Shown here piece by piece: positions 1-64,000 of a stretch of 64,000 bases of DNA; position 1 is the first letter of the stretch, and every line of letters starts with the position of its first letter. The translations under genes and the position numbers were made by a program. Origin of the DNA: Rhodocyclales bacterium (GTDB taxonomy: Bacteria > Pseudomonadota > Gammaproteobacteria > Burkholderiales > Rhodocyclaceae). Below the pieces are notes generated by a model. It saw nothing but the letters and a program-made list of their open reading frames with translations. It ran no database searches and had not been told where the DNA came from. The stretch lies in NCBI GenBank assembly GCA_016235805.1, contig JACRIY010000046.1:1-64000 (forward strand), written 5' to 3'.

Positions 1-1
1 C

Positions 2-199
2 GGCCTTAACTGCCCGCTTCCCATCCTTCGCGCCAAGAAGTCGCTCGCCGAGCTTCAGTCCGGTCAGGTATTGCGGATCATTGCCACCGACCCGGGTTCG
101 GTCAAGGATTTCGCAGCCTTTGCCAAGCAGACCGGCAACGACTTGCTGGCCAGCGCGGAAAAGGACAAGGAATTCGAATTCTTCATGAAGCGCAAGTAA
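2..199 (+). CDS. tusA: TusA-family sulfur carrier protein (5' end missing)
   Basis: Only the last 65 codons are in the window; the frame is already open at the left edge. The visible part begins with the family signature GLNCPLPIL, in which the cysteine of the CPxP motif carries the persulfide, and ends FFMKRK. TusA proteins pass sulfane sulfur between sulfurtransferases, DsrE-type proteins and oxidation or thiolation pathways in the cytoplasm. A dsrE2 gene follows about 240 bp downstream on the same strand, the usual pairing in sulfur oxidisers, which favours a role in dissimilatory sulfur traffic over tRNA thiolation. That role is inference. Confidence 0.9.
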   Translation, partial: GLNCPLPILRAKKSLAELQSGQVLRIIATDPGSVKDFAAFAKQTGNDLLASAEKDKEFEFFMKRK

Positions 200-219
200 G
201 CAGCGCAGTCTTTTCTGGC

Positions 220-239
220 GGCCTGCCTGCGGGCGGGCC
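220..239 (+). terminator. Hairpin downstream of tusA
   Basis: GGCCTGCC and GGCGGGCC pair (one G-U) around a TGCG loop 20 bp after the tusA stop. There is no T-tract after it, so it may be a 3'-end stabiliser rather than a strong intrinsic terminator. Confidence 0.4.
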
Positions 240-258
240 GTGCTTCACCGATCCACGC

Positions 259-282
259 GCCGTGTCGCCGGCGCCGACTTTC
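259..282 (+). repeat. Dispersed 24-bp motif, copy 1 (plus orientation)
   Basis: Matches the consensus GCCGTGTCGCCR + GCGCCGACTTTT except for the last base. It lies in the intergenic gap between tusA and dsrE2, 60 bp after the tusA stop. Confidence 0.85.
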
Positions 283-441
283 AAAGCATCCTCTCGGATA
301 TTCCAGTCCGAAATCGGTCTGGGAGCGCTAAATGCCCACACAATTATTATTGGCTATCCGGGTATAGAAAAATTCGTCTGGATGCTGCGCTGCACTTTAT
401 CAGACTATTCGGAATTGGTCATATAGGCAGGGAGCAGAGAT

Positions 442-1056
442 ATGGGCGCAATCCCCGAAATCGCAAGCATCGACGAACTGGTCAATCGCCGGCTGGAAGA
501 ACTTCTGCCGCAGAAGATCGAAGAAGCTCTGCGCGAGCGCGAGGAGTCGAAGACACCCTCGATGGCGATCATCGCCACCCGCGGTACGCTGGACTGGGCC
601 TATCCGCCATTCATCCTCGGTTCCACCGCTGCTGCACTGGGCTGGGACGTGTCCATCTTCTTCACCTTCTACGGGCTGAACCTGCTCAAGAAGGATGTTT
701 CCGACCTGAAAGTCAGCCCGCTCGGCAACCCCGGCATGCCGATGAAAATGCCGTTCGGCCCGGACTGGTTCAAGGGCATCAACTGGAACATTCCCAACAT
801 CATCCAGGCCGGCGTGCCGGGTTTCGAAACCGTGGCCACCATGCTGATGCAACAGACCATAAAGAACAATGGCGTCGCCACCATCGAAGAACTGCGCGGC
901 CTGGCCCAGGAGGCCGATGTCAAGTTCATCGCCTGCCAAATGACGGTGGATTTGTTCGGATTTCACCACGACGACTTCGTTCCCGGACTCGACTTCGCCG
1001 GAGCGGCGACCTTCCTGCCCGTGGCCCAGAAGGCCGACGTCAGCCTGTTCATGTAG
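442..1056 (+). CDS. DsrE2-type DsrE/F-like sulfur-transfer protein
   Basis: 204 residues. Residues 1-38 are a charged, probably helical leader (many E, K, R). The DsrE-fold core follows, with MAIIATRGTLDWAYPPFI at about 41-58 and a hydrophobic stretch SIFFTFYGLNLL at 71-82. A cysteine at 165 (IACQMTVDLFG) is the likely persulfide-carrying residue of the family. Proteins of this type are small, partly membrane-associated sulfur-trafficking proteins usually encoded beside tusA and sometimes a rhodanese. An RBS-like GGGAGCAGAG precedes the ATG. The family call rests on residue pattern and on the neighbouring tusA. Confidence 0.85.
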   Translation: MGAIPEIASIDELVNRRLEELLPQKIEEALREREESKTPSMAIIATRGTLDWAYPPFILGSTAAALGWDVSIFFTFYGLNLLKKDVSDLKVSPLGNPGMPMKMPFGPDWFKGINWNIPNIIQAGVPGFETVATMLMQQTIKNNGVATIEELRGLAQEADVKFIACQMTVDLFGFHHDDFVPGLDFAGAATFLPVAQKADVSLFM

Positions 1057-1171
1057 CAGGAAGGCAACACAAGTTCAGCCGACCCGGCGGTTCGTCTGGA
1101 CTTCATGAATCGCTTCGGTTTATACCTATAACTTGTTGAAATTTATCTAACACCCTCGGGGAGATGTTCGA

Positions 1172-2566
1172 ATGAAACTGAAAAAAATCGCAGCACTGGT
1201 AGCTATTGCCGCCGCATCCGGCTCGGCCTTCGCCACGGATGGCTATTTTGCGCATGGTTATGGCATGAAAGCCAAGGGCATGGGCGGAGCGGCGACCGCG
1301 ATGGCATCCGACTCCTTCGGTGGCGCCAACAACCCTGCCAGCATGGTTTGGGCTGGTGACCGGCTGGATGTCGGGCTGGACTTCTTCTCCCCAAAGCGAA
1401 CGATCAGCCGAAGCGGCGGAACTGCTGGAATCGATTTCCAGGCGGAAAGCGGTAGCAACATGCACTACGTGCCCGAATTCGGCTACAACAAGATGCTGGG
1501 CTGGGATATGTCGCTGGGCGTTACGGTGTACGGGAACGGCGGCATGAATACGGACTTTCCGGGCGGCCAGATCAGTACCGCACCCGGTTCAACGGTAACG
1601 TGTCCCGGCTTCAACGGCATGGCCGGTGCGGTCGCTGTTGGTGCTCCGTTCAACGCCCTTTGCGGCAGCGGACGGCTTGGCATCGACATGATGCAACTGG
1701 TTGTTGCTCCGACCTTTGCGATGAAGGTCAACAAGACGAACTCCCTGGGTGTGGCCCTGTTGCTCACCCACCAGCAGTTCAAGGCCAGCGGCCTGCATGG
1801 TTTCGGTGGCTACACTGCAACCGCGACCACCGGCGGTCCCTCGAACCTGACCAATCTCGGTCGCGACAAATCCAATGGCGTCGGACTGCGATTCGGCTGG
1901 ATGGGTCAGTTGAGCGATACGGTAACAATGGGCGCCGCCTATGCGACCAAGACCCGGATGAGCAAGTTCGACCTGTACAAGGATCTTTTCGCTGAGCGGG
2001 GTGGATTCGACCTTCCCGAGAATTGGAACATCGGCCTTGCATTCAAGCCGAATGACCAATGGACGATCGCCGCTGATTTCCAGCGGATCAACTACGGCGA
2101 TATCAATTCCGTCGGAAATCCGAGTACCAATGGCGGCCTGACCATCGGACCTGGCGCGCCGGGACCGTTCGCCGCTGCGGGCGGAACGCTTGGCTGCGAC
2201 AGTTGCCGCGGCTTCGGCTGGAGCAATGTCGATGTCATCAAGCTAGGTTTCGAGTACAAGTACAGCAATGCCCTGACGCTGCGAGCCGGTTACAACCACA
2301 CCGACAATCCGATATCGTCGCGCGACGTCACGTTCAACATGCTTGCGCCCGGCGTCGTTCAGGACCATGTCACGCTTGGCTTCACCTACAACGTGACCAA
2401 GGATTCGGAGCTGACCATGGCCTACATGCACGCATTCAAGAAATCGGTTTCCGGCACCAGCCTGTTCAATCAATGGACCACTGCATTCGGCATGGGAACG
2501 GCGGGCACCGACAAGATCGAGATGTCGCAGAATTCACTTGGCATCGCCTACGGTCTCAAGTTCTGA
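1172..2566 (+). CDS. FadL/OmpP1/TodX-family outer-membrane channel
   Basis: 464 residues with a signal peptide ending near residue 21 (AFA before TDGYFAHGYG). The mature N-terminus has the plug pattern of FadL proteins, including GYGMKAKGMGGA and then a GGANNPASM-type block (about residues 30-58). The rest alternates like a beta-barrel and ends LGIAYGLKF with the terminal aromatic typical of outer-membrane proteins. The family imports hydrophobic molecules across the outer membrane: fatty acids or aromatics in studied cases. Here it lies among sulfur-transfer and SQR-like genes, so a hydrophobic sulfur compound is a possible but unproven cargo. RBS GGGGAG precedes the ATG. Confidence 0.88.
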   Translation: MKLKKIAALVAIAAASGSAFATDGYFAHGYGMKAKGMGGAATAMASDSFGGANNPASMVWAGDRLDVGLDFFSPKRTISRSGGTAGIDFQAESGSNMHYVPEFGYNKMLGWDMSLGVTVYGNGGMNTDFPGGQISTAPGSTVTCPGFNGMAGAVAVGAPFNALCGSGRLGIDMMQLVVAPTFAMKVNKTNSLGVALLLTHQQFKASGLHGFGGYTATATTGGPSNLTNLGRDKSNGVGLRFGWMGQLSDTVTMGAAYATKTRMSKFDLYKDLFAERGGFDLPENWNIGLAFKPNDQWTIAADFQRINYGDINSVGNPSTNGGLTIGPGAPGPFAAAGGTLGCDSCRGFGWSNVDVIKLGFEYKYSNALTLRAGYNHTDNPISSRDVTFNMLAPGVVQDHVTLGFTYNVTKDSELTMAYMHAFKKSVSGTSLFNQWTTAFGMGTAGTDKIEMSQNSLGIAYGLKF

Positions 2567-2605
2567 TCGGCTGAGGCCGTTCGGAATGCCGCAAGTCTGA
2601 CCGGC

Positions 2606-2637
2606 AAGGGCTGGAAGCGAACGCGCTTTCAGCCCTT
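2606..2637 (+). terminator. Strong stem-loop after the FadL-type gene
   Basis: A 14-bp stem (AAGGGCTGGAAGCG with CGCTTTCAGCCCTT, one G-U) closes a 4-base loop about 40 bp after the stop codon. The T-tract is poor (TTGTT). Probably a terminator or mRNA 3'-end protector. Confidence 0.6.
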
Positions 2638-2739
2638 GTTCCATTCAACGCGCAGTTCGCGTCGGGCGTCGATCCAGACCGCCCGGCAGGACAGCATCGT
2701 CCAAAAATTACATTTTCGAAACTTCCCAAGGAGAGAGAC

Positions 2740-3651
2740 ATGTCCAGATTTCTTAACAGCATTGCCGTGTTGATCATGGCGCTGTTCGCTGCAGCGGCAT
2801 TCGCGCAGGATGTCGTGCTGAAGCCCTTCGTCCTTGCCTCGAAAGGGGCGGGCGACGTCGCGCAAAAAGTTGACGCCACGAAAGCTGCGCTGACCAAGGC
2901 CGGCTTCGTCGTTGCCGGCAGCTATTCGCCCTACGCGAACACGACCGTCATCGGCGTGACCAACGACGAATTGCGCGGCACGGCCGCCAAATCGGAGCAT
3001 GGCGGCTTCGGTGCGGCGATGCGCGTGGCGGTGGTCAAGGTGAAGGATGAGGTGCAGGTTTCCTATACCAACCCGCCCTACTGGGCCAACGTATATCGCA
3101 TGAATGGCGAGTTGAAGGACACTGCCGCCAGGCTGCAGGCGGCCTTGGGCAAGGTCGAGGAATTCGGCGCCAAAGGCCTGACCGCGGAGCAGTTGCGCAA
3201 GTACCACTACGCCTTCGGCATGGAGTACTTCAACGAGCCGAACGAGTTCGTCAAGTACGGCAGCCACGAGGAGGCGGTCAAGGCCGTGGAAGCGGGCCTC
3301 GCGGCGGGCAAGCAGGGCGTGACCAAGGTCTATCGCGTTGACGTCGCCGGCAAGAAGGAAGTCCTGTTCGGCGTCGCGATGAAGGGCGCGGGCGACAGCA
3401 AGATGATGGACGACGCCTACCTGATGAGCGAGATCGACTTCAAGGACGTCAAGTCCGCGGCGCACCTGCCCTATGACATCCTGGTATCTGACAATACCGT
3501 CTTCGCCCAGTACGCGCGCTTTCGCATCGCCGTCAGCTTTCCCGATCTTTCGATGATGGGCGCCAACAGCTTCATGAACATCATGAAGTCGCCCGAGGCT
3601 ATCCGCGAAGCGCTATCGCTCACCGTCGGCGGCAAGAAGGACGCGCGTTGA
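2740..3651 (+). CDS. Secreted protein with DUF302-like N-terminal region, function unknown
   Basis: 303 residues. A clear signal peptide ends around residue 22 (AFA before QDVV). The segment at about 35-115 has the look of a DUF302 domain: an amphipathic helix with AALTKAGF, then VAGSYSPYANTTVIGVTNDEL and VKVKDEVQVSYTNPPYWANVY. The second half is rich in Lys/Glu helices and has no motif I recognise. RBS AAGGAGAG lies 7 bases before the ATG. It lies between the FadL-type porin and the SQR-like flavoprotein on the same strand, so a periplasmic role in the same process is plausible. DUF302 membership is a resemblance, not a proven match. Confidence 0.8.
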   Translation: MSRFLNSIAVLIMALFAAAAFAQDVVLKPFVLASKGAGDVAQKVDATKAALTKAGFVVAGSYSPYANTTVIGVTNDELRGTAAKSEHGGFGAAMRVAVVKVKDEVQVSYTNPPYWANVYRMNGELKDTAARLQAALGKVEEFGAKGLTAEQLRKYHYAFGMEYFNEPNEFVKYGSHEEAVKAVEAGLAAGKQGVTKVYRVDVAGKKEVLFGVAMKGAGDSKMMDDAYLMSEIDFKDVKSAAHLPYDILVSDNTVFAQYARFRIAVSFPDLSMMGANSFMNIMKSPEAIREALSLTVGGKKDAR

Positions 3652-3679
3652 TTCGCTAAGCCGATCCGGCAACTGCATC

Positions 3680-3703
3680 GCCGTGTGGCCGGCGCCGACT
3701 TTT
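3680..3703 (+). repeat. Dispersed 24-bp motif, copy 2 (plus)
   Basis: One mismatch to the consensus (GTGTGGCC instead of GTGTCGCC). Intergenic, 28 bp after the stop of the preceding secreted-protein gene. Confidence 0.85.
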
Positions 3704-3832
3704 GCGAAGCGGTCGCAGATAGGCTCCACTTCGATGGCGCCGCGGTGACCCGACATCACGCCGGGGCGGCACCGGGCAGTAAAATGCCGGCACGCACTGA
3801 ACCGGCGGTCCCGCAGCACAACGGAGAAGGCA

Positions 3833-4963
3833 ATGTCCAGGAACATCAGCATCATCGGCGCCGGTTTCGGCGCCCTCACCGCGGCGCGCAGCCTGCGCAA
3901 GCTCGATGCCGCCGCGCGCATCACCATGATCGCGCCGCGGCCCGAGTTCATCTACCTGCCCAGCCTGATCTGGCTGCCTTCCGGCAAGCGCAAGGCGCAG
4001 GACCTGGTGATCCCGCTCGACAAGTTCCTGCGCGAAAACGACATCCAGTTTGTCGCAGCCGAAGCCAACGGACTGGCCGACGGCGGGCGCAGCGTGCTGA
4101 CAAGCACCGGTCCGGTCGCCAATGACGGGCTCATCATTGCCTGCGGCGGACGCTTCATCAAGAAGCTGCCGGGCATCGAACTGGCCATCCTGCCCTGCGA
4201 GGGCATCGCGCCCGTGGAGCGCCTGCGCACGCGAGTCGCGGAACTGGAATCGGGCACCATCGCCCTGGGCTTCGCCGGCAATCCGAACGAGCCGACCGCG
4301 ATGCGCGGCGGACCGATCTTCGAATTCCTGTTCGGACTCGACACCCAGTTGCGCCGCGAGGGGCGGCGCGACAAGATCAAGCTGGTCTTCTTCAATCCCA
4401 TGCCCAAGCCGGGCAACCGCCTCGGCGAAAAGGCCGTGGAGCGCCTGATGGGCGAAATGAAGCGCCGCGAGATCGCCACCCACCTGGGGCACAAGATGGT
4501 GGGATTCGAAACTGGCAAGGTCAAGACCGAGGGCGGCGAGTTCGCCGCCGACATCATCGTCTTCATGCCCGGCATGACCGGCAACGCCTGGTTCGACAAC
4601 ACCGACCTGCCGCGCTCGAGCGGCGGCCTGATCAAGGCCGACGCGCACTGCCGCGTCGATGGCCGCGACAAGGTTTACGTGGTGGGCGACGCGGGCAGTT
4701 TCCCGGGGCCCGACTGGATGCCGAAGCAGGCCCACATGGCCGACCTGCAGGCCGCCACGGCGGCGGCAAACCTGCTCGCCGAACTGGACGGGCGCGCGCC
4801 GGATCAGACTTTCGCGGTCGAACTCATGTGCATCGTCGACAGCCTCGACGCGGGCATGCTGGTGCGCCGCACCGAGTCATCGGCCTGGGCCCTGCCGCGC
4901 ATGAAGCTGATGCACGGCGCCAAGGACTGGTTCGAATCGCTCTACCTGCGGCGCTACCGCTAG
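3833..4963 (+). CDS. SQR-like FAD/NAD(P)-dependent oxidoreductase
   Basis: 376 residues. The N-terminal dinucleotide-binding motif IIGAGFGA lies at 8-15, and the C-terminal FAD motif VYVVGDAGSF follows RVDGRDK, as in sulfide:quinone oxidoreductases and flavocytochrome c sulfide dehydrogenase. The block RGGPIFEFLFGLD (about 158-170) aligns by position with the SQR block that normally carries a catalytic cysteine before G-x-x-Y/F-E. Here that position is arginine. Cysteines remain at 104 and 122 and near the C-terminus (ELMCIV). The likely role is membrane-associated oxidation of a reduced sulfur species with quinone, but loss of the central cysteine makes true SQR activity uncertain. RBS GGAGAAGG. 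Confidence 0.85.
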   Translation: MSRNISIIGAGFGALTAARSLRKLDAAARITMIAPRPEFIYLPSLIWLPSGKRKAQDLVIPLDKFLRENDIQFVAAEANGLADGGRSVLTSTGPVANDGLIIACGGRFIKKLPGIELAILPCEGIAPVERLRTRVAELESGTIALGFAGNPNEPTAMRGGPIFEFLFGLDTQLRREGRRDKIKLVFFNPMPKPGNRLGEKAVERLMGEMKRREIATHLGHKMVGFETGKVKTEGGEFAADIIVFMPGMTGNAWFDNTDLPRSSGGLIKADAHCRVDGRDKVYVVGDAGSFPGPDWMPKQAHMADLQAATAAANLLAELDGRAPDQTFAVELMCIVDSLDAGMLVRRTESSAWALPRMKLMHGAKDWFESLYLRRYR

Positions 4964-4977
4964 CGGCGCGGCAGGGC

Positions 4978-7803
4978 TCAGCCCAGGCGCTGCCTTTGCG
5001 CCACGAGCTTCACCAGCGTGGCCTGGAAGCCGGCGAGGCGTTCACGCTCCTGCGCCACCACGGCGGCGGGGGCGCGGGCGACGAAGCTTTCGGTGGCGAG
5101 CTTCTTCTCGGCCTTGCCGATCTCGCCTTCGATGCGCAGGATCTCCTTGCCCATGCGTTCACGTTCCGCCGCCACGTCGATCTCGATCTTCAGCATCAGG
5201 CGGAATTCGCCGACGATTTGCACCGGTGCGTCGGAATCCGGCAGCGTTTCCGCCGCGGTCACTTCGGAGAGCTTGGCCAGGGCGGCGAGGTAGGGCGCGT
5301 AGGCGCCCAGGATTGCCGTGTCGCCAGCGCCGACTAATGGCACCTTCTGCGCCGGCGAGATGTTCATCTCGCCGCGCAGGCTGCGGCAGGCGTTGATCAT
5401 GTCCTTCAGCCTTGCCACCCAGGCTTCGGCCGCGGCATCGCAACGCGAGAGGTCGGCCTTCGGGTAGGGCTGCAGCATCAGCGAACGCGACTCGTCGGCG
5501 GCGTCCGCGCGGCCGGCAATCGGGGCCACCGTCTGCCAGAGTTCTTCGGTGATGAAGGGGATCAGCGGGTGCGCCAGGCGCAGCACGGTTTCCAGCACGC
5601 GCACCAGGGTGCGCCGCGTCGCGCGTTGCTGCGCCTCACCGCCGCCCTGGATCTGCACCTTGGCCAGTTCCAGGTACCAGTCGCAGTATTCGTCCCAGAC
5701 GAACTCGTAAATGCCGCGCGCCAGCAGGTCGAAGCGGTAGTCGGCGAAATGCTGCGCGACTTCCTGCTCGACCTTCTGCAGGCGGCTGACGATCCAGCGG
5801 TCGGCCTGGGAGAAATCAAGGTAGCTGCCGGTGCAGGCGTCGGAACCGTGCTCGGCGAGGCCGCAATCCTGACCCTCGCAATTCATCAGCACGAAGCGCG
5901 AGGCGTTCCACAGCTTGTTGCAGAAATTGCGGTAACCCTCGCAGCGCTGCATGTCGAACTTGATGTCGCGCCCCGGCGAGGCCAGCGAAAGGAAGGTGAA
6001 GCGCAGCGCGTCGGTGCCGAAGCCGGGAATGCCATCGGGGTATTCCTTGCGCGTGCGCTTTTCGATCTTGGCCGCGTCCTTCGGATTCATCAGGCCCGTG
6101 GTGCGCTTCTTCACCAGTTCATCGAGCGTGATGCCGTCGATCAGGTCGATCGGGTCGAGCACGTTGCCCTTGGACTTGCTCATCTTCTGGCCTTCCGCGT
6201 CGCGGATCAGGCCGTGCACGTAGACGTCCTTGAACGGAATCTTGCCGGTGATGTGCTTCGTCATCATCACCATGCGCGCCACCCAGAAGAAGATGATGTC
6301 GAAGCCGGTGACCAGCACCGTCGAGGGCAGGTAGAGGTCCAGCGCCGTGTTCGACTTGGCCGGCCACTCCGGTGTCCAGTCCAGCGTGGAGAAAGGCCAC
6401 AGGGCCGACGAATACCAGGTGTCGAGCACGTCCGGATCGCGTTCCAGGCCGCCCGTGTAGCCGTCGCGTTTGGCCTGGGCATAGGCCTCGGCTTCGTCGT
6501 GGGCGACGTAGAAGCGCCCGTCGTCCGAGTACCAGGCCGGTATCTGGTGGCCCCACCAGAGCTGGCGCGAGATGCACCAGTCCTGGATGTTGTTAAGCCA
6601 CTGGTTGTAGGTATTGACCCAGTTCTCCGGGACGAATTTGATCTCGCCCGAGGCCACGCATTCCAGTGCCTTGCCGGCGATGCTGCTGCCATCGGCGCCG
6701 GGTTTGCTCATGGCGACGAACCACTGGTCAGTGAGCATGGGCTCGATCACCGCGCCGGTGCGGTCGCCGCGTGGCACCATCAGCTTGTGCGGCTTCACGC
6801 TGGCCAGCAGGCCGGCCGCCTCGAGGTCGGCGACGATCGCCCGGCGCGCCTCGTAACGGTCCATGCCGCGGTACTTCTCGGGGCCGTGTTCGTTGATGCG
6901 CGCGTCCAGCGTCAGCACGCTGATCGGCGTGAGGCCGTGGCGGTGGCCGACCTGCCAGTCGTTGAAGTCGTGCGCCGGGGTGATCTTGACGCAGCCGGTG
7001 CCGAATTCCTGGTCCACGTAGCTGTCGGCGATGACCGGGATGGTGCGCTCGCACAGCGGCAGTTGTACCTGTTTGCCGATCAGGTGCTTGTAGCGGTCGT
7101 CGTCGGGATTGACCGCCACCGCGACGTCGCCGAGCATGGTTTCGGGGCGCGTGGTCGCCACGGTCAGCGACCCCTTGCCGCAGGCGATGGGATAGTGGAT
7201 CTCCCACATCGAGCCGTCTTCCTCCTCGCTGACCACTTCGAGATCGGACACGGCCGTGAGCAGCTTCGGGTCCCAGTTCACCAGGCGTTTGCCGCGGTAG
7301 ATCAGGCCTTCGTTGTACAGGCGGACGAAGGTCTCGGTGACGATCTTGGACAGGCCCGCGTCCATCGTGAAGCGCTCGCGCGACCAGTCGGGCGAGGTTC
7401 CCAGGCGGCGCATCTGGCGCGTGATGGTGTCGCCGGAGTATTTCTTCCATTCCCAGACTTTTTCGAGGAATTTCTCGCGTCCGAGGTCGTGGCGCGACTG
7501 GCCCTGGGCGTCGAGTTGCCGCTCGACGACGATCTGCGTCGCGATGCCGGCGTGGTCGGTGCCAGGCTGCCACAGCGTGTTGTCGCCGCGCATGCGGTGG
7601 TAGCGCGTCAGCGAATCCATGATCGCCTGGTTGAAGCCGTGGCCCATGTGCAGGGTGCCGGTGACGTTCGGCGGCGGCAGCAGGATGCAAAAATTTTCGG
7701 TCTTTGCAGTGTCGAGTCCGGCGGCGAAATAGCCGCGCGACTCCCAAACCGGGTACCAGCGTCGCTCGATGTCGGCGGGTTCGAAGCTCTTGGCGAGTTC
7801 CAT
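4978..7803 (-). CDS. valS: Valyl-tRNA synthetase
   Basis: 941 residues, the normal length. The class I signatures are present: HMGH at 52-55 and KMSKS at 540-544, with an [10 protein letters not shown] block just before the first. The large editing domain lies between them, followed by the anticodon-binding domain and a C-terminal coiled coil (about 880-941, ending [12 protein letters not shown]). It charges tRNA-Val with valine in the cytoplasm and hydrolyses mischarged threonine. It converges on the SQR-like gene with a 14-bp gap. Residues about 824-830 (VGAGDTA) are encoded by an inverted copy of the dispersed 24-bp motif. Confidence 0.98.
5315..5338 (+). repeat. Dispersed 24-bp motif, copy 3 (plus), inside valS
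   Basis: Perfect through GCCGACT, then AAT. Read antisense by valS as LVGAGDTA, in the loop of the anticodon-binding domain where ValS sequences vary. Confidence 0.8.
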
Positions 7804-7952
7804 AGGAGTGCAGGGAAGTGCAAAAGCGGCAATTTTAGCGGAAGGCTGTCGCCAGACCGGCCGAAATGGGCGCTAAATCTGCGGCGGCCGGGGGTTTGGG
7901 CTATCATTGCCGCCTTCCAAAGCTGGCTCTCCATGGCCCGTTCCCAGTTTCC

Positions 7953-9308
7953 ATGATCCGCAAGCTGTTGCGCCGCGTATTCCGTCGCGGCGACCCTACC
8001 GTTCCGCCCGCGCCGGCCATGATTCCGATGGCCCGCCACGGCATTCGTCGCGAGCACGTGTCGCTCGGTGCGCGACGCACCTGCGAGACGCTGCAACAGG
8101 CCGGGCACAAGGCCTACATCGTCGGCGGCGCGGTGCGCGACCTGATCGCCGGCATCGATCCCAAGGATTACGACATCGCCACCGACGCCACGCCGGAGCA
8201 GGTGCGCGCGCTGTTCCGCCGCGCCCGCATCATCGGCCGCCGCTTCCAGATCGTGCATGTCATGCAGGGCGGCGAGACGCTGGAGGTGTCCACCTTCCGC
8301 GCCGCGCACGATGCCGATACGGTCAAGGACGAGCATGGCCGCGTGTTGCGCGACAACGTCTTCGGCTCGATCGCGGAGGATGCCGCGCGGCGCGACTTCA
8401 CCGTCAATGCGCTCTACTACGATCCGTCCACCGAGACCGTGATCGATTACCACCACGGGGTCGCCGACCTGCAGCAGAAAACCCTGCGCATGATCGGTGA
8501 ACCGAGGCTGCGCTATCGCGAGGATCCGGTGCGCATGCTGCGCGCCGTGCGCCTGTCGGCCAAGCTCGGCTTGACGCTCGATCCGGCGGTGCGCGCGCCG
8601 ATCCGCGAAATGGCCGAGTTGATGGAGAACGTGCCGGCGGCGCGCCTCTTCGACGAAATGCTGAAGCTGCTGTTCTCCGGGCATTCGGTCGAAGCCGTCC
8701 ATCGCCTGCGCGACGACGGCCTGCACCACGGCCTGCTGCCCTTGCTCGACGTGATCCTCGAACAACCGCTGGGCGAGAAGTTTGTCATGCTCGCGCTGGC
8801 CGGCACCGATGCACGGGTCAAGGCCGGCAAGTCGCTGTCGCCGGGCTACCTCTTCGCTACGCTGCTCTGGCACGAAGTGCTGGCCGCCTGGGAAGCGCGC
8901 AAGGCGCGCGGCGAAGTGCCGATTCCCGCCTTGTACGAGGCGATGGACGAGGTGCTCAACGTGCAGGGCGAGAAACTTGCCATCACGCGCCGCATCGCCG
9001 GCGACATCAAGGACATCTGGGCGTTGCAGCCGCGTTTCGAGAAGCGCGCCGGCAAGACCCCGTATCGCCTGATCGAGTTGCCGCGCTTCCGGGCCAGCTA
9101 CGATTTCCTTGTGCTGCGCGCGCAAAGCGGCGAGATCGACATGGAGATCGCCGACTGGTGGCACGACTTCCAGAATGCCGACCACGATGCGCGCGAAGCA
9201 CTGCTGATCCCTGACAGCGCGCCGAAAAAGCGCCGTCGCCGCGTACGCGGCAAGAAGTCGACGGAGGAGGGTGGCACCTCCGACACCGCGCCGGCCAGCG
9301 AAAGCTGA
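7953..9308 (+). CDS. pcnB: Poly(A) polymerase I
   Basis: 451 residues from the ATG at 7953. An upstream in-frame ATG at 7866 adds 29 residues with no family character. The nucleotidyltransferase head contains IVGGAVRD (about 56-63), DYD at 72-74 (metal-binding aspartates) and DFTVNALYYDP. The tRNA-nucleotidyltransferase-like RNA-binding region LRMIGEPRLRYREDPVRMLRAVRL follows. The tail is very basic (PKKRRRRVRGKK), as usual in PcnB. It adds poly(A) tails to RNA 3' ends and promotes decay; the tail and lack of a C-terminal HD domain favour PcnB over Cca. It is followed at once by folK, as in many proteobacteria. Confidence 0.95.
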   Translation: MIRKLLRRVFRRGDPTVPPAPAMIPMARHGIRREHVSLGARRTCETLQQAGHKAYIVGGAVRDLIAGIDPKDYDIATDATPEQVRALFRRARIIGRRFQIVHVMQGGETLEVSTFRAAHDADTVKDEHGRVLRDNVFGSIAEDAARRDFTVNALYYDPSTETVIDYHHGVADLQQKTLRMIGEPRLRYREDPVRMLRAVRLSAKLGLTLDPAVRAPIREMAELMENVPAARLFDEMLKLLFSGHSVEAVHRLRDDGLHHGLLPLLDVILEQPLGEKFVMLALAGTDARVKAGKSLSPGYLFATLLWHEVLAAWEARKARGEVPIPALYEAMDEVLNVQGEKLAITRRIAGDIKDIWALQPRFEKRAGKTPYRLIELPRFRASYDFLVLRAQSGEIDMEIADWWHDFQNADHDAREALLIPDSAPKKRRRRVRGKKSTEEGGTSDTAPASES

Positions 9309-9309
9309 A

Positions 9310-9804
9310 GTGGGCCGGGCTTGCTTCATCGCGCTGGGCGCCAATCTCGGGGACCCGGTGGCGACGGTCAATGCCGCAATCATCGCCCTGCGCCAGCTGC
9401 CGCACACGCGGTTTGTCGCCGCGTCCTCGCTTTACCGCACCGCGCCGGTCGGCCTCAAGCACCAGCCCGACTTCATCAACGCCGTGGTGGCCGTCGATGC
9501 CGTATCGCCGGCGCCGACTCTGCTGCAGGACCTGTTCGACATCGAGGCGCGCTTCGGCCGCAGCCGCGGCGTGAAGAACGCGCCGCGCACGCTGGATCTC
9601 GACCTGCTGCTTTACGGCGACGAGGCGTCGGACGATCCACGGCTGACGCTGCCGCATCCGCGCCTCCATGAACGTGCCTTCGTGCTCGCACCGCTGGCCG
9701 AGATCGCGCCCGACTTGTTCATTCCGGGGCGCGGCCTGGTGCGTGAGCTGCTGGCGCGCTGCGCCGACCAGCAGATCGAGAAGCTGGTATCGCAGACCGC
9801 CTGA
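9310..9804 (+). CDS. folK: HPPK, 6-hydroxymethyl-dihydropterin pyrophosphokinase
   Basis: 164 residues from GTG 9310. An alternative GTG at 9271, overlapping pcnB, adds a low-complexity MAPPTPRRPAKAE and has AGGAGG directly against it, so the start is uncertain. Family blocks: FIALGANLGDP at the N-terminus, the substrate block APVGLKHQPDFINAVV, and the signature RTLDLDLLLYGD. It makes 6-hydroxymethyl-7,8-dihydropterin diphosphate for folate synthesis. Residues 64-71 (AVSPAPTL) are encoded by a sense copy of the dispersed motif, at a place where E. coli FolK has a segment of the same length. Two bases separate the GTG from the pcnB stop region, so translation is probably coupled. Confidence 0.95.
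   Translation: MGRACFIALGANLGDPVATVNAAIIALRQLPHTRFVAASSLYRTAPVGLKHQPDFINAVVAVDAVSPAPTLLQDLFDIEARFGRSRGVKNAPRTLDLDLLLYGDEASDDPRLTLPHPRLHERAFVLAPLAEIAPDLFIPGRGLVRELLARCADQQIEKLVSQTA
9499..9522 (+). repeat. Dispersed 24-bp motif, copy 4 (plus), inside folK
   Basis: GCCGTATCGCCG then GCGCCGACTCTG. Read in sense by folK as AVSPAPTL. Confidence 0.8.
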
Positions 9805-9805
9805 A

Positions 9806-10168
9806 ATGGCGTCGGTGTTGCAAATCCCGGTCGTCTGGCAGACCGCGCTGCTGCTGACGGCCTCGAACGTCTTCATGACTTTCGCCTGGTACGCGCACCT
9901 GAAGAACCTCAACGACCGCCCCTGGTGGATCGCCGCGCTGGCCTCATGGGGCATCGCCCTGTTCGAATACCTGCTGCAGGTGCCGGCCAACCGCATCGGC
10001 CACACCGAGCTGTCGCTGGCCCAACTGAAGATCATGCAGGAGGCCATCACGCTGACCGTGTTCGTGCCCTTTGTGGTGTTCTATATGCACCAGCCGCTGA
10101 AGCTTGATTACCTGTGGGCCGGTTTGTGTATCCTAGGCGCCGTTTATTTCATATTCAGAAGTCCATGA
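9806..10168 (+). CDS. DUF486-family small membrane protein
   Basis: 120 residues with four predicted membrane helices: about 11-28, 38-55, 75-95 and 98-116. The pattern VFMTFAWYAHLK near the N-terminus, WWIAALASWGIALFEYLLQVPANRIG in the middle (given here only as a landmark at about 44-69) and a terminal AVYFIF stretch match DUF486 proteins, which look like small DMT-type transporters. No substrate is known. Its ATG is one base after the folK stop, so it is probably co-translated with folK. The 3' end runs into a segment flanked by a 12-bp direct repeat (see 10163). Confidence 0.85.
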   Translation: MASVLQIPVVWQTALLLTASNVFMTFAWYAHLKNLNDRPWWIAALASWGIALFEYLLQVPANRIGHTELSLAQLKIMQEAITLTVFVPFVVFYMHQPLKLDYLWAGLCILGAVYFIFRSP

Positions 10169-10346
10169 CCTATCCCCCATCCCCTTTTAGTTCCGGCGTA
10201 ACGCCTGCTCTGCAGGCATTAGCCTTCACTGAAGCGCTTGCGCGCTTTCCAAGAAAAGGGGTGACTACGGTTCAGCCGCTACGCGGCTTCCGGGTATTGA
10301 AGGCGCCTCCTTGGGGCGGCCCTGCGGAATCGCAACCATGACCTAT
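10163..10346. repeat. Multi-hairpin segment flanked by a 12-bp direct repeat at the panB start
   Basis: CCATGACCTATC occurs at 10163-10174 and again at 10335-10346, where it contains the panB ATG. The roughly 160 bp between hold facing arms CCCCTTTT (10181-10188) and AAAAGGGG (10254-10261), and perfect inner hairpins GCCTGC-TCT-GCAGGC (10203-10217) and AGCCGC-TAC-GCGGCT (about 10273-10287). This fits a small palindromic element that inserted at the panB start and duplicated its target. No transposase is present. The 12-bp identity is seen; the insertion history is inference. Confidence 0.6.
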
Positions 10347-11153
10347 CTAGCCAGCAACAAGCCGATCACGCTCCCCGAACTCGCGCGCATGAAGCGTGAG
10401 CGCGAAAAGATAGCGATGCTCACCTGCTACGACGCGAGTTTTGCCGCGCTGGAGGACCGCTGCGGCGTCGACGTGATGCTGGTCGGCGATTCGCTGGGCA
10501 ATGTCATCCAGGGCAAGACCTCGACGCTGCCGGTGACGATGGAGCACATGGTGTATCACACGGCCTGCGTCGCCGCGCTGCCGAGCCGGCCGATGCTGGT
10601 CGCCGACCTGCCCTTCGGCGCCTATCACGAGTCGAAGGAGCAGGCGATCCGCAACGCCGGCAAGCTGCTGGCCGTCGGTGCCGAAATGGTCAAGCTCGAA
10701 GGCGGCGAGGTGATGGCGGAAACCGTGCATTTCATGGTCGAGCGCGGCGTGCCGGTGTGCGCCCATATCGGCCTCACGCCACAGTCGGTGCATGCCCTCG
10801 GCGGCTACCGGGTACAGGGGCGGGGCGAGGAGGCTGCGGCGCGCATGAAGCGCGAGGCGCTGGCGCTGGAACAGGCCGGGGCGGCGCTGATGGTGCTGGA
10901 GATGGTGCCGGCCGGTCTCGCCGGCGAAATCACTACCCTGCTCAAGGTTTGCGCCACCATCGGCATCGGCGCCGGCAAGGACTGTGACGGTCAGGTGCTG
11001 GTGCTGCACGACATGCTGGGCGTCTACCCCGGCAAGAAGGGGCGCTTCGTCAAGGATTTCATGGCCGGCGCCACCAACATCGACGCCGCCGTCACCGCCT
11101 ATGTCAAGGCGGTCAAGGATGGCAGCTTTCCGGCACCCGAACACACCTACTGA
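10338..11153 (+). CDS. panB: 3-methyl-2-oxobutanoate hydroxymethyltransferase
   Basis: 271 residues from the ATG at 10338; an in-frame extension to 10311 falls in repeat-like sequence. Family blocks: [15 protein letters not shown] with the DASFA pattern, [10 protein letters not shown] (metal-binding Asp), [36 protein letters not shown] near the end. It transfers a one-carbon unit from methylene-tetrahydrofolate to 2-oxoisovalerate to give ketopantoate, the first step to pantothenate and CoA. panC and panD follow on the same strand, and the folate gene folK lies just upstream. Confidence 0.97.
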
Positions 11154-11205
11154 CGTACATGCTGCAGCAGCGAGCACCGCAGATGATGAAACAAACGAAA
11201 AGCGC

Positions 11206-11270
11206 ATTGAAGGCCCTCCCCTCCCATCCTCCCCTCACGGGGAGGCTTCTGGTTCGCTCGCTTCGCTCGA
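11206..11270. repeat. 65-bp intergenic repeat, copy A (panB-panC gap)
   Basis: Aligns without gaps to 31549-31613 at 58 of 65 positions. It holds the hairpin CCTCCCC-TCAC-GGGGAGG and ends in GCTCGCTTCGCTCGA. Both copies are between genes. REP-like, family unknown. Confidence 0.8.
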
Positions 11271-11311
11271 CGATCACCAGTCGCTCCGAACGAGCTATTT
11301 CACGTTAAACC

Positions 11312-12139
11312 ATGTACATCCACGAAACCATCGCCGGCCTGCGCGCGGCGCGCCGAGGAGCCGGGCGCGTTGCGCTGGTGCCGACCATGGGCAACCTGCA
11401 CGCCGGCCACATCGCGCTGATGACGCAGGCCCGCGATCATGCGGATCAGGTGGTGGCGACGATCTTCGTCAATCGCCTGCAGTTTCGCCCCGGCGAGGAT
11501 TTCGAAAAGTATCCACGTACCTTTGAAGAGGATTGCGCCAAGCTGGAGGCGGCAGGCGTGGACCACCTCTTCGCGCCGGACGAAGCGCAGATGTATCCGC
11601 AGCCGCAGACCTACCATGTCGAACCGCCGCCCGAACAAGCGGGGGTGCTCGACGGCGAGTTTCGCCCCGGGCATTTTCGGGGCGTCGCCACGGTGGTGAT
11701 GAAGCTGTTCCAGATCGCCCAGCCCGACGTGGCGCTGTTCGGCAAGAAGGATTACCAGCAGCTCATGGTGATTCGCAACATGGCGCGCGAATTCAACCTT
11801 CCCATCGAAATCCTGGGCGGCGAGACGGTACGCGCCGCCGACGGGTTGGCGCTGTCCTCGCGCAACGGCTACCTTTCCGCCACCGAGCGCGCCGAGGCTC
11901 CGCGCTTGTATCGAGTGCTTACCGAATTGGCCGCCGAGGTCCGGAAAGGCGGCGGAAACTACCCGGAACTCGAAGCCAAGGCCATGAATATATTAAGTTT
12001 GAATGGGTGGGCACCGGATTATGTTGCGTTGCGTAAAAAGCTTGATCTACAATGCCCGTCCGCTCACGATTCCGGATTGGTGGTGTTGGCGGCGGCGCGT
12101 CTCGGAAGCACGCGCCTCATCGACAATCTGGAAGTTTAG
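11312..12139 (+). CDS. panC: Pantothenate synthetase
   Basis: 275 residues. ATP-binding motif [10 protein letters not shown] with H30 and H33 (HIGH-like), then FVNRLQF, the pantoate-binding region [12 protein letters not shown] (Q/R/V pattern), GKKDYQQL (about 144-151), and [10 protein letters not shown] with the KMSKS-like SSRN. It condenses pantoate and beta-alanine at the cost of ATP to AMP. panB is upstream; panD, which makes beta-alanine, is downstream. The ATG at 11312 is preceded by AT-rich TTTCACGTTAAACC with no clear Shine-Dalgarno. Confidence 0.97.
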
Positions 12140-12249
12140 GCCACCGCGATGCGCTCATGCCGGTGGTGCGCCAGAAGCGAAACGGATGGGAATTGCGCTG
12201 ATTTTCGCGAGTTCCCGAATTGCCGCCTTTGCATGAGAAGGGTCTGACG

Positions 12250-12633
12250 ATGCAGCGCACGATGCTCAAATCGAAACTCCACCGCGTGACGGTCACGCAC
12301 GCCGAACTTCACTATGAAGGTTCCTGCGCGATCGATGAAAATCTTCTCGATGCGGCGGACATCCAGGAATACCAGCAGATCGACATCTACAACGTGAACA
12401 ACGGCGAGCGTTTCACCACTTACGCGATTCGCGCCGATCGCGGCAGCGGGACCATTTCGGTCAATGGCGCCGCCGCGCGCAAGGCCGCCGCCGGTGACCT
12501 GCTGATCATCGCCACCTATGCCATGATGAACGAGATCGAACTGCAGAACTTCGAGCCCGATCTGGTGTACGTCGATGCCAGGAACCGCATCACGCATCAC
12601 AGCAAGCGAATCCCGCCACAGGCCGTCGCCTGA
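12250..12633 (+). CDS. panD: Aspartate 1-decarboxylase proenzyme
   Basis: 127 residues from the ATG at 12250, chosen over an in-frame codon at 12220 because [12 protein letters not shown] is the family N-terminus and GAGAAGGG precedes it. The self-cleavage site is EGSCAID, between Gly24 and Ser25, producing the pyruvoyl cofactor. It decarboxylates aspartate to beta-alanine for panC. A clear terminator follows, closing the panBCD group. Confidence 0.97.
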
Positions 12634-12659
12634 GCGGTTCGCCGCCGGCCTGTCCAGAA

Positions 12660-12684
12660 GCCTGCCACCCGGCGGGCTTTTTTT
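12660..12684 (+). terminator. Intrinsic terminator after panD
   Basis: GCCTGCC-ACCC-GGCGGGC (7 bp, one G-U) followed by seven T. It ends the panD transcript. Confidence 0.85.
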
Positions 12685-12686
12685 AT

Positions 12687-12756
12687 GTCCGGCCGAGAGG
12701 CCGGACGGTATCCAGAGGAATGTCCGGCGCCAAAGGCGGACGGTATCGCGAGAAAT
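12687..12756. repeat. Two tandem 35-bp units with hairpins
   Basis: 12687-12721 and 12722-12756 share GTCCGGC, GGACGGTATC and the end AAT; they differ mainly in the loop and near the 3' end. Unit one forms the perfect stem CCGGCC-GAGA-GGCCGG, and unit two a weaker one. They lie between the panD terminator and the receiver gene. Confidence 0.65.
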
Positions 12757-12834
12757 GGCCGTCGCATGCACCGCGTTGCCGGTGCGGTATAGTCGCCGCA
12801 GCAGAACAACAACAAGGGTCGATTCGGAGGGGGA

Positions 12835-13206
12835 ATGGCCAAACGGATACTTATCGCGGACGATGAACCGAACATCGTCATTTCGCTCGAATTCCTTTTG
12901 AGGCGCGAGGGCTACGAGGTGGTCGTCGCGACCAACGGCGCCGAAGCACTGGCCTCCGTTCGCGAACAGCGTCCCGACCTGGCCATCCTCGACGTGATGA
13001 TGCCGCAACGCAACGGCTTCGAGGTCTGCCAGGATCTGCGCGGCGATCCAGGCCTGCAGGACCTGCGGATCCTCATGCTGACCGCCAAGGGACGCGAGAC
13101 GGAAGTCGCCAAGGGCCTGGCGCTGGGCGCCGACTACTACATGACCAAGCCGTTTTCCACCCGCGAATTGGTGGCCCGGGTCAAGGCCCTGCTGGCCGAG
13201 GCCTGA
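12835..13206 (+). CDS. Single-domain response regulator (CheY-like receiver)
   Basis: 123 residues, receiver domain only. The phospho-acceptor is D53 in LAILDVMMP, the acidic pair is at 9-11 (ADDE), a Thr in LMLTAKG sits on beta-4, and a conserved Lys in MTKPFS is on beta-5. No output domain is present, so it acts by protein contact or as part of a phosphorelay. RBS GGAGGGGG precedes the ATG. It is followed 24 bp later by the CBS/DUF294 gene and then by a hybrid kinase, all on the plus strand, which suggests a shared signalling unit. Confidence 0.93.
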   Translation: MAKRILIADDEPNIVISLEFLLRREGYEVVVATNGAEALASVREQRPDLAILDVMMPQRNGFEVCQDLRGDPGLQDLRILMLTAKGRETEVAKGLALGADYYMTKPFSTRELVARVKALLAEA

Positions 13207-13230
13207 TTCGCCGCGACGCGAAACAACGCC

Positions 13231-14700
13231 ATGCAATCCTCCGTGACCGATAGCGACGGCGCCGAGGCGGTACCCGCCCACCTCAATGCGAGCCTGCGCA
13301 AGCTTGCGCTGCTCCCGCCGATCGTGGTTGCGCCAGAGACGTCGGTGCGCGACGTGCTGCGCAGGATCGATTCAACCGATGCCGAGGCGGCCGTCGTCGT
13401 CGATGACGCGAGCGGGGTGCCGCTGGGCATCGTGACCTTGCGCGACGCGTTGCGCGCGATCGTTGCCGAGGAATGCGACCTGGCGGGTCCGGTGGCCGGC
13501 CTGATGACCGGCGGTCTGATCAGCCTGTCGGCGGACGCGACGGTGCACCAGGCGACGTTGCTGATGTTCCGGCGCCGCATGCGGCACCTGGTGTTGACCG
13601 ATACCGGCGGGCGCCTCTTCAATGTCGTTTCGCAGGGCGATTTGTATGGCATGCAGTCGGCCGATTCCGCAAGCCTGATCAACGCCATCCTGGCGAGCCG
13701 CAGCATCGCCGAACTCGCTACCCAGTCGGCCGCCGTGCGCAGCTTCGCCACGCGTCGGCTCAGCGGCGGCAACGGCCCCGAACTCCTCTGCGAGTGGATC
13801 TCCGCGCTCAACGACCTGATCGCGATGCAGGTGATCGACCTGGTCGAAGGGGAGTTCGAGCTGCCTTACGTACCCTGGTGCTGGATGGTCTTCGGCTCGG
13901 AGGGAAGGCTGGAACAGACGCTGGTCACGGATCAGGACAATGGAATTATTTTCGCCGCCGATTCTGCGGAGGAGGCGGCCGGACTGCGGCTCAGGTTCCT
14001 GCCGTTTGCCAAGGCGGTAAACCAGGCGCTCGACGCCTGCGGCTTTCCCTTGTGCAGCGGCGACGTCATGGCCGGGAATCCTGCCTGGTGCCTGTCGCTC
14101 GACGAATGGAAACTGTGTTTCGAAGACTGGATCACCGTGCCCGAGCCCAAGGCCCTGCTCAATGCGACCATTTTTTTCGATTTTCGCCCGCTCTATGGCC
14201 AGGAAGAACTGGTCTCGGAACTGCAGGGCTGGCTGTTGCATCGCACTGCCGGCAACACCGCTTTCCTTCGGGCCATGGCTTCCGTTGCCCTCGAACAGGA
14301 GCCACCGCTCGCGTGGTGGCGGGATTTCCGCCTTGACGGCGGCAAGCAGCATCCGCATACGCTCGACCTCAAGGCGCATGGCGTCCGCCTGTTCGTGGAT
14401 GCGGCGCGGGTGTTGGCGCTTGACCATGGCGTAGTGCCCACGAATACCGTGGAGCGACTGCGCGGACTGCGCAAGAGCATGGGCATGCGGCTACCGGCCG
14501 GGGAAGTCGAGGCGATGGCGGCGGCGTTCTACCAGTTGCAGCGCCTGCGCCTGCAAAATCAGGTCACGGGAGAGTTCCCCGAGGCGGCCAATCGCCTCAA
14601 CCCGGATCGACTGCACAAACTCGACCGGCAGATACTCAAGGAGGCCTTGCGCCAGGCGCGGACCTTGCAGCAGCGTCTGCAACTGGATTACCTGACCTAG
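13231..14700 (+). CDS. CBS-domain / DUF294 putative nucleotidyltransferase
   Basis: 489 residues. Two CBS repeats (about 28-85 and 93-147) with GIVTLRDALRAIV and MRRRMRHLVLTD-type blocks come first. The nucleotidyltransferase motif GSEGRLEQTLVTDQDNG is at 222-238, with metal-binding aspartates D234 and D236. A C-terminal helical substrate-binding domain (DUF294_C) is about 330-480. In other proteobacteria, genes of this kind sit next to sensor kinases, acetate or organic-acid permeases and DnaQ-like exonucleases, and resemble a GlnD-type uridylyl head. Target unknown. The neighbours suggest it modifies a signalling partner in response to adenine nucleotides sensed by CBS; that is inference. 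Confidence 0.88.
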   Translation: MQSSVTDSDGAEAVPAHLNASLRKLALLPPIVVAPETSVRDVLRRIDSTDAEAAVVVDDASGVPLGIVTLRDALRAIVAEECDLAGPVAGLMTGGLISLSADATVHQATLLMFRRRMRHLVLTDTGGRLFNVVSQGDLYGMQSADSASLINAILASRSIAELATQSAAVRSFATRRLSGGNGPELLCEWISALNDLIAMQVIDLVEGEFELPYVPWCWMVFGSEGRLEQTLVTDQDNGIIFAADSAEEAAGLRLRFLPFAKAVNQALDACGFPLCSGDVMAGNPAWCLSLDEWKLCFEDWITVPEPKALLNATIFFDFRPLYGQEELVSELQGWLLHRTAGNTAFLRAMASVALEQEPPLAWWRDFRLDGGKQHPHTLDLKAHGVRLFVDAARVLALDHGVVPTNTVERLRGLRKSMGMRLPAGEVEAMAAAFYQLQRLRLQNQVTGEFPEAANRLNPDRLHKLDRQILKEALRQARTLQQRLQLDYLT

Positions 14701-14871
14701 GCACATCGCTTGCGGCCGTCACTGAGACTGCCGCGGCCTTGCATGCGTCCAGTTTCTTGCGTCGCCAGGTCTCCACATCCCTGCGAGTTGCATTCCCGAC
14801 ATGCGTGCGCTTCTCAGGGCGGCCCAGATTGTGTGGGAAAATCGACGTCGGATTTTTCCGGTGAAAATCGT

Positions 14872-17800
14872 TTGATTGAGCTTCCGGCACTGCGCCTTCT
14901 ATTCCTGCTTGCGACCCTGGGCTTCGTCACATCCCAGGCATTTGCGCAATCGGCCAACCCCGCGCCTGCTCCTGGCGCAGGGAAGCCGCAGGTCCAGGTC
15001 TTCGTCCTGCATTCCTATAGCCAGGAGTATCCGTGGACGCGGGGACAGCACGAGGGTTTCATGGCCGCGCTCGATGCGGACACGGGGCGTAGCTATGACG
15101 TACGTGTCGAATACCTCGATACCAAGCGCGCCGGTTACGGCAGCGACTATGCGCGCCTGATCGCAGGACACCTGCGGGCCAAGTATGCCGGCTATCGGCC
15201 GGCCGCCATCTATGTTTCCGACGACAATGCGCTGTCTTTCGCCCTCGTACACCTGGAACGAATCTTCCCGGACGTACCGGTGTTCTTTTCCGGGGTCAAC
15301 GATTACACGATCAAGACCCAACTCGACCCGCGGCGAGTCACCGGCGTATTCGAAAACAAGGAGATCGGCCCCAACCTGGCCCTGATCCGGACGATCGCCG
15401 AGGAGCGCCAGGATATCGTTGTCATCGGCGACGCCAGCGAAACCTACCGCGCCATAGAAAGCGAGGTACGTGCCGAGCTGCACCGGCATCCCGGCGTGCA
15501 GGCCAGCTTCGTGTCGGGCAAGCGGATCGATGAGCTGATCGCCAAGCTGAACAAGGCCCGCGCCCGCTTCGTCTTTCTCACCACGCTGGGTGCGGTGGTC
15601 GATGCCACGGGGCGTACCCTGAGCCTGCCGGAAACACTGGATGCCATTGTCCGCAGCGGCGATTTCATCATCCTCAGCATGGAGGATGCCTACCTTCAGA
15701 AGGGAGTACTCGGTGGCTGGGTCACCAGCGGCCCGCGCCAGGGGAAGGCCGCGGCCGAATTGCTGCGTCGTCATCTGGACGGCGCGTCGCTCGATGCGCT
15801 GCCGCCGATCGAGGAAAGCCCGAACGAATACGTGTTCGACGACCTGGAACTGGAGAGAGTGGGGCTCACGCTGCCGCCGGAGGTCGACCGGCGTGCACAC
15901 CATGTGAATGTCCAGCCCGGCTTCTACGCGGCCAATCGCCCGATTGTGCTCGGTGTCCTGTATGGCATGTTTGCCGTGGTGCTACTGGGACTGCTGTGGA
16001 CCGTGCTTGCCTACGCGCACAAGAATCGACTGATACTCGCCACCTCGCGCCGGCTTGCGGAAAGCGAGGCACGCTTTCTTGCGACTTTCGAGCAGGCGGC
16101 CGTGGGCATAGCGCAGGTGGCGCCGGACGGCACCCTGTTGCGCGTTAACCGGCGCTTTTGTGACATCGTCGGCTACCGTCGCGAGGAACTGCTCGACAAG
16201 ACCTTCCTCGACATTACCCATCCCGACGACGGGGACCTCCACCGCGACAAGGTGCGCGCCTTGCTGGCGCGGGAAATCGAGTTCTTTGCCGTCGAAAAGC
16301 GTTACCTGCGCAAGGATGGCGAGGTGGTCTGGATCAACCTGACGCTCGCGGTAACCTGGAACGCCGACGGCACGCCCGACTACTTCATTTCCGTGATCGA
16401 GGACATCAGCGATCGCAAGCAGGCGGCGGAAGCGCTGCGGCGCGGCGAGGAGGAGCAGCGGACACTGATCGCATCCCTGCCTGACGTCATCATGCGTTTC
16501 GATGCCGATGAGCGGCACCTGTTCGTTTCGGAGAATGTCTACGAACTGGTTGGCATGCCGGCGACGGCGTTCATCGGCAAGACCCATCGCGAACTGGGAT
16601 TTCCGGAGCCTCTCTGCGAACAATGGCAGGGCGCGCTCAAGGCGGTGTTCGACGGCGGCACGGCGCACGAGACCGAGTTCACCCTGGATGGGCCGGAAGG
16701 CAGCCGCACCTTCAGCTGGCGGCTGGTGCCGGACATGGACCGATCAGGCCGGGTGCGCACCGTGCTGACCCTTGCACGCGACATCACGGAGCGCAAGGAA
16801 AGCGAGTCGAGGCTAGAGGACTATCGGCAGCATCTCGAACAGATGGTCGAGGAGCATACCGCCGCGCTCTCCATCGCCAAGGAGGCAGCGGAGGCCGCCA
16901 GTCGCGCCAAGAGCACCTTCCTCGCCAACATGAGCCACGAGCTGCGCACGCCGATGAACGTCATCATGGGCATGACGAACCTGGCGTTGCGCCGCGTCAC
17001 CGATCCGCGCCTGACCGAACTGCTGACCAAGGTCGACAGGGCCTCGCGCAACCTGCTCGCCGTCATCAATGACATTCTCGACATCTCCAAGATCGAAGCC
17101 GAGCGGCTGAGCCTGGAGCAGGTCGACTTCACGCTGGACGACGTGCTGAACAACCTGTCGGCGCTGATCGGGCACAAGGTCGCGGAAAAGGGCCTCGGCC
17201 TGCACATCGACGTGACCCCCGACGACGCGCGGCGGCAGCTCAAGGGCGATCCGTTGCGGCTGGGGCAGATCCTGCTCAACCTGGCCGGCAACTCCGTCAA
17301 GTTCACCGACGCCGGCAGCATATCGGTGCGGGTCCGGGTCGAGGAACTCGGCGGTGACGACCTGCGGCTGCGGATCGACGTCAAGGACACCGGCATCGGC
17401 ATCGCCGCCGAGGACCAGAAGCGGCTGTTCACCGCCTTCGAACAGGCCGACGGCTCGATGACCCGCAAGTACGGGGGCACCGGGCTGGGGCTGGCCATCA
17501 GCCGGCGCCTGGCGCGGATGATGGGCGGCGACATCGAGGTCAGCAGCCGGCCGGGGGCTGGCAGCACCTTCCGACTGCACGTGACGCTGCAGAAGGCCAC
17601 CGGCGCCGTGGCGCCAGCGCCGACTTCCGGGCCGGGCACGGCGGAAGCGCGGCTGCAGGCGCAATTCGGCGGTACCCGGATCCTGCTCGCGGAAGACGAG
17701 CCGACCAACCGGGACGTGGCGCGCTGGCTGCTGGAGGACCGGGGGTTGGTGGTGGACCTGGCCGAGGACGGAATGCAGGCGGTGGACCTGGCCGGGCAGA

Positions 17801-18081
17801 CGAGCTACGCACTGATCCTGATGGACATGCAGATGCCCAACCTCAACGGCGTCGATGCGACGCGGGCGATCCGTGCGCTACCCGGCTACGAGCGCACGCC
17901 GATCCTGGCGATGACGGCCAACGCTTTCGCCGAGGACCGCCAGGTCTGCCTCGACGCCGGCATGGACGACCACATCGGCAAGCCTGTCGATCCGGACCTG
18001 CTGTTCGAGGTACTGCTGCACTGGCTGACCCTGACCCGCGGTGGGCCGTCGACCAATGTTCAGGACTCGCGGCCGGGATAA
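14872..18081 (+). CDS. Hybrid sensor histidine kinase with ABC-substrate-binding-like sensor
   Basis: 1069 residues from a TTG at 14872, which starts a normal signal sequence (LRLLFLLATLG, ending AFA-QS). An ATG at 14710 would add 54 Cys/Pro/Arg-rich residues without family character. Order: periplasmic domain like ABC_sub_bind (about 30-340, VFVLHSYSQEYPWTRGQ near the start), membrane helix about 357-380, PAS (about 395-515), PAS (about 525-645), HisKA with H689 in NMSHELRTP, HATPase_c with NLAGNSVKFTD and KYGGTGLGLAISRRLARMMGG, then a receiver with D985 in LILMDMQMP. The AVAPAPTS linker between kinase and receiver is encoded by the dispersed motif. Its last 22 bp overlap the convergent FGGY kinase gene. 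Confidence 0.9.
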   Translation: MIELPALRLLFLLATLGFVTSQAFAQSANPAPAPGAGKPQVQVFVLHSYSQEYPWTRGQHEGFMAALDADTGRSYDVRVEYLDTKRAGYGSDYARLIAGHLRAKYAGYRPAAIYVSDDNALSFALVHLERIFPDVPVFFSGVNDYTIKTQLDPRRVTGVFENKEIGPNLALIRTIAEERQDIVVIGDASETYRAIESEVRAELHRHPGVQASFVSGKRIDELIAKLNKARARFVFLTTLGAVVDATGRTLSLPETLDAIVRSGDFIILSMEDAYLQKGVLGGWVTSGPRQGKAAAELLRRHLDGASLDALPPIEESPNEYVFDDLELERVGLTLPPEVDRRAHHVNVQPGFYAANRPIVLGVLYGMFAVVLLGLLWTVLAYAHKNRLILATSRRLAESEARFLATFEQAAVGIAQVAPDGTLLRVNRRFCDIVGYRREELLDKTFLDITHPDDGDLHRDKVRALLAREIEFFAVEKRYLRKDGEVVWINLTLAVTWNADGTPDYFISVIEDISDRKQAAEALRRGEEEQRTLIASLPDVIMRFDADERHLFVSENVYELVGMPATAFIGKTHRELGFPEPLCEQWQGALKAVFDGGTAHETEFTLDGPEGSRTFSWRLVPDMDRSGRVRTVLTLARDITERKESESRLEDYRQHLEQMVEEHTAALSIAKEAAEAASRAKSTFLANMSHELRTPMNVIMGMTNLALRRVTDPRLTELLTKVDRASRNLLAVINDILDISKIEAERLSLEQVDFTLDDVLNNLSALIGHKVAEKGLGLHIDVTPDDARRQLKGDPLRLGQILLNLAGNSVKFTDAGSISVRVRVEELGGDDLRLRIDVKDTGIGIAAEDQKRLFTAFEQADGSMTRKYGGTGLGLAISRRLARMMGGDIEVSSRPGAGSTFRLHVTLQKATGAVAPAPTSGPGTAEARLQAQFGGTRILLAEDEPTNRDVARWLLEDRGLVVDLAEDGMQAVDLAGQTSYALILMDMQMPNLNGVDATRAIRALPGYERTPILAMTANAFAEDRQVCLDAGMDDHIGKPVDPDLLFEVLLHWLTLTRGGPSTNVQDSRPG
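17605..17628 (+). repeat. Dispersed 24-bp motif, copy 5 (plus), inside the hybrid kinase
   Basis: GCCGTGGCGCCA then GCGCCGACTTCC. Read in sense as AVAPAPTS in the linker between the ATPase and receiver domains. Confidence 0.8.
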
Positions 18082-19625
18082 CCGGTGATGTCCCGGATGT
18101 CGCGGTAAAGCGGCTGCAACTGCCGGTACATGCGGCAATACACCTTTCGGTAAAGCTGGTCATAGACGCGCACGTTCTGCGCTTCCGGTTCGAACACGCG
18201 ACCGACGCGCGTCATTTCCCGCACCGCGGTGGGGAAGTCGGGATGCAGGCCGAGGCCGACCGCGGCGACGATCGCGGCGCCCAGGCCGCTGGTCTCGAAA
18301 AGATGCGGCCGTTCGGTCGGGAGGTTGAAGACGTTGGCGGTGATCTGCATCGCCGCGTCGCTTTGCGATCCGCCGCCGGAAACGCGCACCCGCGCGATGC
18401 GCGTGCCGCTGCGGCGCTCGATGCGTTCCTTGCCTTCGCGCAGGGCGTAAGCGAGGCCTTCGAGGATGGCGCGATAGAGGTGGGCGCGGGTATGCACTTC
18501 GCCGAAGCCGATCACCGCGCCCTTGGCTTCTGGTCCCGGGACCTTGATGCCGGGATTCCAGAATGGCTGCAGCATCAGGCCCAGGGAACCGGGCGGCACG
18601 GCTTCGACCAGCTTGTCGAACAGGCTCTCCGGCGTCACCTCGCGCTGGCGCGCCTCGAGCGTCTCGTGCAGCCCGAACTGCTCCTTGAACCAGTTGACCA
18701 TCCAGAAGCCGCGCGTGATCTGGATTTCCGTGTTGTAGTGGCCGGGAACGGCGGCCTGGTAGGGTGGGATGAAGGGCGTGGCCTCGAGGTAGCGCGGGGT
18801 GGTGGTGTTGATGGTGGCGGCGGTGCCGTAGGAAAGGCAGGCGATGTCCGGCGTCAGGCAGCCGGCGCCGATCACTTCGCAGGCCTTGTCGGCGGCACCG
18901 GCCAGCACCGGCAGGCCTTCCGGGATGCCGGTGTCACGCGCGGCGGCCGCACTCACCGTGCCCAGTCGCGTCCCGGCGGCAACCAGTTCCGGCAGCATCC
19001 CGCGCCGGACCGGAAGGCACTGCCATTTCCAGTTCCAGGGATGCGCCCAGCGCGCGCGCCGATAGTCGAATGGAATGTAGCCGACTTGGCAGGCGGCGGA
19101 ATCGGCGAAGCGTCCGGTGAAGCGCCAGTTGAGGTAGCCCGACAGCAGCAGGTATTTGTCGGTGCGCGCCCACAAGGCCGGCTGGTGCTGGGCGATCCAG
19201 TTGGCCTCGGCCTCGCGCGCGAAGTAGCGCACGGTATCGCGCATGCGCACGGCGCGCAGCGCCAGTTCCCACCACCAGGCCAGCTCAGGATCGGCGTCGG
19301 AGCGGCGCTGGTCGAGCCAGACGATGGCGGGACGCAGCGCTTCGCCACGAGCGTCGAGGTTGATCACCGTGGCGCGCTGCGTGGTGACGACCAGGCCGCG
19401 CAAGGCCGACTTGGGCACGCTGGTGTTGGCCCACAGCCGCTGGCAGGCGAGGCTCAGCGCGCGCCAGAATTCCTCGGGATCGTTCTCCACCCAGCCCGGT
19501 TGCGGCGCCTGGTAGCTGCCGATCTCGACCTGCGCCTTGTCGACCAGGTGCCCGTTCAGGTCGAAGATCAGGGCGCGCACGCTCTGCGTGCCGTTGTCGA
19601 TGGCGAGGATGTAGTCGTTGCTCAT
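18060..19625 (-). CDS. FGGY-family carbohydrate kinase
   Basis: 521 residues. The N-terminal ATPase block ILAIDNGTQSVRALIFD and the second-domain block SGGGSQSDAAMQITANVF, followed by ETSGLGAAIVAAVGLG, are the two family signatures. It phosphorylates a pentose, a related polyol or a ketose; the substrate cannot be told from sequence. It is downstream of a fumarylacetoacetase-family gene on the same strand, which suggests sugar-acid breakdown. The C-terminus (QPLYRDIRDITGY) overlaps the 3' end of the hybrid kinase by 22 bp in convergent orientation. Confidence 0.92.
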   Translation of the reverse strand: MSNDYILAIDNGTQSVRALIFDLNGHLVDKAQVEIGSYQAPQPGWVENDPEEFWRALSLACQRLWANTSVPKSALRGLVVTTQRATVINLDARGEALRPAIVWLDQRRSDADPELAWWWELALRAVRMRDTVRYFAREAEANWIAQHQPALWARTDKYLLLSGYLNWRFTGRFADSAACQVGYIPFDYRRARWAHPWNWKWQCLPVRRGMLPELVAAGTRLGTVSAAAARDTGIPEGLPVLAGAADKACEVIGAGCLTPDIACLSYGTAATINTTTPRYLEATPFIPPYQAAVPGHYNTEIQITRGFWMVNWFKEQFGLHETLEARQREVTPESLFDKLVEAVPPGSLGLMLQPFWNPGIKVPGPEAKGAVIGFGEVHTRAHLYRAILEGLAYALREGKERIERRSGTRIARVRVSGGGSQSDAAMQITANVFNLPTERPHLFETSGLGAAIVAAVGLGLHPDFPTAVREMTRVGRVFEPEAQNVRVYDQLYRKVYCRMYRQLQPLYRDIRDITGYPGRES

Positions 19626-19658
19626 CGCGGCCGGAATGCCGGGGAACCCGATCGAATC

Positions 19659-19682
19659 GCCGTAGTGTCAGCGCCGACTTTT
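19659..19682 (+). repeat. Dispersed 24-bp motif, copy 6 (plus)
   Basis: GCCGTAGTGTCA then GCGCCGACTTTT. It lies between the FGGY kinase and the FAH-family gene, 6 bp beyond the stop codon of the latter. Confidence 0.75.
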
Positions 19683-19688
19683 GCGTTG

Positions 19689-20528
19689 CTATGCCGCGGC
19701 AATTACGGTCTGCTGCTGCTCGCCTAGGCCGTCCACCGCCAGCCGGAGCCGGTCGCCGACGGCGAGGAAGCGGCCGCGGCCCATGCCGACGCCCTGCGGC
19801 GTGCCGGTGCAGATCACGTCGCCGGGCAGCAGGGTCATGAAGCGCGAGACGTAGCTGACGATCTCGGCGCAGGAAAACACCATGTCGGCGGTGGAGGAAT
19901 CCTGCATGCGTTCGCCATTGAGGTCGAGCCACAGGCGCAGGGCCTGCGGGTCGGGAACTTCGTCCCGCGTCACCAGCCAGGGGCCGATCGGGCCGAAGCT
20001 GTCGCAGCCTTTGCCCTTGTCCCACTGGCCGCCGCGCTCGAGCTGAAAGCTGCGCTCGGAGACGTCGTTGAAGGTGCAGTAGCCGGCGACATGGTCCAGC
20101 GCGCGGGCCTCGGCGACCCGGCGCGTCTCGCGGCCGATGACGATGCCGAGTTCGACCTCCCAGTCCAGCTTGGTGCTGTCCACCGGTTTGATGATCGGGT
20201 CGTTGGGGCCGCCGATGCAGGTGGTGGCCTTCATGAACATCACCGGCTCGGTGGGGATCGGCATGCCGGCTTCATTGGCGTGGGCACGGTAGTTGAGGCC
20301 GATGCCGACGATCTTGGAAATGCCGGTGAAGGGCACGCCCAGGCGCGGCGTGCCGCGCACCGCCGGCAGCGACATCGGATCCAGCGCGCGCAGGCGCTTT
20401 TGCCCGGCGGCGGAGATCTCGTTCCAGCCGATGCCGGCGACATGGGCCGACAGGTCGCGCAGGCTGCCGTCGGGAGCGATCAATCCGGGCTTTTCACGCC
20501 CGTTGGGGCCGTAGCGGAGCAGCTTCAT
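19689..20528 (-). CDS. Fumarylacetoacetate hydrolase family protein
   Basis: 279 residues. The FAH fold signatures are visible: IVGIGLNYRAHANEAG, the metal-binding Glu pair in LDWEVELGIVIG, FNDVSERSFQ, GPWLVTRDEV, and GDVICTGTPQGVGMGRG near the end. Enzymes of this group hydrolyse or decarboxylate 2,4-diketo acids, for example 2,4-diketo-3-deoxy-L-fuconate hydrolase or 2-hydroxyhepta-2,4-diene-dioate isomerase; ureidoglycolate lyase is a close alternative. The adjacent sugar kinase favours a sugar-acid route. It follows the Mla-type genes on the same strand after a 36-bp gap. Confidence 0.92.
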   Translation of the reverse strand: MKLLRYGPNGREKPGLIAPDGSLRDLSAHVAGIGWNEISAAGQKRLRALDPMSLPAVRGTPRLGVPFTGISKIVGIGLNYRAHANEAGMPIPTEPVMFMKATTCIGGPNDPIIKPVDSTKLDWEVELGIVIGRETRRVAEARALDHVAGYCTFNDVSERSFQLERGGQWDKGKGCDSFGPIGPWLVTRDEVPDPQALRLWLDLNGERMQDSSTADMVFSCAEIVSYVSRFMTLLPGDVICTGTPQGVGMGRGRFLAVGDRLRLAVDGLGEQQQTVIAAA

Positions 20529-20564
20529 GGAATCTCCTCGTATGTTGAATGGATGGGATGCGGA

Positions 20565-21581
20565 TCAGGGGCTGGACTTCTGCTTCTTCCCGCGCCAGAT
20601 CGCGTCGGGTTGCTGCTCCAGGGTTTCCGCCAGCAGGCGCAGGGCGTCGGCGGCGCGGGCGATTTCCTTCAGCGCGGCATTGACGTTCTGTACCGTGGGT
20701 GCTTCCTGTTCGGTCAGGCTGCGCACGGCGTTGGCGGCCCGCGCCAGGTCCTCGCTGGCCTGCGTCATGCCGGCGACCATGCGCGAATCGGGCCGCGCCA
20801 GTTCGGCGACGCGGTCGGCCGCGGTGTCGAGCTTGGCAAGCGCCGCCTGCGCCGCCAACAATGCCTTGTTCATTTCGGCCAGGTTGTCGCGCACATCCTT
20901 GAGGATCGGGCCGCCCTGCGCATCGAACCGCCTGGCGAGCGACTCGAGGTGGCGCAGCGTCGCGTCGAGGCGGCGCGGCAGGTCCTGGGTCGCCTGCGCC
21001 GACATCAGCTTGTTCACCGCGCCGCTGATCGCGGCGACGTCGGCGAGGAAGCTGTCCATCGGAAATCCTTCGAGCTTGGAGGTCAGTTCCTGCACGGCGG
21101 TGCGGATGGTCGGAATTTCGCTCTGCTCGGGATCGAGGGCGGCGAATACGGCCGGCTTGTCGGGATGGAAATCCAGGTCGACATAGAGCTGCCCGGTGAG
21201 CAGGCTTTGCAGCCGCAGCCGCGCGCGCAGGCCGCGCTCGACCAGCTGGCGGATCGTGGCGCGGTCGCGCAGGTCGATGTCCGCGCCGCCGTGGGAATGC
21301 ACGACGCGAGGCTCGACTTCGATCGTCACCGGCACCAGGAAGCGGCGGCTCTGCTGGTCCAGGCCCAACTGTATCTGCCGCACGGTGCCGACCTTGACGC
21401 CGAGGAAGACCACCGGCGCGCCGACCTGCAGGCCCTGCGCCGCGCCCTCGAAATACAGCACGTGCTGGCGGCGTTCGCCGAACCAGCTGCCGCCGGCCAG
21501 CAGTAGCGTGGCGACAACGGCCAGCGCCACGGCGCCGAGCACGAAGGCGCCGATCAGGGTGGGGTTGGCTTTTCTGCTCAC
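20565..21581 (-). CDS. mlaD: MlaD/MCE-family lipid-transport protein
   Basis: 338 residues. One N-terminal membrane helix (about 9-29), then an MCE domain (about 38-118) with EGAAQGLQVGAPVVFLGVKVG and LTGQLYVDLDF. A long helical region of about 200 residues follows (LDTAADRVAELARPD and similar), as in PqiB/YebT-like or long MlaD proteins that build a periplasmic channel. It is the substrate-binding part of a phospholipid ABC transporter with the next two genes. Its start overlaps the end of the ATPase gene by 4 bp, so the genes are translationally coupled. Confidence 0.93.
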   Translation of the reverse strand: MSRKANPTLIGAFVLGAVALAVVATLLLAGGSWFGERRQHVLYFEGAAQGLQVGAPVVFLGVKVGTVRQIQLGLDQQSRRFLVPVTIEVEPRVVHSHGGADIDLRDRATIRQLVERGLRARLRLQSLLTGQLYVDLDFHPDKPAVFAALDPEQSEIPTIRTAVQELTSKLEGFPMDSFLADVAAISGAVNKLMSAQATQDLPRRLDATLRHLESLARRFDAQGGPILKDVRDNLAEMNKALLAAQAALAKLDTAADRVAELARPDSRMVAGMTQASEDLARAANAVRSLTEQEAPTVQNVNAALKEIARAADALRLLAETLEQQPDAIWRGKKQKSSP

Positions 21582-22330
21582 GCCGTTCCACCCCGAGTCA
21601 GGAAGTGGCGCACCTTGGGGTGGCCGCTTTTCAATGCGTCCTGCGGATGGCCGGTGGCGATCATGCGGCGGCTTTCGGAATCGAGATAGATCGAATTGTT
21701 ACCGATGCTGAGGATGCTGGCCAGTTCGTGGGTGACGACCACGATGGTGGTGCCGAGGCTGTCGCGCAGTTCCACGATCAGTTCGTCCAGGCGCCGCGCC
21801 GTCAGCGGGTCGAGTCCGGAGGAGGGTTCGTCGATGACCAGGATCTCGGGATCAAGCGCCATCGCCCGCGCCAGGCCGGCGCGCTTCTTCATGCCGCCGC
21901 TCAGTTCGGCCGGGTACAGGTCTTCGCAGCCGGCGAGCCCGACCAGGGCCAGCTTGAAGGCGACGATCTCGTCCACTCGCGCTGCCGGCAGGCCGGTGTA
22001 TTCGGCGATCGGCAGCGCGACGTTTTCCGCCAGGGTCAGCGAGCTCCACAGCGCGCCGCCCTGGAACAGGATGCCGAGCCGGCGCTTGAGCCTTTGCTGC
22101 TCGTCTGCCGTCGCATTCCAGAAATCCTCGCCGCTGTAGAGCACCGAACCCGCGGCGGGCCTTTGCAGCCCGACCAGGGCGCGCATCAGCGTCGTCTTGC
22201 CGCAGCCGTTGCCGCCCATGACGATGAAGATGTCGCCCTTGTTCACGACGAAGTCGAGGCCGCTTTGCACGATGAAATCGCCATAGGCCATGGAAAGGTC
22301 GCGTACTTCGATGTGCGGCACGGCGTCCAT
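21578..22330 (-). CDS. mlaF: Mla-type ABC transporter ATP-binding protein
   Basis: 250 residues. Walker A MGGNGCGKTT (about 38-47), Q-loop LFQGGALWSSLT, signature LSGGMKKRAGLARAMALDPE, Walker B ILVIDEPSSGLDP and the switch His in VVTHE. The SGGMKKRAGLARA form is typical of MlaF. It powers phospholipid movement between the inner and outer membranes with MlaE and MlaD. It sits 4 bp after the permease gene and overlaps mlaD by 4 bp. Confidence 0.95.
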   Translation of the reverse strand: MDAVPHIEVRDLSMAYGDFIVQSGLDFVVNKGDIFIVMGGNGCGKTTLMRALVGLQRPAAGSVLYSGEDFWNATADEQQRLKRRLGILFQGGALWSSLTLAENVALPIAEYTGLPAARVDEIVAFKLALVGLAGCEDLYPAELSGGMKKRAGLARAMALDPEILVIDEPSSGLDPLTARRLDELIVELRDSLGTTIVVVTHELASILSIGNNSIYLDSESRRMIATGHPQDALKSGHPKVRHFLTRGGTA

Positions 22331-22334
22331 GGCT

Positions 22335-23477
22335 CTAGATGCCGAGCTGGTAATAGACGACGGTCATGATCGACGCCGCGATCGTGATCAGCAGGATCGC
22401 GGTGACCACGGCGGAAGTCGCCGCATGGCCGACGGCTTCCGCGCTGCGACCGCACTGCATGCCGCGCAGGCAACCGGCGAAGGCGATCATCGCGCCATAC
22501 ACCGTGCCCTTGGACAGGCCGACGGCGAACTGCTTGAACTCCAGCGCGCGCAGTGTTTCCGTGTAGTACTCGAAGACGCCGATGTCGAAAATGGTGACCG
22601 AGACCAGCAATCCCGCCAGCATGCCGATGAAGCCGGAGTAGAGCGTCAAGAGCGGCACCATCAGCATCAGCGCCAGCATGCGCGGCAGCACCAGGAAATC
22701 GATGGCGGAAATGCCCAGCGTCTTGTAGGCGTCGATTTCCTCGTTGACCTGCATGGTGCCGAGCTGGGCGGCAAAGGCGGCGCCGGTGCGGCCGGCGATG
22801 ATGATACCGGTCATCAAGGCGCCTACCTCGCGCACCATGCCGATGGCCACCAGGTCGGCGATGAAGATTTGCGCCCCGACCAGTTTCAGCTGGTCGGCGC
22901 CGAGGTAGGCGAGGATCAGGCCTACCAGGAAGCTGATCACGGAAACGATGGGCAGCGCGCGCGGCCCGACTTCCTCGATCTCCAGCCACAGGTCGCGGGC
23001 GCGAAAGCGGGCGCGTCCTGCGAGCAGCCGCAGCAAGGACAGCGTGACTTCGCCAAGAAAGCCCAGCATTTGCGGCGCACCACGCAGGAAATCCTGGGTG
23101 GCGACGCCGACCTGGGCGAACACTCCCTGCGGGCCGGCATTGCGCGCGGCCAGCTTGTGTTCCGGAACGGCCCGCGCCATCGCCAGCAGGTGTTGCGCTC
23201 CCAGTGGCAGTTCGCTGTCATCGACGGCGATGCCTCGTTCCGCGCAGGCCCTGCAAATTCCGGCAACGAAGCTGAGCAGGCCGGAATCCCACTCGACGAG
23301 TTCGCCTGCCTCGAAGCGTATCCGATGCACCGATGCGTCGAGCTTGTCCTTCAGGGATTCCGGCGCCGGCAGGCCCTGGTCGATGCGCCAGCGTCCGCCG
23401 AGGCCGATGAACAGGGTGCCGCGGCTGTCGGCCTCACCCGGGCGCAGGGCCAAGCGCCACGCTGCCTCACCGCCCAT
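22335..23477 (-). CDS. mlaE: MlaE-type permease with fused N-terminal STAS-like domain
   Basis: 380 residues, longer than the usual 260 of MlaE. Residues 1-110 look like a STAS/MlaB domain (GGRWRIDQGLPAPESL, then a second helix-strand block). The permease part begins near 140 and carries GLILAYLGADQLK, VREVGALMTGIIIAGRTGAAFAAQLG and LPRMLALMLMVPLLTL. The MlaB function is therefore probably carried in the same chain. No mlaC homologue follows in this operon. It begins 15 bp after the rhlE stop. Confidence 0.93.
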   Translation of the reverse strand: MGGEAAWRLALRPGEADSRGTLFIGLGGRWRIDQGLPAPESLKDKLDASVHRIRFEAGELVEWDSGLLSFVAGICRACAERGIAVDDSELPLGAQHLLAMARAVPEHKLAARNAGPQGVFAQVGVATQDFLRGAPQMLGFLGEVTLSLLRLLAGRARFRARDLWLEIEEVGPRALPIVSVISFLVGLILAYLGADQLKLVGAQIFIADLVAIGMVREVGALMTGIIIAGRTGAAFAAQLGTMQVNEEIDAYKTLGISAIDFLVLPRMLALMLMVPLLTLYSGFIGMLAGLLVSVTIFDIGVFEYYTETLRALEFKQFAVGLSKGTVYGAMIAFAGCLRGMQCGRSAEAVGHAATSAVVTAILLITIAASIMTVVYYQLGI

Positions 23478-23492
23478 GGCCGGTCTCGAATG

Positions 23493-25031
23493 CTATTTCT
23501 TGCCGAAGCCGCCGAGCAGGGCCGCCACGGGGCGTTGCGGGCGGGTGGGAACCGGCTTTTCCGCGGCCACTTCAGCGGGGGCAGACTTGCTGACATAGGG
23601 CTTGTTCGGATCGAAGTCGAGCTTGGGCAGTCGCGGGTCGAAGCGGGGCACGTGGGATACGGGCGTCGGCAGTTCGCGCCCGGCGGGTTTGACGCCTTCC
23701 AGCGTCAGCGCACGATCGCGCTCGCGGGCTTTCTCGCGGGCCCGTTCGAGGTGCTCGCGCTTGTGGCCGCGATTGCTCGGTGCACGTTCGGGCGGCGCGG
23801 AGGCCAGCTCGGCGAAGCCGCTGATTTCGACGCGCTCGATCTTGCGCTTGATCAGTTTTTCGATGTCGGCCAGGCGCTGCGCTTCTTCGGGGGCGAACAG
23901 CGAGGTGGCGTCGCCATGCTTGCCGGCACGGCCGGTGCGGCCGATGCGATGCACGTAGTCCTCGGCGGTATGCGGCAGTTCGTAGTTGATGACGTGCGGC
24001 AGGTCGTCGATGTCGAGGCCGCGCGCGGCGACGTCGGTGGCGACCAGCACGCGGATCTTGCCGGACTTGAAGCCTTCCAGCGCTTCGGTGCGCTGCTGCT
24101 GGCTCTTGTCGCCGTGGATGGCGTCGGCGGCGATGCCCTGGCGTTCGAGATAGACGGCGAGGCGGCTGGCGCCGAACTTGGTGCCGACGAAGACCAGCAC
24201 CTGCTTGGTCTTTTCATCGTCGTGGGTCATGAGGTGCACCAGCAGGCTGCGCTTGAGGTCGGAGGCGACCGGATAGACGCGGTGGGTGATGGTCTCGGAG
24301 ACGGCGTTGCGGCGCGCCACCTCGATCAGTTGCGGCGCCTTCAGCATGCTGTCGGCGAGGTTCTTGATCTCGTTGGAGAAGGTGGCGGAGAACAGCAGGC
24401 TCTGGCGCTCCTTGGGCAGCATGGCGAGGATGCGCTTGATGTCGGGGATGAAACCCATGTCCAGCATGCGGTCGGCTTCGTCGAGCACCAGCACCTCGAC
24501 CTGGGCGAAGGAGACGCTCTTCTGCTCCACGTGGTCGAGCAGGCGGCCGGGCGTGGCGACGACGATCTCGCGGCCCTCGCGCAACTGGGCGATCTGCGGC
24601 CGGATGTCCACGCCGCCGTAGATGCAGACCGAGCGCAGCGGCAGATGCTTGCTGTAGGTGACGACGCTTTCGTGCACCTGCATCGCCAGTTCGCGCGTCG
24701 GCGCCAGGATCAGGGCGCGCACCGGGTGCCGCGCCGGCGAGGGCGAGGAACTGGCGTACTTGGCCAGGCGCTGCAGCAGGGGCAGGGTGAAGCCGGCGGT
24801 CTTGCCGGTGCCGGTTTGCGCGCCGCCCATGACGTCCTTGCCGGCCAGGATGATGGGGATGGCCTGGCTCTGGATCGGTGTCGGGTGGGTGTAGCCGTTG
24901 TCTTTGACGGCGCGCAGCAACTCGGGCAGCAGGCCGATTTCGTCAAAAGTCGGCGCTGGCGCTGCGGCGACGGCGTCTGTTTCTGCAATGGGATCGGAGG
25001 GTGTGGCGGGGGCTTGTGTGATCGCGTTCAA
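23493..25031 (-). CDS. rhlE: DEAD-box ATP-dependent RNA helicase RhlE
   Basis: 512 residues from a TTG at 25031, preceded by AGGAG with 5-base spacing. The reading frame extends upstream to 25163 but has no ATG or family residues before the core. Motifs: F-x-x-x-GL Q-motif (FDEIGLLPELL at 29-39), AQTGTGKT at 71-78, PTRELA, DEAD (VLDEADRMLDMGF), SATF, HGDKSQ, and HRIGRTGRAG. The C-terminal tail is basic, as in RhlE proteins of cold response and ribosome assembly. Residues 24-30 (APAPTFD) are encoded by the dispersed motif, just before the conserved core. A hairpin overlaps its Shine-Dalgarno (see 25039). Confidence 0.95.
   Translation of the reverse strand: MNAITQAPATPSDPIAETDAVAAAPAPTFDEIGLLPELLRAVKDNGYTHPTPIQSQAIPIILAGKDVMGGAQTGTGKTAGFTLPLLQRLAKYASSSPSPARHPVRALILAPTRELAMQVHESVVTYSKHLPLRSVCIYGGVDIRPQIAQLREGREIVVATPGRLLDHVEQKSVSFAQVEVLVLDEADRMLDMGFIPDIKRILAMLPKERQSLLFSATFSNEIKNLADSMLKAPQLIEVARRNAVSETITHRVYPVASDLKRSLLVHLMTHDDEKTKQVLVFVGTKFGASRLAVYLERQGIAADAIHGDKSQQQRTEALEGFKSGKIRVLVATDVAARGLDIDDLPHVINYELPHTAEDYVHRIGRTGRAGKHGDATSLFAPEEAQRLADIEKLIKRKIERVEISGFAELASAPPERAPSNRGHKREHLERAREKARERDRALTLEGVKPAGRELPTPVSHVPRFDPRLPKLDFDPNKPYVSKSAPAEVAAEKPVPTRPQRPVAALLGGFGKK
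24945..24968 (-). repeat. Dispersed 24-bp motif, copy 7 (minus), inside rhlE
   Basis: GCCGCAGCGCCA then GCGCCGACTTTT on the minus strand. Read in sense by rhlE as AAAPAPTF, directly before the Q-motif. Confidence 0.8.
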
Positions 25032-25038
25032 ATGAACT

Positions 25039-25076
25039 CCTGAATCGGCCTGCCCCTCGCGGGGAACCGGTTCAGG
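25039..25076 (-). promoter_or_regulatory. 5'-UTR hairpin overlapping the rhlE Shine-Dalgarno
   Basis: On the minus strand, CCTGAACCGG pairs with CCGATTCAGG (one A-C mismatch), with an inner CCCC/GGGG stem. The AGG of the AGGAG Shine-Dalgarno for the TTG start lies inside the distal arm. Sequestering of the ribosome site in the RNA is possible; this is structural inference. Confidence 0.55.
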
Positions 25077-25195
25077 CGGCGAAGCGCTTGAGGGAAGTGC
25101 GGCGGATTGCCGGAACGGGCGCCAACCGGCAGGGCGCGCCACGCGTATTGTATTACAGGCCACCCCCGCCGCGCGGGCTCGTCAGGACTGCGGCA

Positions 25196-25903
25196 CTACT
25201 TGAACAGGCCCTTGATCGAATCTCCGGCCTTGTCGAGCGCCTGGCCGGTCGATTTCAGCAGCCGATCGAAATTCACCGATCCGGTGAGCTTCGACTTCAG
25301 GGCGGCGGCGATTTCCTGCCCCAGTTCGCCCGGCGTAATGCCGCCGCGAGACTTGCCGACGTTGCGCAAACTGATGTCGGGCAGGGGAACGGTCAGGGTC
25401 TTGCCTCCCATGAAGGCGGCGCTGGCGTGGGCCTTGGTGTTGGAGATGGTCAGCGCTTCGACGATCAGCTTCGGGCCGGTGTCCTTTTTTCCCTTGTCGG
25501 TCGGTCCGAGGTAAGCCGCGATGTTCTTCTGGATTGCGTCGAAATTGGTCGTTCCTTCGCCTTTTTCGTAGATTACGTCGGGCCCGTCGATGATGATGCT
25601 GTGGATGATGATCACATCCTTGGCGATCGTGCCGACGTCGATGGCGATGTCGATCCGCTCCACCTTGAGCGCGTGCGACGTCTTGAACCCCGAAGGATTG
25701 CCGATCTCAAGGCGGCGGATGCTGCCCTTGCCGCTGGTAGTGGAGATGGCCACGTCGCCGACGGAAACCTTCGCCCGGGTCATGGCGCTGCCGTAGCTCG
25801 CGATGGCGTCGCGCACCATATGGTCGATGTTGCCGGACAGCCAGTAGCCTGCCGCGCCGATCGCAATGGCCAGGACCAGCAGGACGATCGCCGCTTTTTT
25901 CAT
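25196..25903 (-). CDS. AsmA-like membrane-anchored protein, function unknown
   Basis: 235 residues. A single N-terminal membrane helix (about 4-22) is followed by a beta-rich periplasmic part with GKGSIRRLEIGNPSGFKTSHALKV-type blocks at about 59-82 and IIHSIIIDGPDVIYEKGEGTTNFDAI at about 99-124, the pattern of AsmA/DUF748 proteins linked to outer-membrane lipid handling. The C-terminus is helical (LKSTGQALDKAGDSIKGLFK). It overlaps the upstream hydrolase stop by 4 bp, so the two are co-translated. No specific role can be given. Confidence 0.82.
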   Translation of the reverse strand: MKKAAIVLLVLAIAIGAAGYWLSGNIDHMVRDAIASYGSAMTRAKVSVGDVAISTTSGKGSIRRLEIGNPSGFKTSHALKVERIDIAIDVGTIAKDVIIIHSIIIDGPDVIYEKGEGTTNFDAIQKNIAAYLGPTDKGKKDTGPKLIVEALTISNTKAHASAAFMGGKTLTVPLPDISLRNVGKSRGGITPGELGQEIAAALKSKLTGSVNFDRLLKSTGQALDKAGDSIKGLFK

Positions 25904-26748
25904 GTGTTTCGCTGGACGAGGGACAGGGTGGCCCGGAACAGGGCGTGGTTTGCCTCGCCCAGGGCTTCGACGCTCGCCAGGTGATGGCGGCCGGGCAGGG
26001 GTACGTCATCGCGGAAGCAGTGCGGCCAGGCGCTGCGGATCAGGCGGTTCTGGCGGCGGAACTCGGCACTCTCGTCGGCGCCGACGGCGGTGATCATGGG
26101 TGTAGGCTGGCCCGGTCGATAATTGACCGGACTGACGAACTTCGCCGTGCGCGCGTCGAGTCGCAGGTCGTCCTGCAGAAAAGCGGCATGCACCAGCGGC
26201 CGCAGGTCGTAAAGTCCGGAAATGCAGACCGCACCGCGCAGCAGGTCAGCCGGCAAGTCGGGCGCCCAGCGCGGCCAGTTGGCGGCCAGCATCATCGCCG
26301 CAAGGTGGGCCCCAGCCGAGTGGCCGGCAACCACGATGCGCCGGGCATCGATGCCGTGGCGCGAGGCGTTGCGATACAGCCAGGACAAGGCGCCCAGCAT
26401 CTGCCGCACCATGTCCGCGATCGGCGTTGCCGGCGCCAGGCCGTAATTCGGCATGGCGACGGCGACGCCGGCCTCGACGAACGCCGGCGCGAGGAAGGAG
26501 AAGTCCTGCTTGTCCAGCGAACGCCAGTAGCCGCCGTGGATGAACACCAGCAACGGCGCGTTGTTCCTGGCGGTCGGGTAGAAATCGAGCGCTTCGGCGG
26601 GCGAAGGTCCGAATCGACAGTCGGACTCGACCTTCATGCGGGCACGGGCGGCGCCGGATTCCTCGCGCCAGCGCGCAAAGATCTGCGGATGATCCGCAAT
26701 GGCGGCGCGGGCGTTGTACTCGGCCTCGAGTTGGCGTGGCGTCAGCAT
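25900..26748 (-). CDS. Alpha/beta hydrolase, BD-FAE / formamidase-like
   Basis: 282 residues from the ATG at 26748; an in-frame TTG six codons upstream is an alternative. Motifs: oxyanion-hole HGGYWRSLDK, nucleophile serine in VAGHSAGAH, and a late Asp/His region (VGADESAEF, PGRHHLASVE). The HGGYW form and spacing resemble kynurenine formamidase and acetyl-esterase relatives. No other kynurenine-pathway gene is nearby, so the substrate stays open. It overlaps the AsmA-like gene by 4 bp. Confidence 0.87.
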   Translation of the reverse strand: MLTPRQLEAEYNARAAIADHPQIFARWREESGAARARMKVESDCRFGPSPAEALDFYPTARNNAPLLVFIHGGYWRSLDKQDFSFLAPAFVEAGVAVAMPNYGLAPATPIADMVRQMLGALSWLYRNASRHGIDARRIVVAGHSAGAHLAAMMLAANWPRWAPDLPADLLRGAVCISGLYDLRPLVHAAFLQDDLRLDARTAKFVSPVNYRPGQPTPMITAVGADESAEFRRQNRLIRSAWPHCFRDDVPLPGRHHLASVEALGEANHALFRATLSLVQRNT

Positions 26749-26816
26749 GCTGCAGCTAGCGGGCAATTTCCAGGAAGCGATCTGCGCTGCGGCGCATCGC
26801 GGAAACCTTGGCGGGC

Positions 26817-27320
26817 TTACTTCTTCTTCGCGGTCGCGGCGGAAGCACTGGTCTTGACCACGGCGAGCAGGTCGTAGAGCTGGTTGCGCTGCTTTTCGTC
26901 CATTCCGGCGTAGAGCTCGACGATCCAGTTCTCATGGGCGTCGGCCATCTTGCGGAAGCTGCGGCGGCCTTCGGGGGTCAGCTTGACGATGTAGGCGCGG
27001 CGGTCCTTCGGGCTGTCTTCGCGCACCACGAGGCCTTCTGCCACCAGTTGGTCGGTGATGCCGGTCACGTTGCCGCCGGTCACCATCATGCGCTTCGAAA
27101 GTTCGCCCATCTTGAGGCCCAGCGGCGAGCGTTCGAGCTGCGCCATCAGGTCGAAGCGCGGCAGGGTGATGCCGAACTCGGCGCGCAGGCGCGAACGGAT
27201 GTGGTTCTCGATCAGGTTGGTGCAGGCCAGCGTGCGCAACCAGAGCCGCAGGTCGGGGGCATGCTCGGACGTGGCGCGGGTTTCGGTATCAGCACCGGCG
27301 GAAGCGGTTTTTTTCGACAT
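26817..27320 (-). CDS. MarR-family transcriptional regulator
   Basis: 167 residues. An N-terminal helix for dimerisation, then a winged helix with LKMGELSKRMMVTGGNVTGITDQLVAEGLV (about 80-110 in outline) and the wing DSPKDRRAYIVKLTPEGR, both strong MarR hallmarks. It likely represses nearby or dispersed genes in response to aromatic or phenolic ligands. The tail is low complexity (TSASAATAKKK). Confidence 0.92.
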   Translation of the reverse strand: MSKKTASAGADTETRATSEHAPDLRLWLRTLACTNLIENHIRSRLRAEFGITLPRFDLMAQLERSPLGLKMGELSKRMMVTGGNVTGITDQLVAEGLVVREDSPKDRRAYIVKLTPEGRRSFRKMADAHENWIVELYAGMDEKQRNQLYDLLAVVKTSASAATAKKK

Positions 27321-27433
27321 GTGGTGTGGGGCGGCTGCGGGCGCAGCGCAATTGATATATCCATGCCTAAAATATCAAAAGATGCCTATTTCCGCAACCG
27401 GCATGCGCAGAGGCGGGCTGCGCAGGGGCGCGA

Positions 27434-27895
27434 TCAGGCGAAATCCGGATTGAGCACGGCCCGCAGTATCGTTTCCCGGCGTCCATTCCGGCTGCGGCCG
27501 CCGAACCACCAGACGCTACCCTTCTTGACCGCCCAGTCGTCCTCCCGGCCGGCCAGCAGCAGGGCCGCGACCCGCCCCAGCGTGGGCTGGTGGCCGACGA
27601 TCAGCACGGCGCCGTCGCCGTCCGGCCAACCGGCCGCCGCCAGTATCGCCGTCGCCGTGGCGCCGGCGCCGACTTTTGGTTCGACTTCATAGGCCAGCCT
27701 CAGTGCGTGCGCCGTCTGCCGTGTACGTTCGGTGGGGCTGGCGAGGATCGTCAGCTTGCGCGGCAACCGGTTTTGCAGCCAGCGTGCGACCTGTTTGGCC
27801 TGTTTTTCGCCGCGTTGCGTAAGGCGGCGTTCGTGATCGGGGCGGATGCCGTCGCCATCCTCGGCTTCCGCATGACGCCAGAGTATCAAGTCCAT
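27434..27895 (-). CDS. sixA: Phosphohistidine phosphatase SixA
   Basis: 153 residues. The catalytic RHG-like motif is LILWRHAEAEDGDG at the N-terminus, with a second His in VGHQPTLGR. The RHxE form and short length are SixA-like. It removes phosphate from histidine phosphotransfer domains in E. coli. The next gene on the strand upstream encodes a CYTH-CHAD protein, a partnership seen in polyphosphate-linked clusters. Residues KVGAGATA are encoded by an antisense copy of the dispersed motif. Confidence 0.92.
   Translation of the reverse strand: MDLILWRHAEAEDGDGIRPDHERRLTQRGEKQAKQVARWLQNRLPRKLTILASPTERTRQTAHALRLAYEVEPKVGAGATATAILAAAGWPDGDGAVLIVGHQPTLGRVAALLLAGREDDWAVKKGSVWWFGGRSRNGRRETILRAVLNPDFA
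27654..27677 (+). repeat. Dispersed 24-bp motif, copy 8 (plus), inside sixA
   Basis: GCCGTGGCGCCG then GCGCCGACTTTT. Read antisense by sixA as KVGAGATA. Confidence 0.8.
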
Positions 27896-27937
27896 CGCAT
27901 TCCCTTCAGTGAATCAAGCGGCCAGGATGCGCAAGCA

Positions 27938-29452
27938 TCACGGCAGCGGCTCTGCGGCAAGTTTGGGCAGTCGCAAGCGGACCAGGCTGCGCTGCTGGCG
28001 CGCCAGGCCAGCCTGCAGCGAGGCATAGCGCGGGCCGTGCCAGCCACCGATCAGCGTCACTGCTTCACGCAGGCGGGGATCGTCGCCTGCGCATTCCATC
28101 AGCAGCGTGCCGGCATTGGTCAGGTCGTTCAACTGTCCCAGGGTCTCCTGTGCGCCGGACAAGCGCCGCAGCGCGCGGTCGAAGGCTGTCGGCGGTGCCA
28201 GGGGGGCGAAGAACTCCAGTGCGTAGCGCAGGCGCTTGACCGCGATGCGCAGCGCGTGGAGCGCGGCAGGTTGCTCCGGGTCGGTGGCCGCCGCCAGTCG
28301 TCGCAGTTTGCGCTGCAGGCGACCGAGGCGTTGCGCCGCGAAGTCGCGCAAGGAAATTTCTCCATTCGCATTGGCGTCGGCGGGATGCAGCGCTTCGAGA
28401 ACGGCCAGCAGCGTCTTTCCGTAGTCGGGCGACGCCAGCACCGCCAGGGCCTGCGCGCGGGCGGCGTAGCGACGGTTGGTGATGTCGCTGGCCAGTGCTG
28501 GCAGGCGCGGTTCATCGGGCAGAGCCGTCAGCACCGGATTGGCAATCTCTGTGAGCAACACGTCAAGGTCGCGCGCGCGTCCAAGGTGTGCCATCAGGGC
28601 CGCCAGCGGCTGGCGCAGGGACCCGGCCAGCGCTTCGCTCAGCATCGGCGCGAACAGGCGCAGTGCCGCGCGCAGGCGGCGCGTGGCGACCCGCATCTGG
28701 TGGATGTATTCCGGATCGTCGCTGCACAGCGCGCAGTGGTGGTTCTGTTGCAGGTGTTCCAGGCAGGACAGGGCGATGCGGCGAAAGGCCTCGAACGGGG
28801 CCATGGCCGCGGACAGCGGCACGGCGGCGGCGCGGAACGGGACCGGTGCGACGCCGCTGTAGAGCCGATAGCCGCGCTCGGCCTTGGAGAGCACCGCGGG
28901 GGTCACCGCCACGCGATGCGCGAACTGGCCGGCGATCTCGAAGATGGCATGCACGGATGCGCCATCCAGTTCCAGCTCCAGTTCGGAAATCGCCTCGCGG
29001 CGTCCGTTGGCGACGATCCAGCCGCGGTCGAGGGTGAGCAGCACGGCGCCGGGTTCGGCGGCGAAGCGCCAGGTGATCCGGCGAAAGCGCGTCTCGCAGA
29101 TGGGCACGATGCGCGCCAGCAGCTTCGGCCGCCCCAGCCAGTCGCGCACCGCGGGCTGGTCGATTGCCGAGAAATCGAAATGGCCGGCGTAGGGCGTTTC
29201 CCACTCCGGCCGGCTCGACAGGCCCGCAGCGGCAGCACCCGCCAGCTTGACCGTCTGCAGCCAGTCGCGCCCGATGCGGCGCAGGCGCAGGGCCATGCCG
29301 CGCCGGCGCAGTGCAAGGTCCGGCGTGTCGTAATAGATATTGTCGAGCGTCGCCACGCGGCGTTCCAGCGCCTGCTTCAGCATGGGCTGGCGCAGGAAGC
29401 GCGCTTGCTGGTCCTCGGCCAGCGCCAGCTTGAGTTCGACTTCTTCAGCCAT
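27938..29452 (-). CDS. CYTH and CHAD domain protein
   Basis: 504 residues. It opens with EVELKLALAEDQ, the ExExK motif of CYTH domains (about 1-205), followed by a CHAD domain (about 220-500) full of conserved His/Arg/Lys helices such as IHQMRVATRRLRAALRLF and LHALRIAVKRLRYALEFFAPL. CYTH binds triphosphates and CHAD binds polyphosphate, so the protein is likely tied to polyphosphate metabolism or granules. It precedes sixA on the same strand with a 42-bp gap. Confidence 0.93.
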   Translation of the reverse strand: MAEEVELKLALAEDQQARFLRQPMLKQALERRVATLDNIYYDTPDLALRRRGMALRLRRIGRDWLQTVKLAGAAAAGLSSRPEWETPYAGHFDFSAIDQPAVRDWLGRPKLLARIVPICETRFRRITWRFAAEPGAVLLTLDRGWIVANGRREAISELELELDGASVHAIFEIAGQFAHRVAVTPAVLSKAERGYRLYSGVAPVPFRAAAVPLSAAMAPFEAFRRIALSCLEHLQQNHHCALCSDDPEYIHQMRVATRRLRAALRLFAPMLSEALAGSLRQPLAALMAHLGRARDLDVLLTEIANPVLTALPDEPRLPALASDITNRRYAARAQALAVLASPDYGKTLLAVLEALHPADANANGEISLRDFAAQRLGRLQRKLRRLAAATDPEQPAALHALRIAVKRLRYALEFFAPLAPPTAFDRALRRLSGAQETLGQLNDLTNAGTLLMECAGDDPRLREAVTLIGGWHGPRYASLQAGLARQQRSLVRLRLPKLAAEPLP

Positions 29453-29501
29453 GGGGGTTTTTTGGAAAGCGGTGACGACGGTGGCATTGTAGATCCATCG
29501 T

Positions 29502-29525
29502 GCCGTGACGCCGGCGCCGACTATT
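29502..29525 (+). repeat. Dispersed 24-bp motif, copy 9 (plus), containing a stop codon
   Basis: GCCGTGACGCCG then GCGCCGACTATT. On the minus strand its bases 29521-29523 are the TAG stop of the ABC permease gene. Confidence 0.8.
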
Positions 29526-30756
29526 CGTAACGCAGCGCCTCGATCGGCAGCAGGCGCGAGGCCTTGCGCGCCGGATAGAAACCGAAGAATATGCCGATCG
29601 CGCCGGCAAAGCCGGCGGCGAGCACGATCGAGCCGCCCGAGAGTTCGGTGCGCCAGCCGGCGAGCTCGGCGATCGCCGTGGCGCCGCCTACGCCGAGCAT
29701 GATGCCGATGGCGCCGCCGATCAGGGAAAGCGTTACGGCTTCGACCAGGAACTGGGTCAGGATGTCGCGGCCGCGGGCGCCGACGGCCATGCGCAGGCCG
29801 ATCTCGCGCGTGCGTTCGGTGACCGAAACCAGCATGATGTTCATGATGCCGATGCCGCCGACCAGCAGCGAGACCGAGGCCACGGCGGCCAGCAGCAGCG
29901 ACATGACCTTGGATGAGGCTTCCTGGGCCTGCAGGATCTCGGACAGGTTGCGTATGAAAAAGTCGTCGTCCTGGCCGGTCTGGAGGCGGTGGCGCTGGCG
30001 CAGCAGCTCGCGCATGCGGGCGTCGGCCGCCGCCATGTCGGCGCCGTCCTTGACCTTGACCATGATCGACCCGACGCTGCGGCTCTTGGCCTGCTGGGTC
30101 GAACCGAGCACGCGCTTCCTGGCGGTGCTGATCGGCATCAGGATGATGTCATCCTGGTCCTGGCCCATCATGTTCTGTCCCTTGCGGTCGAGTACGCCGA
30201 CGATGGTGAGCGGCACCTTGCGCACGCGGATCACCTGGTCGATCGGGCTGGCGTCGCCGAAGAGGTTTTTGGCCACGGTCTGGCCGATCAGGATGACCTT
30301 GCCGGCGCCGCTCATTTCCGCCGCTTCGAAACCGCGCCCTTCGATCACCGCCCATTCGCGTACTTCCAGGTATTCGGGCGTGGTGCCGTAGAAGCTGGAC
30401 GACCAGTTGGCATTGCCCGCCACGGCCTGCCCGGAGCCGCGCAGGGTCGGCGCGGCGGCCTGGATTTCGTCGATCTCCCGGTTCAGCGCGTAGGCGTCGT
30501 CCTCGGTGATCGTCGGCAAGGTGCCGGTACCGCCGCGGGCGCCGCCCGAGGTGGTCGAGCCGGACAGCACCATGATGATGTTCGAGCCCAGGCTGCGGAT
30601 CTGGTCCTCGACACGGGCCTGCGCGCCGTTGCCGACGGCGATCATGATTATCACGGCGGCGACGCCGATGATGATGCCGAGCATGGTCAGCGCCGAACGC
30701 AGCTTGTTGATGCGCAGGGCGAGCAGGGCGATGCGCAGGGTGGCCGTGAAGTTCAT
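29521..30756 (-). CDS. MacB-like ABC transporter permease
   Basis: 411 residues. An N-terminal membrane helix (about 15-43, with ITN-like LRSALTMLGIIIGVAAVIIM), a large periplasmic domain (about 60-280) and three C-terminal helices with GGIGIMNIMLVSVTERTREIGLRMAVGAR and FFGFYPARKASRLLPIEALRYE. This is the MacB/FtsX permease without an ATPase; the ATPase is encoded separately and overlaps by 4 bp. Together with the MacA-like adaptor it forms a three-part exporter for peptides, lipids or antibiotics. Its TAG stop lies inside a dispersed-motif copy. Confidence 0.94.
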   Translation of the reverse strand: MNFTATLRIALLALRINKLRSALTMLGIIIGVAAVIIMIAVGNGAQARVEDQIRSLGSNIIMVLSGSTTSGGARGGTGTLPTITEDDAYALNREIDEIQAAAPTLRGSGQAVAGNANWSSSFYGTTPEYLEVREWAVIEGRGFEAAEMSGAGKVILIGQTVAKNLFGDASPIDQVIRVRKVPLTIVGVLDRKGQNMMGQDQDDIILMPISTARKRVLGSTQQAKSRSVGSIMVKVKDGADMAAADARMRELLRQRHRLQTGQDDDFFIRNLSEILQAQEASSKVMSLLLAAVASVSLLVGGIGIMNIMLVSVTERTREIGLRMAVGARGRDILTQFLVEAVTLSLIGGAIGIMLGVGGATAIAELAGWRTELSGGSIVLAAGFAGAIGIFFGFYPARKASRLLPIEALRYE

Positions 30757-31466
30757 AGCGCCGCCGCCGCATCCTTGGCCGAGTTGGCCCGGTCCTCGAT
30801 CACCTTGCCGTCGCGGAAGGAAATGATGCGTCCGGCGAAATCCGCGATGTCGTGCTCGTGGGTCACCAGCACGATGGTGATGCCCTCGCGATTCAGTTCC
30901 TGCAGCAGGGCCATGATTTCGACGCTGGTGCGCGAATCCAGCGCGCCGGTCGGCTCGTCGGCGAGCACCAGTTGCGGATCGTTGACCAGCGCGCGGGCGA
31001 TCGCGACGCGTTGCTGCTGGCCGCCGGATAACTGGGCGGGATGATGGTCCATGCGCTCGGCGAGGCCGATCTGGGTGAGGCGGCGCGTCGCGCGTTTGTG
31101 GCGTTCGGCGGCGGGCACGTTGCCGTACAGCAGGGGCAGCGCGACATTATCGAGCGCGGTGGTGCGCGCGAGCAGGTTGAAGTGCTGGAAAACGAAGCCC
31201 AGCTTGCGACTCCTGACCGCCGCGAGTTCGTCGCCGGAAAGTGCCGAGACTTCCTGGCCGGCCAGCGAGTAGCGGCCGGCGCTGGGATGGTCGAGGCAGC
31301 CGAGCAGGTTCATGAAGGTCGATTTGCCGGAGCCAGAGGGGCCCATCACGGCGACGAATTCGCCGGCATCGATGTCGAGCGTGACACCACGCAGCGCCGG
31401 TACCACGTTGCTTCCCATCACGTAATCCTTGGCCAGATCGACGACCCGGATCAGTGGCTCGCTCAT
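30753..31466 (-). CDS. MacB-like ABC transporter ATP-binding protein
   Basis: 237 residues. Walker A MGPSGSGKST (about 40-49), Q-loop FVFQHFNLLARTTA, signature LSGGQQQRVAIARALVNDPQLV, Walker B LADEPTGALDSRTS, and the switch His in VTHEHDIA. It is the ATPase of the split MacB-type exporter with the permease downstream (4-bp overlap). The MacA-like gene is upstream with a gap that holds a 65-bp repeat. Confidence 0.95.
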   Translation of the reverse strand: MSEPLIRVVDLAKDYVMGSNVVPALRGVTLDIDAGEFVAVMGPSGSGKSTFMNLLGCLDHPSAGRYSLAGQEVSALSGDELAAVRSRKLGFVFQHFNLLARTTALDNVALPLLYGNVPAAERHKRATRRLTQIGLAERMDHHPAQLSGGQQQRVAIARALVNDPQLVLADEPTGALDSRTSVEIMALLQELNREGITIVLVTHEHDIADFAGRIISFRDGKVIEDRANSAKDAAAAL

Positions 31467-31548
31467 GGCGATGGTTCTAAGCCGGGCGAGCCCGAACCAA
31501 ACTGGGAAGGCTTCGATGAGGAAGCTTGATGCTTGGCCGGAAAGGCGA

Positions 31549-31613
31549 ATTGAAGACCCGCCCCTCCCTTCCTCCCCTCACGGGGAGGCTATTGATTGGC
31601 TCGCTTCGCTCGA
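31549..31613. repeat. 65-bp intergenic repeat, copy B (between the adaptor and ATPase genes)
   Basis: Gap-free match to 11206-11270 with 7 differences. It holds the same CCTCCCC-TCAC-GGGGAGG hairpin and the GCTCGCTTCGCTCGA end. Confidence 0.8.
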
Positions 31614-31653
31614 AATTCTTCGCAGGATTCGTCATGACTTGGTCGCCTAGCGG

Positions 31654-33189
31654 CTAGAACAGGCGCGGACCGGGCATGCCGGAAGCCTTCGGGGTCGCCG
31701 CGCTTAGCTGGCCGGTGATGACTTCCTGAGCTTCCTTGATCTCGCCGGAGACGACCTCGGTCATGCTGCCGTCGGTGAGGCCGAGGCGCAGTTCGACCGC
31801 CTTCGGCTTGCCGTCCTCGCCGACGATCCAGATGCGACCGGTACCGCCGCCTCCGCCGGAGCGCGCGGCGGCAGCCTGCGCGCCGAGTTCGTCGTAGCGC
31901 AGCTTCTGTTCCGGGGTCAGCATCGCCGAAACCTTTTCGCGGATTTCGGCGCGGTTGCGTTCCTGCGCCTTGGACTTTTCCGCCTCAGGCAGGTCGCGCG
32001 CGGCCATGAACTTATCGCGCATGCCGGCGAAGATCGCGTCGAGCTTGCCCTGCTGGTCGGCATCGAGCTTAAGCTCCGCGACCAGGCGCTCCCTGAGCTG
32101 CGCGGTCCCGCCGCCGCCAGAAGTCGGCGCTGGCGACACGGCGGCCGGGGTCGCTGTCGAGGGCTTCTTTTCATCGGTGGTGCCGGCGGGCCGATAGCGC
32201 AGCGCCGCATTGGGAACCTTGAGCACCTTGTCCTTTTGCGCCGTGATGATGCGCACGTTGGCCGTCATGCCCGGCAGCAGAGTAAGGTCGGGGTTCGCCG
32301 CAGAGATGACCACGGTATAGGTGACGACGTTGGAGACCACCGTGGCCGCCTTGCGCACCTGGCGCACTTCGCCTTCGAAATGGCGGCCGGCGAAGGCATC
32401 CACGGTGAACGTGGCCTTCTGTCCGAGGCGGACGCGGCCGACGTCGGCCTCGTCGATCGAGGTTTCCACCTGCATGTCGGTCAGGTTCTTGGCGATGACG
32501 AACAGCTCCGGTGCCTGCAGGCTCGCCGCCACGGTCTGTCCGGGCTCGATGCTGCGCTTAACCACTACGCCGTCGACCGGCGCGGTGATCGAGGTGCGCG
32601 TCAGGTCCACGCGCGCCGCCGCCAGTTGCGCTTCGCGCTGGCGCACGATGGCTTCGCCGTTCTTTACCTGCGCCTCGGCCGAGGCCAGCGAGGCGCGGGC
32701 GGCATCCAGGCTGTTCTGCGCCGTATCGCGCTCGGCCGGAGAGATGAATTTCTTCTCCACCAGAGTTTTCTTGCGTTCGTAATCGCGCTGGGCATTCGAC
32801 AGGTTGGCGCGGGCGCGGGCCACTTCGGCCTGTTGCACGCCCTGCGCGGCGCGCGCGGCGTCCACGTCCGCCTCGGCCTGGCGCACCCGATGCTGGTAGG
32901 TTTCCGGATCGAGGCGCGCGATCAGCTGGCCGGACTTCACCGGGGAGTTGAAGTCGACCAGGATTTCCTTGATCTGCCCGGAGACCTGCGAGCCGACCTG
33001 GACCGAGACGACGGGGTTCAAGGTGCCGGTCGCGGAAACCGCCGCCGTGAGCGGTCCGGATTCGACCTTGGCCAGCTTGTATTTCGTCGCATCGGAGCCG
33101 TTGCCGCCAGTCCGCCAGGCCAGCACGCCGCCCCCGGCGACGGCGGCAATGATCAGCGCGTAGAGTCCGAGGCGCGAGGATGTTTTCAT
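31654..33189 (-). CDS. MacA-like periplasmic adaptor with an inserted LTxxQ-type segment
   Basis: 511 residues, much longer than a normal MacA (about 370). N-terminal membrane helix (about 8-26), biotinyl-lipoyl halves (VSVQVGSQVSGQIKEILVDF), a coiled-coil hairpin (about 95-200, with RANLSNAQRDYERKKTL) and beta-barrel. At about 349-356 an AVSPAPTS linker is encoded by the dispersed motif. It is followed by a Gly-rich link and a helical segment (about 363-435) with LDADQQGKLDAIFAGMRDK and MLTPEQKLRYDEL, like the LTxxQ repeats of Spy/CpxP chaperones. The membrane-proximal domain then finishes the adaptor. It links the ABC pair to an outer-membrane factor. Confidence 0.9.
   Translation of the reverse strand: MKTSSRLGLYALIIAAVAGGGVLAWRTGGNGSDATKYKLAKVESGPLTAAVSATGTLNPVVSVQVGSQVSGQIKEILVDFNSPVKSGQLIARLDPETYQHRVRQAEADVDAARAAQGVQQAEVARARANLSNAQRDYERKKTLVEKKFISPAERDTAQNSLDAARASLASAEAQVKNGEAIVRQREAQLAAARVDLTRTSITAPVDGVVVKRSIEPGQTVAASLQAPELFVIAKNLTDMQVETSIDEADVGRVRLGQKATFTVDAFAGRHFEGEVRQVRKAATVVSNVVTYTVVISAANPDLTLLPGMTANVRIITAQKDKVLKVPNAALRYRPAGTTDEKKPSTATPAAVSPAPTSGGGGTAQLRERLVAELKLDADQQGKLDAIFAGMRDKFMAARDLPEAEKSKAQERNRAEIREKVSAMLTPEQKLRYDELGAQAAAARSGGGGGTGRIWIVGEDGKPKAVELRLGLTDGSMTEVVSGEIKEAQEVITGQLSAATPKASGMPGPRLF
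32119..32142 (-). repeat. Dispersed 24-bp motif, copy 10 (minus), inside the MacA-like gene
   Basis: GCCGTGTCGCCA then GCGCCGACTTCT on the minus strand. Read in sense as AVSPAPTS, in the linker before the LTxxQ segment. Confidence 0.8.
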
Positions 33190-33235
33190 GCCGGCAATTC
33201 TAGACGATCCGCGCAGCCGGGCTTGTAACGGGGTG

Positions 33236-34954
33236 TTACGCGATGCCGGGATTGCCTTTCATCCCCACCAGCTTCGGCAGGTTGAGCTTGCGCGGGGTGA
33301 TCGTCTTCTTGTCGCGCAGGTAGCGCGCCACGACGTCCCATACCGGCTCGCCCTTGGCGCCTTCCGCGACAGGCGCCCAGCCGGCAACCTTGTAGGTCTT
33401 GTCGGCGTCCAGCGGCTTGCCACCAAGGCGCATGTCCTGGATGCGATTGCCGATCTTCGCGTTCGGGTGGCAAGTGTATTCGAGGCCGCCGACGCGAACC
33501 ATGTCGCCGCCCTGCTGGTAATAAGGGTCCGGGTTGAACAGGTTGTCGCCCACGTCTTCGAGGATGCTCTTGATCTGCTCGCCCTTCATCTCGGTCAGCG
33601 TCGCGCTCGGATAGGTGATCGCGGTTTGGTCCATCAGGTGTTCGAAGGTGATCGCCTGGCCGGGCAGGATCGTGCTGCCCCAGCGGAAGCCGGGCGAGAA
33701 GCCGATGTCGGCGCCCTGTACTTCCATGATGGCGTCGAGGATCAACTGGTCCCAACTGCCGTTGAAGTTGCCGCGACGGTACAGCAGTCCCTCCGACACC
33801 GCGAGCTTTTCCTCCAGCTTGGCTTTGTGCGGAGCACGGACCTTGTCGATCAGGGCACTCATCTCGGCATCAGCCGGCAGCAAATTGGAAAACACCGGCA
33901 GCAGTTTGTAGCGGAAGTCTGAAATCTTCCCGTTCTTGACGTCGAAATCGAGTACGCCGAGGAACTTGCCGTTGGACCCGGCGTTGGTGACCAGGGTCTG
34001 GCCGCCGGCATTCTTGACCACGGAAGGTTGCGGCACGCCGTCATGGGTATGGCCGCCGAGGATGGCGTCGATGCCGGTGACGCGGCTCGCCATCTTGAGG
34101 TCGACGTCCATGCCGTTGTGCGACAGCACGACCACGACCTGCGCACCTTTGGCGCGCACCTCGTCGACGGTCTTCTGCATGTTGTCGTCCTGGATGCCGA
34201 AGGTCCATTCCGGAATCATCCAGCGCGGATTGGCGATGGGCGTGTAGGGGAAGGCCTGGCCGATCACGGCGACCTTGACTCCGTTCATCTCGCGCAGGCT
34301 GTAGGGCTCGAACACCTTGTCGCCGAAGTCGCTGGTCTTGATGTTCTGGGCGACGAAATCGATCTTTCCCTTGAAGTCCTTCTCCACGATCTCCAGGACG
34401 CGCTTGTCGCCCAGGGTGAATTCCCAGTGGCCGGCCATGATGTCCACGCCAAGCAGCTTGCAGGCGTCGACCATGTCCTGCCCTTTGCTCCATAGCGCCG
34501 TGGCGGAGCCCTGCCAGGTGTCGCCGCCATCGAGCAGCAGGGCGCCCGGGCGATCGGCGCGCAGGCGCTTGACCAACGTGGCAAGGTGGGCGAAGCCGCC
34601 GACCTTGCCGTAGGTCTTTGCCGCCTTTTCGAAGTTCAGGTACGTGAATGCGTGCGCTTCGATGCCGGCAGGCTTGATGCCAAACGCCTTGAGGAGGTGC
34701 TCTCCGACCAGGTGCGGCGCCTTGCCGGTGGCGCCGGCAAGTCCCAGGTTGACGCTCGGTTCGCGAAAGTGGATCGGCAACAACTGCGCGTGGCAATCGG
34801 TGAAGTGCAGCAGGTGGACATTGCCGAACTTCGGTACCTGATAGAGCGCATCGCCCTTGCCGGCGGCCCAAACGCTGCGCGCATCGAGCGCCATGCCGGT
34901 AGCCGATGCGGCGGCAAGCAGTTGCAGGAATTCACGACGATTCATCGATGACAT
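33236..34954 (-). CDS. soxB: SoxB thiosulfohydrolase
   Basis: 572 residues. A Tat signal begins with NRREFLQLLAAA (RR at 6-7). Metallophosphatase motifs: HFTDCHAQLLP (metal ligands D and H), LLDGGDTWQGS, AGHWEFTLG, VVLSHNGMDVD, and GGHTHDGVPQP. The C-terminal 5'-nucleotidase-like domain follows. SoxB releases sulfate from the S-sulfocysteine on SoxY in the periplasm and needs two Mn ions. It is last in the soxYZAXB order and is separated from soxX by a strong hairpin. Confidence 0.97.
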   Translation of the reverse strand: MSSMNRREFLQLLAAASATGMALDARSVWAAGKGDALYQVPKFGNVHLLHFTDCHAQLLPIHFREPSVNLGLAGATGKAPHLVGEHLLKAFGIKPAGIEAHAFTYLNFEKAAKTYGKVGGFAHLATLVKRLRADRPGALLLDGGDTWQGSATALWSKGQDMVDACKLLGVDIMAGHWEFTLGDKRVLEIVEKDFKGKIDFVAQNIKTSDFGDKVFEPYSLREMNGVKVAVIGQAFPYTPIANPRWMIPEWTFGIQDDNMQKTVDEVRAKGAQVVVVLSHNGMDVDLKMASRVTGIDAILGGHTHDGVPQPSVVKNAGGQTLVTNAGSNGKFLGVLDFDVKNGKISDFRYKLLPVFSNLLPADAEMSALIDKVRAPHKAKLEEKLAVSEGLLYRRGNFNGSWDQLILDAIMEVQGADIGFSPGFRWGSTILPGQAITFEHLMDQTAITYPSATLTEMKGEQIKSILEDVGDNLFNPDPYYQQGGDMVRVGGLEYTCHPNAKIGNRIQDMRLGGKPLDADKTYKVAGWAPVAEGAKGEPVWDVVARYLRDKKTITPRKLNLPKLVGMKGNPGIA

Positions 34955-35055
34955 GGAGGACTCCAGGGCTGAGTCTGAGGGTAGACATCAATTCCCGTTT
35001 TGAGGGAAACATCCCACCAGGGGATACCGTCCGCAGCGCTGAGCCGCGGACATAA

Positions 35056-35079
35056 GAAGCCTGGCCGAGGCCAGGCTTC
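35056..35079 (-). terminator. Perfect 11-bp hairpin between soxX and soxB
   Basis: GAAGCCTGGCC and GGCCAGGCTTC flank a 2-base loop in the 140-bp soxX-soxB gap. Only TTAT follows on the minus strand, so it may give partial termination or stabilise the upstream mRNA. Confidence 0.6.
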
Positions 35080-35094
35080 CCGGGATTGTGAAGA

Positions 35095-35709
35095 TTATTT
35101 GTTGACGGGCGATTCGGGGTCGAGCAGCAGTGCCACGAGGTGCTTTACCTGCTGTTCGTTCAGCGCGCCGGCATGGCCGAAGCGCGGCATTTCCGAGCAC
35201 AGGTTGAACGCCTTGGCATTCCAGATCTTGCTGTAGGCATATTTCTGCATGTCGGGAGTATTGCCGCGAATCTTGCCGAACTGGTAAAGGCTCGGTCCGA
35301 CCGTGCCGAACGAAGTCTCCTTCGGGGCGATCCGGTGGCAGTTGTAGCAGTTGCCACCCACCGGCAGGCCGGGGTTGTCGGTCCAGGTGAAGCCGCGACC
35401 GCTCTGGGCGATTTTCTCGCCTTCCTTCCAGTCGCCCATCAGCTTGCCGTCGGCGGGAAACTTGACCGTCTGCAGTTGGTCGTCCTGCATCCGTTTCGCA
35501 ATGTATTCCGGCGGCTTGTTGCCGGTGCGGTTGCAGATGGCCTGCAGGCCATCTTCCGCCAGGCGGTCGAGGCCGGCCTGGCCGCGCGGCTGGAAGTCCT
35601 TCTTGATCACGGCGATGGCCTTTGCGCGATGGTCGCCATCGGCGCTGGCGGGCAGGGCCATCAGGAAGGGGGTAGCCATGGCGGCGGCCAGCAATATCTT
35701 CTTGGTCAT
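35095..35709 (-). CDS. soxX: SoxX, c-type cytochrome of the SoxAX complex
   Basis: 204 residues from the ATG at 35709, which has GGAG six bases upstream; an ATG four codons earlier lacks an RBS. A signal peptide ends near residue 23 (ASA before DGD). The haem-binding motif is GNCYNCH (CxxCH), with a distal Met in SEMPRFGHAG. With SoxA it forms the haem complex that oxidatively links thiosulfate to the SoxY cysteine. It follows soxA by 13 bp. Confidence 0.96.
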   Translation of the reverse strand: MTKKILLAAAMATPFLMALPASADGDHRAKAIAVIKKDFQPRGQAGLDRLAEDGLQAICNRTGNKPPEYIAKRMQDDQLQTVKFPADGKLMGDWKEGEKIAQSGRGFTWTDNPGLPVGGNCYNCHRIAPKETSFGTVGPSLYQFGKIRGNTPDMQKYAYSKIWNAKAFNLCSEMPRFGHAGALNEQQVKHLVALLLDPESPVNK

Positions 35710-35722
35710 GTCGGTCTCCATG

Positions 35723-36592
35723 TTAGCGCTTGATGCCCGGGCCTTTGTACGTCTGGCCGTTGGCGTTACCGATCATGTAGGTCAGCAGGTAGGCGACCGC
35801 GTCGGAGGCGTATTTCGGTTGCGGGAAACGCTGCTGCCGGAAACAGTCGCCCATGCGCCATTGATGGGTAAGCATCACGCCGCCCGTCATGCGATAGCCG
35901 GGCCAGCCCTGAACGCCGGAGAGAGCGCCCTTGGGCGTGGCGATGTTGGGCAGGTTCTGCATGCGGATGCGCTTGCCGTCGGAACCGTGGCAGGTGTTGC
36001 AGGAGAAGTCGTAGGGGCCGGCGCGATAGGCGGCGATCTCCTTGCCGATTTCATAGGCATCGCGCACCTTCGGATCCTTGAGCGGGACATCGATCTTCAT
36101 GTTGCGCGAATGGGCGGCGACATAAGTTACCAGGTTGGTGATGTCGGGCGTGAAGGTCTCGTTGGCGAAAGGCCTCTTGGCGATATCGTCAAACAGGAAG
36201 CCCTGTTTCTCGACCATGCACCAGACGATGCGTCTTTCCGCATCCATCACCGCGTCTGCGTCGGCGAAGTAGCGTGGCATCTTCACATAGGCACCGTCGA
36301 TCTTGCCGACACCCTGCCCCAGGTCACAGCTTTCGGCCAGCGAAACGTTTTTCGGTCCGCGTTTCGCCTTCCATTGCTCGGCGCCCTTCATCTCGAAAAG
36401 CTCGGCCGGGTTGCTGTCCTCCATCTCGGCGCGGAATTTTTCGAACTCGAGGGTTGCGGCGTCCTTTTCCTCGGCCACGGCTGCTTGCGCCGGCTTCGGT
36501 GCCGGTTTTGCCGCAGGCTTCTTGGGCGTCTGGGCAATGCTGCCGCCGACGAACGCCAGGGCGCACAGGGCGCCTATCAGGTGTTGCTTCAT
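35723..36592 (-). CDS. soxA: SoxA, mono-haem type sulfur-oxidation cytochrome
   Basis: 289 residues from the ATG at 36592 (MKQHLIGAL with GGAACC upstream); a long in-frame extension to 36709 runs into the soxZ end and is unlikely. A signal peptide ends near residue 20, then an Ala/Pro/Lys-rich link. Only one CxxCH is present (SCNTCHG). The N-terminal half has two lone cysteines (ESCDLGQG and VWCMVEKQG), consistent with the disulfide that replaces the second haem. The catalytic haem-ligand Cys is in GDCFRQQRFPQP. It works with SoxX. Confidence 0.95.
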   Translation of the reverse strand: MKQHLIGALCALAFVGGSIAQTPKKPAAKPAPKPAQAAVAEEKDAATLEFEKFRAEMEDSNPAELFEMKGAEQWKAKRGPKNVSLAESCDLGQGVGKIDGAYVKMPRYFADADAVMDAERRIVWCMVEKQGFLFDDIAKRPFANETFTPDITNLVTYVAAHSRNMKIDVPLKDPKVRDAYEIGKEIAAYRAGPYDFSCNTCHGSDGKRIRMQNLPNIATPKGALSGVQGWPGYRMTGGVMLTHQWRMGDCFRQQRFPQPKYASDAVAYLLTYMIGNANGQTYKGPGIKR

Positions 36593-36701
36593 GGGTTCCT
36601 CCTGTCGAGAATACGGGCGGGTGCATCCCGCCGCTATCTTATGGTTTCCCTGCCCACCTTGCTCAGCCGCGTTGCCGAGCAAGGTGGAAATTGCTGCCTT
36701 G

Positions 36702-37013
36702 TCAGGCAACCGTGGCTTCGTCGGTCCGCTTGTCGCCCTTGTTGTCGACCCAGTTCACGACGACCTTGTCGCCTGCCTTGGCGCCTTTCATCTTGAAGCC
36801 GAAGACCGGATTGCGCGAAACGGAGGTGCCGATCTGGCCATCGACCACCCGCTTGCCGGCGACGTCGACCGTCATCGACTGGATGAAATGGGCCGGCACG
36901 GTGGCGCCAGCCGCGTCCTTGCGCTGGCCGGTTTCCATCGGGTGTCCCATCAGGATGCGGATTTCTGCGACGTCGCCTTTGATCTGGGCGCGAATTTTCA
37001 TCGGATCTGCCAT
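36702..37013 (-). CDS. soxZ: SoxZ, sulfur carrier complex subunit
   Basis: 103 residues, no signal peptide. Blocks: IRAQIKGDVAEIRILMGHPMETGQRKD (outline of 7-33), PAHFIQSMTV and DKVVVNWVDNKGDKR, an immunoglobulin-like fold of the SoxYZ heterodimer. It is exported with SoxY, which carries the Tat signal. It lies 31 bp after soxY and 109 bp before soxA. Confidence 0.95.
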   Translation of the reverse strand: MADPMKIRAQIKGDVAEIRILMGHPMETGQRKDAAGATVPAHFIQSMTVDVAGKRVVDGQIGTSVSRNPVFGFKMKGAKAGDKVVVNWVDNKGDKRTDEATVA

Positions 37014-37044
37014 GGTGTTTTCCTTTTGTTCCTGTAGGGTTGTT

Positions 37045-37521
37045 TCAACCGCCGCAGCCGCCGACGGTGACCTTGACTTCCTTTTGTGCCGTGTAGAACT
37101 TGCCGTCGGCCTTGGCGACAGCCTTGACCAGGGACGTCTGTCCCATTTTCAGGCGTGCCGAAACGTCGGCTACCGCTCCGTTGGCAAATTCGAAATGGGC
37201 GCACAGCGGCGACGGATTCTTCTCGACCAGGATAGAGATCGAACTGGTTTTCGGGATGTTGCAGGTCACGTCCACCGGAACCACGGCGCCGTTTTCCGCA
37301 ATGTCCGGCACCTTCAACATCAGGTCCTTGCTTTCGGAAGTGCTCGCGGCGCCGATGCCCTTGAGCGCGCCGGCCGTGTCCTTGGCTTCGAAGGCGGCCT
37401 TGTTCCAGTCGGCGGCATAGACTGCGGTGGGCTTGAGTACACCGGCCAGCACCAGTGCGGACAGGGCTCCCAGGCTGCCTGCGCCGCGAAGCACCGTTCT
37501 CCGTGCGGGGTTCATTTCCAT
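37045..37521 (-). CDS. soxY: SoxY, sulfur carrier with C-terminal GGCGG
   Basis: 158 residues. A Tat signal (ARRTVLRGAGSLG) is cleaved near residue 36 (AYA-AD type). The protein ends TVGGCGG, the swinging arm whose cysteine carries the sulfur intermediates. A second cysteine pair lies in DVTCNIPK and SPLCAHFEF. GGAGGAGA precedes the start. It is the first gene of the operon. Confidence 0.97.
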   Translation of the reverse strand: MEMNPARRTVLRGAGSLGALSALVLAGVLKPTAVYAADWNKAAFEAKDTAGALKGIGAASTSESKDLMLKVPDIAENGAVVPVDVTCNIPKTSSISILVEKNPSPLCAHFEFANGAVADVSARLKMGQTSLVKAVAKADGKFYTAQKEVKVTVGGCGG

Positions 37522-37765
37522 TGCTTTGATCTCCTCCGTAACATCAGATTGATTGTCGGCTGCGCCGCCGCCAAACCTATCACCGAATCTACGAGCAATA
37601 AAGCATCGCCCGACGCAGCATGTCGATTCAACAAAATATAAGTTTTACACAGCAGGCTCGGGAAGCTAATGAAAATTCGCTATTCGTGCAATCGCCAAAG
37701 CAATGGAATATATCGCCCCGGGAATTCGTCAATTGCCTATTGCAACGCAGCAATCGCCGATTGGA
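37522..37765 (-). promoter_or_regulatory. sox operon upstream region
   Basis: A 244-bp gap between kup and soxY, both minus strand. It is AT-rich around 37620-37680 and must hold the sox promoter. I see no clear -35/-10 pair or operator, so only the region is reported. Confidence 0.4.
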
Positions 37766-39661
37766 TCAGAGCTCGACCTGGGTACCGAGTTCCACCACGC
37801 GATTGGTCGGCAGCTTGAAAAAATCCGTTGCGGTGTCGGCGTTGCGGAACATCCACATGAACAGCACCTGGCGCCACAGCGTCATGGCCGGCACGCGGTT
37901 GGGGACGATGGTTTCGCGGCCGAGGAAGAACGAGGTTTCCATCATTTCGATCGGCGCCATGCCATGCTCGCCGCAGCGTTCCAGCGCCAGCGGGATGTTG
38001 GGGTCATCCTTGAAACCGTAACGCAGCATGACCCGGTAGAAGCCGTCGCTGAGCGGTTCAACCACAATGCGCTCGGCTTCGTCGACGTGTGGAATGTCCT
38101 GCATGCTGACATTCAGCAGCACCACGCGCTCGTGCAGCACCTTGTTGTGCAGCAGGTTGTGCAGCATGGCGCGCGGCACCCCGTCGGGGCGCGTGGTCAT
38201 GAAAATTCCGGTTCCGGCGACGCGATGCGGCCCGCCATACTTGAGGCTGGAGAGGAAGGCATCGAGCGGCATCGAGTCCTCCTGAAGCCTTTCGTAGAGC
38301 AGGGCGCGGCCGCGCTTCCAGGTCGCGAACAGCGTGAAGATGCCGAGGCCGAGGAGCAGGGGGAACCATCCGCCATCGAGAACCTTCACCAGGTTGGCGG
38401 AGAAGAACGCGAAATCGACCACGATGAACAGGGCGAGGAACAGTCCGGCCTGCAGCCAGTTCCAGTTCCACAGGGCGCGCACCACGACGAAGGCGAGCAG
38501 GGTGTCGATCATCATGGTCAGCGTCACGGCGATGCCGTAGGCCGAAGCCAGGTTCGACGAAGACTTGAAGCCGAGCACCAGGATGATCACGGCCAGCAGC
38601 AACAGCCAGTTGATGTTGGGCACGTAGATCTGCCCCTTTTCGCGCTCGGAGGTGAACTTCACCTGGATGCGCGGGCAGTAGCCCAGTTGCATCGCCTGGC
38701 TGGTCAACGAGAATGCGCCGGAAATGACCGCCTGAGAGGCGATTACCGTGGCGGCCGTGGCGAGCACGACCATCGGGTAGAGCAGGCCGTCGGGCACCAA
38801 CATGAAGAAGGGATTCTTGATCGCTGCCGGGTTGTCGAGGATAAGCGCGCCCTGTCCGAGGTAGTTCAGGTACAGGCAGGGAAACACATAGACCAGCCAG
38901 GCCCATTTGATGGATCGCCTGCCGAAATGTCCCATGTCGGCATACAGGGCTTCGCCGCCGGTGATCGCCAGCACCACGGCGCCGAGCGCCAGCCAGGCGT
39001 GGGAGCGGTTTTCGAGGAAGAAGTGCGCCGCATACCAGGGATTGATTGCCGCGAGCACGTCGGGATGCTTGAGGATGTTCCACACGCCCAGGGCACCGAG
39101 GGTGCCGAACCAGAACAGCATTATGGGCCCGAACAGTGCGCCGACGCTGGCGGTGCCGCGCGGCTGGAACAGGAACAGGCCGCACAGCACTATAACGGTG
39201 ATCGGCACCACGTAGGGCTTGAACATCGGGGTGGCGACTTCCAGGCCCTCGACCGCCGACAGCACCGACATCGCCGGGGTGATCACCGCGTCGCCATAGA
39301 ACAACCCGGCGCCGAAGATGCCCAGGCCCGACATCAGCCACAGCATGCGCGGCCCGGCGCCCTGCGTGCGCAGGGCGAGCGAGGTCAGCGCCATGATGCC
39401 GCCTTCGCCGCGGTTGTCGGCGCGGGTGATGAACATCACGTACTTGAGCGAGACCGTGATGGTCAGCGCCCAGAAGATCAGAGAGAGGATGCCCAGCAGG
39501 TTGTCTGCGGACACCGCGACCGCGTGCGGGCCGTTGAAGACTTCCTTCATGGTGTAGAGCGGACTGGTGCCGATGTCGCCGTAAACCACGCCCATGGCCG
39601 CCACGGACGTGGCGAGGAGGCGTGGGGATGACGTGCCGGCTGAATTGCTGCTTTGCACCAT
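37766..39661 (-). CDS. kup: Kup-type potassium uptake protein
   Basis: 631 residues, the normal length. About twelve membrane helices fill residues 20-440. The family start block VVYGDIGTSPLYTMKE lies near 25-40, with LTITVSLKYV, and GGEALYADMGHFG in the middle. A cytoplasmic C-terminal part of about 190 residues follows. It imports K+ with protons under low-K or acid conditions. It is divergent from the tRNA-Leu gene and upstream of the sox promoter region. Confidence 0.95.
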   Translation of the reverse strand: MVQSSNSAGTSSPRLLATSVAAMGVVYGDIGTSPLYTMKEVFNGPHAVAVSADNLLGILSLIFWALTITVSLKYVMFITRADNRGEGGIMALTSLALRTQGAGPRMLWLMSGLGIFGAGLFYGDAVITPAMSVLSAVEGLEVATPMFKPYVVPITVIVLCGLFLFQPRGTASVGALFGPIMLFWFGTLGALGVWNILKHPDVLAAINPWYAAHFFLENRSHAWLALGAVVLAITGGEALYADMGHFGRRSIKWAWLVYVFPCLYLNYLGQGALILDNPAAIKNPFFMLVPDGLLYPMVVLATAATVIASQAVISGAFSLTSQAMQLGYCPRIQVKFTSEREKGQIYVPNINWLLLLAVIILVLGFKSSSNLASAYGIAVTLTMMIDTLLAFVVVRALWNWNWLQAGLFLALFIVVDFAFFSANLVKVLDGGWFPLLLGLGIFTLFATWKRGRALLYERLQEDSMPLDAFLSSLKYGGPHRVAGTGIFMTTRPDGVPRAMLHNLLHNKVLHERVVLLNVSMQDIPHVDEAERIVVEPLSDGFYRVMLRYGFKDDPNIPLALERCGEHGMAPIEMMETSFFLGRETIVPNRVPAMTLWRQVLFMWMFRNADTATDFFKLPTNRVVELGTQVEL

Positions 39662-39752
39662 TGGCGAATTATAGGCGCTTCGTTATATGTGTGCGATGCT
39701 GCAGACGCTGCACACCCGCGCGTGGTGCCGAATGGGGAGACCGCGCTGCGCG

Positions 39753-39800
39753 AAAAGTCGGCGCCCCAAAGGGACTTCCTGCGGTCGCTGGCGACACGGC
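39753..39800 (-). repeat. Dispersed 24-bp motif, copy 11 (minus), split by about 24 bp
   Basis: On the minus strand, GCCGTGTCGCCAGC (39787-39800) and GCGCCGACTTTT (39753-39764) are both perfect to consensus but separated by extra sequence that ends in CCTTTGGG. A GCG occurs at both junctions. It lies between kup and tRNA-Leu. Confidence 0.7.
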
Positions 39801-39822
39801 AGGTAGACGCGGCAGGGGGAGA

Positions 39823-39851
39823 TTGTGGGACGCGCGGGATTGTCGGATAAT
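39823..39851 (+). promoter_or_regulatory. Predicted promoter for tRNA-Leu
   Basis: TTGTGG, a 17-bp spacer, then GATAAT (5 of 6 to the -10 consensus), about 44 bp before the tRNA 5' end. Confidence 0.5.
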
Positions 39852-39894
39852 GCGCGCCTTCCGCAGCCGGTAGTATCGGGTTGCACCATCCCGG

Positions 39895-39979
39895 GCCGGG
39901 GTGACGGAATCGGTAGACGTAGCGGTCTCAAACACCGCCGCCGCAAGGCATGGGGATTCGACTTCCCCCCCCGGCACCA
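39895..39979 (+). tRNA. tRNA-Leu (anticodon CAA)
   Basis: 85 nt with encoded CCA. Acceptor GCCGGGG pairs with CCCCGGC. D-arm includes GAATCGGTAGA. Anticodon stem GCGGT/ACCGC closes the loop CTCAAAC, giving anticodon CAA for UUG codons. The long variable arm (CGCCGCAAGGCA) and T-arm GGGGA-TTCGACT-TCCCC complete a class II leucine tRNA. Confidence 0.95.
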
Positions 39980-40105
39980 GCATTTTGTGAGGCATGCCAG
40001 CCCGCCAGGGCCGCCACGGCCGCTGCCACGGTGGAAAATCGGCGCCAATCCGGATTACACTTTGCCTTGAGTGCAGATTGCAGTCTTCGCGGAGGTTATC
40101 GATTG

Positions 40106-40804
40106 ATGTCGCCAAATCCGGGCGTTTCCTTGACGGTTCTTAGGGCGTTGCCGATTTTCGAGATGCTCGACGACGAATGCCTCAGGCCGCTTACCCGTGT
40201 CGCCATGCTGCGCCACATTCCCCGCCACACCGTGGTACTGCAGGCCGGAGACCATACCGACAACATCTACTTCGTGCTGTCCGGGGCGTTGAAGGTCCAG
40301 GTCAGCGACGAGGAAGGGCGCGAGGTGATCCTGTCGATGCTCGGCCCCGGCGAGTTGTTCGGCGAAATGGGCGTGCTCGACGACCATCCCCGATCGGCTA
40401 CCGTGCTGGCGGTCGAGTCGAGCGACGTGGTGGTGATGGGCAAGGAGGACTTCAAGCATTGCCTGGTCGACAACCCGGACGTTTCCCTGTTCATCATGCG
40501 CAGCCTGACCAAGCGCCTGCGCCTAGCCGACCGCAACATCGAGAGCCTCGCCCTGCTCGACGTCTATGGGCGCGTGGCGCGCCTGCTGCTCGAATCGGCG
40601 GAGACGATCGACGGACGCAAGGTCGTGACGCACAAGATGACCAAACAGGACATTGCCAAGATGATCGGCGCGTCGCGCGAGATGGTGAGCCGCGTGATGC
40701 GCGACCTGACGGCACAAGGCTTGATCCAGGAGCACGATGGCCAGCTAATCCTGGTCGACCTGGCGGCATTCCGCCGACACGGCGATCTCGATGCCTTGAC
40801 TTGA
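40106..40804 (+). CDS. Crp/Fnr-family transcriptional regulator
   Basis: 232 residues from the ATG at 40106, which has GGAGG ten bases upstream. A longer in-frame ORF runs back into the tRNA and is rejected. N-terminal cyclic-nucleotide-binding-like domain (about 18-130, with [18 protein letters not shown] and [21 protein letters not shown]). C-terminal winged helix with [20 protein letters not shown]. The N-terminal cysteine cluster of FNR is absent, so it is Crp-like; it may bind cAMP or another ligand. Confidence 0.94.
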
Positions 40805-40928
40805 AAGGCGGCGGCACCGAAACGATTTACCCGATGCTCGCACCACCTGCCCGCCGCGGCCATTCGTCGCGGTGGCTGCTGCGGACATGTCCGCCATGCC
40901 TGCGGCCGTTTCCGCCTCAATGCCAACG

Positions 40929-43066
<2,138 letters not shown>

Positions 43067-43102
43067 TTCACCGGTTCTGTCCGACAATCCTGGAGATACA
43101 CA

Positions 43103-43444
43103 GTGCTGATTTCAAATGCTTACGCGCAGGCGGCCGGCGCCGCCCAAGACCCCACCGGCGGTTTGATGGGCATGCTGCCCATTCTGCTGATGTTCGTCGT
43201 GCTCTGGTTCGTCATGATCCGGCCGCAGATGAAGAAGGCCAAGGAGCAGCAGAAGATGGTCAGCGAACTGGCCAAGGGCGACGAAGTGGTTACCCAGGGC
43301 GGCATCACCGGCCGCATTTCCAAGGTCGGCGAGAATTACCTGAGCCTGGAAGTCGCGGAAGGCAAGGATGGCCCGGTGGTGATCACCGTGCAGAAAAATG
43401 CCGTGGGCGCGCTGTTGCCCAAGGGTACGCTCAAGAATCTGTAA
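43103..43444 (+). CDS. yajC: YajC, Sec translocase accessory subunit
   Basis: 113 residues from GTG 43103, with TGGAG seven bases upstream. One membrane helix (about 22-42, MLPILLMFVVLWFVMIRPQ), then GDEVVTQGGITGRISKV in the soluble part. It joins SecD and SecF in the holotranslocon. Confidence 0.96.
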   Translation: MLISNAYAQAAGAAQDPTGGLMGMLPILLMFVVLWFVMIRPQMKKAKEQQKMVSELAKGDEVVTQGGITGRISKVGENYLSLEVAEGKDGPVVITVQKNAVGALLPKGTLKNL

Positions 43445-43520
43445 CGCGCGAAGGGCGATTGCGCGGCCTTGAGGTCGCGCGGCGCTCCTTCCACATCCCT
43501 TCCTTCTTCCTGCCGAAAAA

Positions 43521-45389
43521 ATGAATCGCTATCCTCTCTGGAAGAATGCCACGGTCCTGATCGCCCTGGTGCTCGGCCTGCTGTACACCCTGCCCAACTT
43601 TTTTGGCGAGGCGCCCGCCGTGCAGGTGGCCAGCGTCAAGGCGACGCACAAGGTCGACGCGCGGCTGATGTCGCAGGTGGAGGCGGCGCTCAAGGCCGCC
43701 GCGGTGACGCCGCAGGGCGTGGTGCTCGACCTCAACAGCATACGGGTGCGCCTGGCCGACACCGATACCCAGCTCAAGGCCAAGGACGCCATCGAGAAAG
43801 CGCTGAATCCGGTGGCGGCGGAGGCGAGCTACAGCGTCGCGCTCAACCTGGTATCCGACTCGCCCAACTGGCTGAGCGGAATCCATGCGCTGCCGATGTA
43901 TCTCGGCCTCGACCTGCGTGGCGGCGTGCACTTCCTGTTGCAGGTGGACATGAAGGGCGCCCTGACCAAGCGGCTCGATTCGATCGGCGCCGATTTGCGC
44001 GGCCTGATGCGCGACAAGAACATCCGCCATGGCGGCATCGTGCGCGAAGGCCAGACGGTGGCGATCCGTTTCCGCGACGCGGAAGCCCGCGACAAGGCGC
44101 GCGCCGTGCTGAACGACAGCCAGCCCGACCTGCAACTGGTCGACGCCCAGGACGGTGCCGATTTCCGTTTGGTGGCGACCCTCAAGCTGCAGGCCGAGAA
44201 GCGCATCCAGGAGTTCGCGGTGAAGCAGAACATCACGACCCTGCACAATCGCATCAACGAACTCGGCGTCGCCGAACCGGTGATCCAGCAGCAGGGCATC
44301 GACCGGATCGTGGTGCAGCTGCCCGGCGTGCAGGACACCGCCAAGGCGAAGGACATCCTGGGCCGCACGGCGACCCTGGAAGTACGCATGGTCGACGACG
44401 AGGCCAGCGCCAACATGGACATCATGGAGCAGGCGGCGCGCGGCCAGCCGCCCCCGGGCACCGAGTACTACATCGAGCGTGGCGGGCGCGGCCTGCTGGT
44501 CAAGAAACAGGTGGTACTGACCGGCGAGCGGCTGACCGACGCCCAGGCTGGATTCGACAGCCAGACCCAGGAGCCGGCGGTGCATTTGTCGCTCGACTCC
44601 TCCGGCGCGCGCATCTTCAAGGACGTGACGCGCGAGAGCGTCGGCAAGCGCATGGCGATCCTGCTGATCGAGAAGGGCAAGGGAGAAGTGGTCACCGCTC
44701 CGGTGATTCGCACGGAGATCGGCGGCGGCCGGGTGCAGATCTCGGGGCGCATGAGCACCGTCGAGGCGAATGACGTGGCCCTGTTGCTGCGCGCGGGATC
44801 GCTTGCGGCGCCGATGGAGATCATCGAGGAGCGCACGGTCGGTCCCAGTCTCGGCGCCGACAACATCGCCAAGGGCTTCAACTCGACGATGTGGGGCTTC
44901 ATCGCCATCTCGGTGTTCATGATCTCGTACTACCTGCTGTTCGGGGTCGTCTCGGTCCTGGCGCTGTCGGCCAACCTGCTGTTCCTGGTGGCGCTGCTGT
45001 CCCTGCTGCAGGCGACGTTGACGCTGCCCGGCATCGCCGCCATCGCCCTGACGCTGGGCATGGCGATCGACGCCAACGTGCTGATCAACGAGCGGGTGCG
45101 CGAGGAGTTGCGCGGCGGCAATTCGCCGCAGGCGTCGATCACCGCCGGCTACGAACGCGCCTGGGCCACCATCCTGGATTCGAACATCACCACCCTGATC
45201 GCCGGCGTCGCCCTGCTGATCTTCGGTTCCGGCCCGGTGCGCGGCTTCGCGGTGGTGCATTGCCTGGGCATCCTGACCTCGATCTTCAGTTCGGTCGTGG
45301 TCTCGCGCGCTCTGATCAACCTGATCTACGGCCACCGGCGCAAGCTGGGCTCGGTGAGCATCGGCCAGGTCTGGAAACCGGGAGTCTGA
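43521..45389 (+). CDS. secD: SecD, protein-export membrane protein
   Basis: 622 residues. A first membrane helix (about 8-28) is followed by a large periplasmic region with LGLDLRGGVHFLLQVD. The C-terminal five helices carry LTLPGIAAIALTLGMAIDANVLINERVREE, which includes the conserved Asp/Arg used in proton-driven translocation. It pulls proteins across the membrane after SecA/SecYEG. One base separates it from secF. Confidence 0.97.
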   Translation: MNRYPLWKNATVLIALVLGLLYTLPNFFGEAPAVQVASVKATHKVDARLMSQVEAALKAAAVTPQGVVLDLNSIRVRLADTDTQLKAKDAIEKALNPVAAEASYSVALNLVSDSPNWLSGIHALPMYLGLDLRGGVHFLLQVDMKGALTKRLDSIGADLRGLMRDKNIRHGGIVREGQTVAIRFRDAEARDKARAVLNDSQPDLQLVDAQDGADFRLVATLKLQAEKRIQEFAVKQNITTLHNRINELGVAEPVIQQQGIDRIVVQLPGVQDTAKAKDILGRTATLEVRMVDDEASANMDIMEQAARGQPPPGTEYYIERGGRGLLVKKQVVLTGERLTDAQAGFDSQTQEPAVHLSLDSSGARIFKDVTRESVGKRMAILLIEKGKGEVVTAPVIRTEIGGGRVQISGRMSTVEANDVALLLRAGSLAAPMEIIEERTVGPSLGADNIAKGFNSTMWGFIAISVFMISYYLLFGVVSVLALSANLLFLVALLSLLQATLTLPGIAAIALTLGMAIDANVLINERVREELRGGNSPQASITAGYERAWATILDSNITTLIAGVALLIFGSGPVRGFAVVHCLGILTSIFSSVVVSRALINLIYGHRRKLGSVSIGQVWKPGV

Positions 45390-45390
45390 G

Positions 45391-46362
45391 ATGGAATTTT
45401 TCCGCATACGCAAAGACATTCCCTTCATGCGCCATGCCCTGGTGTTCAACATCATCTCGTTGATCACCTTCCTCGCCGCGGTGTTCTTCCTGGCGACCAA
45501 GGGGCTGCATTTTTCGGTCGAGTTTACCGGCGGCACGCTGTTGGAAGTCAGTTATACCCAGGCGCCGGACCTGGGAAAGATCCGCCAGCAACTGGAAAGC
45601 GACGGCTTTGCCGATCCGCAGGTACAGAACTTCGGTTCCTCGCGCGACGTGCTGATCCGTGTGCCGCTGACCAAGGGCGCCGAAAGTTCCAAGGTCGGCG
45701 AGCAGGTCATGGCCTCGTTGATGAAAGTTCCCGAAGGGACGCAGAGTGCCGGCGCTGGCGGCACTGCCTCGGCGATGACGCCGCAGCTCAAGCGGGTCGA
45801 GTTCGTCGGTCCCCAAGTCGGCAAGGAACTCGCCGAAGACGGCGCGCTGGCCCTGCTGCTGGTGATCGTCGGCATCGTGCTGTATCTGGCGTTTCGCTTC
45901 GAGTGGCGCTTCGCCGTATCCGCCATCATCGCCAACCTGCATGACGTTGTGATCATCCTCGGCTTCTTCGCTTTCTTCCGGTGGGAGTTTTCCCTGCCGG
46001 TGCTGGCCGCCGTGCTGGCGGTACTGGGCTATTCGGTGAACGAATCGGTGGTGGTCTTCGACCGCGTGCGCGAAACCTTCAAGAAGAAACGTGGCATGAC
46101 GACGCCGCAGGTGCTCGACCACGCCATCACCAGCACTATTTCGCGCACCATCATCACCCATGGCTCGACGCAGATGATGGTCACTTCCATGTTGATCTTC
46201 GGTGGCGCGGCGCTGCACTATTTCGCGCTGGCCCTGACCATCGGCATCTGTTTTGGCATCTACTCCTCGGTGCTGGTCGCCAGCCCGCTGGTGATGTGGA
46301 TGGGCGTGTCGCGCGAGCAGTTCGTCAAGCCCAAAGCCGAGAAGCAGGAGGCCGTCGTCTGA
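45391..46362 (+). CDS. secF: SecF, protein-export membrane protein
   Basis: 323 residues, six helices. Blocks FSVEFTGGTLLEVSY near the start and LGYSVNESVVVFDRVRETFKK in the middle (SecF signature). Residues SAGAGGTA are encoded by a weak copy of the dispersed motif. The TGA stop shares its A with the ATG of the cytochrome b gene. Confidence 0.97.
   Translation: MEFFRIRKDIPFMRHALVFNIISLITFLAAVFFLATKGLHFSVEFTGGTLLEVSYTQAPDLGKIRQQLESDGFADPQVQNFGSSRDVLIRVPLTKGAESSKVGEQVMASLMKVPEGTQSAGAGGTASAMTPQLKRVEFVGPQVGKELAEDGALALLLVIVGIVLYLAFRFEWRFAVSAIIANLHDVVIILGFFAFFRWEFSLPVLAAVLAVLGYSVNESVVVFDRVRETFKKKRGMTTPQVLDHAITSTISRTIITHGSTQMMVTSMLIFGGAALHYFALALTIGICFGIYSSVLVASPLVMWMGVSREQFVKPKAEKQEAVV
45744..45767 (-). 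repeat. Degenerate candidate copy of the dispersed motif (minus), inside secF
   Basis: On the minus strand it matches the core CGCCAGCGCCG but differs at four or more other positions. Read antisense as SAGAGGTA. It may be ordinary GC-rich code. Confidence 0.35.
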
Positions 46363-47048
46363 TGCAGCGCATCCTGGTCTGGGACCTGCCGCTGCGGCTG
46401 TTCCATTGGCTGCTGGTGGTATGCGTAACGGGTTCCTTCGTCAGTGCGAAGATCGGCGGCAACGCGATGGTCTGGCATGGCCGCTTCGGCCTGGTCGTGG
46501 TGGGCTTGCTGGTATTCCGGCTAATCTGGGGTTTTGTCGGTTCGACCTACGCCCGCTTCTTCCAGTTCGTGCGCGGACCCGCTGGCATCATTGCCTACAT
46601 TCGTGGCCAGTGGCACGGCGAAGGCCACAACCCGCTAGGCGCGCTTTCCGTTCTGGCCATGCTCGGCACCCTGCTTCTGCTGGTGGCGACTGGCTTGTTC
46701 TCGAATGACGACATCGCCTTCGAAGGCCCGTTGTATGCGCTGGTTGGCAAGGATCTGTCGGATCGCGTGGTGGGCATCCACCGCCTGGTCGAACCACTGA
46801 TCATCCTGCTGGTGGTGGCGCACCTTGCCGCGATCGCCTTCTATGTTCGGATCAAGAAGGAAACCCTGATCATGCCAATGATCACCGGTAGAAAGGTCGG
46901 CGCTGGCGATACGGCGCAAGGCGGCGGCGCGATTGCTTTCTGCATTGCGCTGGCAATGGCCTTGGGAGCTGCATACGGAGCCAGCGGTGCCTGGATCACT
47001 TTGCCACCCCAGGCGACTCCGCCGCCTGCTGCCGCACCGAACTGGTAA
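46362..47048 (+). CDS. Cytochrome b561-family membrane protein
   Basis: 228 residues. Four membrane helices in the first 170 residues. Histidines suited to ligate haem b lie in LRLFHWLL (about 15), NAMVWHGRFG (about 40), QWHGEGHNPLG and VVGIHRLVE (about 140), plus AHLAAIAFY. This is the b561/YodB-type pattern that passes electrons between quinol and periplasmic partners. After MITGRK the segment KVGAGDTA is encoded by an antisense copy of the dispersed motif. A short Pro/Ala tail ends the protein. It shares the secF TGATG, so it is coupled to secF, and faces a cytochrome c' gene. Confidence 0.9.
   Translation: MQRILVWDLPLRLFHWLLVVCVTGSFVSAKIGGNAMVWHGRFGLVVVGLLVFRLIWGFVGSTYARFFQFVRGPAGIIAYIRGQWHGEGHNPLGALSVLAMLGTLLLLVATGLFSNDDIAFEGPLYALVGKDLSDRVVGIHRLVEPLIILLVVAHLAAIAFYVRIKKETLIMPMITGRKVGAGDTAQGGGAIAFCIALAMALGAAYGASGAWITLPPQATPPPAAAPNW
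46891..46915 (-). repeat. Dispersed 24-bp motif, copy 13 (minus), inside the cytochrome b gene
   Basis: GCCGTATCGCCA then GCGCCGACCTTT on the minus strand. Read antisense as KVGAGDTA. Confidence 0.8.
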
Positions 47049-47083
47049 AACAAACGGCCACCCAAGGGTGGCCGGTTGTTTTT
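47049..47083. terminator. Bidirectional terminator between cytochrome genes
   Basis: CGGCCACCC-AA-GGGTGGCCG (9 bp) with an A-rich left flank and TTGTTTTT on the right, so both strands have a T-tract. It serves the convergent cytochrome b and cytochrome c' genes. Confidence 0.85.
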
Positions 47084-47110
47084 ACATCGGCCCTTGCGGG
47101 CGGTGATTTA

Positions 47111-47578
47111 TTACTTCTGTTCCTTGCGGAACTCGTCGTGGCAGGCCTTGCAGGCCTTGCCGAGATTGCCGAACTGGGCCTTGACGGCGGCGGCATCGCC
47201 CCCGGCGGCGACCTTGGCCAGTTCGTTGGCTTCCTTGTTGTAGGCCGATCCGACTTCCCTTAACTTGGCGGTGTTCGTGAAAAGTTCAGGCTTGACCTCG
47301 GTGTCGTGCCAGCCCTTGCCCTTGTCGGTGCCAGGCGCAAACAGTGCGCCCGAGCCGGAATTGGCCAGCGCCTGAATGGTGTTGGCGGCCTGGATCACCT
47401 GATCCTTGTTGTAGGTGCCTTCGATATTGGCCTTGATGCGGCCCATGCTCCAGCCCAGGGTTTGCATGACCGACTGGCGCCAGCGAATCTGATCCTCAGG
47501 CTTGCCGATCGATTGCGCCAGAGTCGCGCTGGAAAGGCCGATGGCCATAGCGGCAACGACGAACTTGTTGAATTTCAT
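47111..47578 (-). CDS. Cytochrome c'
   Basis: 155 residues. Signal peptide to about residue 21 (TLA before QSIGK). The haem motif CKACH sits near the C-terminus, followed by DEFRKE, the placement typical of the four-helix cytochromes c'. The N-terminal helix IRWRQSVMQTLGWSMGRIK and the KPEL/N-rich loops agree. These periplasmic proteins bind NO and may take part in its removal or storage. It converges with the cytochrome b gene. Confidence 0.93.
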   Translation of the reverse strand: MKFNKFVVAAMAIGLSSATLAQSIGKPEDQIRWRQSVMQTLGWSMGRIKANIEGTYNKDQVIQAANTIQALANSGSGALFAPGTDKGKGWHDTEVKPELFTNTAKLREVGSAYNKEANELAKVAAGGDAAAVKAQFGNLGKACKACHDEFRKEQK

Positions 47579-47706
47579 GTGAACTCCTTGTTCTGTCTAG
47601 GGGAAGGCCAGCAGTAACCGGCTTGGGATATACGGCTGGCGGCCGCCGATTATTCCATGGATCTATCGGCAATCGAGCGACGCCGAGTGTTGGCGGTCAA
47701 GGTCGT

Positions 47707-48036
47707 CTATTCGAACGTCGTGGCAAACACGTGCTTGACGCGCAGCAGACCGCCGTCACCCGCAGCCAGAGCGAGAAACCGGTCGATATTGGGATGCTTG
47801 CCGGGGTTCAGGCGCGCATCCTCGGTGTGTTCCGCATAAAGCTCAAGACCCTTTTTTGCGGCTTCGACGGTAATCGCGCCATAAATCTGCCCGAGGTGAT
47901 TGTAGATGGACAATGAGCCCGCCTGTCCCGGCTTGTTTTCAATGGTGCCAACCAGAACGCCATCCCGATCCAGCAACTGGATCGCCGCTAGGTGCGAAAT
48001 GCGGGGCAACTGCTTGAGGTTCTCGGCGAAGCCCAT
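47707..48036 (-). CDS. DUF2322-like small protein
   Basis: 109 residues, soluble. Blocks: LPRISHLAAIQLLDRDG, IENKPGQAGSLSIYNHLGQ, LYAEHTEDARLNPGKHPNIDR. This resembles the DUF2322 family, recalled from memory. It starts one base after the purB stop and is likely co-transcribed with it. No function is known. Confidence 0.75.
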   Translation of the reverse strand: MGFAENLKQLPRISHLAAIQLLDRDGVLVGTIENKPGQAGSLSIYNHLGQIYGAITVEAAKKGLELYAEHTEDARLNPGKHPNIDRFLALAAGDGGLLRVKHVFATTFE

Positions 48037-48037
48037 C

Positions 48038-49453
<1,416 letters not shown>

Positions 49454-49548
49454 TTAACATGCAGGCCGGGCCGCGCCGGGAACGGAAGCCGCTTGGCATC
49501 TGGGCCGCATGGTATAGTTTCCCCGCTTCGAACTTCCCGATTTCCCCA

Positions 49549-50157
49549 ATGAAACTGATCGGTTCGCTTACCAGTCCCTACGTTCGCAAGATCCGCGTCG
49601 TGCTCGCGGAAAAAAAGATCGATTACGATCTCGTTCTCGACAATCCCTGGGCCGCGGACAATCAGGTTGGTGCGCTGAATCCGCTCGGGAAAGTACCGGT
49701 TCTGGTCCTTGACGATGACAGCACCCTCTATGATTCGCGCGTCATCGCCGAGTACCTGGATACGGTGGCGCCCAACAATCGGCTAATCCCCGCTTCCGGT
49801 CGCGAACGAATCAGCGTTAAGCGCTGGGAGGCGCTCGCCGACGGAGTGCTCGATGCAGCCGTCGCGGCGTTTCTTGAGGCAAAGCGCCCCGATGGTGAGC
49901 GCAGTCCGTCCTGGATCGAACGCCAGCGCGGCAAGATAGATCAGGCGCTGAAGGTAATGGCCGACGACTTGGGGGACCAGCCATGGTGTCACGGCACAGG
50001 GTTCTCGCTGGCGGATGTCGCGGTGGGTTGTGCGCTGGGTTACGTGTCGTTCCGGCTGGCCGACATCCCTTGGGCTGGCCAATACCCGAAATTGTCGGCC
50101 CTGTATGAGAAGCTGATGCAACGCCAGGCGTTTGCGGACACCGTGCCGCGGGCCTAG
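49549..50157 (+). CDS. Glutathione S-transferase family protein (YibF-like)
   Basis: 202 residues from ATG 49549 (MKLIGSLTSPYVRK). Thioredoxin-like N-terminal domain with SLTSPYVRKIRVVLAEKKI and GKVPVLVLDDDSTLYDSRVIAEYLD (the S of the glutathione site), then an all-helical C-terminal domain. The SPYVRK start is YibF-like. It probably conjugates or reduces with glutathione; the substrate is unknown. Its stop overlaps the convergent 50154 gene by 4 bp. Confidence 0.92.
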   Translation: MKLIGSLTSPYVRKIRVVLAEKKIDYDLVLDNPWAADNQVGALNPLGKVPVLVLDDDSTLYDSRVIAEYLDTVAPNNRLIPASGRERISVKRWEALADGVLDAAVAAFLEAKRPDGERSPSWIERQRGKIDQALKVMADDLGDQPWCHGTGFSLADVAVGCALGYVSFRLADIPWAGQYPKLSALYEKLMQRQAFADTVPRA

Positions 50158-50543
50158 TCGGTCGATTTTGGTTCGGTCATGCCGGCCGAGCCGTCGAGGC
50201 GGGCCATGAGTCTCGGCAGCAGATTTCGTTCAGCTTGATGGGTCAGTTCTCCCATCAACTGGTCTGCGAGCCCATCCGTCACCTTCAGCACGGCGTGCGG
50301 CAATTCCTGTTCAAGCCAGCGCGACAATTCATCGCGCAACGCGTCAAGATGCTGCTGCATGTGAGGCGGTGCGGTCGCGAATGCGATGTCATGTTCCGAG
50401 ACAATTTCCGTCAGAACCGGCAAGTCATCGTCTGCTGGCGCGGCCGGTTGCTGCATTGCCTGGGTTCCGGCGACATAGGTGCGCGAGCGCCGGATCAGAG
50501 CGTCGGCCTTTTGCAGGATTTCCCTGGTGCCGTCGTCAGCCAT
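50154..50543 (-). CDS. Hypothetical helical protein of the pepA-holC operon
   Basis: 129 residues from ATG 50543, which overlaps the holC end by 8 bp. Longer in-frame starts run inside holC. It is charged and helical: ILQKADALIRRSRTYVAG near the N-terminus and HLDALRDELSRWLEQELPHAVLKV in the middle. No domain recognised. Its place after holC is conserved in many betaproteobacteria as far as I recall, so a link to replication or proteolysis is only a guess. Confidence 0.72.
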   Translation of the reverse strand: MADDGTREILQKADALIRRSRTYVAGTQAMQQPAAPADDDLPVLTEIVSEHDIAFATAPPHMQQHLDALRDELSRWLEQELPHAVLKVTDGLADQLMGELTHQAERNLLPRLMARLDGSAGMTEPKSTD

Positions 50544-50973
50544 TGGACTCGAAGCCGTTCGAAATATCGTCGTTCCTGAGGGGGTAGCCGCGCTCGCGAT
50601 AGAAGCGGAAACGCTCTCTGCCCGGCAGGCGGTCGTGGTCATCGACGCTGACTATCTCGACGAGGCTCTGGAACCGACTGAACCCGGGCGGAACTTCGTC
50701 GGAAAGGTTCAACAGGCATTCGTCGCTAACCGGATTATCCAGCCCGGAGGCGAGAACGATTGGCGTTTCCTGGGCCAGCCGGTCATCAGCCATGCAGTGA
50801 GCGACAAAGCCGGTCGCCGGAGTAGACCAGAGCAGGCGATCCAGTTTCTGGCAATCGTCATTCGACGGGACATAGACGACGACCGGACGATGTTCATCTC
50901 CGGCGCGGCCCAACCATTCCGCGACCGCCTGCAGGCGGTTTCCTGCACCATGATAGAAATGGATATTTGTCAT
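50536..50973 (-). CDS. holC: DNA polymerase III chi subunit
   Basis: 145 residues. It starts [23 protein letters not shown], the HolC fold, with [22 protein letters not shown] and FVAHCMADD. Chi links the clamp loader to SSB. It overlaps pepA by 4 bp, the conserved pepA-holC-valS neighbourhood, although valS is elsewhere here. Confidence 0.93.
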
Positions 50974-52493
50974 CGCCGCCCGCGTTTGCCGTCAGTTTCT
51001 CTTGCTGCATTGGCGCGGTCGATCAGGAATTGACTCAGCAACGGCACCGGGCGCCCGGTGGCTCCCTTGTCCTTGCCCGAGCGCCATGCCGTGCCGGCAA
51101 TGTCGAGGTGCGCCCACTGGTACTTTTCCGTGAACCGGGCGAGGAAGCAAGCCGCGGTAATCGTTCCGGCCGGCTTGCCGCCAATATTCGCCATGTCGGC
51201 GAAGTTGCTCTTCAACTGTTCCTGGTAGTCGTCCCAGAGCGGCATCTGCCAGGCGCGGTCGTAGGCTTCCTGGCCGGCATCGAGCAATTCCTTCGCGAGG
51301 CCTTCATTGTTTGCAAGCAATCCGGTTGCGACGTGGCCCAGTGCAATCACGCAGGCACCGGTCAGCGTTGCGATATCGACGACGCATTGCGGTTCAAAGC
51401 GCTCGACATAGGTCAGCGCATCACAGAGGATCAGTCGTCCCTCGGCATCGGTGTTTAGTATCTCCACGGTCTGGCCCGACATCGAGGTAATCACGTCGCC
51501 CGGCTTTGTCGCCGCGCCCCCCGGCATGTTCTCCGTTGATGGAATCACCCCGATGACGTTGAGCGGCAGTTGCATGATGGCGATGGACTTGAGTGTCCCC
51601 AGCACGCTGGCGGCGCCACACATGTCATATTTCATTTCGTCCATTTCGGCGCCGGGTTTGAGTGAAATGCCGCCGGAGTCGAACGTGATGCCCTTGCCGA
51701 CGAGTACCACCGGCTTTGCTCCAACGGGGCCTCCCAGGTGACGAATGACAATGAACTTTGGCGGCTCGTGCGATCCCCGCGCGACGGAGAGCAAGGTGTT
51801 CATGCCCAGCTTTTCCATATCGGCACGGTCAAGGATGTCAACGCCCAGTCCGTGCGATGCCGCGAGTTGCCGCGCCTGCTCGGCAAGGTAGGTCGGAGTG
51901 CAGATGTTTCCCGGAAGGTTGCCGAGGTCCTTCGCCAGTTCGACGCCTGCACCCATCGCCATGCCTTGCGCGAGCGCCAGTTCGGCGGCGGCCAGTTCGT
52001 TGCGGCGTGCGACGCAGAACGTCAACTTGCGCAGCGGTCGCCGAACGGCTTCCTTCTTAGACTTGAGGCGTTCGAACCGATACAGAGTTTCTTGGGCCAC
52101 GAGTGCGGCTTGGCGAATCTTCCAGGATACGTCGCGCTTTCTGACGGGCAGGTCCGTCAGGAACACGGTGCCATCGAAGCCACCGGTTTCATTCAGTTGG
52201 CGAACTGCCGTTGCTATCGCCGAGCGGTATTCCTTTTCACGGAACTCCCGTTCTTTGCCAAGTCCGACCAGCAGAACCCGGTCGGCTTCGATACCGGAAA
52301 CGCCATGCAGCAGCAGGCTTGTGCCCGCCTTGCCCTCCATGTCGCCACGACGGAGGATATCGCTCAGAAACTGCTTGCTTGCCTGATCGATTACTTCGGC
52401 TGCAGCAGAAAGCTTTCTGGCTTCGAACACGCCGACAACGACGCACGCGCTGCGCTGCTTTTCCGGGCTTCCGCTTTTTATGCTAAATTCCAA
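50970..52493 (-). CDS. pepA: Leucyl aminopeptidase
   Basis: 507 residues from TTG 52493, with AAAGGGG about six bases upstream; 18 earlier codons lack family character. M17 signature [14 protein letters not shown]. Metal and active-site block [26 protein letters not shown] (about 265-290), and [11 protein letters not shown] hexameric Mn/Zn exopeptidase that in some species also binds DNA at recombination sites. It diverges from lptF. Confidence 0.96.
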
Positions 52494-52614
52494 AACATAC
52501 CCCTTTCCGGTGGCTGGAAATCCTCGAAAGCATGATGTTTCGGGCAATTTCCATGCTGTTGCCCATTATTCCCCAAGTTTTCTCCAAATGTCAAAGCGGA
52601 CATTCTGCTAAGCG

Positions 52615-53697
52615 ATGATTTTTCAGCGTGCCGCGATTCGAGAATTTACAAACACTGCGGCGGGAGTTTTCGTCGCACTGTTCGCAATCCTGATGACAAC
52701 CCAGTTGATCCGTCTCCTGGGAGATGCCGCCGGCGGCAAGTTGGCGTCTGAGGCCGTAATTGCCTTGCTCGGCTTCCGGGCGATCAGCTATCTGCCGGTG
52801 TTGTTGTCGCTGACAGTTTTTATCGCAGTACTTATGACCTTGTCGCGCTGGTACCGCGATTCCGAGATGGTGGTGTGGCTGGCGTCGGGAATTCCCCTGA
52901 CTGCGTGGGTCGTCCCGGTATTGAAGTTTGCCGGGCCGCCGGTGGTGGTCATCGCGCTGCTTTCCCTGCTACTCGCACCTTGGGCGAACTGGAAAAGTGA
53001 GACTTATCGCCAGACCATGAATCAGCGAGACGATGTTGCACGGGTATCGCCCGGCGCGTTCAACGAGTCGGGTTCCGCGGATCGGGTGTTCTTTGTCGAA
53101 AGTGCCGCTGGCGAGGACGGGAAGGTCAAGAACGTTTTCATCAGTTCGATTCAGCATGGTCGGCTGGGGGTGATGGCGACCGCCCAGGGGCACACCGAGA
53201 CAATGAGCAACGGTGACAGGTTTCTGGTGCTCGATCGCGGGCGACGCTATGAGGGCACGGCGGGGACGGCGGAATATCGGGTAATGGAGTTCGATCGATA
53301 CTTTGTTCGAATTGAAACCAAGGAAGCAAGGGGCTTCGAAGATTCGCCACGCACCAAGCCGCTGTGGGATCTGGTGCGCGATCGGCAACCGGCCCATCTG
53401 GCCGAGTTGCTCTGGCGAATTGGTTTGCCGTTGGCGGCATTGAATTTGGCCGTGCTGGCGATTCCGCTTGCATTCGTCAATCCGCGTGCCGGGCGCGCCA
53501 ACAACCTCCTGTTTGCGCTTCTCGCTTACATGATCTACAGCAATCTGTTGAGCGTGAGCCAGGCATGGGTGGCGCAAGGCAAGCTGCGCTTCGAAGTTGG
53601 CGTTTGGGCTGTGCACGTTGGGATGTTTCTCCTGCTTGTCGTCCTGTTCTACAGGCGCCAAAACCCGCTTGCATGGGGGAGATTGCGTTGGCGCTGA
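52615..53697 (+). CDS. lptF: LptF, LPS export permease
   Basis: 360 residues. Six membrane helices in the LptF/LptG plan: four before the large periplasmic beta domain (about 140-265) and two after. It starts MIFQRAAIREFTNTAAGVFVALF, the LptF pattern. With LptG and LptB it extracts LPS from the inner membrane. lptG overlaps its 3' end. Confidence 0.96.
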   Translation: MIFQRAAIREFTNTAAGVFVALFAILMTTQLIRLLGDAAGGKLASEAVIALLGFRAISYLPVLLSLTVFIAVLMTLSRWYRDSEMVVWLASGIPLTAWVVPVLKFAGPPVVVIALLSLLLAPWANWKSETYRQTMNQRDDVARVSPGAFNESGSADRVFFVESAAGEDGKVKNVFISSIQHGRLGVMATAQGHTETMSNGDRFLVLDRGRRYEGTAGTAEYRVMEFDRYFVRIETKEARGFEDSPRTKPLWDLVRDRQPAHLAELLWRIGLPLAALNLAVLAIPLAFVNPRAGRANNLLFALLAYMIYSNLLSVSQAWVAQGKLRFEVGVWAVHVGMFLLLVVLFYRRQNPLAWGRLRWR

Positions 53698-54773
53698 AGT
53701 TCAACATTTATGAACGCCATCTGGCGCGAGAAATCTACGCAACAACAAGCCTCGTACTGCTTGCCTTCTTGATGCTTTTTGCATTCTTCGACCTGATTCA
53801 CCAGCTCGAGAGCATAGGCAAGGGTGGCTACCAGATTCAGCATGCACTGGGATATGTCGTACTGACCTTGCCCGGGCGGCTCTATGAATTGTTTCCGATC
53901 GGCGTGCTGATTGGAACCTTGTATGCGTTGACGGTGCTGGCGCGACATTCCGAGATTACGGTATTGCGCGCAGCCGGCCTGTCTACGCGGGATTTTCTGT
54001 TCGTACTTGCCAAAATCGGAATAGTGTTTTCCGCTCTTACCCTGCTGGTTGGCGAGTTCGTCGCTCCGCCCTCGGAGCGCGCGGCTCAGCAATTGAGGCT
54101 CAAGGCCATGGGGGCTTTGGTGGCGCAGGAGTTTCGTTCCGGGTTGTGGGTCCGCGACGAGCGTTCGTTCGTCAATGTGCGCGAAGTTTTGCCAGACACA
54201 ACGCTGCAGAATGTTCGCGTCTTCGAGTTCGACGATCGGTTTCAGCTTCGCTCGATCAGTCAGGCCGATGGTGGTCGATACATCAAGGATGGAATTTGGC
54301 AGCTTGATGGCGTGGTGCGCACTGTATTTACGGGCGATGCCGCGCATGTCGAGAAATATCGCGAACTGCAGTGGAAATCAGCGCTCAATCCGGACCTGCT
54401 GGCGGTGCTCATGGTCGTGCCGGAACGCATGTCCTTGGTGAATCTATACCTGTACATCAGGCATTTGAGCGGAAATCAGCAAAAGACCGATCGTTACGAC
54501 ATTGCGATCTGGAAAAAGCTGATCTATCCCATGGCGGCGGTCGTCATGATGGTGCTGGCACTTCCGTTTGCCTACATGCAGGATCGTATGGGTGCCGTCA
54601 GCATTCGGGTCTTTGCCGGAATCATGCTTGGTATCGGCTTCCACATGCTCAACGGACTTTTTTCCAGTCTCGGGGTTATCAACAGCTGGCCACCGTTCTT
54701 TTCTGCAATTACCCCCAGCGTAATCTTTCTTCTGACTGCTGCAGGGCTGCTGTGGTGGGTTGAGCGACGTTGA
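53688..54773 (+). CDS. lptG: LptG, LPS export permease
   Basis: 361 residues from TTG 53688, with GGGGGAGA five to six bases upstream; an in-frame ATG at 53673 lacks an RBS. It starts ALKFNIYERHLAREIYATT. Six helices with a periplasmic domain; ARHSEITVLRAAGLSTR is the coupling-helix region. The C-terminal block DRMGAVSIRVFAGIMLGIGFHMLNGLFSSLG (outline) is family typical. It overlaps lptF by 10 bp. Confidence 0.95.
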   Translation: MALKFNIYERHLAREIYATTSLVLLAFLMLFAFFDLIHQLESIGKGGYQIQHALGYVVLTLPGRLYELFPIGVLIGTLYALTVLARHSEITVLRAAGLSTRDFLFVLAKIGIVFSALTLLVGEFVAPPSERAAQQLRLKAMGALVAQEFRSGLWVRDERSFVNVREVLPDTTLQNVRVFEFDDRFQLRSISQADGGRYIKDGIWQLDGVVRTVFTGDAAHVEKYRELQWKSALNPDLLAVLMVVPERMSLVNLYLYIRHLSGNQQKTDRYDIAIWKKLIYPMAAVVMMVLALPFAYMQDRMGAVSIRVFAGIMLGIGFHMLNGLFSSLGVINSWPPFFSAITPSVIFLLTAAGLLWWVERR

Positions 54774-54779
54774 TTGTTT

Positions 54780-55226
54780 CTAGTGCGACTTGAATACGAT
54801 ACGAGTTCCGGCTAGCCGGTCGTGAAGGAACTGGCGGTCCCGATCGAACAGCGCCCAAAAGATTCCGACCCCGAAATAAATTAGGCTTGGCCAAGTAAGC
54901 GCATATCGCAATGCCAGACGGGACAGACTGGGCTGCTCTCCATCCGGTGTCGCTATCCGAATGTTCCAAGTTTGCATCGCGAGAGTTTGTCCTCCGTGAT
55001 GCCAGTACCAGAGAAAATAGCATCCAACCACGACGAACACATTGCAAAGGAGAGCCCAGCCAGGCAGAAGCAGATTGAATCCCATGCCCAAAATGAGCTG
55101 CGGCAACATGAACCCGACTGACAGAACGCCAAGCAGCAGCAAACTATCGTAGGCCATGCTTGCAATTCGACGGCCGAACCCGGGAAATTCACCTGCTGGG
55201 CGTGGCATGCGATTGAATGGAAACAC
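54780..55226 (-). CDS. RDD-family membrane protein
   Basis: 148 residues from GTG 55226; ATG 55208 is an alternative. It starts near FGRRIASMAYDSLLLLG, the RxxA-x-x-D RDD pattern, with three membrane helices (about 28-45, 60-78, 110-130) and GQTLAMQTWNIRI. The family may transport or bind small molecules; function unknown. It starts two bases after the DUF3106 stop, so it is coupled in the sigma-factor operon. It converges on lptG. Confidence 0.88.
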   Translation of the reverse strand: MFPFNRMPRPAGEFPGFGRRIASMAYDSLLLLGVLSVGFMLPQLILGMGFNLLLPGWALLCNVFVVVGCYFLWYWHHGGQTLAMQTWNIRIATPDGEQPSLSRLALRYALTWPSLIYFGVGIFWALFDRDRQFLHDRLAGTRIVFKSH

Positions 55227-55228
55227 TC

Positions 55229-55753
55229 TTAGCGATTCGTCGCTGGCATGGATACGGGCGGATTTCCTGAAACTGCCGGTACTACCGGTGCGACGGTCGA
55301 CTTCGACGGTGCGGGGCGCGCAGCGGGCTTGCTAGCCGCCTCCGCTTCCAGGCGGGCTTTCTCGCCCTCCGGTAGGTCTTTATATTCCTGCCATTTGAGC
55401 TTGACTGCCTCCTTCTTTTCTGGAGGAGCCTTTTGCATGGATTTGTACTGGTCTCTTGCGCGTTTGCGCTCTTCTGGCGTGAGCTTCGCCCAAGTCGTCA
55501 TTCTGCGCTGGATGCGGGTCTGCTCATCAGGGCTAAGAGCCTGGTAGCGCTGTGCAATTCCCAGCCATTTCTTGCGCCTGAAGCCGTCAAGCTGGTCCCA
55601 TTCACCGGCGAGTGGAGAGAGGACACGCTTCTGTTCCGCGCTTAGCTCACTCCAGGACGGCTGTGAAAGCGGAGGGACGATGACGGCGCTGCTGTTTGGA
55701 GCAACCAGCCAGAGCGCTACTGCGAAGATGAGTCCGAAGCGCGTTCGAGCCAT
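55229..55753 (-). CDS. DUF3106 secreted protein
   Basis: 174 residues. Signal peptide to about residue 23. Three helical repeats rich in L/W with LSAEQKRVLSPLAGEWDQLD, RRKKWLGIAQRYQALSPDEQ and TPEERKRARDQYKSMQKAPPEKK. The tail is Pro/Ala-rich. It has the W-x-x-L / LSPEEQ repeat pattern of DUF3106, reminiscent of Spy/CpxP-like periplasmic proteins. It overlaps DUF3619 by 37 bp. Confidence 0.88.
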   Translation of the reverse strand: MARTRFGLIFAVALWLVAPNSSAVIVPPLSQPSWSELSAEQKRVLSPLAGEWDQLDGFRRKKWLGIAQRYQALSPDEQTRIQRRMTTWAKLTPEERKRARDQYKSMQKAPPEKKEAVKLKWQEYKDLPEGEKARLEAEAASKPAARPAPSKSTVAPVVPAVSGNPPVSMPATNR

Positions 55754-56103
55754 GCGTGGAAGCCTCGGTCAAGATAGGCGGACGGTGGAAGCTCGTCAGC
55801 AAGAAGGGCGCTGTCGATTTCCTCGTATTCCTGCGCTTGTTCGTAAGCATTCCAGTAATACGTCCCGGTTGCGCCAATCACCAGAGCCATGGCGGCGATC
55901 AAGCTTCGAGCGTACGGAAACACCGCCAGCTCAACGCTGTGCCCGATGCCGGCGAGCCGCAGTCCGCGAACCGGCACACGTTGCCTGTTTAGTGCGCTTT
56001 GGCGCGCTTCCTGCAGGCGAACCGTAACTTTCCTGTCCAAGGTATCCACACCCTTGTTAAGGATTTGTCTTGTCTTGTATCCGAATTCCGTATCTTGATT
56101 CAT
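55717..56103 (-). CDS. DUF3619 membrane protein (possible anti-sigma factor)
   Basis: 128 residues. An N-terminal soluble part of about 60 residues (FGYKTRQILNKGVDTLDRKVTVRLQEARQSAL in outline), one membrane helix (about 68-84, SLIAAMALVIGATGTYYW) and an acidic tail (DSALLADELPPSAYLDRGF). Its start overlaps the sigma gene stop by 4 bp. Position and topology are those of an anti-sigma factor; direct evidence is lacking. Confidence 0.88.
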   Translation of the reverse strand: MNQDTEFGYKTRQILNKGVDTLDRKVTVRLQEARQSALNRQRVPVRGLRLAGIGHSVELAVFPYARSLIAAMALVIGATGTYYWNAYEQAQEYEEIDSALLADELPPSAYLDRGFHAWLERASDSSSQ

Positions 56104-56663
56104 AACACGATGCCCTTTGCCTTGAGCGCTGCAGCCAAAGTATGTGTGGCACGCGAACAGTGCGTTTTCACGCTACCTTCGGTGCATCCCATCGCCGCAG
56201 CAGTCTCGGCAATATCCATTTCCTCCCAGTAACGCATCAGAAAGGCTTCGCGTTGACGTGGTGGCAACTTGGAAACCTCTTTTTCAATAATTCCAATAAG
56301 TTGAGAGCGCTCCAATTCTCTGTCGGGCCCTCTAAATCCATCGGACTCCTTGGTGACCACATAAGTTTCAAGTGGATCAGTTTCTTCCTCTTCTCCGGAA
56401 GACAATGAGGAAAGCAAGGTCGTCCACAGGGACCGCACCTTGGATCGCCTGTAACTGTCACGAATGGCGTTTTGCAAGATTCTCTGAAAGAGCATCGGCC
56501 ATTCGGCGACAGGTCGATCACCGTATTTTTCCGCAAGGCGCATCATTGCGTCCTGAACAATGTCCAGCGCCGTTTCCTCGTTTCGCACTGCGAACATCGC
56601 CTGCTTGAAGGCGCGTCGCTCTACTCCGGCAAGGAAGTCCGATAGCTCAGTTCGGGAACCCAG
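56100..56663 (-). CDS. ECF-like RNA polymerase sigma factor, possible CUG start
   Basis: 187 residues if begun at CTG 56663, which has AGGAG six bases upstream. The first ATG, at 56597, would remove the front of region 2 (LSDFLAGVERRAFKQA), which family members keep. Region 2: MFAVRNEETALDIVQDAMMRLAEKY. An acidic linker follows (SSGEEEETDPLE). Region 4: LPPRQREAFLMRYWEEMDIAETAAAMGCTEGSVKTHCSRA. It transcribes a stress or envelope regulon, target unknown. It heads the operon sigma-DUF3619-DUF3106-RDD and diverges from ilvB. Confidence 0.88.
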   Translation of the reverse strand: MGSRTELSDFLAGVERRAFKQAMFAVRNEETALDIVQDAMMRLAEKYGDRPVAEWPMLFQRILQNAIRDSYRRSKVRSLWTTLLSSLSSGEEEETDPLETYVVTKESDGFRGPDRELERSQLIGIIEKEVSKLPPRQREAFLMRYWEEMDIAETAAAMGCTEGSVKTHCSRATHTLAAALKAKGIVL

Positions 56664-56761
56664 AAGCTTCTCCTGAAGCCTGTATTCAATTTAAAAACCC
56701 CAAGGGCGAACTATAGCCCCTATGAATGTCAATTCCTGAACCGGATTCGGAGACATAAATC

Positions 56762-56790
56762 TTGACCATTCGCGAACGAGCCAGTATGGT
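56762..56790 (+). promoter_or_regulatory. Predicted sigma-70 promoter for ilvBHC
   Basis: TTGACC, a 17-bp spacer, then TATGGT, 37 bp before the ilvB ATG. No leader peptide or attenuator hairpin is seen between. Confidence 0.6.
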
Positions 56791-56827
56791 TATATGTTTC
56801 ACTCAAAAAGTGCAACAGGTGTAATCA

Positions 56828-58537
56828 ATGCAGCTAACTGGCGCGGAAATTGTAATCAGATGCTTGCAAGAGGAAAAAGTCGAGTACGTCTTCGGCTATC
56901 CCGGCGGCTCAGTTCTATTCATCTACGACGAATTGTTCAAGCAGGACAAGTTCAAGCATGTTCTGGTTCGGCATGAGCAGGCTGCCGTGCATGCGGCAGA
57001 CGCGTATTCGCGTTCGTCAAACAAGATCGGCGTCTGCTTGGTCACGTCCGGCCCTGGCGTGACCAATGCCGTCACCGGCATCGCAACGGCGCACATGGAC
57101 TCGGTGCCGATGGTGATTATCAGCGGTCAGGTTCCGACCGCCTACATCGGTCAGGATGCCTTCCAGGAGTGCGATACCGTCGGCATTACACGGCCCTGTG
57201 TAAAGCACAATTTCCTGGTCAAGGATGTAAGGGATCTCGCAATCACTTTGAAAAAGGCGTTTTATATCGCCAAGACAGGTCGTCCCGGCCCGGTGCTGGT
57301 GGACATCCCTAAGGATGTGACGAATCAGAAGTGCGAGTTTGAGTATCCGAAGACGATCGCCATGCGCTCCTACAACCCGGTGGTTAAGGGTCATGGTGGC
57401 CAGATCAAGAAGGCGGTCCAGATGCTGCTGGATGCCAAGCGTCCGATGATCTACGCGGGGGGTGGGGTCATCCTCTCAGACGCAGCAGACCGGTTGGTGA
57501 AACTTGCCCGAACCCTTGGATATCCGGTAACCAATACCCTGATGGGACTCGGCGGATACCCGGCCACTGACAAGCAGTCGCTCGGAATGCTCGGCATGCA
57601 CGGTACCTATGAAGCAAACATGGCCATGCAGAACTGCGATGTTTTGATCGCCGTCGGTGCTCGATTCGACGACCGGGTAATCGGCAATCCGGCCCATTTT
57701 GCGGAGGTTGCGCGAAAGATCATTCACATTGATATCGATCCATCCTCTATATCGAAGCGTGTCAAGGTCGATGTACCGATCGTTGGCAACCTTCCTGACG
57801 TGCTGGACGAGTTGCAAAAGTTGCTCGAAGCATCTTCTGGCGTTCCGGACGCGAAGGCCTTGTCAGCATGGTGGAAGCAGATCGATGAATGGCGCAGCAA
57901 GAAGTCGTTGAAATACAAACAGGGCAAGGAAATCATCATGCCCCAGTACGTCGTCGAGAAGCTTTATGAGGTCACCGGCGGCGAAGCTTTCGTTACGTCC
58001 GATGTCGGTCAGCATCAGATGTGGGCGGCGCAGTACTACAAGTTCGACAAGCCGCGGCGCTGGATCAATTCAGGCGGTCTGGGGACCATGGGCGTCGGAC
58101 TGCCGTATGCCATGGGCGTGCGTTTTGCGAATCCGAAAGCCACGGTAGCCTGCGTCACCGGCGAGGCTTCCATCCAGATGAACATTCAGGAGCTGTCGAC
58201 GGCGAAGCAATTCCGGTTGCCGATCAAGATCATCAACCTGAACAATCGCTATTTGGGCATGGTTCGCCAATGGCAGCAAATGTTCCACGGCAACCGTTAT
58301 GCAGAGTCCTACGTCGATGCCCTGCCCGATTTCGTCAAGCTGGCCGAATCCTACGGGCATGTCGGAATGAAGATCGAGCGTCCGGCGGACGTGGAGCCCG
58401 CGCTGCGCGAGGCGTTTACCAAACACAAGAATGATCTGGTTTTCATGGATTTCCTCACCGATCAGACGGCCAACGTGTATCCCATGGTTGCGGCTGGCAA
58501 GGGATTGTCCGAGATGATTCTGGCTGAGGAATTGTGA
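56828..58537 (+). CDS. ilvB: Acetolactate synthase large subunit
   Basis: 569 residues. ThDP enzyme: EYVFGYPGGSVLFIYDEL with the catalytic Glu in HEQAAVHAADAYSR, QVPTAYIGQDAFQE, and the ThDP motif near GEASIQMNIQELSTAKQF (GDG-NN variant) with NNRYLGMVRQWQQ. It joins two pyruvates, or pyruvate and 2-oxobutyrate, for branched-chain amino acids. First gene of ilvBHC. Confidence 0.97.
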   Translation: MQLTGAEIVIRCLQEEKVEYVFGYPGGSVLFIYDELFKQDKFKHVLVRHEQAAVHAADAYSRSSNKIGVCLVTSGPGVTNAVTGIATAHMDSVPMVIISGQVPTAYIGQDAFQECDTVGITRPCVKHNFLVKDVRDLAITLKKAFYIAKTGRPGPVLVDIPKDVTNQKCEFEYPKTIAMRSYNPVVKGHGGQIKKAVQMLLDAKRPMIYAGGGVILSDAADRLVKLARTLGYPVTNTLMGLGGYPATDKQSLGMLGMHGTYEANMAMQNCDVLIAVGARFDDRVIGNPAHFAEVARKIIHIDIDPSSISKRVKVDVPIVGNLPDVLDELQKLLEASSGVPDAKALSAWWKQIDEWRSKKSLKYKQGKEIIMPQYVVEKLYEVTGGEAFVTSDVGQHQMWAAQYYKFDKPRRWINSGGLGTMGVGLPYAMGVRFANPKATVACVTGEASIQMNIQELSTAKQFRLPIKIINLNNRYLGMVRQWQQMFHGNRYAESYVDALPDFVKLAESYGHVGMKIERPADVEPALREAFTKHKNDLVFMDFLTDQTANVYPMVAAGKGLSEMILAEEL

Positions 58538-58539
58538 GC

Positions 58540-59031
58540 ATGCGACACATCATTTCAATACTCATTGAAAACGAAGCCGGTGCCCTTTCGCGCGTGTCGG
58601 GTCTTTTCTCCGCCAGGGCCTTCAATATTGAATCGCTGACGGTTGCGCCGACGGAGGATGCATCCCTATCACGGATGACGATCGTCAGCACCGGTTCGGA
58701 CGATGTCATCGAGCAAATTACCAAGCAGCTCAACAAACTGATCGATGTCGTCAAGGTGGTGGATCTGTCTGAGGCGGCTCATATCGAGCGCGAACTCATG
58801 TTGGTAAAGGTTCGGGCGGCCGGCAAGGATCGCGAAGAAATGAAGCGCATCGCGGATATTTTTCGCGGCCGCATCATTGACGTGACGGATTCGACCTACG
58901 TCATTGAATTGACCGGCAATGGTTCCAAGCTGGACGCCTTTCTCGAGGCCATCGACAGATCGTTGATTCTCGAAACAGTACGCACCGGTGTTTCCGGGAT
59001 CGGGCGTGGTGATCGAATTCTCAAAGTCTGA
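58540..59031 (+). CDS. ilvH: Acetolactate synthase small subunit
   Basis: 163 residues from ATG 58540 (GAGGA upstream). ACT domain with ISILIENEAGALSRVSGLFSARAFNIESLTV (outline), which binds valine for feedback inhibition. The C-terminal domain contacts the large subunit. It starts two bases after the ilvB stop. Confidence 0.97.
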   Translation: MRHIISILIENEAGALSRVSGLFSARAFNIESLTVAPTEDASLSRMTIVSTGSDDVIEQITKQLNKLIDVVKVVDLSEAAHIERELMLVKVRAAGKDREEMKRIADIFRGRIIDVTDSTYVIELTGNGSKLDAFLEAIDRSLILETVRTGVSGIGRGDRILKV

Positions 59032-59038
59032 ACACTGA

Positions 59039-60070
<1,032 letters not shown>

Positions 60071-60086
60071 TACTTTCTTGCGTCAG

Positions 60087-60113
60087 AAAAGGCGCGGCTT
60101 TGTCGCGCCTTTT
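60087..60113 (+). terminator. Intrinsic terminator after ilvC
   Basis: AAAAGGCGCG and CGCGCCTTTT flank GCTTTGT; the T-rich CCTTTTC continues. Ends the ilvBHC transcript. Confidence 0.85.
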
Positions 60114-60229
60114 CCTTTTCTGCGGTCGAATGACGGCTCTGGATTTCGAGCCAATTGTCGGCCACGGATCGACGGTCTGTCGTGAAGGTCGCCTGAACCG
60201 CTAGAATAGGATCGTGTTCCTTCTGTCCC

Positions 60230-61003
60230 ATGATCATGCCGGATCTTCCACCCCGCAAGACGTTGATGAATCCTGAACTGCGTCGTCGCGGGATTTTTCT
60301 GTTGCCCAACCTGCTGACGACAGCCGGTCTTTTCGCCGGTTTCTACGCCATCGTCCAGGCAATGACCGGGCGCTTCGAAAATGCCGCCGTGGCAATTTTC
60401 ATAGCAATGGTGTTCGATGGCCTGGATGGTCGCGTTGCACGCATGACCCGGACTCAGAGTGCGTTTGGTGCCGAATACGATTCCCTCTCTGACATGGTCT
60501 CGTTCGGTGCAGCGCCCGCATTGATCGTATTCGAGTGGGCGATGAAGGGAATGGGGAAGTGGGGCTGGATCGCGGCCTTCGTGTATTGCGCGGGTGCGGC
60601 GTTGCGCTTGGCCCGCTTCAATACCAATATCGGAGTTGTGGACAAGCGCTATTTTCAGGGATTGCCGAGTCCCGCAGCGGCTGCGCTGGTTGCAGGTTTC
60701 GTCTGGATCATCAATGACCTGAATATTCCCGGCGAGGAGGTGCGGTGGTATGCGTTTGCCCTGACGCTGTTTTCCGGAATCACGATGGTCAGCACCTTGC
60801 CTTACTGGAGCGGCAAGGATATCAATCTGCGTCGTAGCGTTCCATTCATGGTCCTTCCGGTGATTGTGCTCGGGTATGTCCTGATCTCCTCTTATCCGCC
60901 GGGCGTGCTGTTTGCCTTGTTTCTGGCCTATTCGATTTCAGGCTATTTGATGGCTGCTTGGAACTGGCGCGACAAGAGAAAATCTGTTGCGCGCTCCGAG
61001 TAA
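60230..61003 (+). CDS. pssA: CDP-diacylglycerol-serine O-phosphatidyltransferase
   Basis: 257 residues from ATG 60230; ATG 60236 is close. CDP-alcohol phosphotransferase motif DGLDGRVARMTRTQSAFGAEYDSLSD with the four conserved Asp. About six to eight membrane helices. It makes phosphatidylserine, the precursor of phosphatidylethanolamine. It follows ilvC after a 159-bp gap with its terminator. Confidence 0.94.
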   Translation: MIMPDLPPRKTLMNPELRRRGIFLLPNLLTTAGLFAGFYAIVQAMTGRFENAAVAIFIAMVFDGLDGRVARMTRTQSAFGAEYDSLSDMVSFGAAPALIVFEWAMKGMGKWGWIAAFVYCAGAALRLARFNTNIGVVDKRYFQGLPSPAAAALVAGFVWIINDLNIPGEEVRWYAFALTLFSGITMVSTLPYWSGKDINLRRSVPFMVLPVIVLGYVLISSYPPGVLFALFLAYSISGYLMAAWNWRDKRKSVARSE

Positions 61004-61021
61004 TATCTTTATAGTGAAAGC

Positions 61022-61132
61022 ATGTTCGCTGAACTTTTCTTTGCTGTTCTGTTTCTCGGCCTCTCAGGCGTGCTGATCGCACGCCGGCCATTGCGGGCGA
61101 AGCTGCTCCCGCTGCTGCGCCGCGCGCGCTAA
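61022..61132 (+). CDS. 36-residue hydrophobic small ORF before leuA
   Basis: ATG to TAA, 36 codons. A hydrophobic helix (about 2-20, [17 protein letters not shown]) is followed by a strongly basic tail rich in Arg/Lys and Leu. Ten of 36 residues are Leu. A weak GAAAG precedes the ATG. It could be a small membrane protein or a leucine-rich leader of leuA; the leucines are not consecutive as in classical attenuators. Confidence 0.45.
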
Positions 61133-61165
61133 AAAACCACCCACTCAATCCGGTTGTCGATAGTG

Positions 61166-61185
61166 CCTGCTCCACAAGGGGCGGG
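61166..61185 (+). promoter_or_regulatory. Hairpin in the leuA leader
   Basis: CCTGCTCC and GGGGCGGG pair (two G-U) around ACAA, 33 bp before the leuA ATG. No T-tract follows. Confidence 0.4.
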
Positions 61186-61218
61186 ATAAACCCATTCCTG
61201 TTTTGCCTGGAGAGAATC

Positions 61219-62740
61219 ATGGCCAAAGATCAATTGATCATTTTCGATACGACATTGCGCGACGGCGAGCAGAGTCCCGGCGCATCGATGACCAAGGAAG
61301 AAAAACTGCGGATCGCCCGCCAACTGGAGAGGATGCGGGTGGATGTGATCGAGGCAGGCTTCCCGGCGGCGTCCAATGGGGATTTTGAAGCAGTAAAGGC
61401 AGTGGCCGAAGCCATCAAGGAGTCGACAGTTGCTGGTCTCTGTCGCGCCTTCGACAAAGACATCGCGCGGGCACTGGAGGCGGTGAAGCCGGCCAGGTCG
61501 GGACGCATTCACACGTTCATTGCGACCAGTCCGATTCACATGGAGAAGAAGCTGCGCATGGCGCCGGACGATGTCCTCGTGGCGGCGCAGAAGGCCGTAA
61601 GGTTCGCACGTAACGGCATCGACGATGTCGAGTTTTCTTGCGAAGACGCCGGACGCTCCGATCTGGATTTTCTTTGCAGGATCATCGAGGCGGTAATCAA
61701 GGAGGGAGCCACCACCATCAATATTCCGGACACGGTGGGTTACAACGTCCCCGAGCAATATGCTGAGAGGATCAGGCAACTGCGCGAACGGATTCCCGGT
61801 TCGGACAAGGTGATCTGGTCAGTACATTGCCATAACGACCTGGGGCTTGCCGTCGCGAACAGCCTTGCTGCGGTCATGGCCGGAGCCCGTCAGGTCGAAT
61901 GCACCATCAATGGCCTTGGCGAACGTGCAGGCAACGCCGCCCTCGAGGAAATCGTCATGGCGGTCCATACGCGGCAGGACGTATTTCCCTGCGTGACGCG
62001 AATCGATACCACGCAGATTGTCGCCGCATCCAAGATGGTGTCCAGCATCACCGGATTCCCCGTGCAGCCGAACAAGGCGATTGTCGGCGCGAACGCGTTT
62101 GCGCACGAGTCGGGAATTCACCAGGACGGGGTACTCAAGCATCGCGAGACCTACGAAATCATGCGTGCCGAGGATGTCGGCTGGAATGCCAACAAGCTGG
62201 TGCTCGGCAAGCATTCGGGGCGCACGGCCTTCAAGGCCCGCTTGAAGGAACTCGGCATCGAGGTCGAAAGCGAGCAGGTTCTAAACGTTGCGTTCGCGCA
62301 CTTCAAGGAACTCGCCGACAAGAAGCATGAAATCTTCGATGAAGACCTGCACGCATTGATGAGCGACGAAATGGTCGTCACCGATGACGAGCATTACAAG
62401 CTCGTTTCGTCGATGTTCCACTCCGAAACGGGGGAGGCGCCCCTGGCCAGACTGACACTGTCCGCCGGCGGCGCCGAGCAGCAGGCTGAATCAAGCGGCA
62501 GCGGGCCGGTAGATGCGACCTTCAAGGCCATCGAAACCGTAGCGGCCAGCGGCTCCGAACTTCTGCTCTACTCGGTGAATGCGATTACCACGGGGACGGA
62601 TGCGCAGGGCGAGGTTACCGTTCGCTTGGCCAGGGATGGACGGATCGTTAATGGCCAGGGCGCCGATACCGACATCGTGGTTGCTTCCGCCAAGGCCTAT
62701 ATCAACGCACTCAACAAGCTGCGCTACGGGCAGGAAAAGC

Positions 62741-62757
<17 letters not shown>
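61219..62757 (+). CDS. leuA: 2-isopropylmalate synthase
   Basis: 512 residues. N-terminal TIM barrel with [32 protein letters not shown], and [16 protein letters not shown]. The C-terminal regulatory domain (about 395-512) binds leucine. It condenses 2-oxoisovalerate and acetyl-CoA for leucine synthesis. GGAGAG precedes the ATG. Its end overlaps the convergent DUF2069 gene by 17 bp. Confidence 0.97.
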
Positions 62758-63732
<975 letters not shown>

Positions 63733-63736
63733 TTAT

Positions 63737-64000
63737 ATGTGGCTACTGGCACCCTTTCGGCTGATCTTCCGCACGGCCCAACGGTTTCATCGCGAACATT
63801 GCGTGCAGACGGCGGCGGCACTTTCGTTCGCCACCCTGATTGGCCTGGTACCGATGATTGCCGGCGCGTTCGCGCTTGTCTCCTATCTTCCGGTCGGAGT
63901 CGGGCTTGGTTCGGCCCTGGAAAAGTTCCTGCTATCCAACCTGTTGCCGGAAAAAGCCGGCGTCATCATCGCGAAATACATTGGTCAGTTCGCGTCACGT
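63737..64000 (+). CDS. YihY/virulence factor BrkB family protein (3' end missing)
   Basis: The first 88 codons from ATG 63737. HREHCVQTAAALSFATLIGLVPMIAGAFAL is the typical early membrane block (outline of 18-47) of the YihY family (once called RNase BN). A multi-helix inner-membrane protein of unknown role. Divergent from wrbA. Confidence 0.88.
   Translation, partial: MWLLAPFRLIFRTAQRFHREHCVQTAAALSFATLIGLVPMIAGAFALVSYLPVGVGLGSALEKFLLSNLLPEKAGVIIAKYIGQFASR

Follow-up and report, generated by a model that had tools for sequence, protein, structure and literature searches.

A 24-bp motif dispersed over a Rhodocyclaceae contig, and over-represented on both strands as DNA uptake sequences are, is probably (at roughly 0.6, judging from sequence comparison) a DNA uptake sequence by which a clade of Rhodocyclaceae recognizes its own DNA. 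This reading is favoured because of the genus-specific dialects of the motif, the erosion of its sites in a nested species, the lack of a replication-strand bias, the depletion of sites in atypical genes and the occurrence of terminator-like inverted pairs. On balance, slightly favoured is also the broader proposal that the motif represents a third, separately evolved uptake-sequence family in free-living environmental Betaproteobacteria, which would comprise words of 24–26 bp built from two rigid half-sites, in no fewer than three genus-level dialects, would be read by a minor pilin and would have been naturally lost in G016, G279 and G191, where the sites are gone or eroding.

In the 64,000-nt stretch of the contig that was analysed (the window, on which positions are quoted), scanning with the 24-mer identified 11 copies with at most 3 mismatches, whereas an order-5 Markov simulation predicts 0.0032 and 100 dinucleotide shuffles of the window yielded 0 copies at this threshold. 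All 14 places listed in an initial annotation of this DNA were checked (Table 1). Eleven carry the motif at ≤3 mismatches and the place at 19659 carries it at 4; the copy given at 46891 exists but starts at 46892, the split copy at 39753 was correctly recognized, and the supposed weak copy at 45744 belongs to a motif whose halves are separated by an insert. The proposed invariance of GCCG and GCGCCGAC holds in 12 of the 12 intact window copies. The lack of copies beyond 47 kb is not taken as a biological edge, since the ten proteins checked at 47–63 kb are products of core-type genes and a further copy lies beyond the window (C24:80148).

Table 1. Intact and split copies of the motif in the 64-kb window
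Feature	Position	Strand	Context	Source
Motif copy, 1 mismatch	259..282	+		Window motif scan
Motif copy, 1 mismatch	3680..3703	+	Intergenic by gene calls made here	
Motif copy, 2 mismatches	5315..5338	+	Within valS (minus-strand gene; encodes VGAGDTA)	
Motif copy, 3 mismatches	9499..9522	+	Within folK (HPPK)	
Motif copy, 3 mismatches	17605..17628	+	Within 1007-codon gene	
Motif copy, 4 mismatches	19659..19682	+	Intergenic	
Motif copy, 3 mismatches	24945..24968	-	Intergenic	
Motif copy, 1 mismatch	27654..27677	+	Within 154-codon gene	
Motif copy, 2 mismatches	29502..29525	+	Gene edge, downstream of tRNA-Glu	
Motif copy, 1 mismatch	32119..32142	-	Within HlyD-like gene	
Split motif, 24-bp insert	39753..39800	-		
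Motif copy, 2 mismatches	41726..41749	-	Within queA	
Split motif, insert ~21 bp	45723..45767	-		
Motif copy, 2 mismatches	46892..46915	-	Within cytochrome b561 gene	

The initial annotation proposed a genome-wide count, an assessment of spacing and a comparison with related species as checks, and each yielded a positive result. The window's own 3.83-Mb genome (G000) contains 489 copies, 238 on the plus and 251 on the minus strand, and 0 copies of the reversed pattern, which rules out confinement of the motif to the window. The density is 1 per 7.8 kb in G000 (≤3 mismatches) and 1 per 5.6 kb in 800 kb of its relative G002 (≤5 mismatches); both values are below the approximately 1 per 4–5 kb initially annotated, a figure derived from the first 47 kb. 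At ≤3 mismatches, 800 kb of G002 harbours 86 copies versus 0.04 expected, and the information content of the G002 sites is approximately 37 bits, a value inflated by the 4-mismatch limit. Among 25 genomes of the same genus, 24 contain 104–578 copies, and the motif-poor G016, also of this genus, contains 20. At least 50 copies were found in 38 of the 297 Rhodocyclaceae genomes searched, and at most 4 in each of 242 genomes from other families of the order; an exact copy is present in Sulfurisoma sediminicola. The hosts are environmental bacteria, and the word spans 24–26 letters. An apparent clustering of copies by strand proved to be an artefact, as systematic stretches carry both strands.

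The spacing of sites in G002 is more even than random (coefficient of variation 0.67 versus 0.87 ± 0.06), and there is no replication-strand bias, with 58 sites on the leading and 55 on the lagging strand of the replichores. Of the 142 sites in the G002 stretch, 90 are intragenic, and the 52 not fully within called genes exceed the share expected from the 13.7 % of non-coding DNA (p 7e-12). Atypical genes, defined as the lowest decile of codon bias, are site-poor (3 sites in 66 kb, p 0.0014); codon bias serves here as a proxy for recent acquisition, and base composition may contribute to the scarcity. In two places between convergent genes of G002, motif copies form an inverted pair whose arms are complementary; these two pairs resemble terminators, folding at -50 and -57 kcal/mol, and 0–3 inverted-pair hits, not all of them true pairs, were found in each of 19 same-genus genomes. 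Terminator-like inverted pairs have been described for the DUS (PMC3630211, PMC2397512), in high numbers according to passages of PMC3630211. A single motif folds no better than shuffles and the window has no Rfam match at gathering thresholds, on which grounds a structured RNA was rejected as the identity of the motif. Hairpins were likewise rejected as the inserts of split motifs: 11 of 13 inserts fold no better than at least 15 % of shuffles, and the folding of the best two is matched by 41 and 11 of 500 shuffles.

The suggestion of the initial annotation that the motif spread point-wise rather than by insertion was mostly borne out. Sites were compared with genomes lacking, or nearly lacking, the motif at the protein level because DNA-level alignments were too gappy (33 of 38 pairs scored as 'absent' contained gaps). 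In 62 comparisons covering 50 sites, 42 were ungapped, but gaps were twice as frequent in the site (20 of 62) as beside it (53 of 349). In 50 of the alignments, one per site, no gap covers the whole motif, and the largest gap on the motif-less side spans 6 residues. Protein identity of 0.34 in the motif window, compared with 0.55 beside it, indicates permissive parts of genes. The intragenic copies arose mostly by substitution. The valS site, also annotated as lacking an insertion, conforms to this, with no indel in valS in most genera. Its motif is kept at ≤4 mismatches in 14 of 17 same-genus genomes, whereas in G016, which is nested within the genus in the valS tree, the residues VPLVGAGD are intact, yet the motif carries 7 mismatches, with synonymous differences. 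Sequence comparison thus indicates that the valS motif is kept at the DNA level across the genus and is eroded in this nested, motif-poor species.

The spelling of the motif differs by genus, forming what may be called dialects, the words of which surfaced de novo as top over-represented words. One genus uses ...GGGACTGACTTTT, with up to 180 copies, and a second dialect, ...GCGTCGACTTTT, occurs in G084. The word GCCGTGTCGCCGGGACTGACTTTT is found in 16–180 copies in 10 of 11 genomes of genus g26, versus 10 in G000 and 3 in G002; elsewhere it has 11 copies in G105, 14 in G152, 8 in G062, 7 in G047, 1 in G094 and 0 in 12 other genomes, while the canonical spelling counts 12 in G049 against the 489 in G000. 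G279 has 0 canonical copies, and G191 has 0 copies of the canonical or g26 spelling. A de novo search of 80 kb each of the motif-free G083, G106, G044, G150, G096, G092 and G164 yielded no replacement motif of this kind, although other repeats turned up in some of them, and the outcome was the same for G062, which has 25 copies, for 78 kb of G279 and for 151 kb of G191.

The competence machinery gene comEC was matched in 294 of 297 Rhodocyclaceae genomes (288 over the cut-off) and a pilin of the ComP_DUS family in 273. Since both are equally present in motif-free relatives, in motif-poor G016 and in motif-free G279, neither co-varies with the motif, and their near-universal presence fails to discriminate motif-bearing genomes. 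The pilin gene adjoins a GspH/FimT gene in 21 of the 24 genomes with a GspH match, whether the motif is present or absent, and the ComP structure 5hz7 was fold match 4 (E 0.016). The ComP-family/FimT-like pair is a candidate receptor only.

Under the DNA-uptake reading, a type IV pilus tip protein would bind extracellular DNA bearing the motif, which would be preferentially taken up and recombined into the chromosome. Gene conversion would restore or spread sites, with functionally fixed codons excluding them; the receptor and the motif would drift jointly to produce genus-specific dialects, and loss of receptor specificity or of uptake would leave the sites to decay. The receptor itself, uptake as the driving force and the choice of pilin are inferred. 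Points that count against uptake are the density below that of the USS, the greater motif length, the rarity of inverted pairs, the gappier in-gene sites, the failure of ComEC and the ComP-family pilin to co-vary with the motif, and, within the genus, the co-occurrence of the motif with Y1_Tnp.

The main rival, itself unlikely, is that an abundant intracellular protein of the nucleoid, or one that organizes the chromosome, binds the motif, and that selection for even coverage keeps its several hundred sites in each genome. The even spacing, the length and high information of the motif, its DNA-level conservation in valS and the lack of a replication-strand bias would all suit such a protein, but a complete switch of spelling from one genus to another is difficult to reconcile with an essential organizer, as are the near loss in G016 and the empty counts in G279 and G191. 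Moreover, two features seen here, scarcity in atypical genes and terminator-like pairing, have been reported for uptake sequences (PMC3630211, PMC2397512).

It is improbable that the motif is another conversion-driven or recombination-linked signal, such as a very long hotspot or the site of an unknown nuclease, spread by biased repair without uptake. The mostly substitutional spread, the upkeep at the DNA level and the short related inserts in some copies agree with this; however, Chi has a leading-strand bias not seen here, Chi-type signals are octamers, far shorter than 24–26 bp, and no linked gene was found. That the motif is a REP/BIME-like repeat disseminated by the transposase RAYT (Y1) is highly improbable. 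A composite repeat of G118 contains motif parts in alternating orientation at 17 of 18 exact-pattern places and accounts for approximately 15 of the 46 sites counted over 240 kb, although these stretches were largely chosen for containing it. Y1_Tnp was matched in 10 motif-rich genomes among 28 tested, and within the genus it is present in all six motif-rich genomes tested and absent from motif-poor G016, as it is from motif-free G279. Other genera break this link: there is no Y1_Tnp match in the motif-rich single-contig genomes G118 and G111 or in the motif-rich drafts G163, G103, G139, G084 and G292, and Y1_Tnp is present in motif-free G096, G106, G150 and G044. This inconsistent association and the lack of whole-motif insertions in the alignments inspected led to the rejection of a mobile element, and the intragenic majority of sites also argues against such a repeat.

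Searches of the literature, with many subscription papers outside their reach, turned up neither transformation nor binding data on these species, nor any earlier report of the motif or of an uptake sequence from the group; eight papers that contain part of the motif deal, judging by their titles and the opening of their abstracts, with unrelated topics. Passages of PMC7811141 describe uptake sequences for two families so far (the DUS of Neisseria and the USS of Haemophilus) and suggest mucosal environments as a setting in which uptake preference may matter. If the uptake reading is true, a third family with environmental hosts, dialects and natural losses would help to decide whether the cause lies in mucosal life or in pilus biochemistry and molecular drive, and would offer new receptor–motif pairs for study. 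Should the motif instead organize the chromosome, several hundred sites with dialects would likewise be unusual.

Like the DUS of Neisseriaceae, which is 12 bp long, is recognized by the receptor ComP and occurs in dialects (Frye et al. 2013, PMC3630211), the motif lies on both strands, inside and between genes and in permissive positions, has lineage dialects and terminator-like inverted pairs, is scarce in foreign DNA and belongs to Betaproteobacteria. It is, however, twice as long and several times sparser, with another right half, few inverted pairs and GC-rich environmental hosts. The DUS, ATGCCGTCTGAA, shares seven letters with the motif variant GCCGTCT. REP/BIME elements with RAYT comprise many short GC-rich copies, as does the motif with its composite repeat in G118, but the motif occurs mostly as intragenic single copies with no insertion signature or consistent RAYT association. 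From the USS of Pasteurellaceae, with a 29-bp consensus in H. influenzae (PMC1939737, PMC7811141) and a density of approximately 1 per kb (PMC7811141), it differs in that the two sequences are not evidently alike, AT-rich flanks do not occur in pairs, the hosts are of another bacterial class and there is one site every 5.6–7.8 kb. It nevertheless resembles the USS in its long consensus, its rigid core with a softer T-rich end, its lineage-specific motifs and its evolution by point mutation.

The 24-bp word dispersed through the window was recovered at all 14 of the places listed in the initial annotation, either as the motif or in a split form. A search allowing ≤3 mismatches returned 11 copies in the window, compared with 0.0032 expected from an order-5 Markov simulation at the same tolerance and none in 100 shuffles. 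Over the two strands of the window's genome the count is 489, against zero for a reversed control pattern, an excess that is not confined to the window. The motif is therefore real, although its proposed extent was slightly short, as aligned sites show a somewhat longer consensus with sharp edges, approximately (A/G)TCGCCGTnYCGCCRGCGCCGACTyTy. Softness is limited to specific positions, which in the closed relative G002 are 6, 7, 12, 22 and 24. Positions 47000–64000 of the window are motif-free and lower in GC (0.54–0.61), and still bear core genes of the LptF/G, PepA, IlvB, IlvC and LeuA type.

The copies first listed as split (39753) and weak (45744) proved to be motifs broken by short inserts. 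Inserts of about 21–36 bp, belonging to at least two sequence families, recur mostly within motif remnants, and interrupted copies are also present beyond the window (L057, L070, L077, L129, L169, L263, L266, L377 and L382). In about 1.9 Mb of sequence, most of it motif-bearing, the 36-bp family was found 5 times, always adjacent to motif halves, one of them eroded. A scan for split motifs found 8 cases in 1.88 Mb, part of which had been chosen for holding the motif, whereas three control patterns gave 2, 1 and 0, and 0.56 Mb of motif-free genomes gave a single case; the count alone thus constitutes a modest excess. Folding of the inserts was not clearly better than chance. Another dispersed element, ATCCCACC(A/G)GGGGATACCGTC-hairpin-like-GACATAA, was matched 9 times across the 800 kb of G002 and once in the window (about 35000–35070), where Rfam gave no match; it is present at L259, L276 and other places, and at times stands in tandem.

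Split motif copies in the window
Feature	Position	Interrupted by
Split motif copy	39753-39800	Short insert
Split motif copy	45723-45767	Short insert

The distribution of the motif was analysed in 40 systematic 20-kb stretches of G002 (800 kb of 3.80 Mb), with genes called by a simple purpose-made finder (86.3 % of the DNA coding). At ≤5 mismatches, 142 sites were found, 90 intragenic, 49 intergenic and 3 at gene edges, an excess outside genes (p 7e-12). With the origin and terminus placed by GC skew, 58 of 113 sites (≤4 mismatches) are leading and 55 lagging. Counts per stretch are Poisson-like, and the even spacing sought in support of the initial annotation was observed, gaps having a CV of 0.67 versus 0.87 ± 0.06 at random, with 1 of 2000 simulations as even. 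From the least to the most typical quarter of genes by codon use, density is 0.137, 0.224, 0.198 and 0.180 sites per kb, and the least typical tenth carries 3 sites in 66 kb, a scarcity to which base composition may contribute. Convergent genes flank each of two inverted pairs spaced by 31–32 bp, whose arms are complementary even at the soft positions and whose folding energies are -56.6 and -50.1 kcal/mol. An exact-pattern search of 19 same-genus genomes gave 0–3 hits per genome, some not true pairs. G118 gave 18, of which 17 are shaped as a composite repeat, in which motif-like parts alternate in orientation and the spacer resembles CACCTCG (L356–L367); by exact pattern this repeat occupies 17 places genome-wide in G118, alone among 30 genomes searched.

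Two reading frames, K-V-G-A-G-D-T-A or A-V-S-P-A-P-T-F, account for 65 of the 90 intragenic G002 sites. Comparison of 340 reading frames spanning the motif with ten genomes without or nearly without it gave 62 protein alignments covering the site (50 sites). The site was ungapped in 42 and gapped in 20, compared with 53 gapped among 349 control windows, and protein identity was 0.34 within it versus 0.55 in the flanks. None of 50 printed alignments contained a whole-motif gap, the largest gap on the motif-free side being 6 residues. Judged from these alignments, motif sites occupy tolerant, variable spots and arose mostly by substitution. The point-wise origin initially proposed in place of insertion is thus mostly supported, although gaps are about twice as frequent in the site as in the control windows.

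In valS, the motif is present at ≤4 mismatches in 14 of 17 same-genus genomes and interrupted by an insert in G006 and G017. In other genera, ValS has the same length in 8 of 11 usable genomes (13 rows, 2 left out as misread by the script), and none of the 11 has the canonical motif, as spelled in the window's genome. In 15 of the 17, a leucine is encoded by TTA, the final base of which forms an invariant motif position; TTA makes up 0.20 % of leucine codons in G002. The valS of G016, a motif-poor species, has CTG and 7 mismatches, yet VPLVGAGD is still encoded. A valS tree of 27 genomes, with the motif region left out, groups G016 with G010, G004 and G013 (support 0.93) inside the genus. The tree also places G084, a member of a different genus, within this one beside G014 and G003, and some of its nodes lack support. 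In this one gene, compared among related and hence non-independent genomes, the constraint thus appears to act on DNA rather than protein, and appears relaxed in G016.

Within the genus, 24 of 25 genomes hold 104–578 copies, and G016 holds 20. Family-wide, 38 of 297 genomes, from genera g1, g24, g35, g54, g61, g62 and g80, have at least 50 copies, and the other 259 at most 25. Among the matches listed, exact copies belong mostly to Sulfuritalea, Sulfurisoma, Rugosibacter, Rhodocyclaceae/Rhodocyclales and unplaced Betaproteobacteria; a few records bear the labels Burkholderiaceae, Gammaproteobacteria, Sulfurimicrobium or Thiobacillus. Judging by these names, the family is Rhodocyclaceae. In other families of the order, 16 of 242 genomes have any match (maximum 4 copies), and some strays cluster on a single contig, which suggests imported segments. 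Single or clustered strays, possibly imported, occur in G390, G343, G485 and G505. Viral-labelled IMG/VR contigs (L154, L162 and L164) carry several copies, and a 293-bp spacing between two of these copies recurs.

Spelling varies among genera. G049 (g26) has only 12 canonical copies; the words most over-represented there, in a search free of prior assumptions, are GGGACTGACTTTT, which in context extend to CGCCGTnyyGCnGGGACTGACTTTT. This spelling has 180 copies in G049, 16–153 in nine further g26 genomes and none in G191, and is rare elsewhere (10 in the window's genome, 3 in G002, 1–14 in 5 of 17 more genomes and none in 12). G084 uses GCCGTGTC[TC]CCRGCGTCGACTTTT, and G047 prefers GCCGTCTCGCC. 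No canonical copy is present in G279 (g35), nor either spelling in G191 (g26), and 87 kb of G016 contain solely matches with 4–6 mismatches. Samples of G279 and G191 turned up no substitute word, and a de novo search of seven motif-free genomes (80 kb each) yielded no comparable one. Strong repeats of other kinds are present in G164 (CCCCAAA-type tandem words; L235–L238) and G044 (GCTTGCTGTGGGAG; L247–L250).

Under the leading reading, that of a DNA uptake sequence, biased uptake of motif-bearing DNA followed by recombination would produce the dispersal, strand neutrality and dialects, placement limited by tolerance and scarcity in atypical genes, as well as upkeep at the DNA level and decay once lost. 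The required machinery is plausible from gene content: of 297 family genomes, 294 gave a match to ComEC and 273 to a pilin of the ComP_DUS family. GspH/FimT was matched in 24 of 27 genomes searched, and in 21 of these the gene directly adjoins the pilin by coordinates. In most of the motif-bearing genomes that were examined, the pilin terminates in CW(V/I)...C, and four cysteines are present in several. Its AlphaFold model (mean pLDDT 83.7) weakly resembles type IV pilins, none at E 0.001 or better, and Neisseria ComP 5hz7 ranks 4 (E 0.016). Because the same pilin type is found in the motif-free or motif-poor G279, G164, G062 and G016, it is a candidate receptor only; neither it nor ComEC co-varies with the motif. 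Y1_Tnp is present in 6 of 6 motif-rich genomes of the genus and absent from G016, and does not track the motif across genera.

Low motif density, unusual motif length, the rarity of inverted pairs and the lack of co-variation of ComEC and the pilin with the motif count against uptake, and the even spacing would also suit a site bound by a chromosome-structuring protein, an alternative considered rather unlikely. A literature search, incomplete in coverage, found no report for this bacterial group. According to passages of PMC12616744, Neisseriaceae and Pasteurellaceae are the sole families known to discriminate DNA at uptake in this way, and the same two families are named in passages of PMC7811141.
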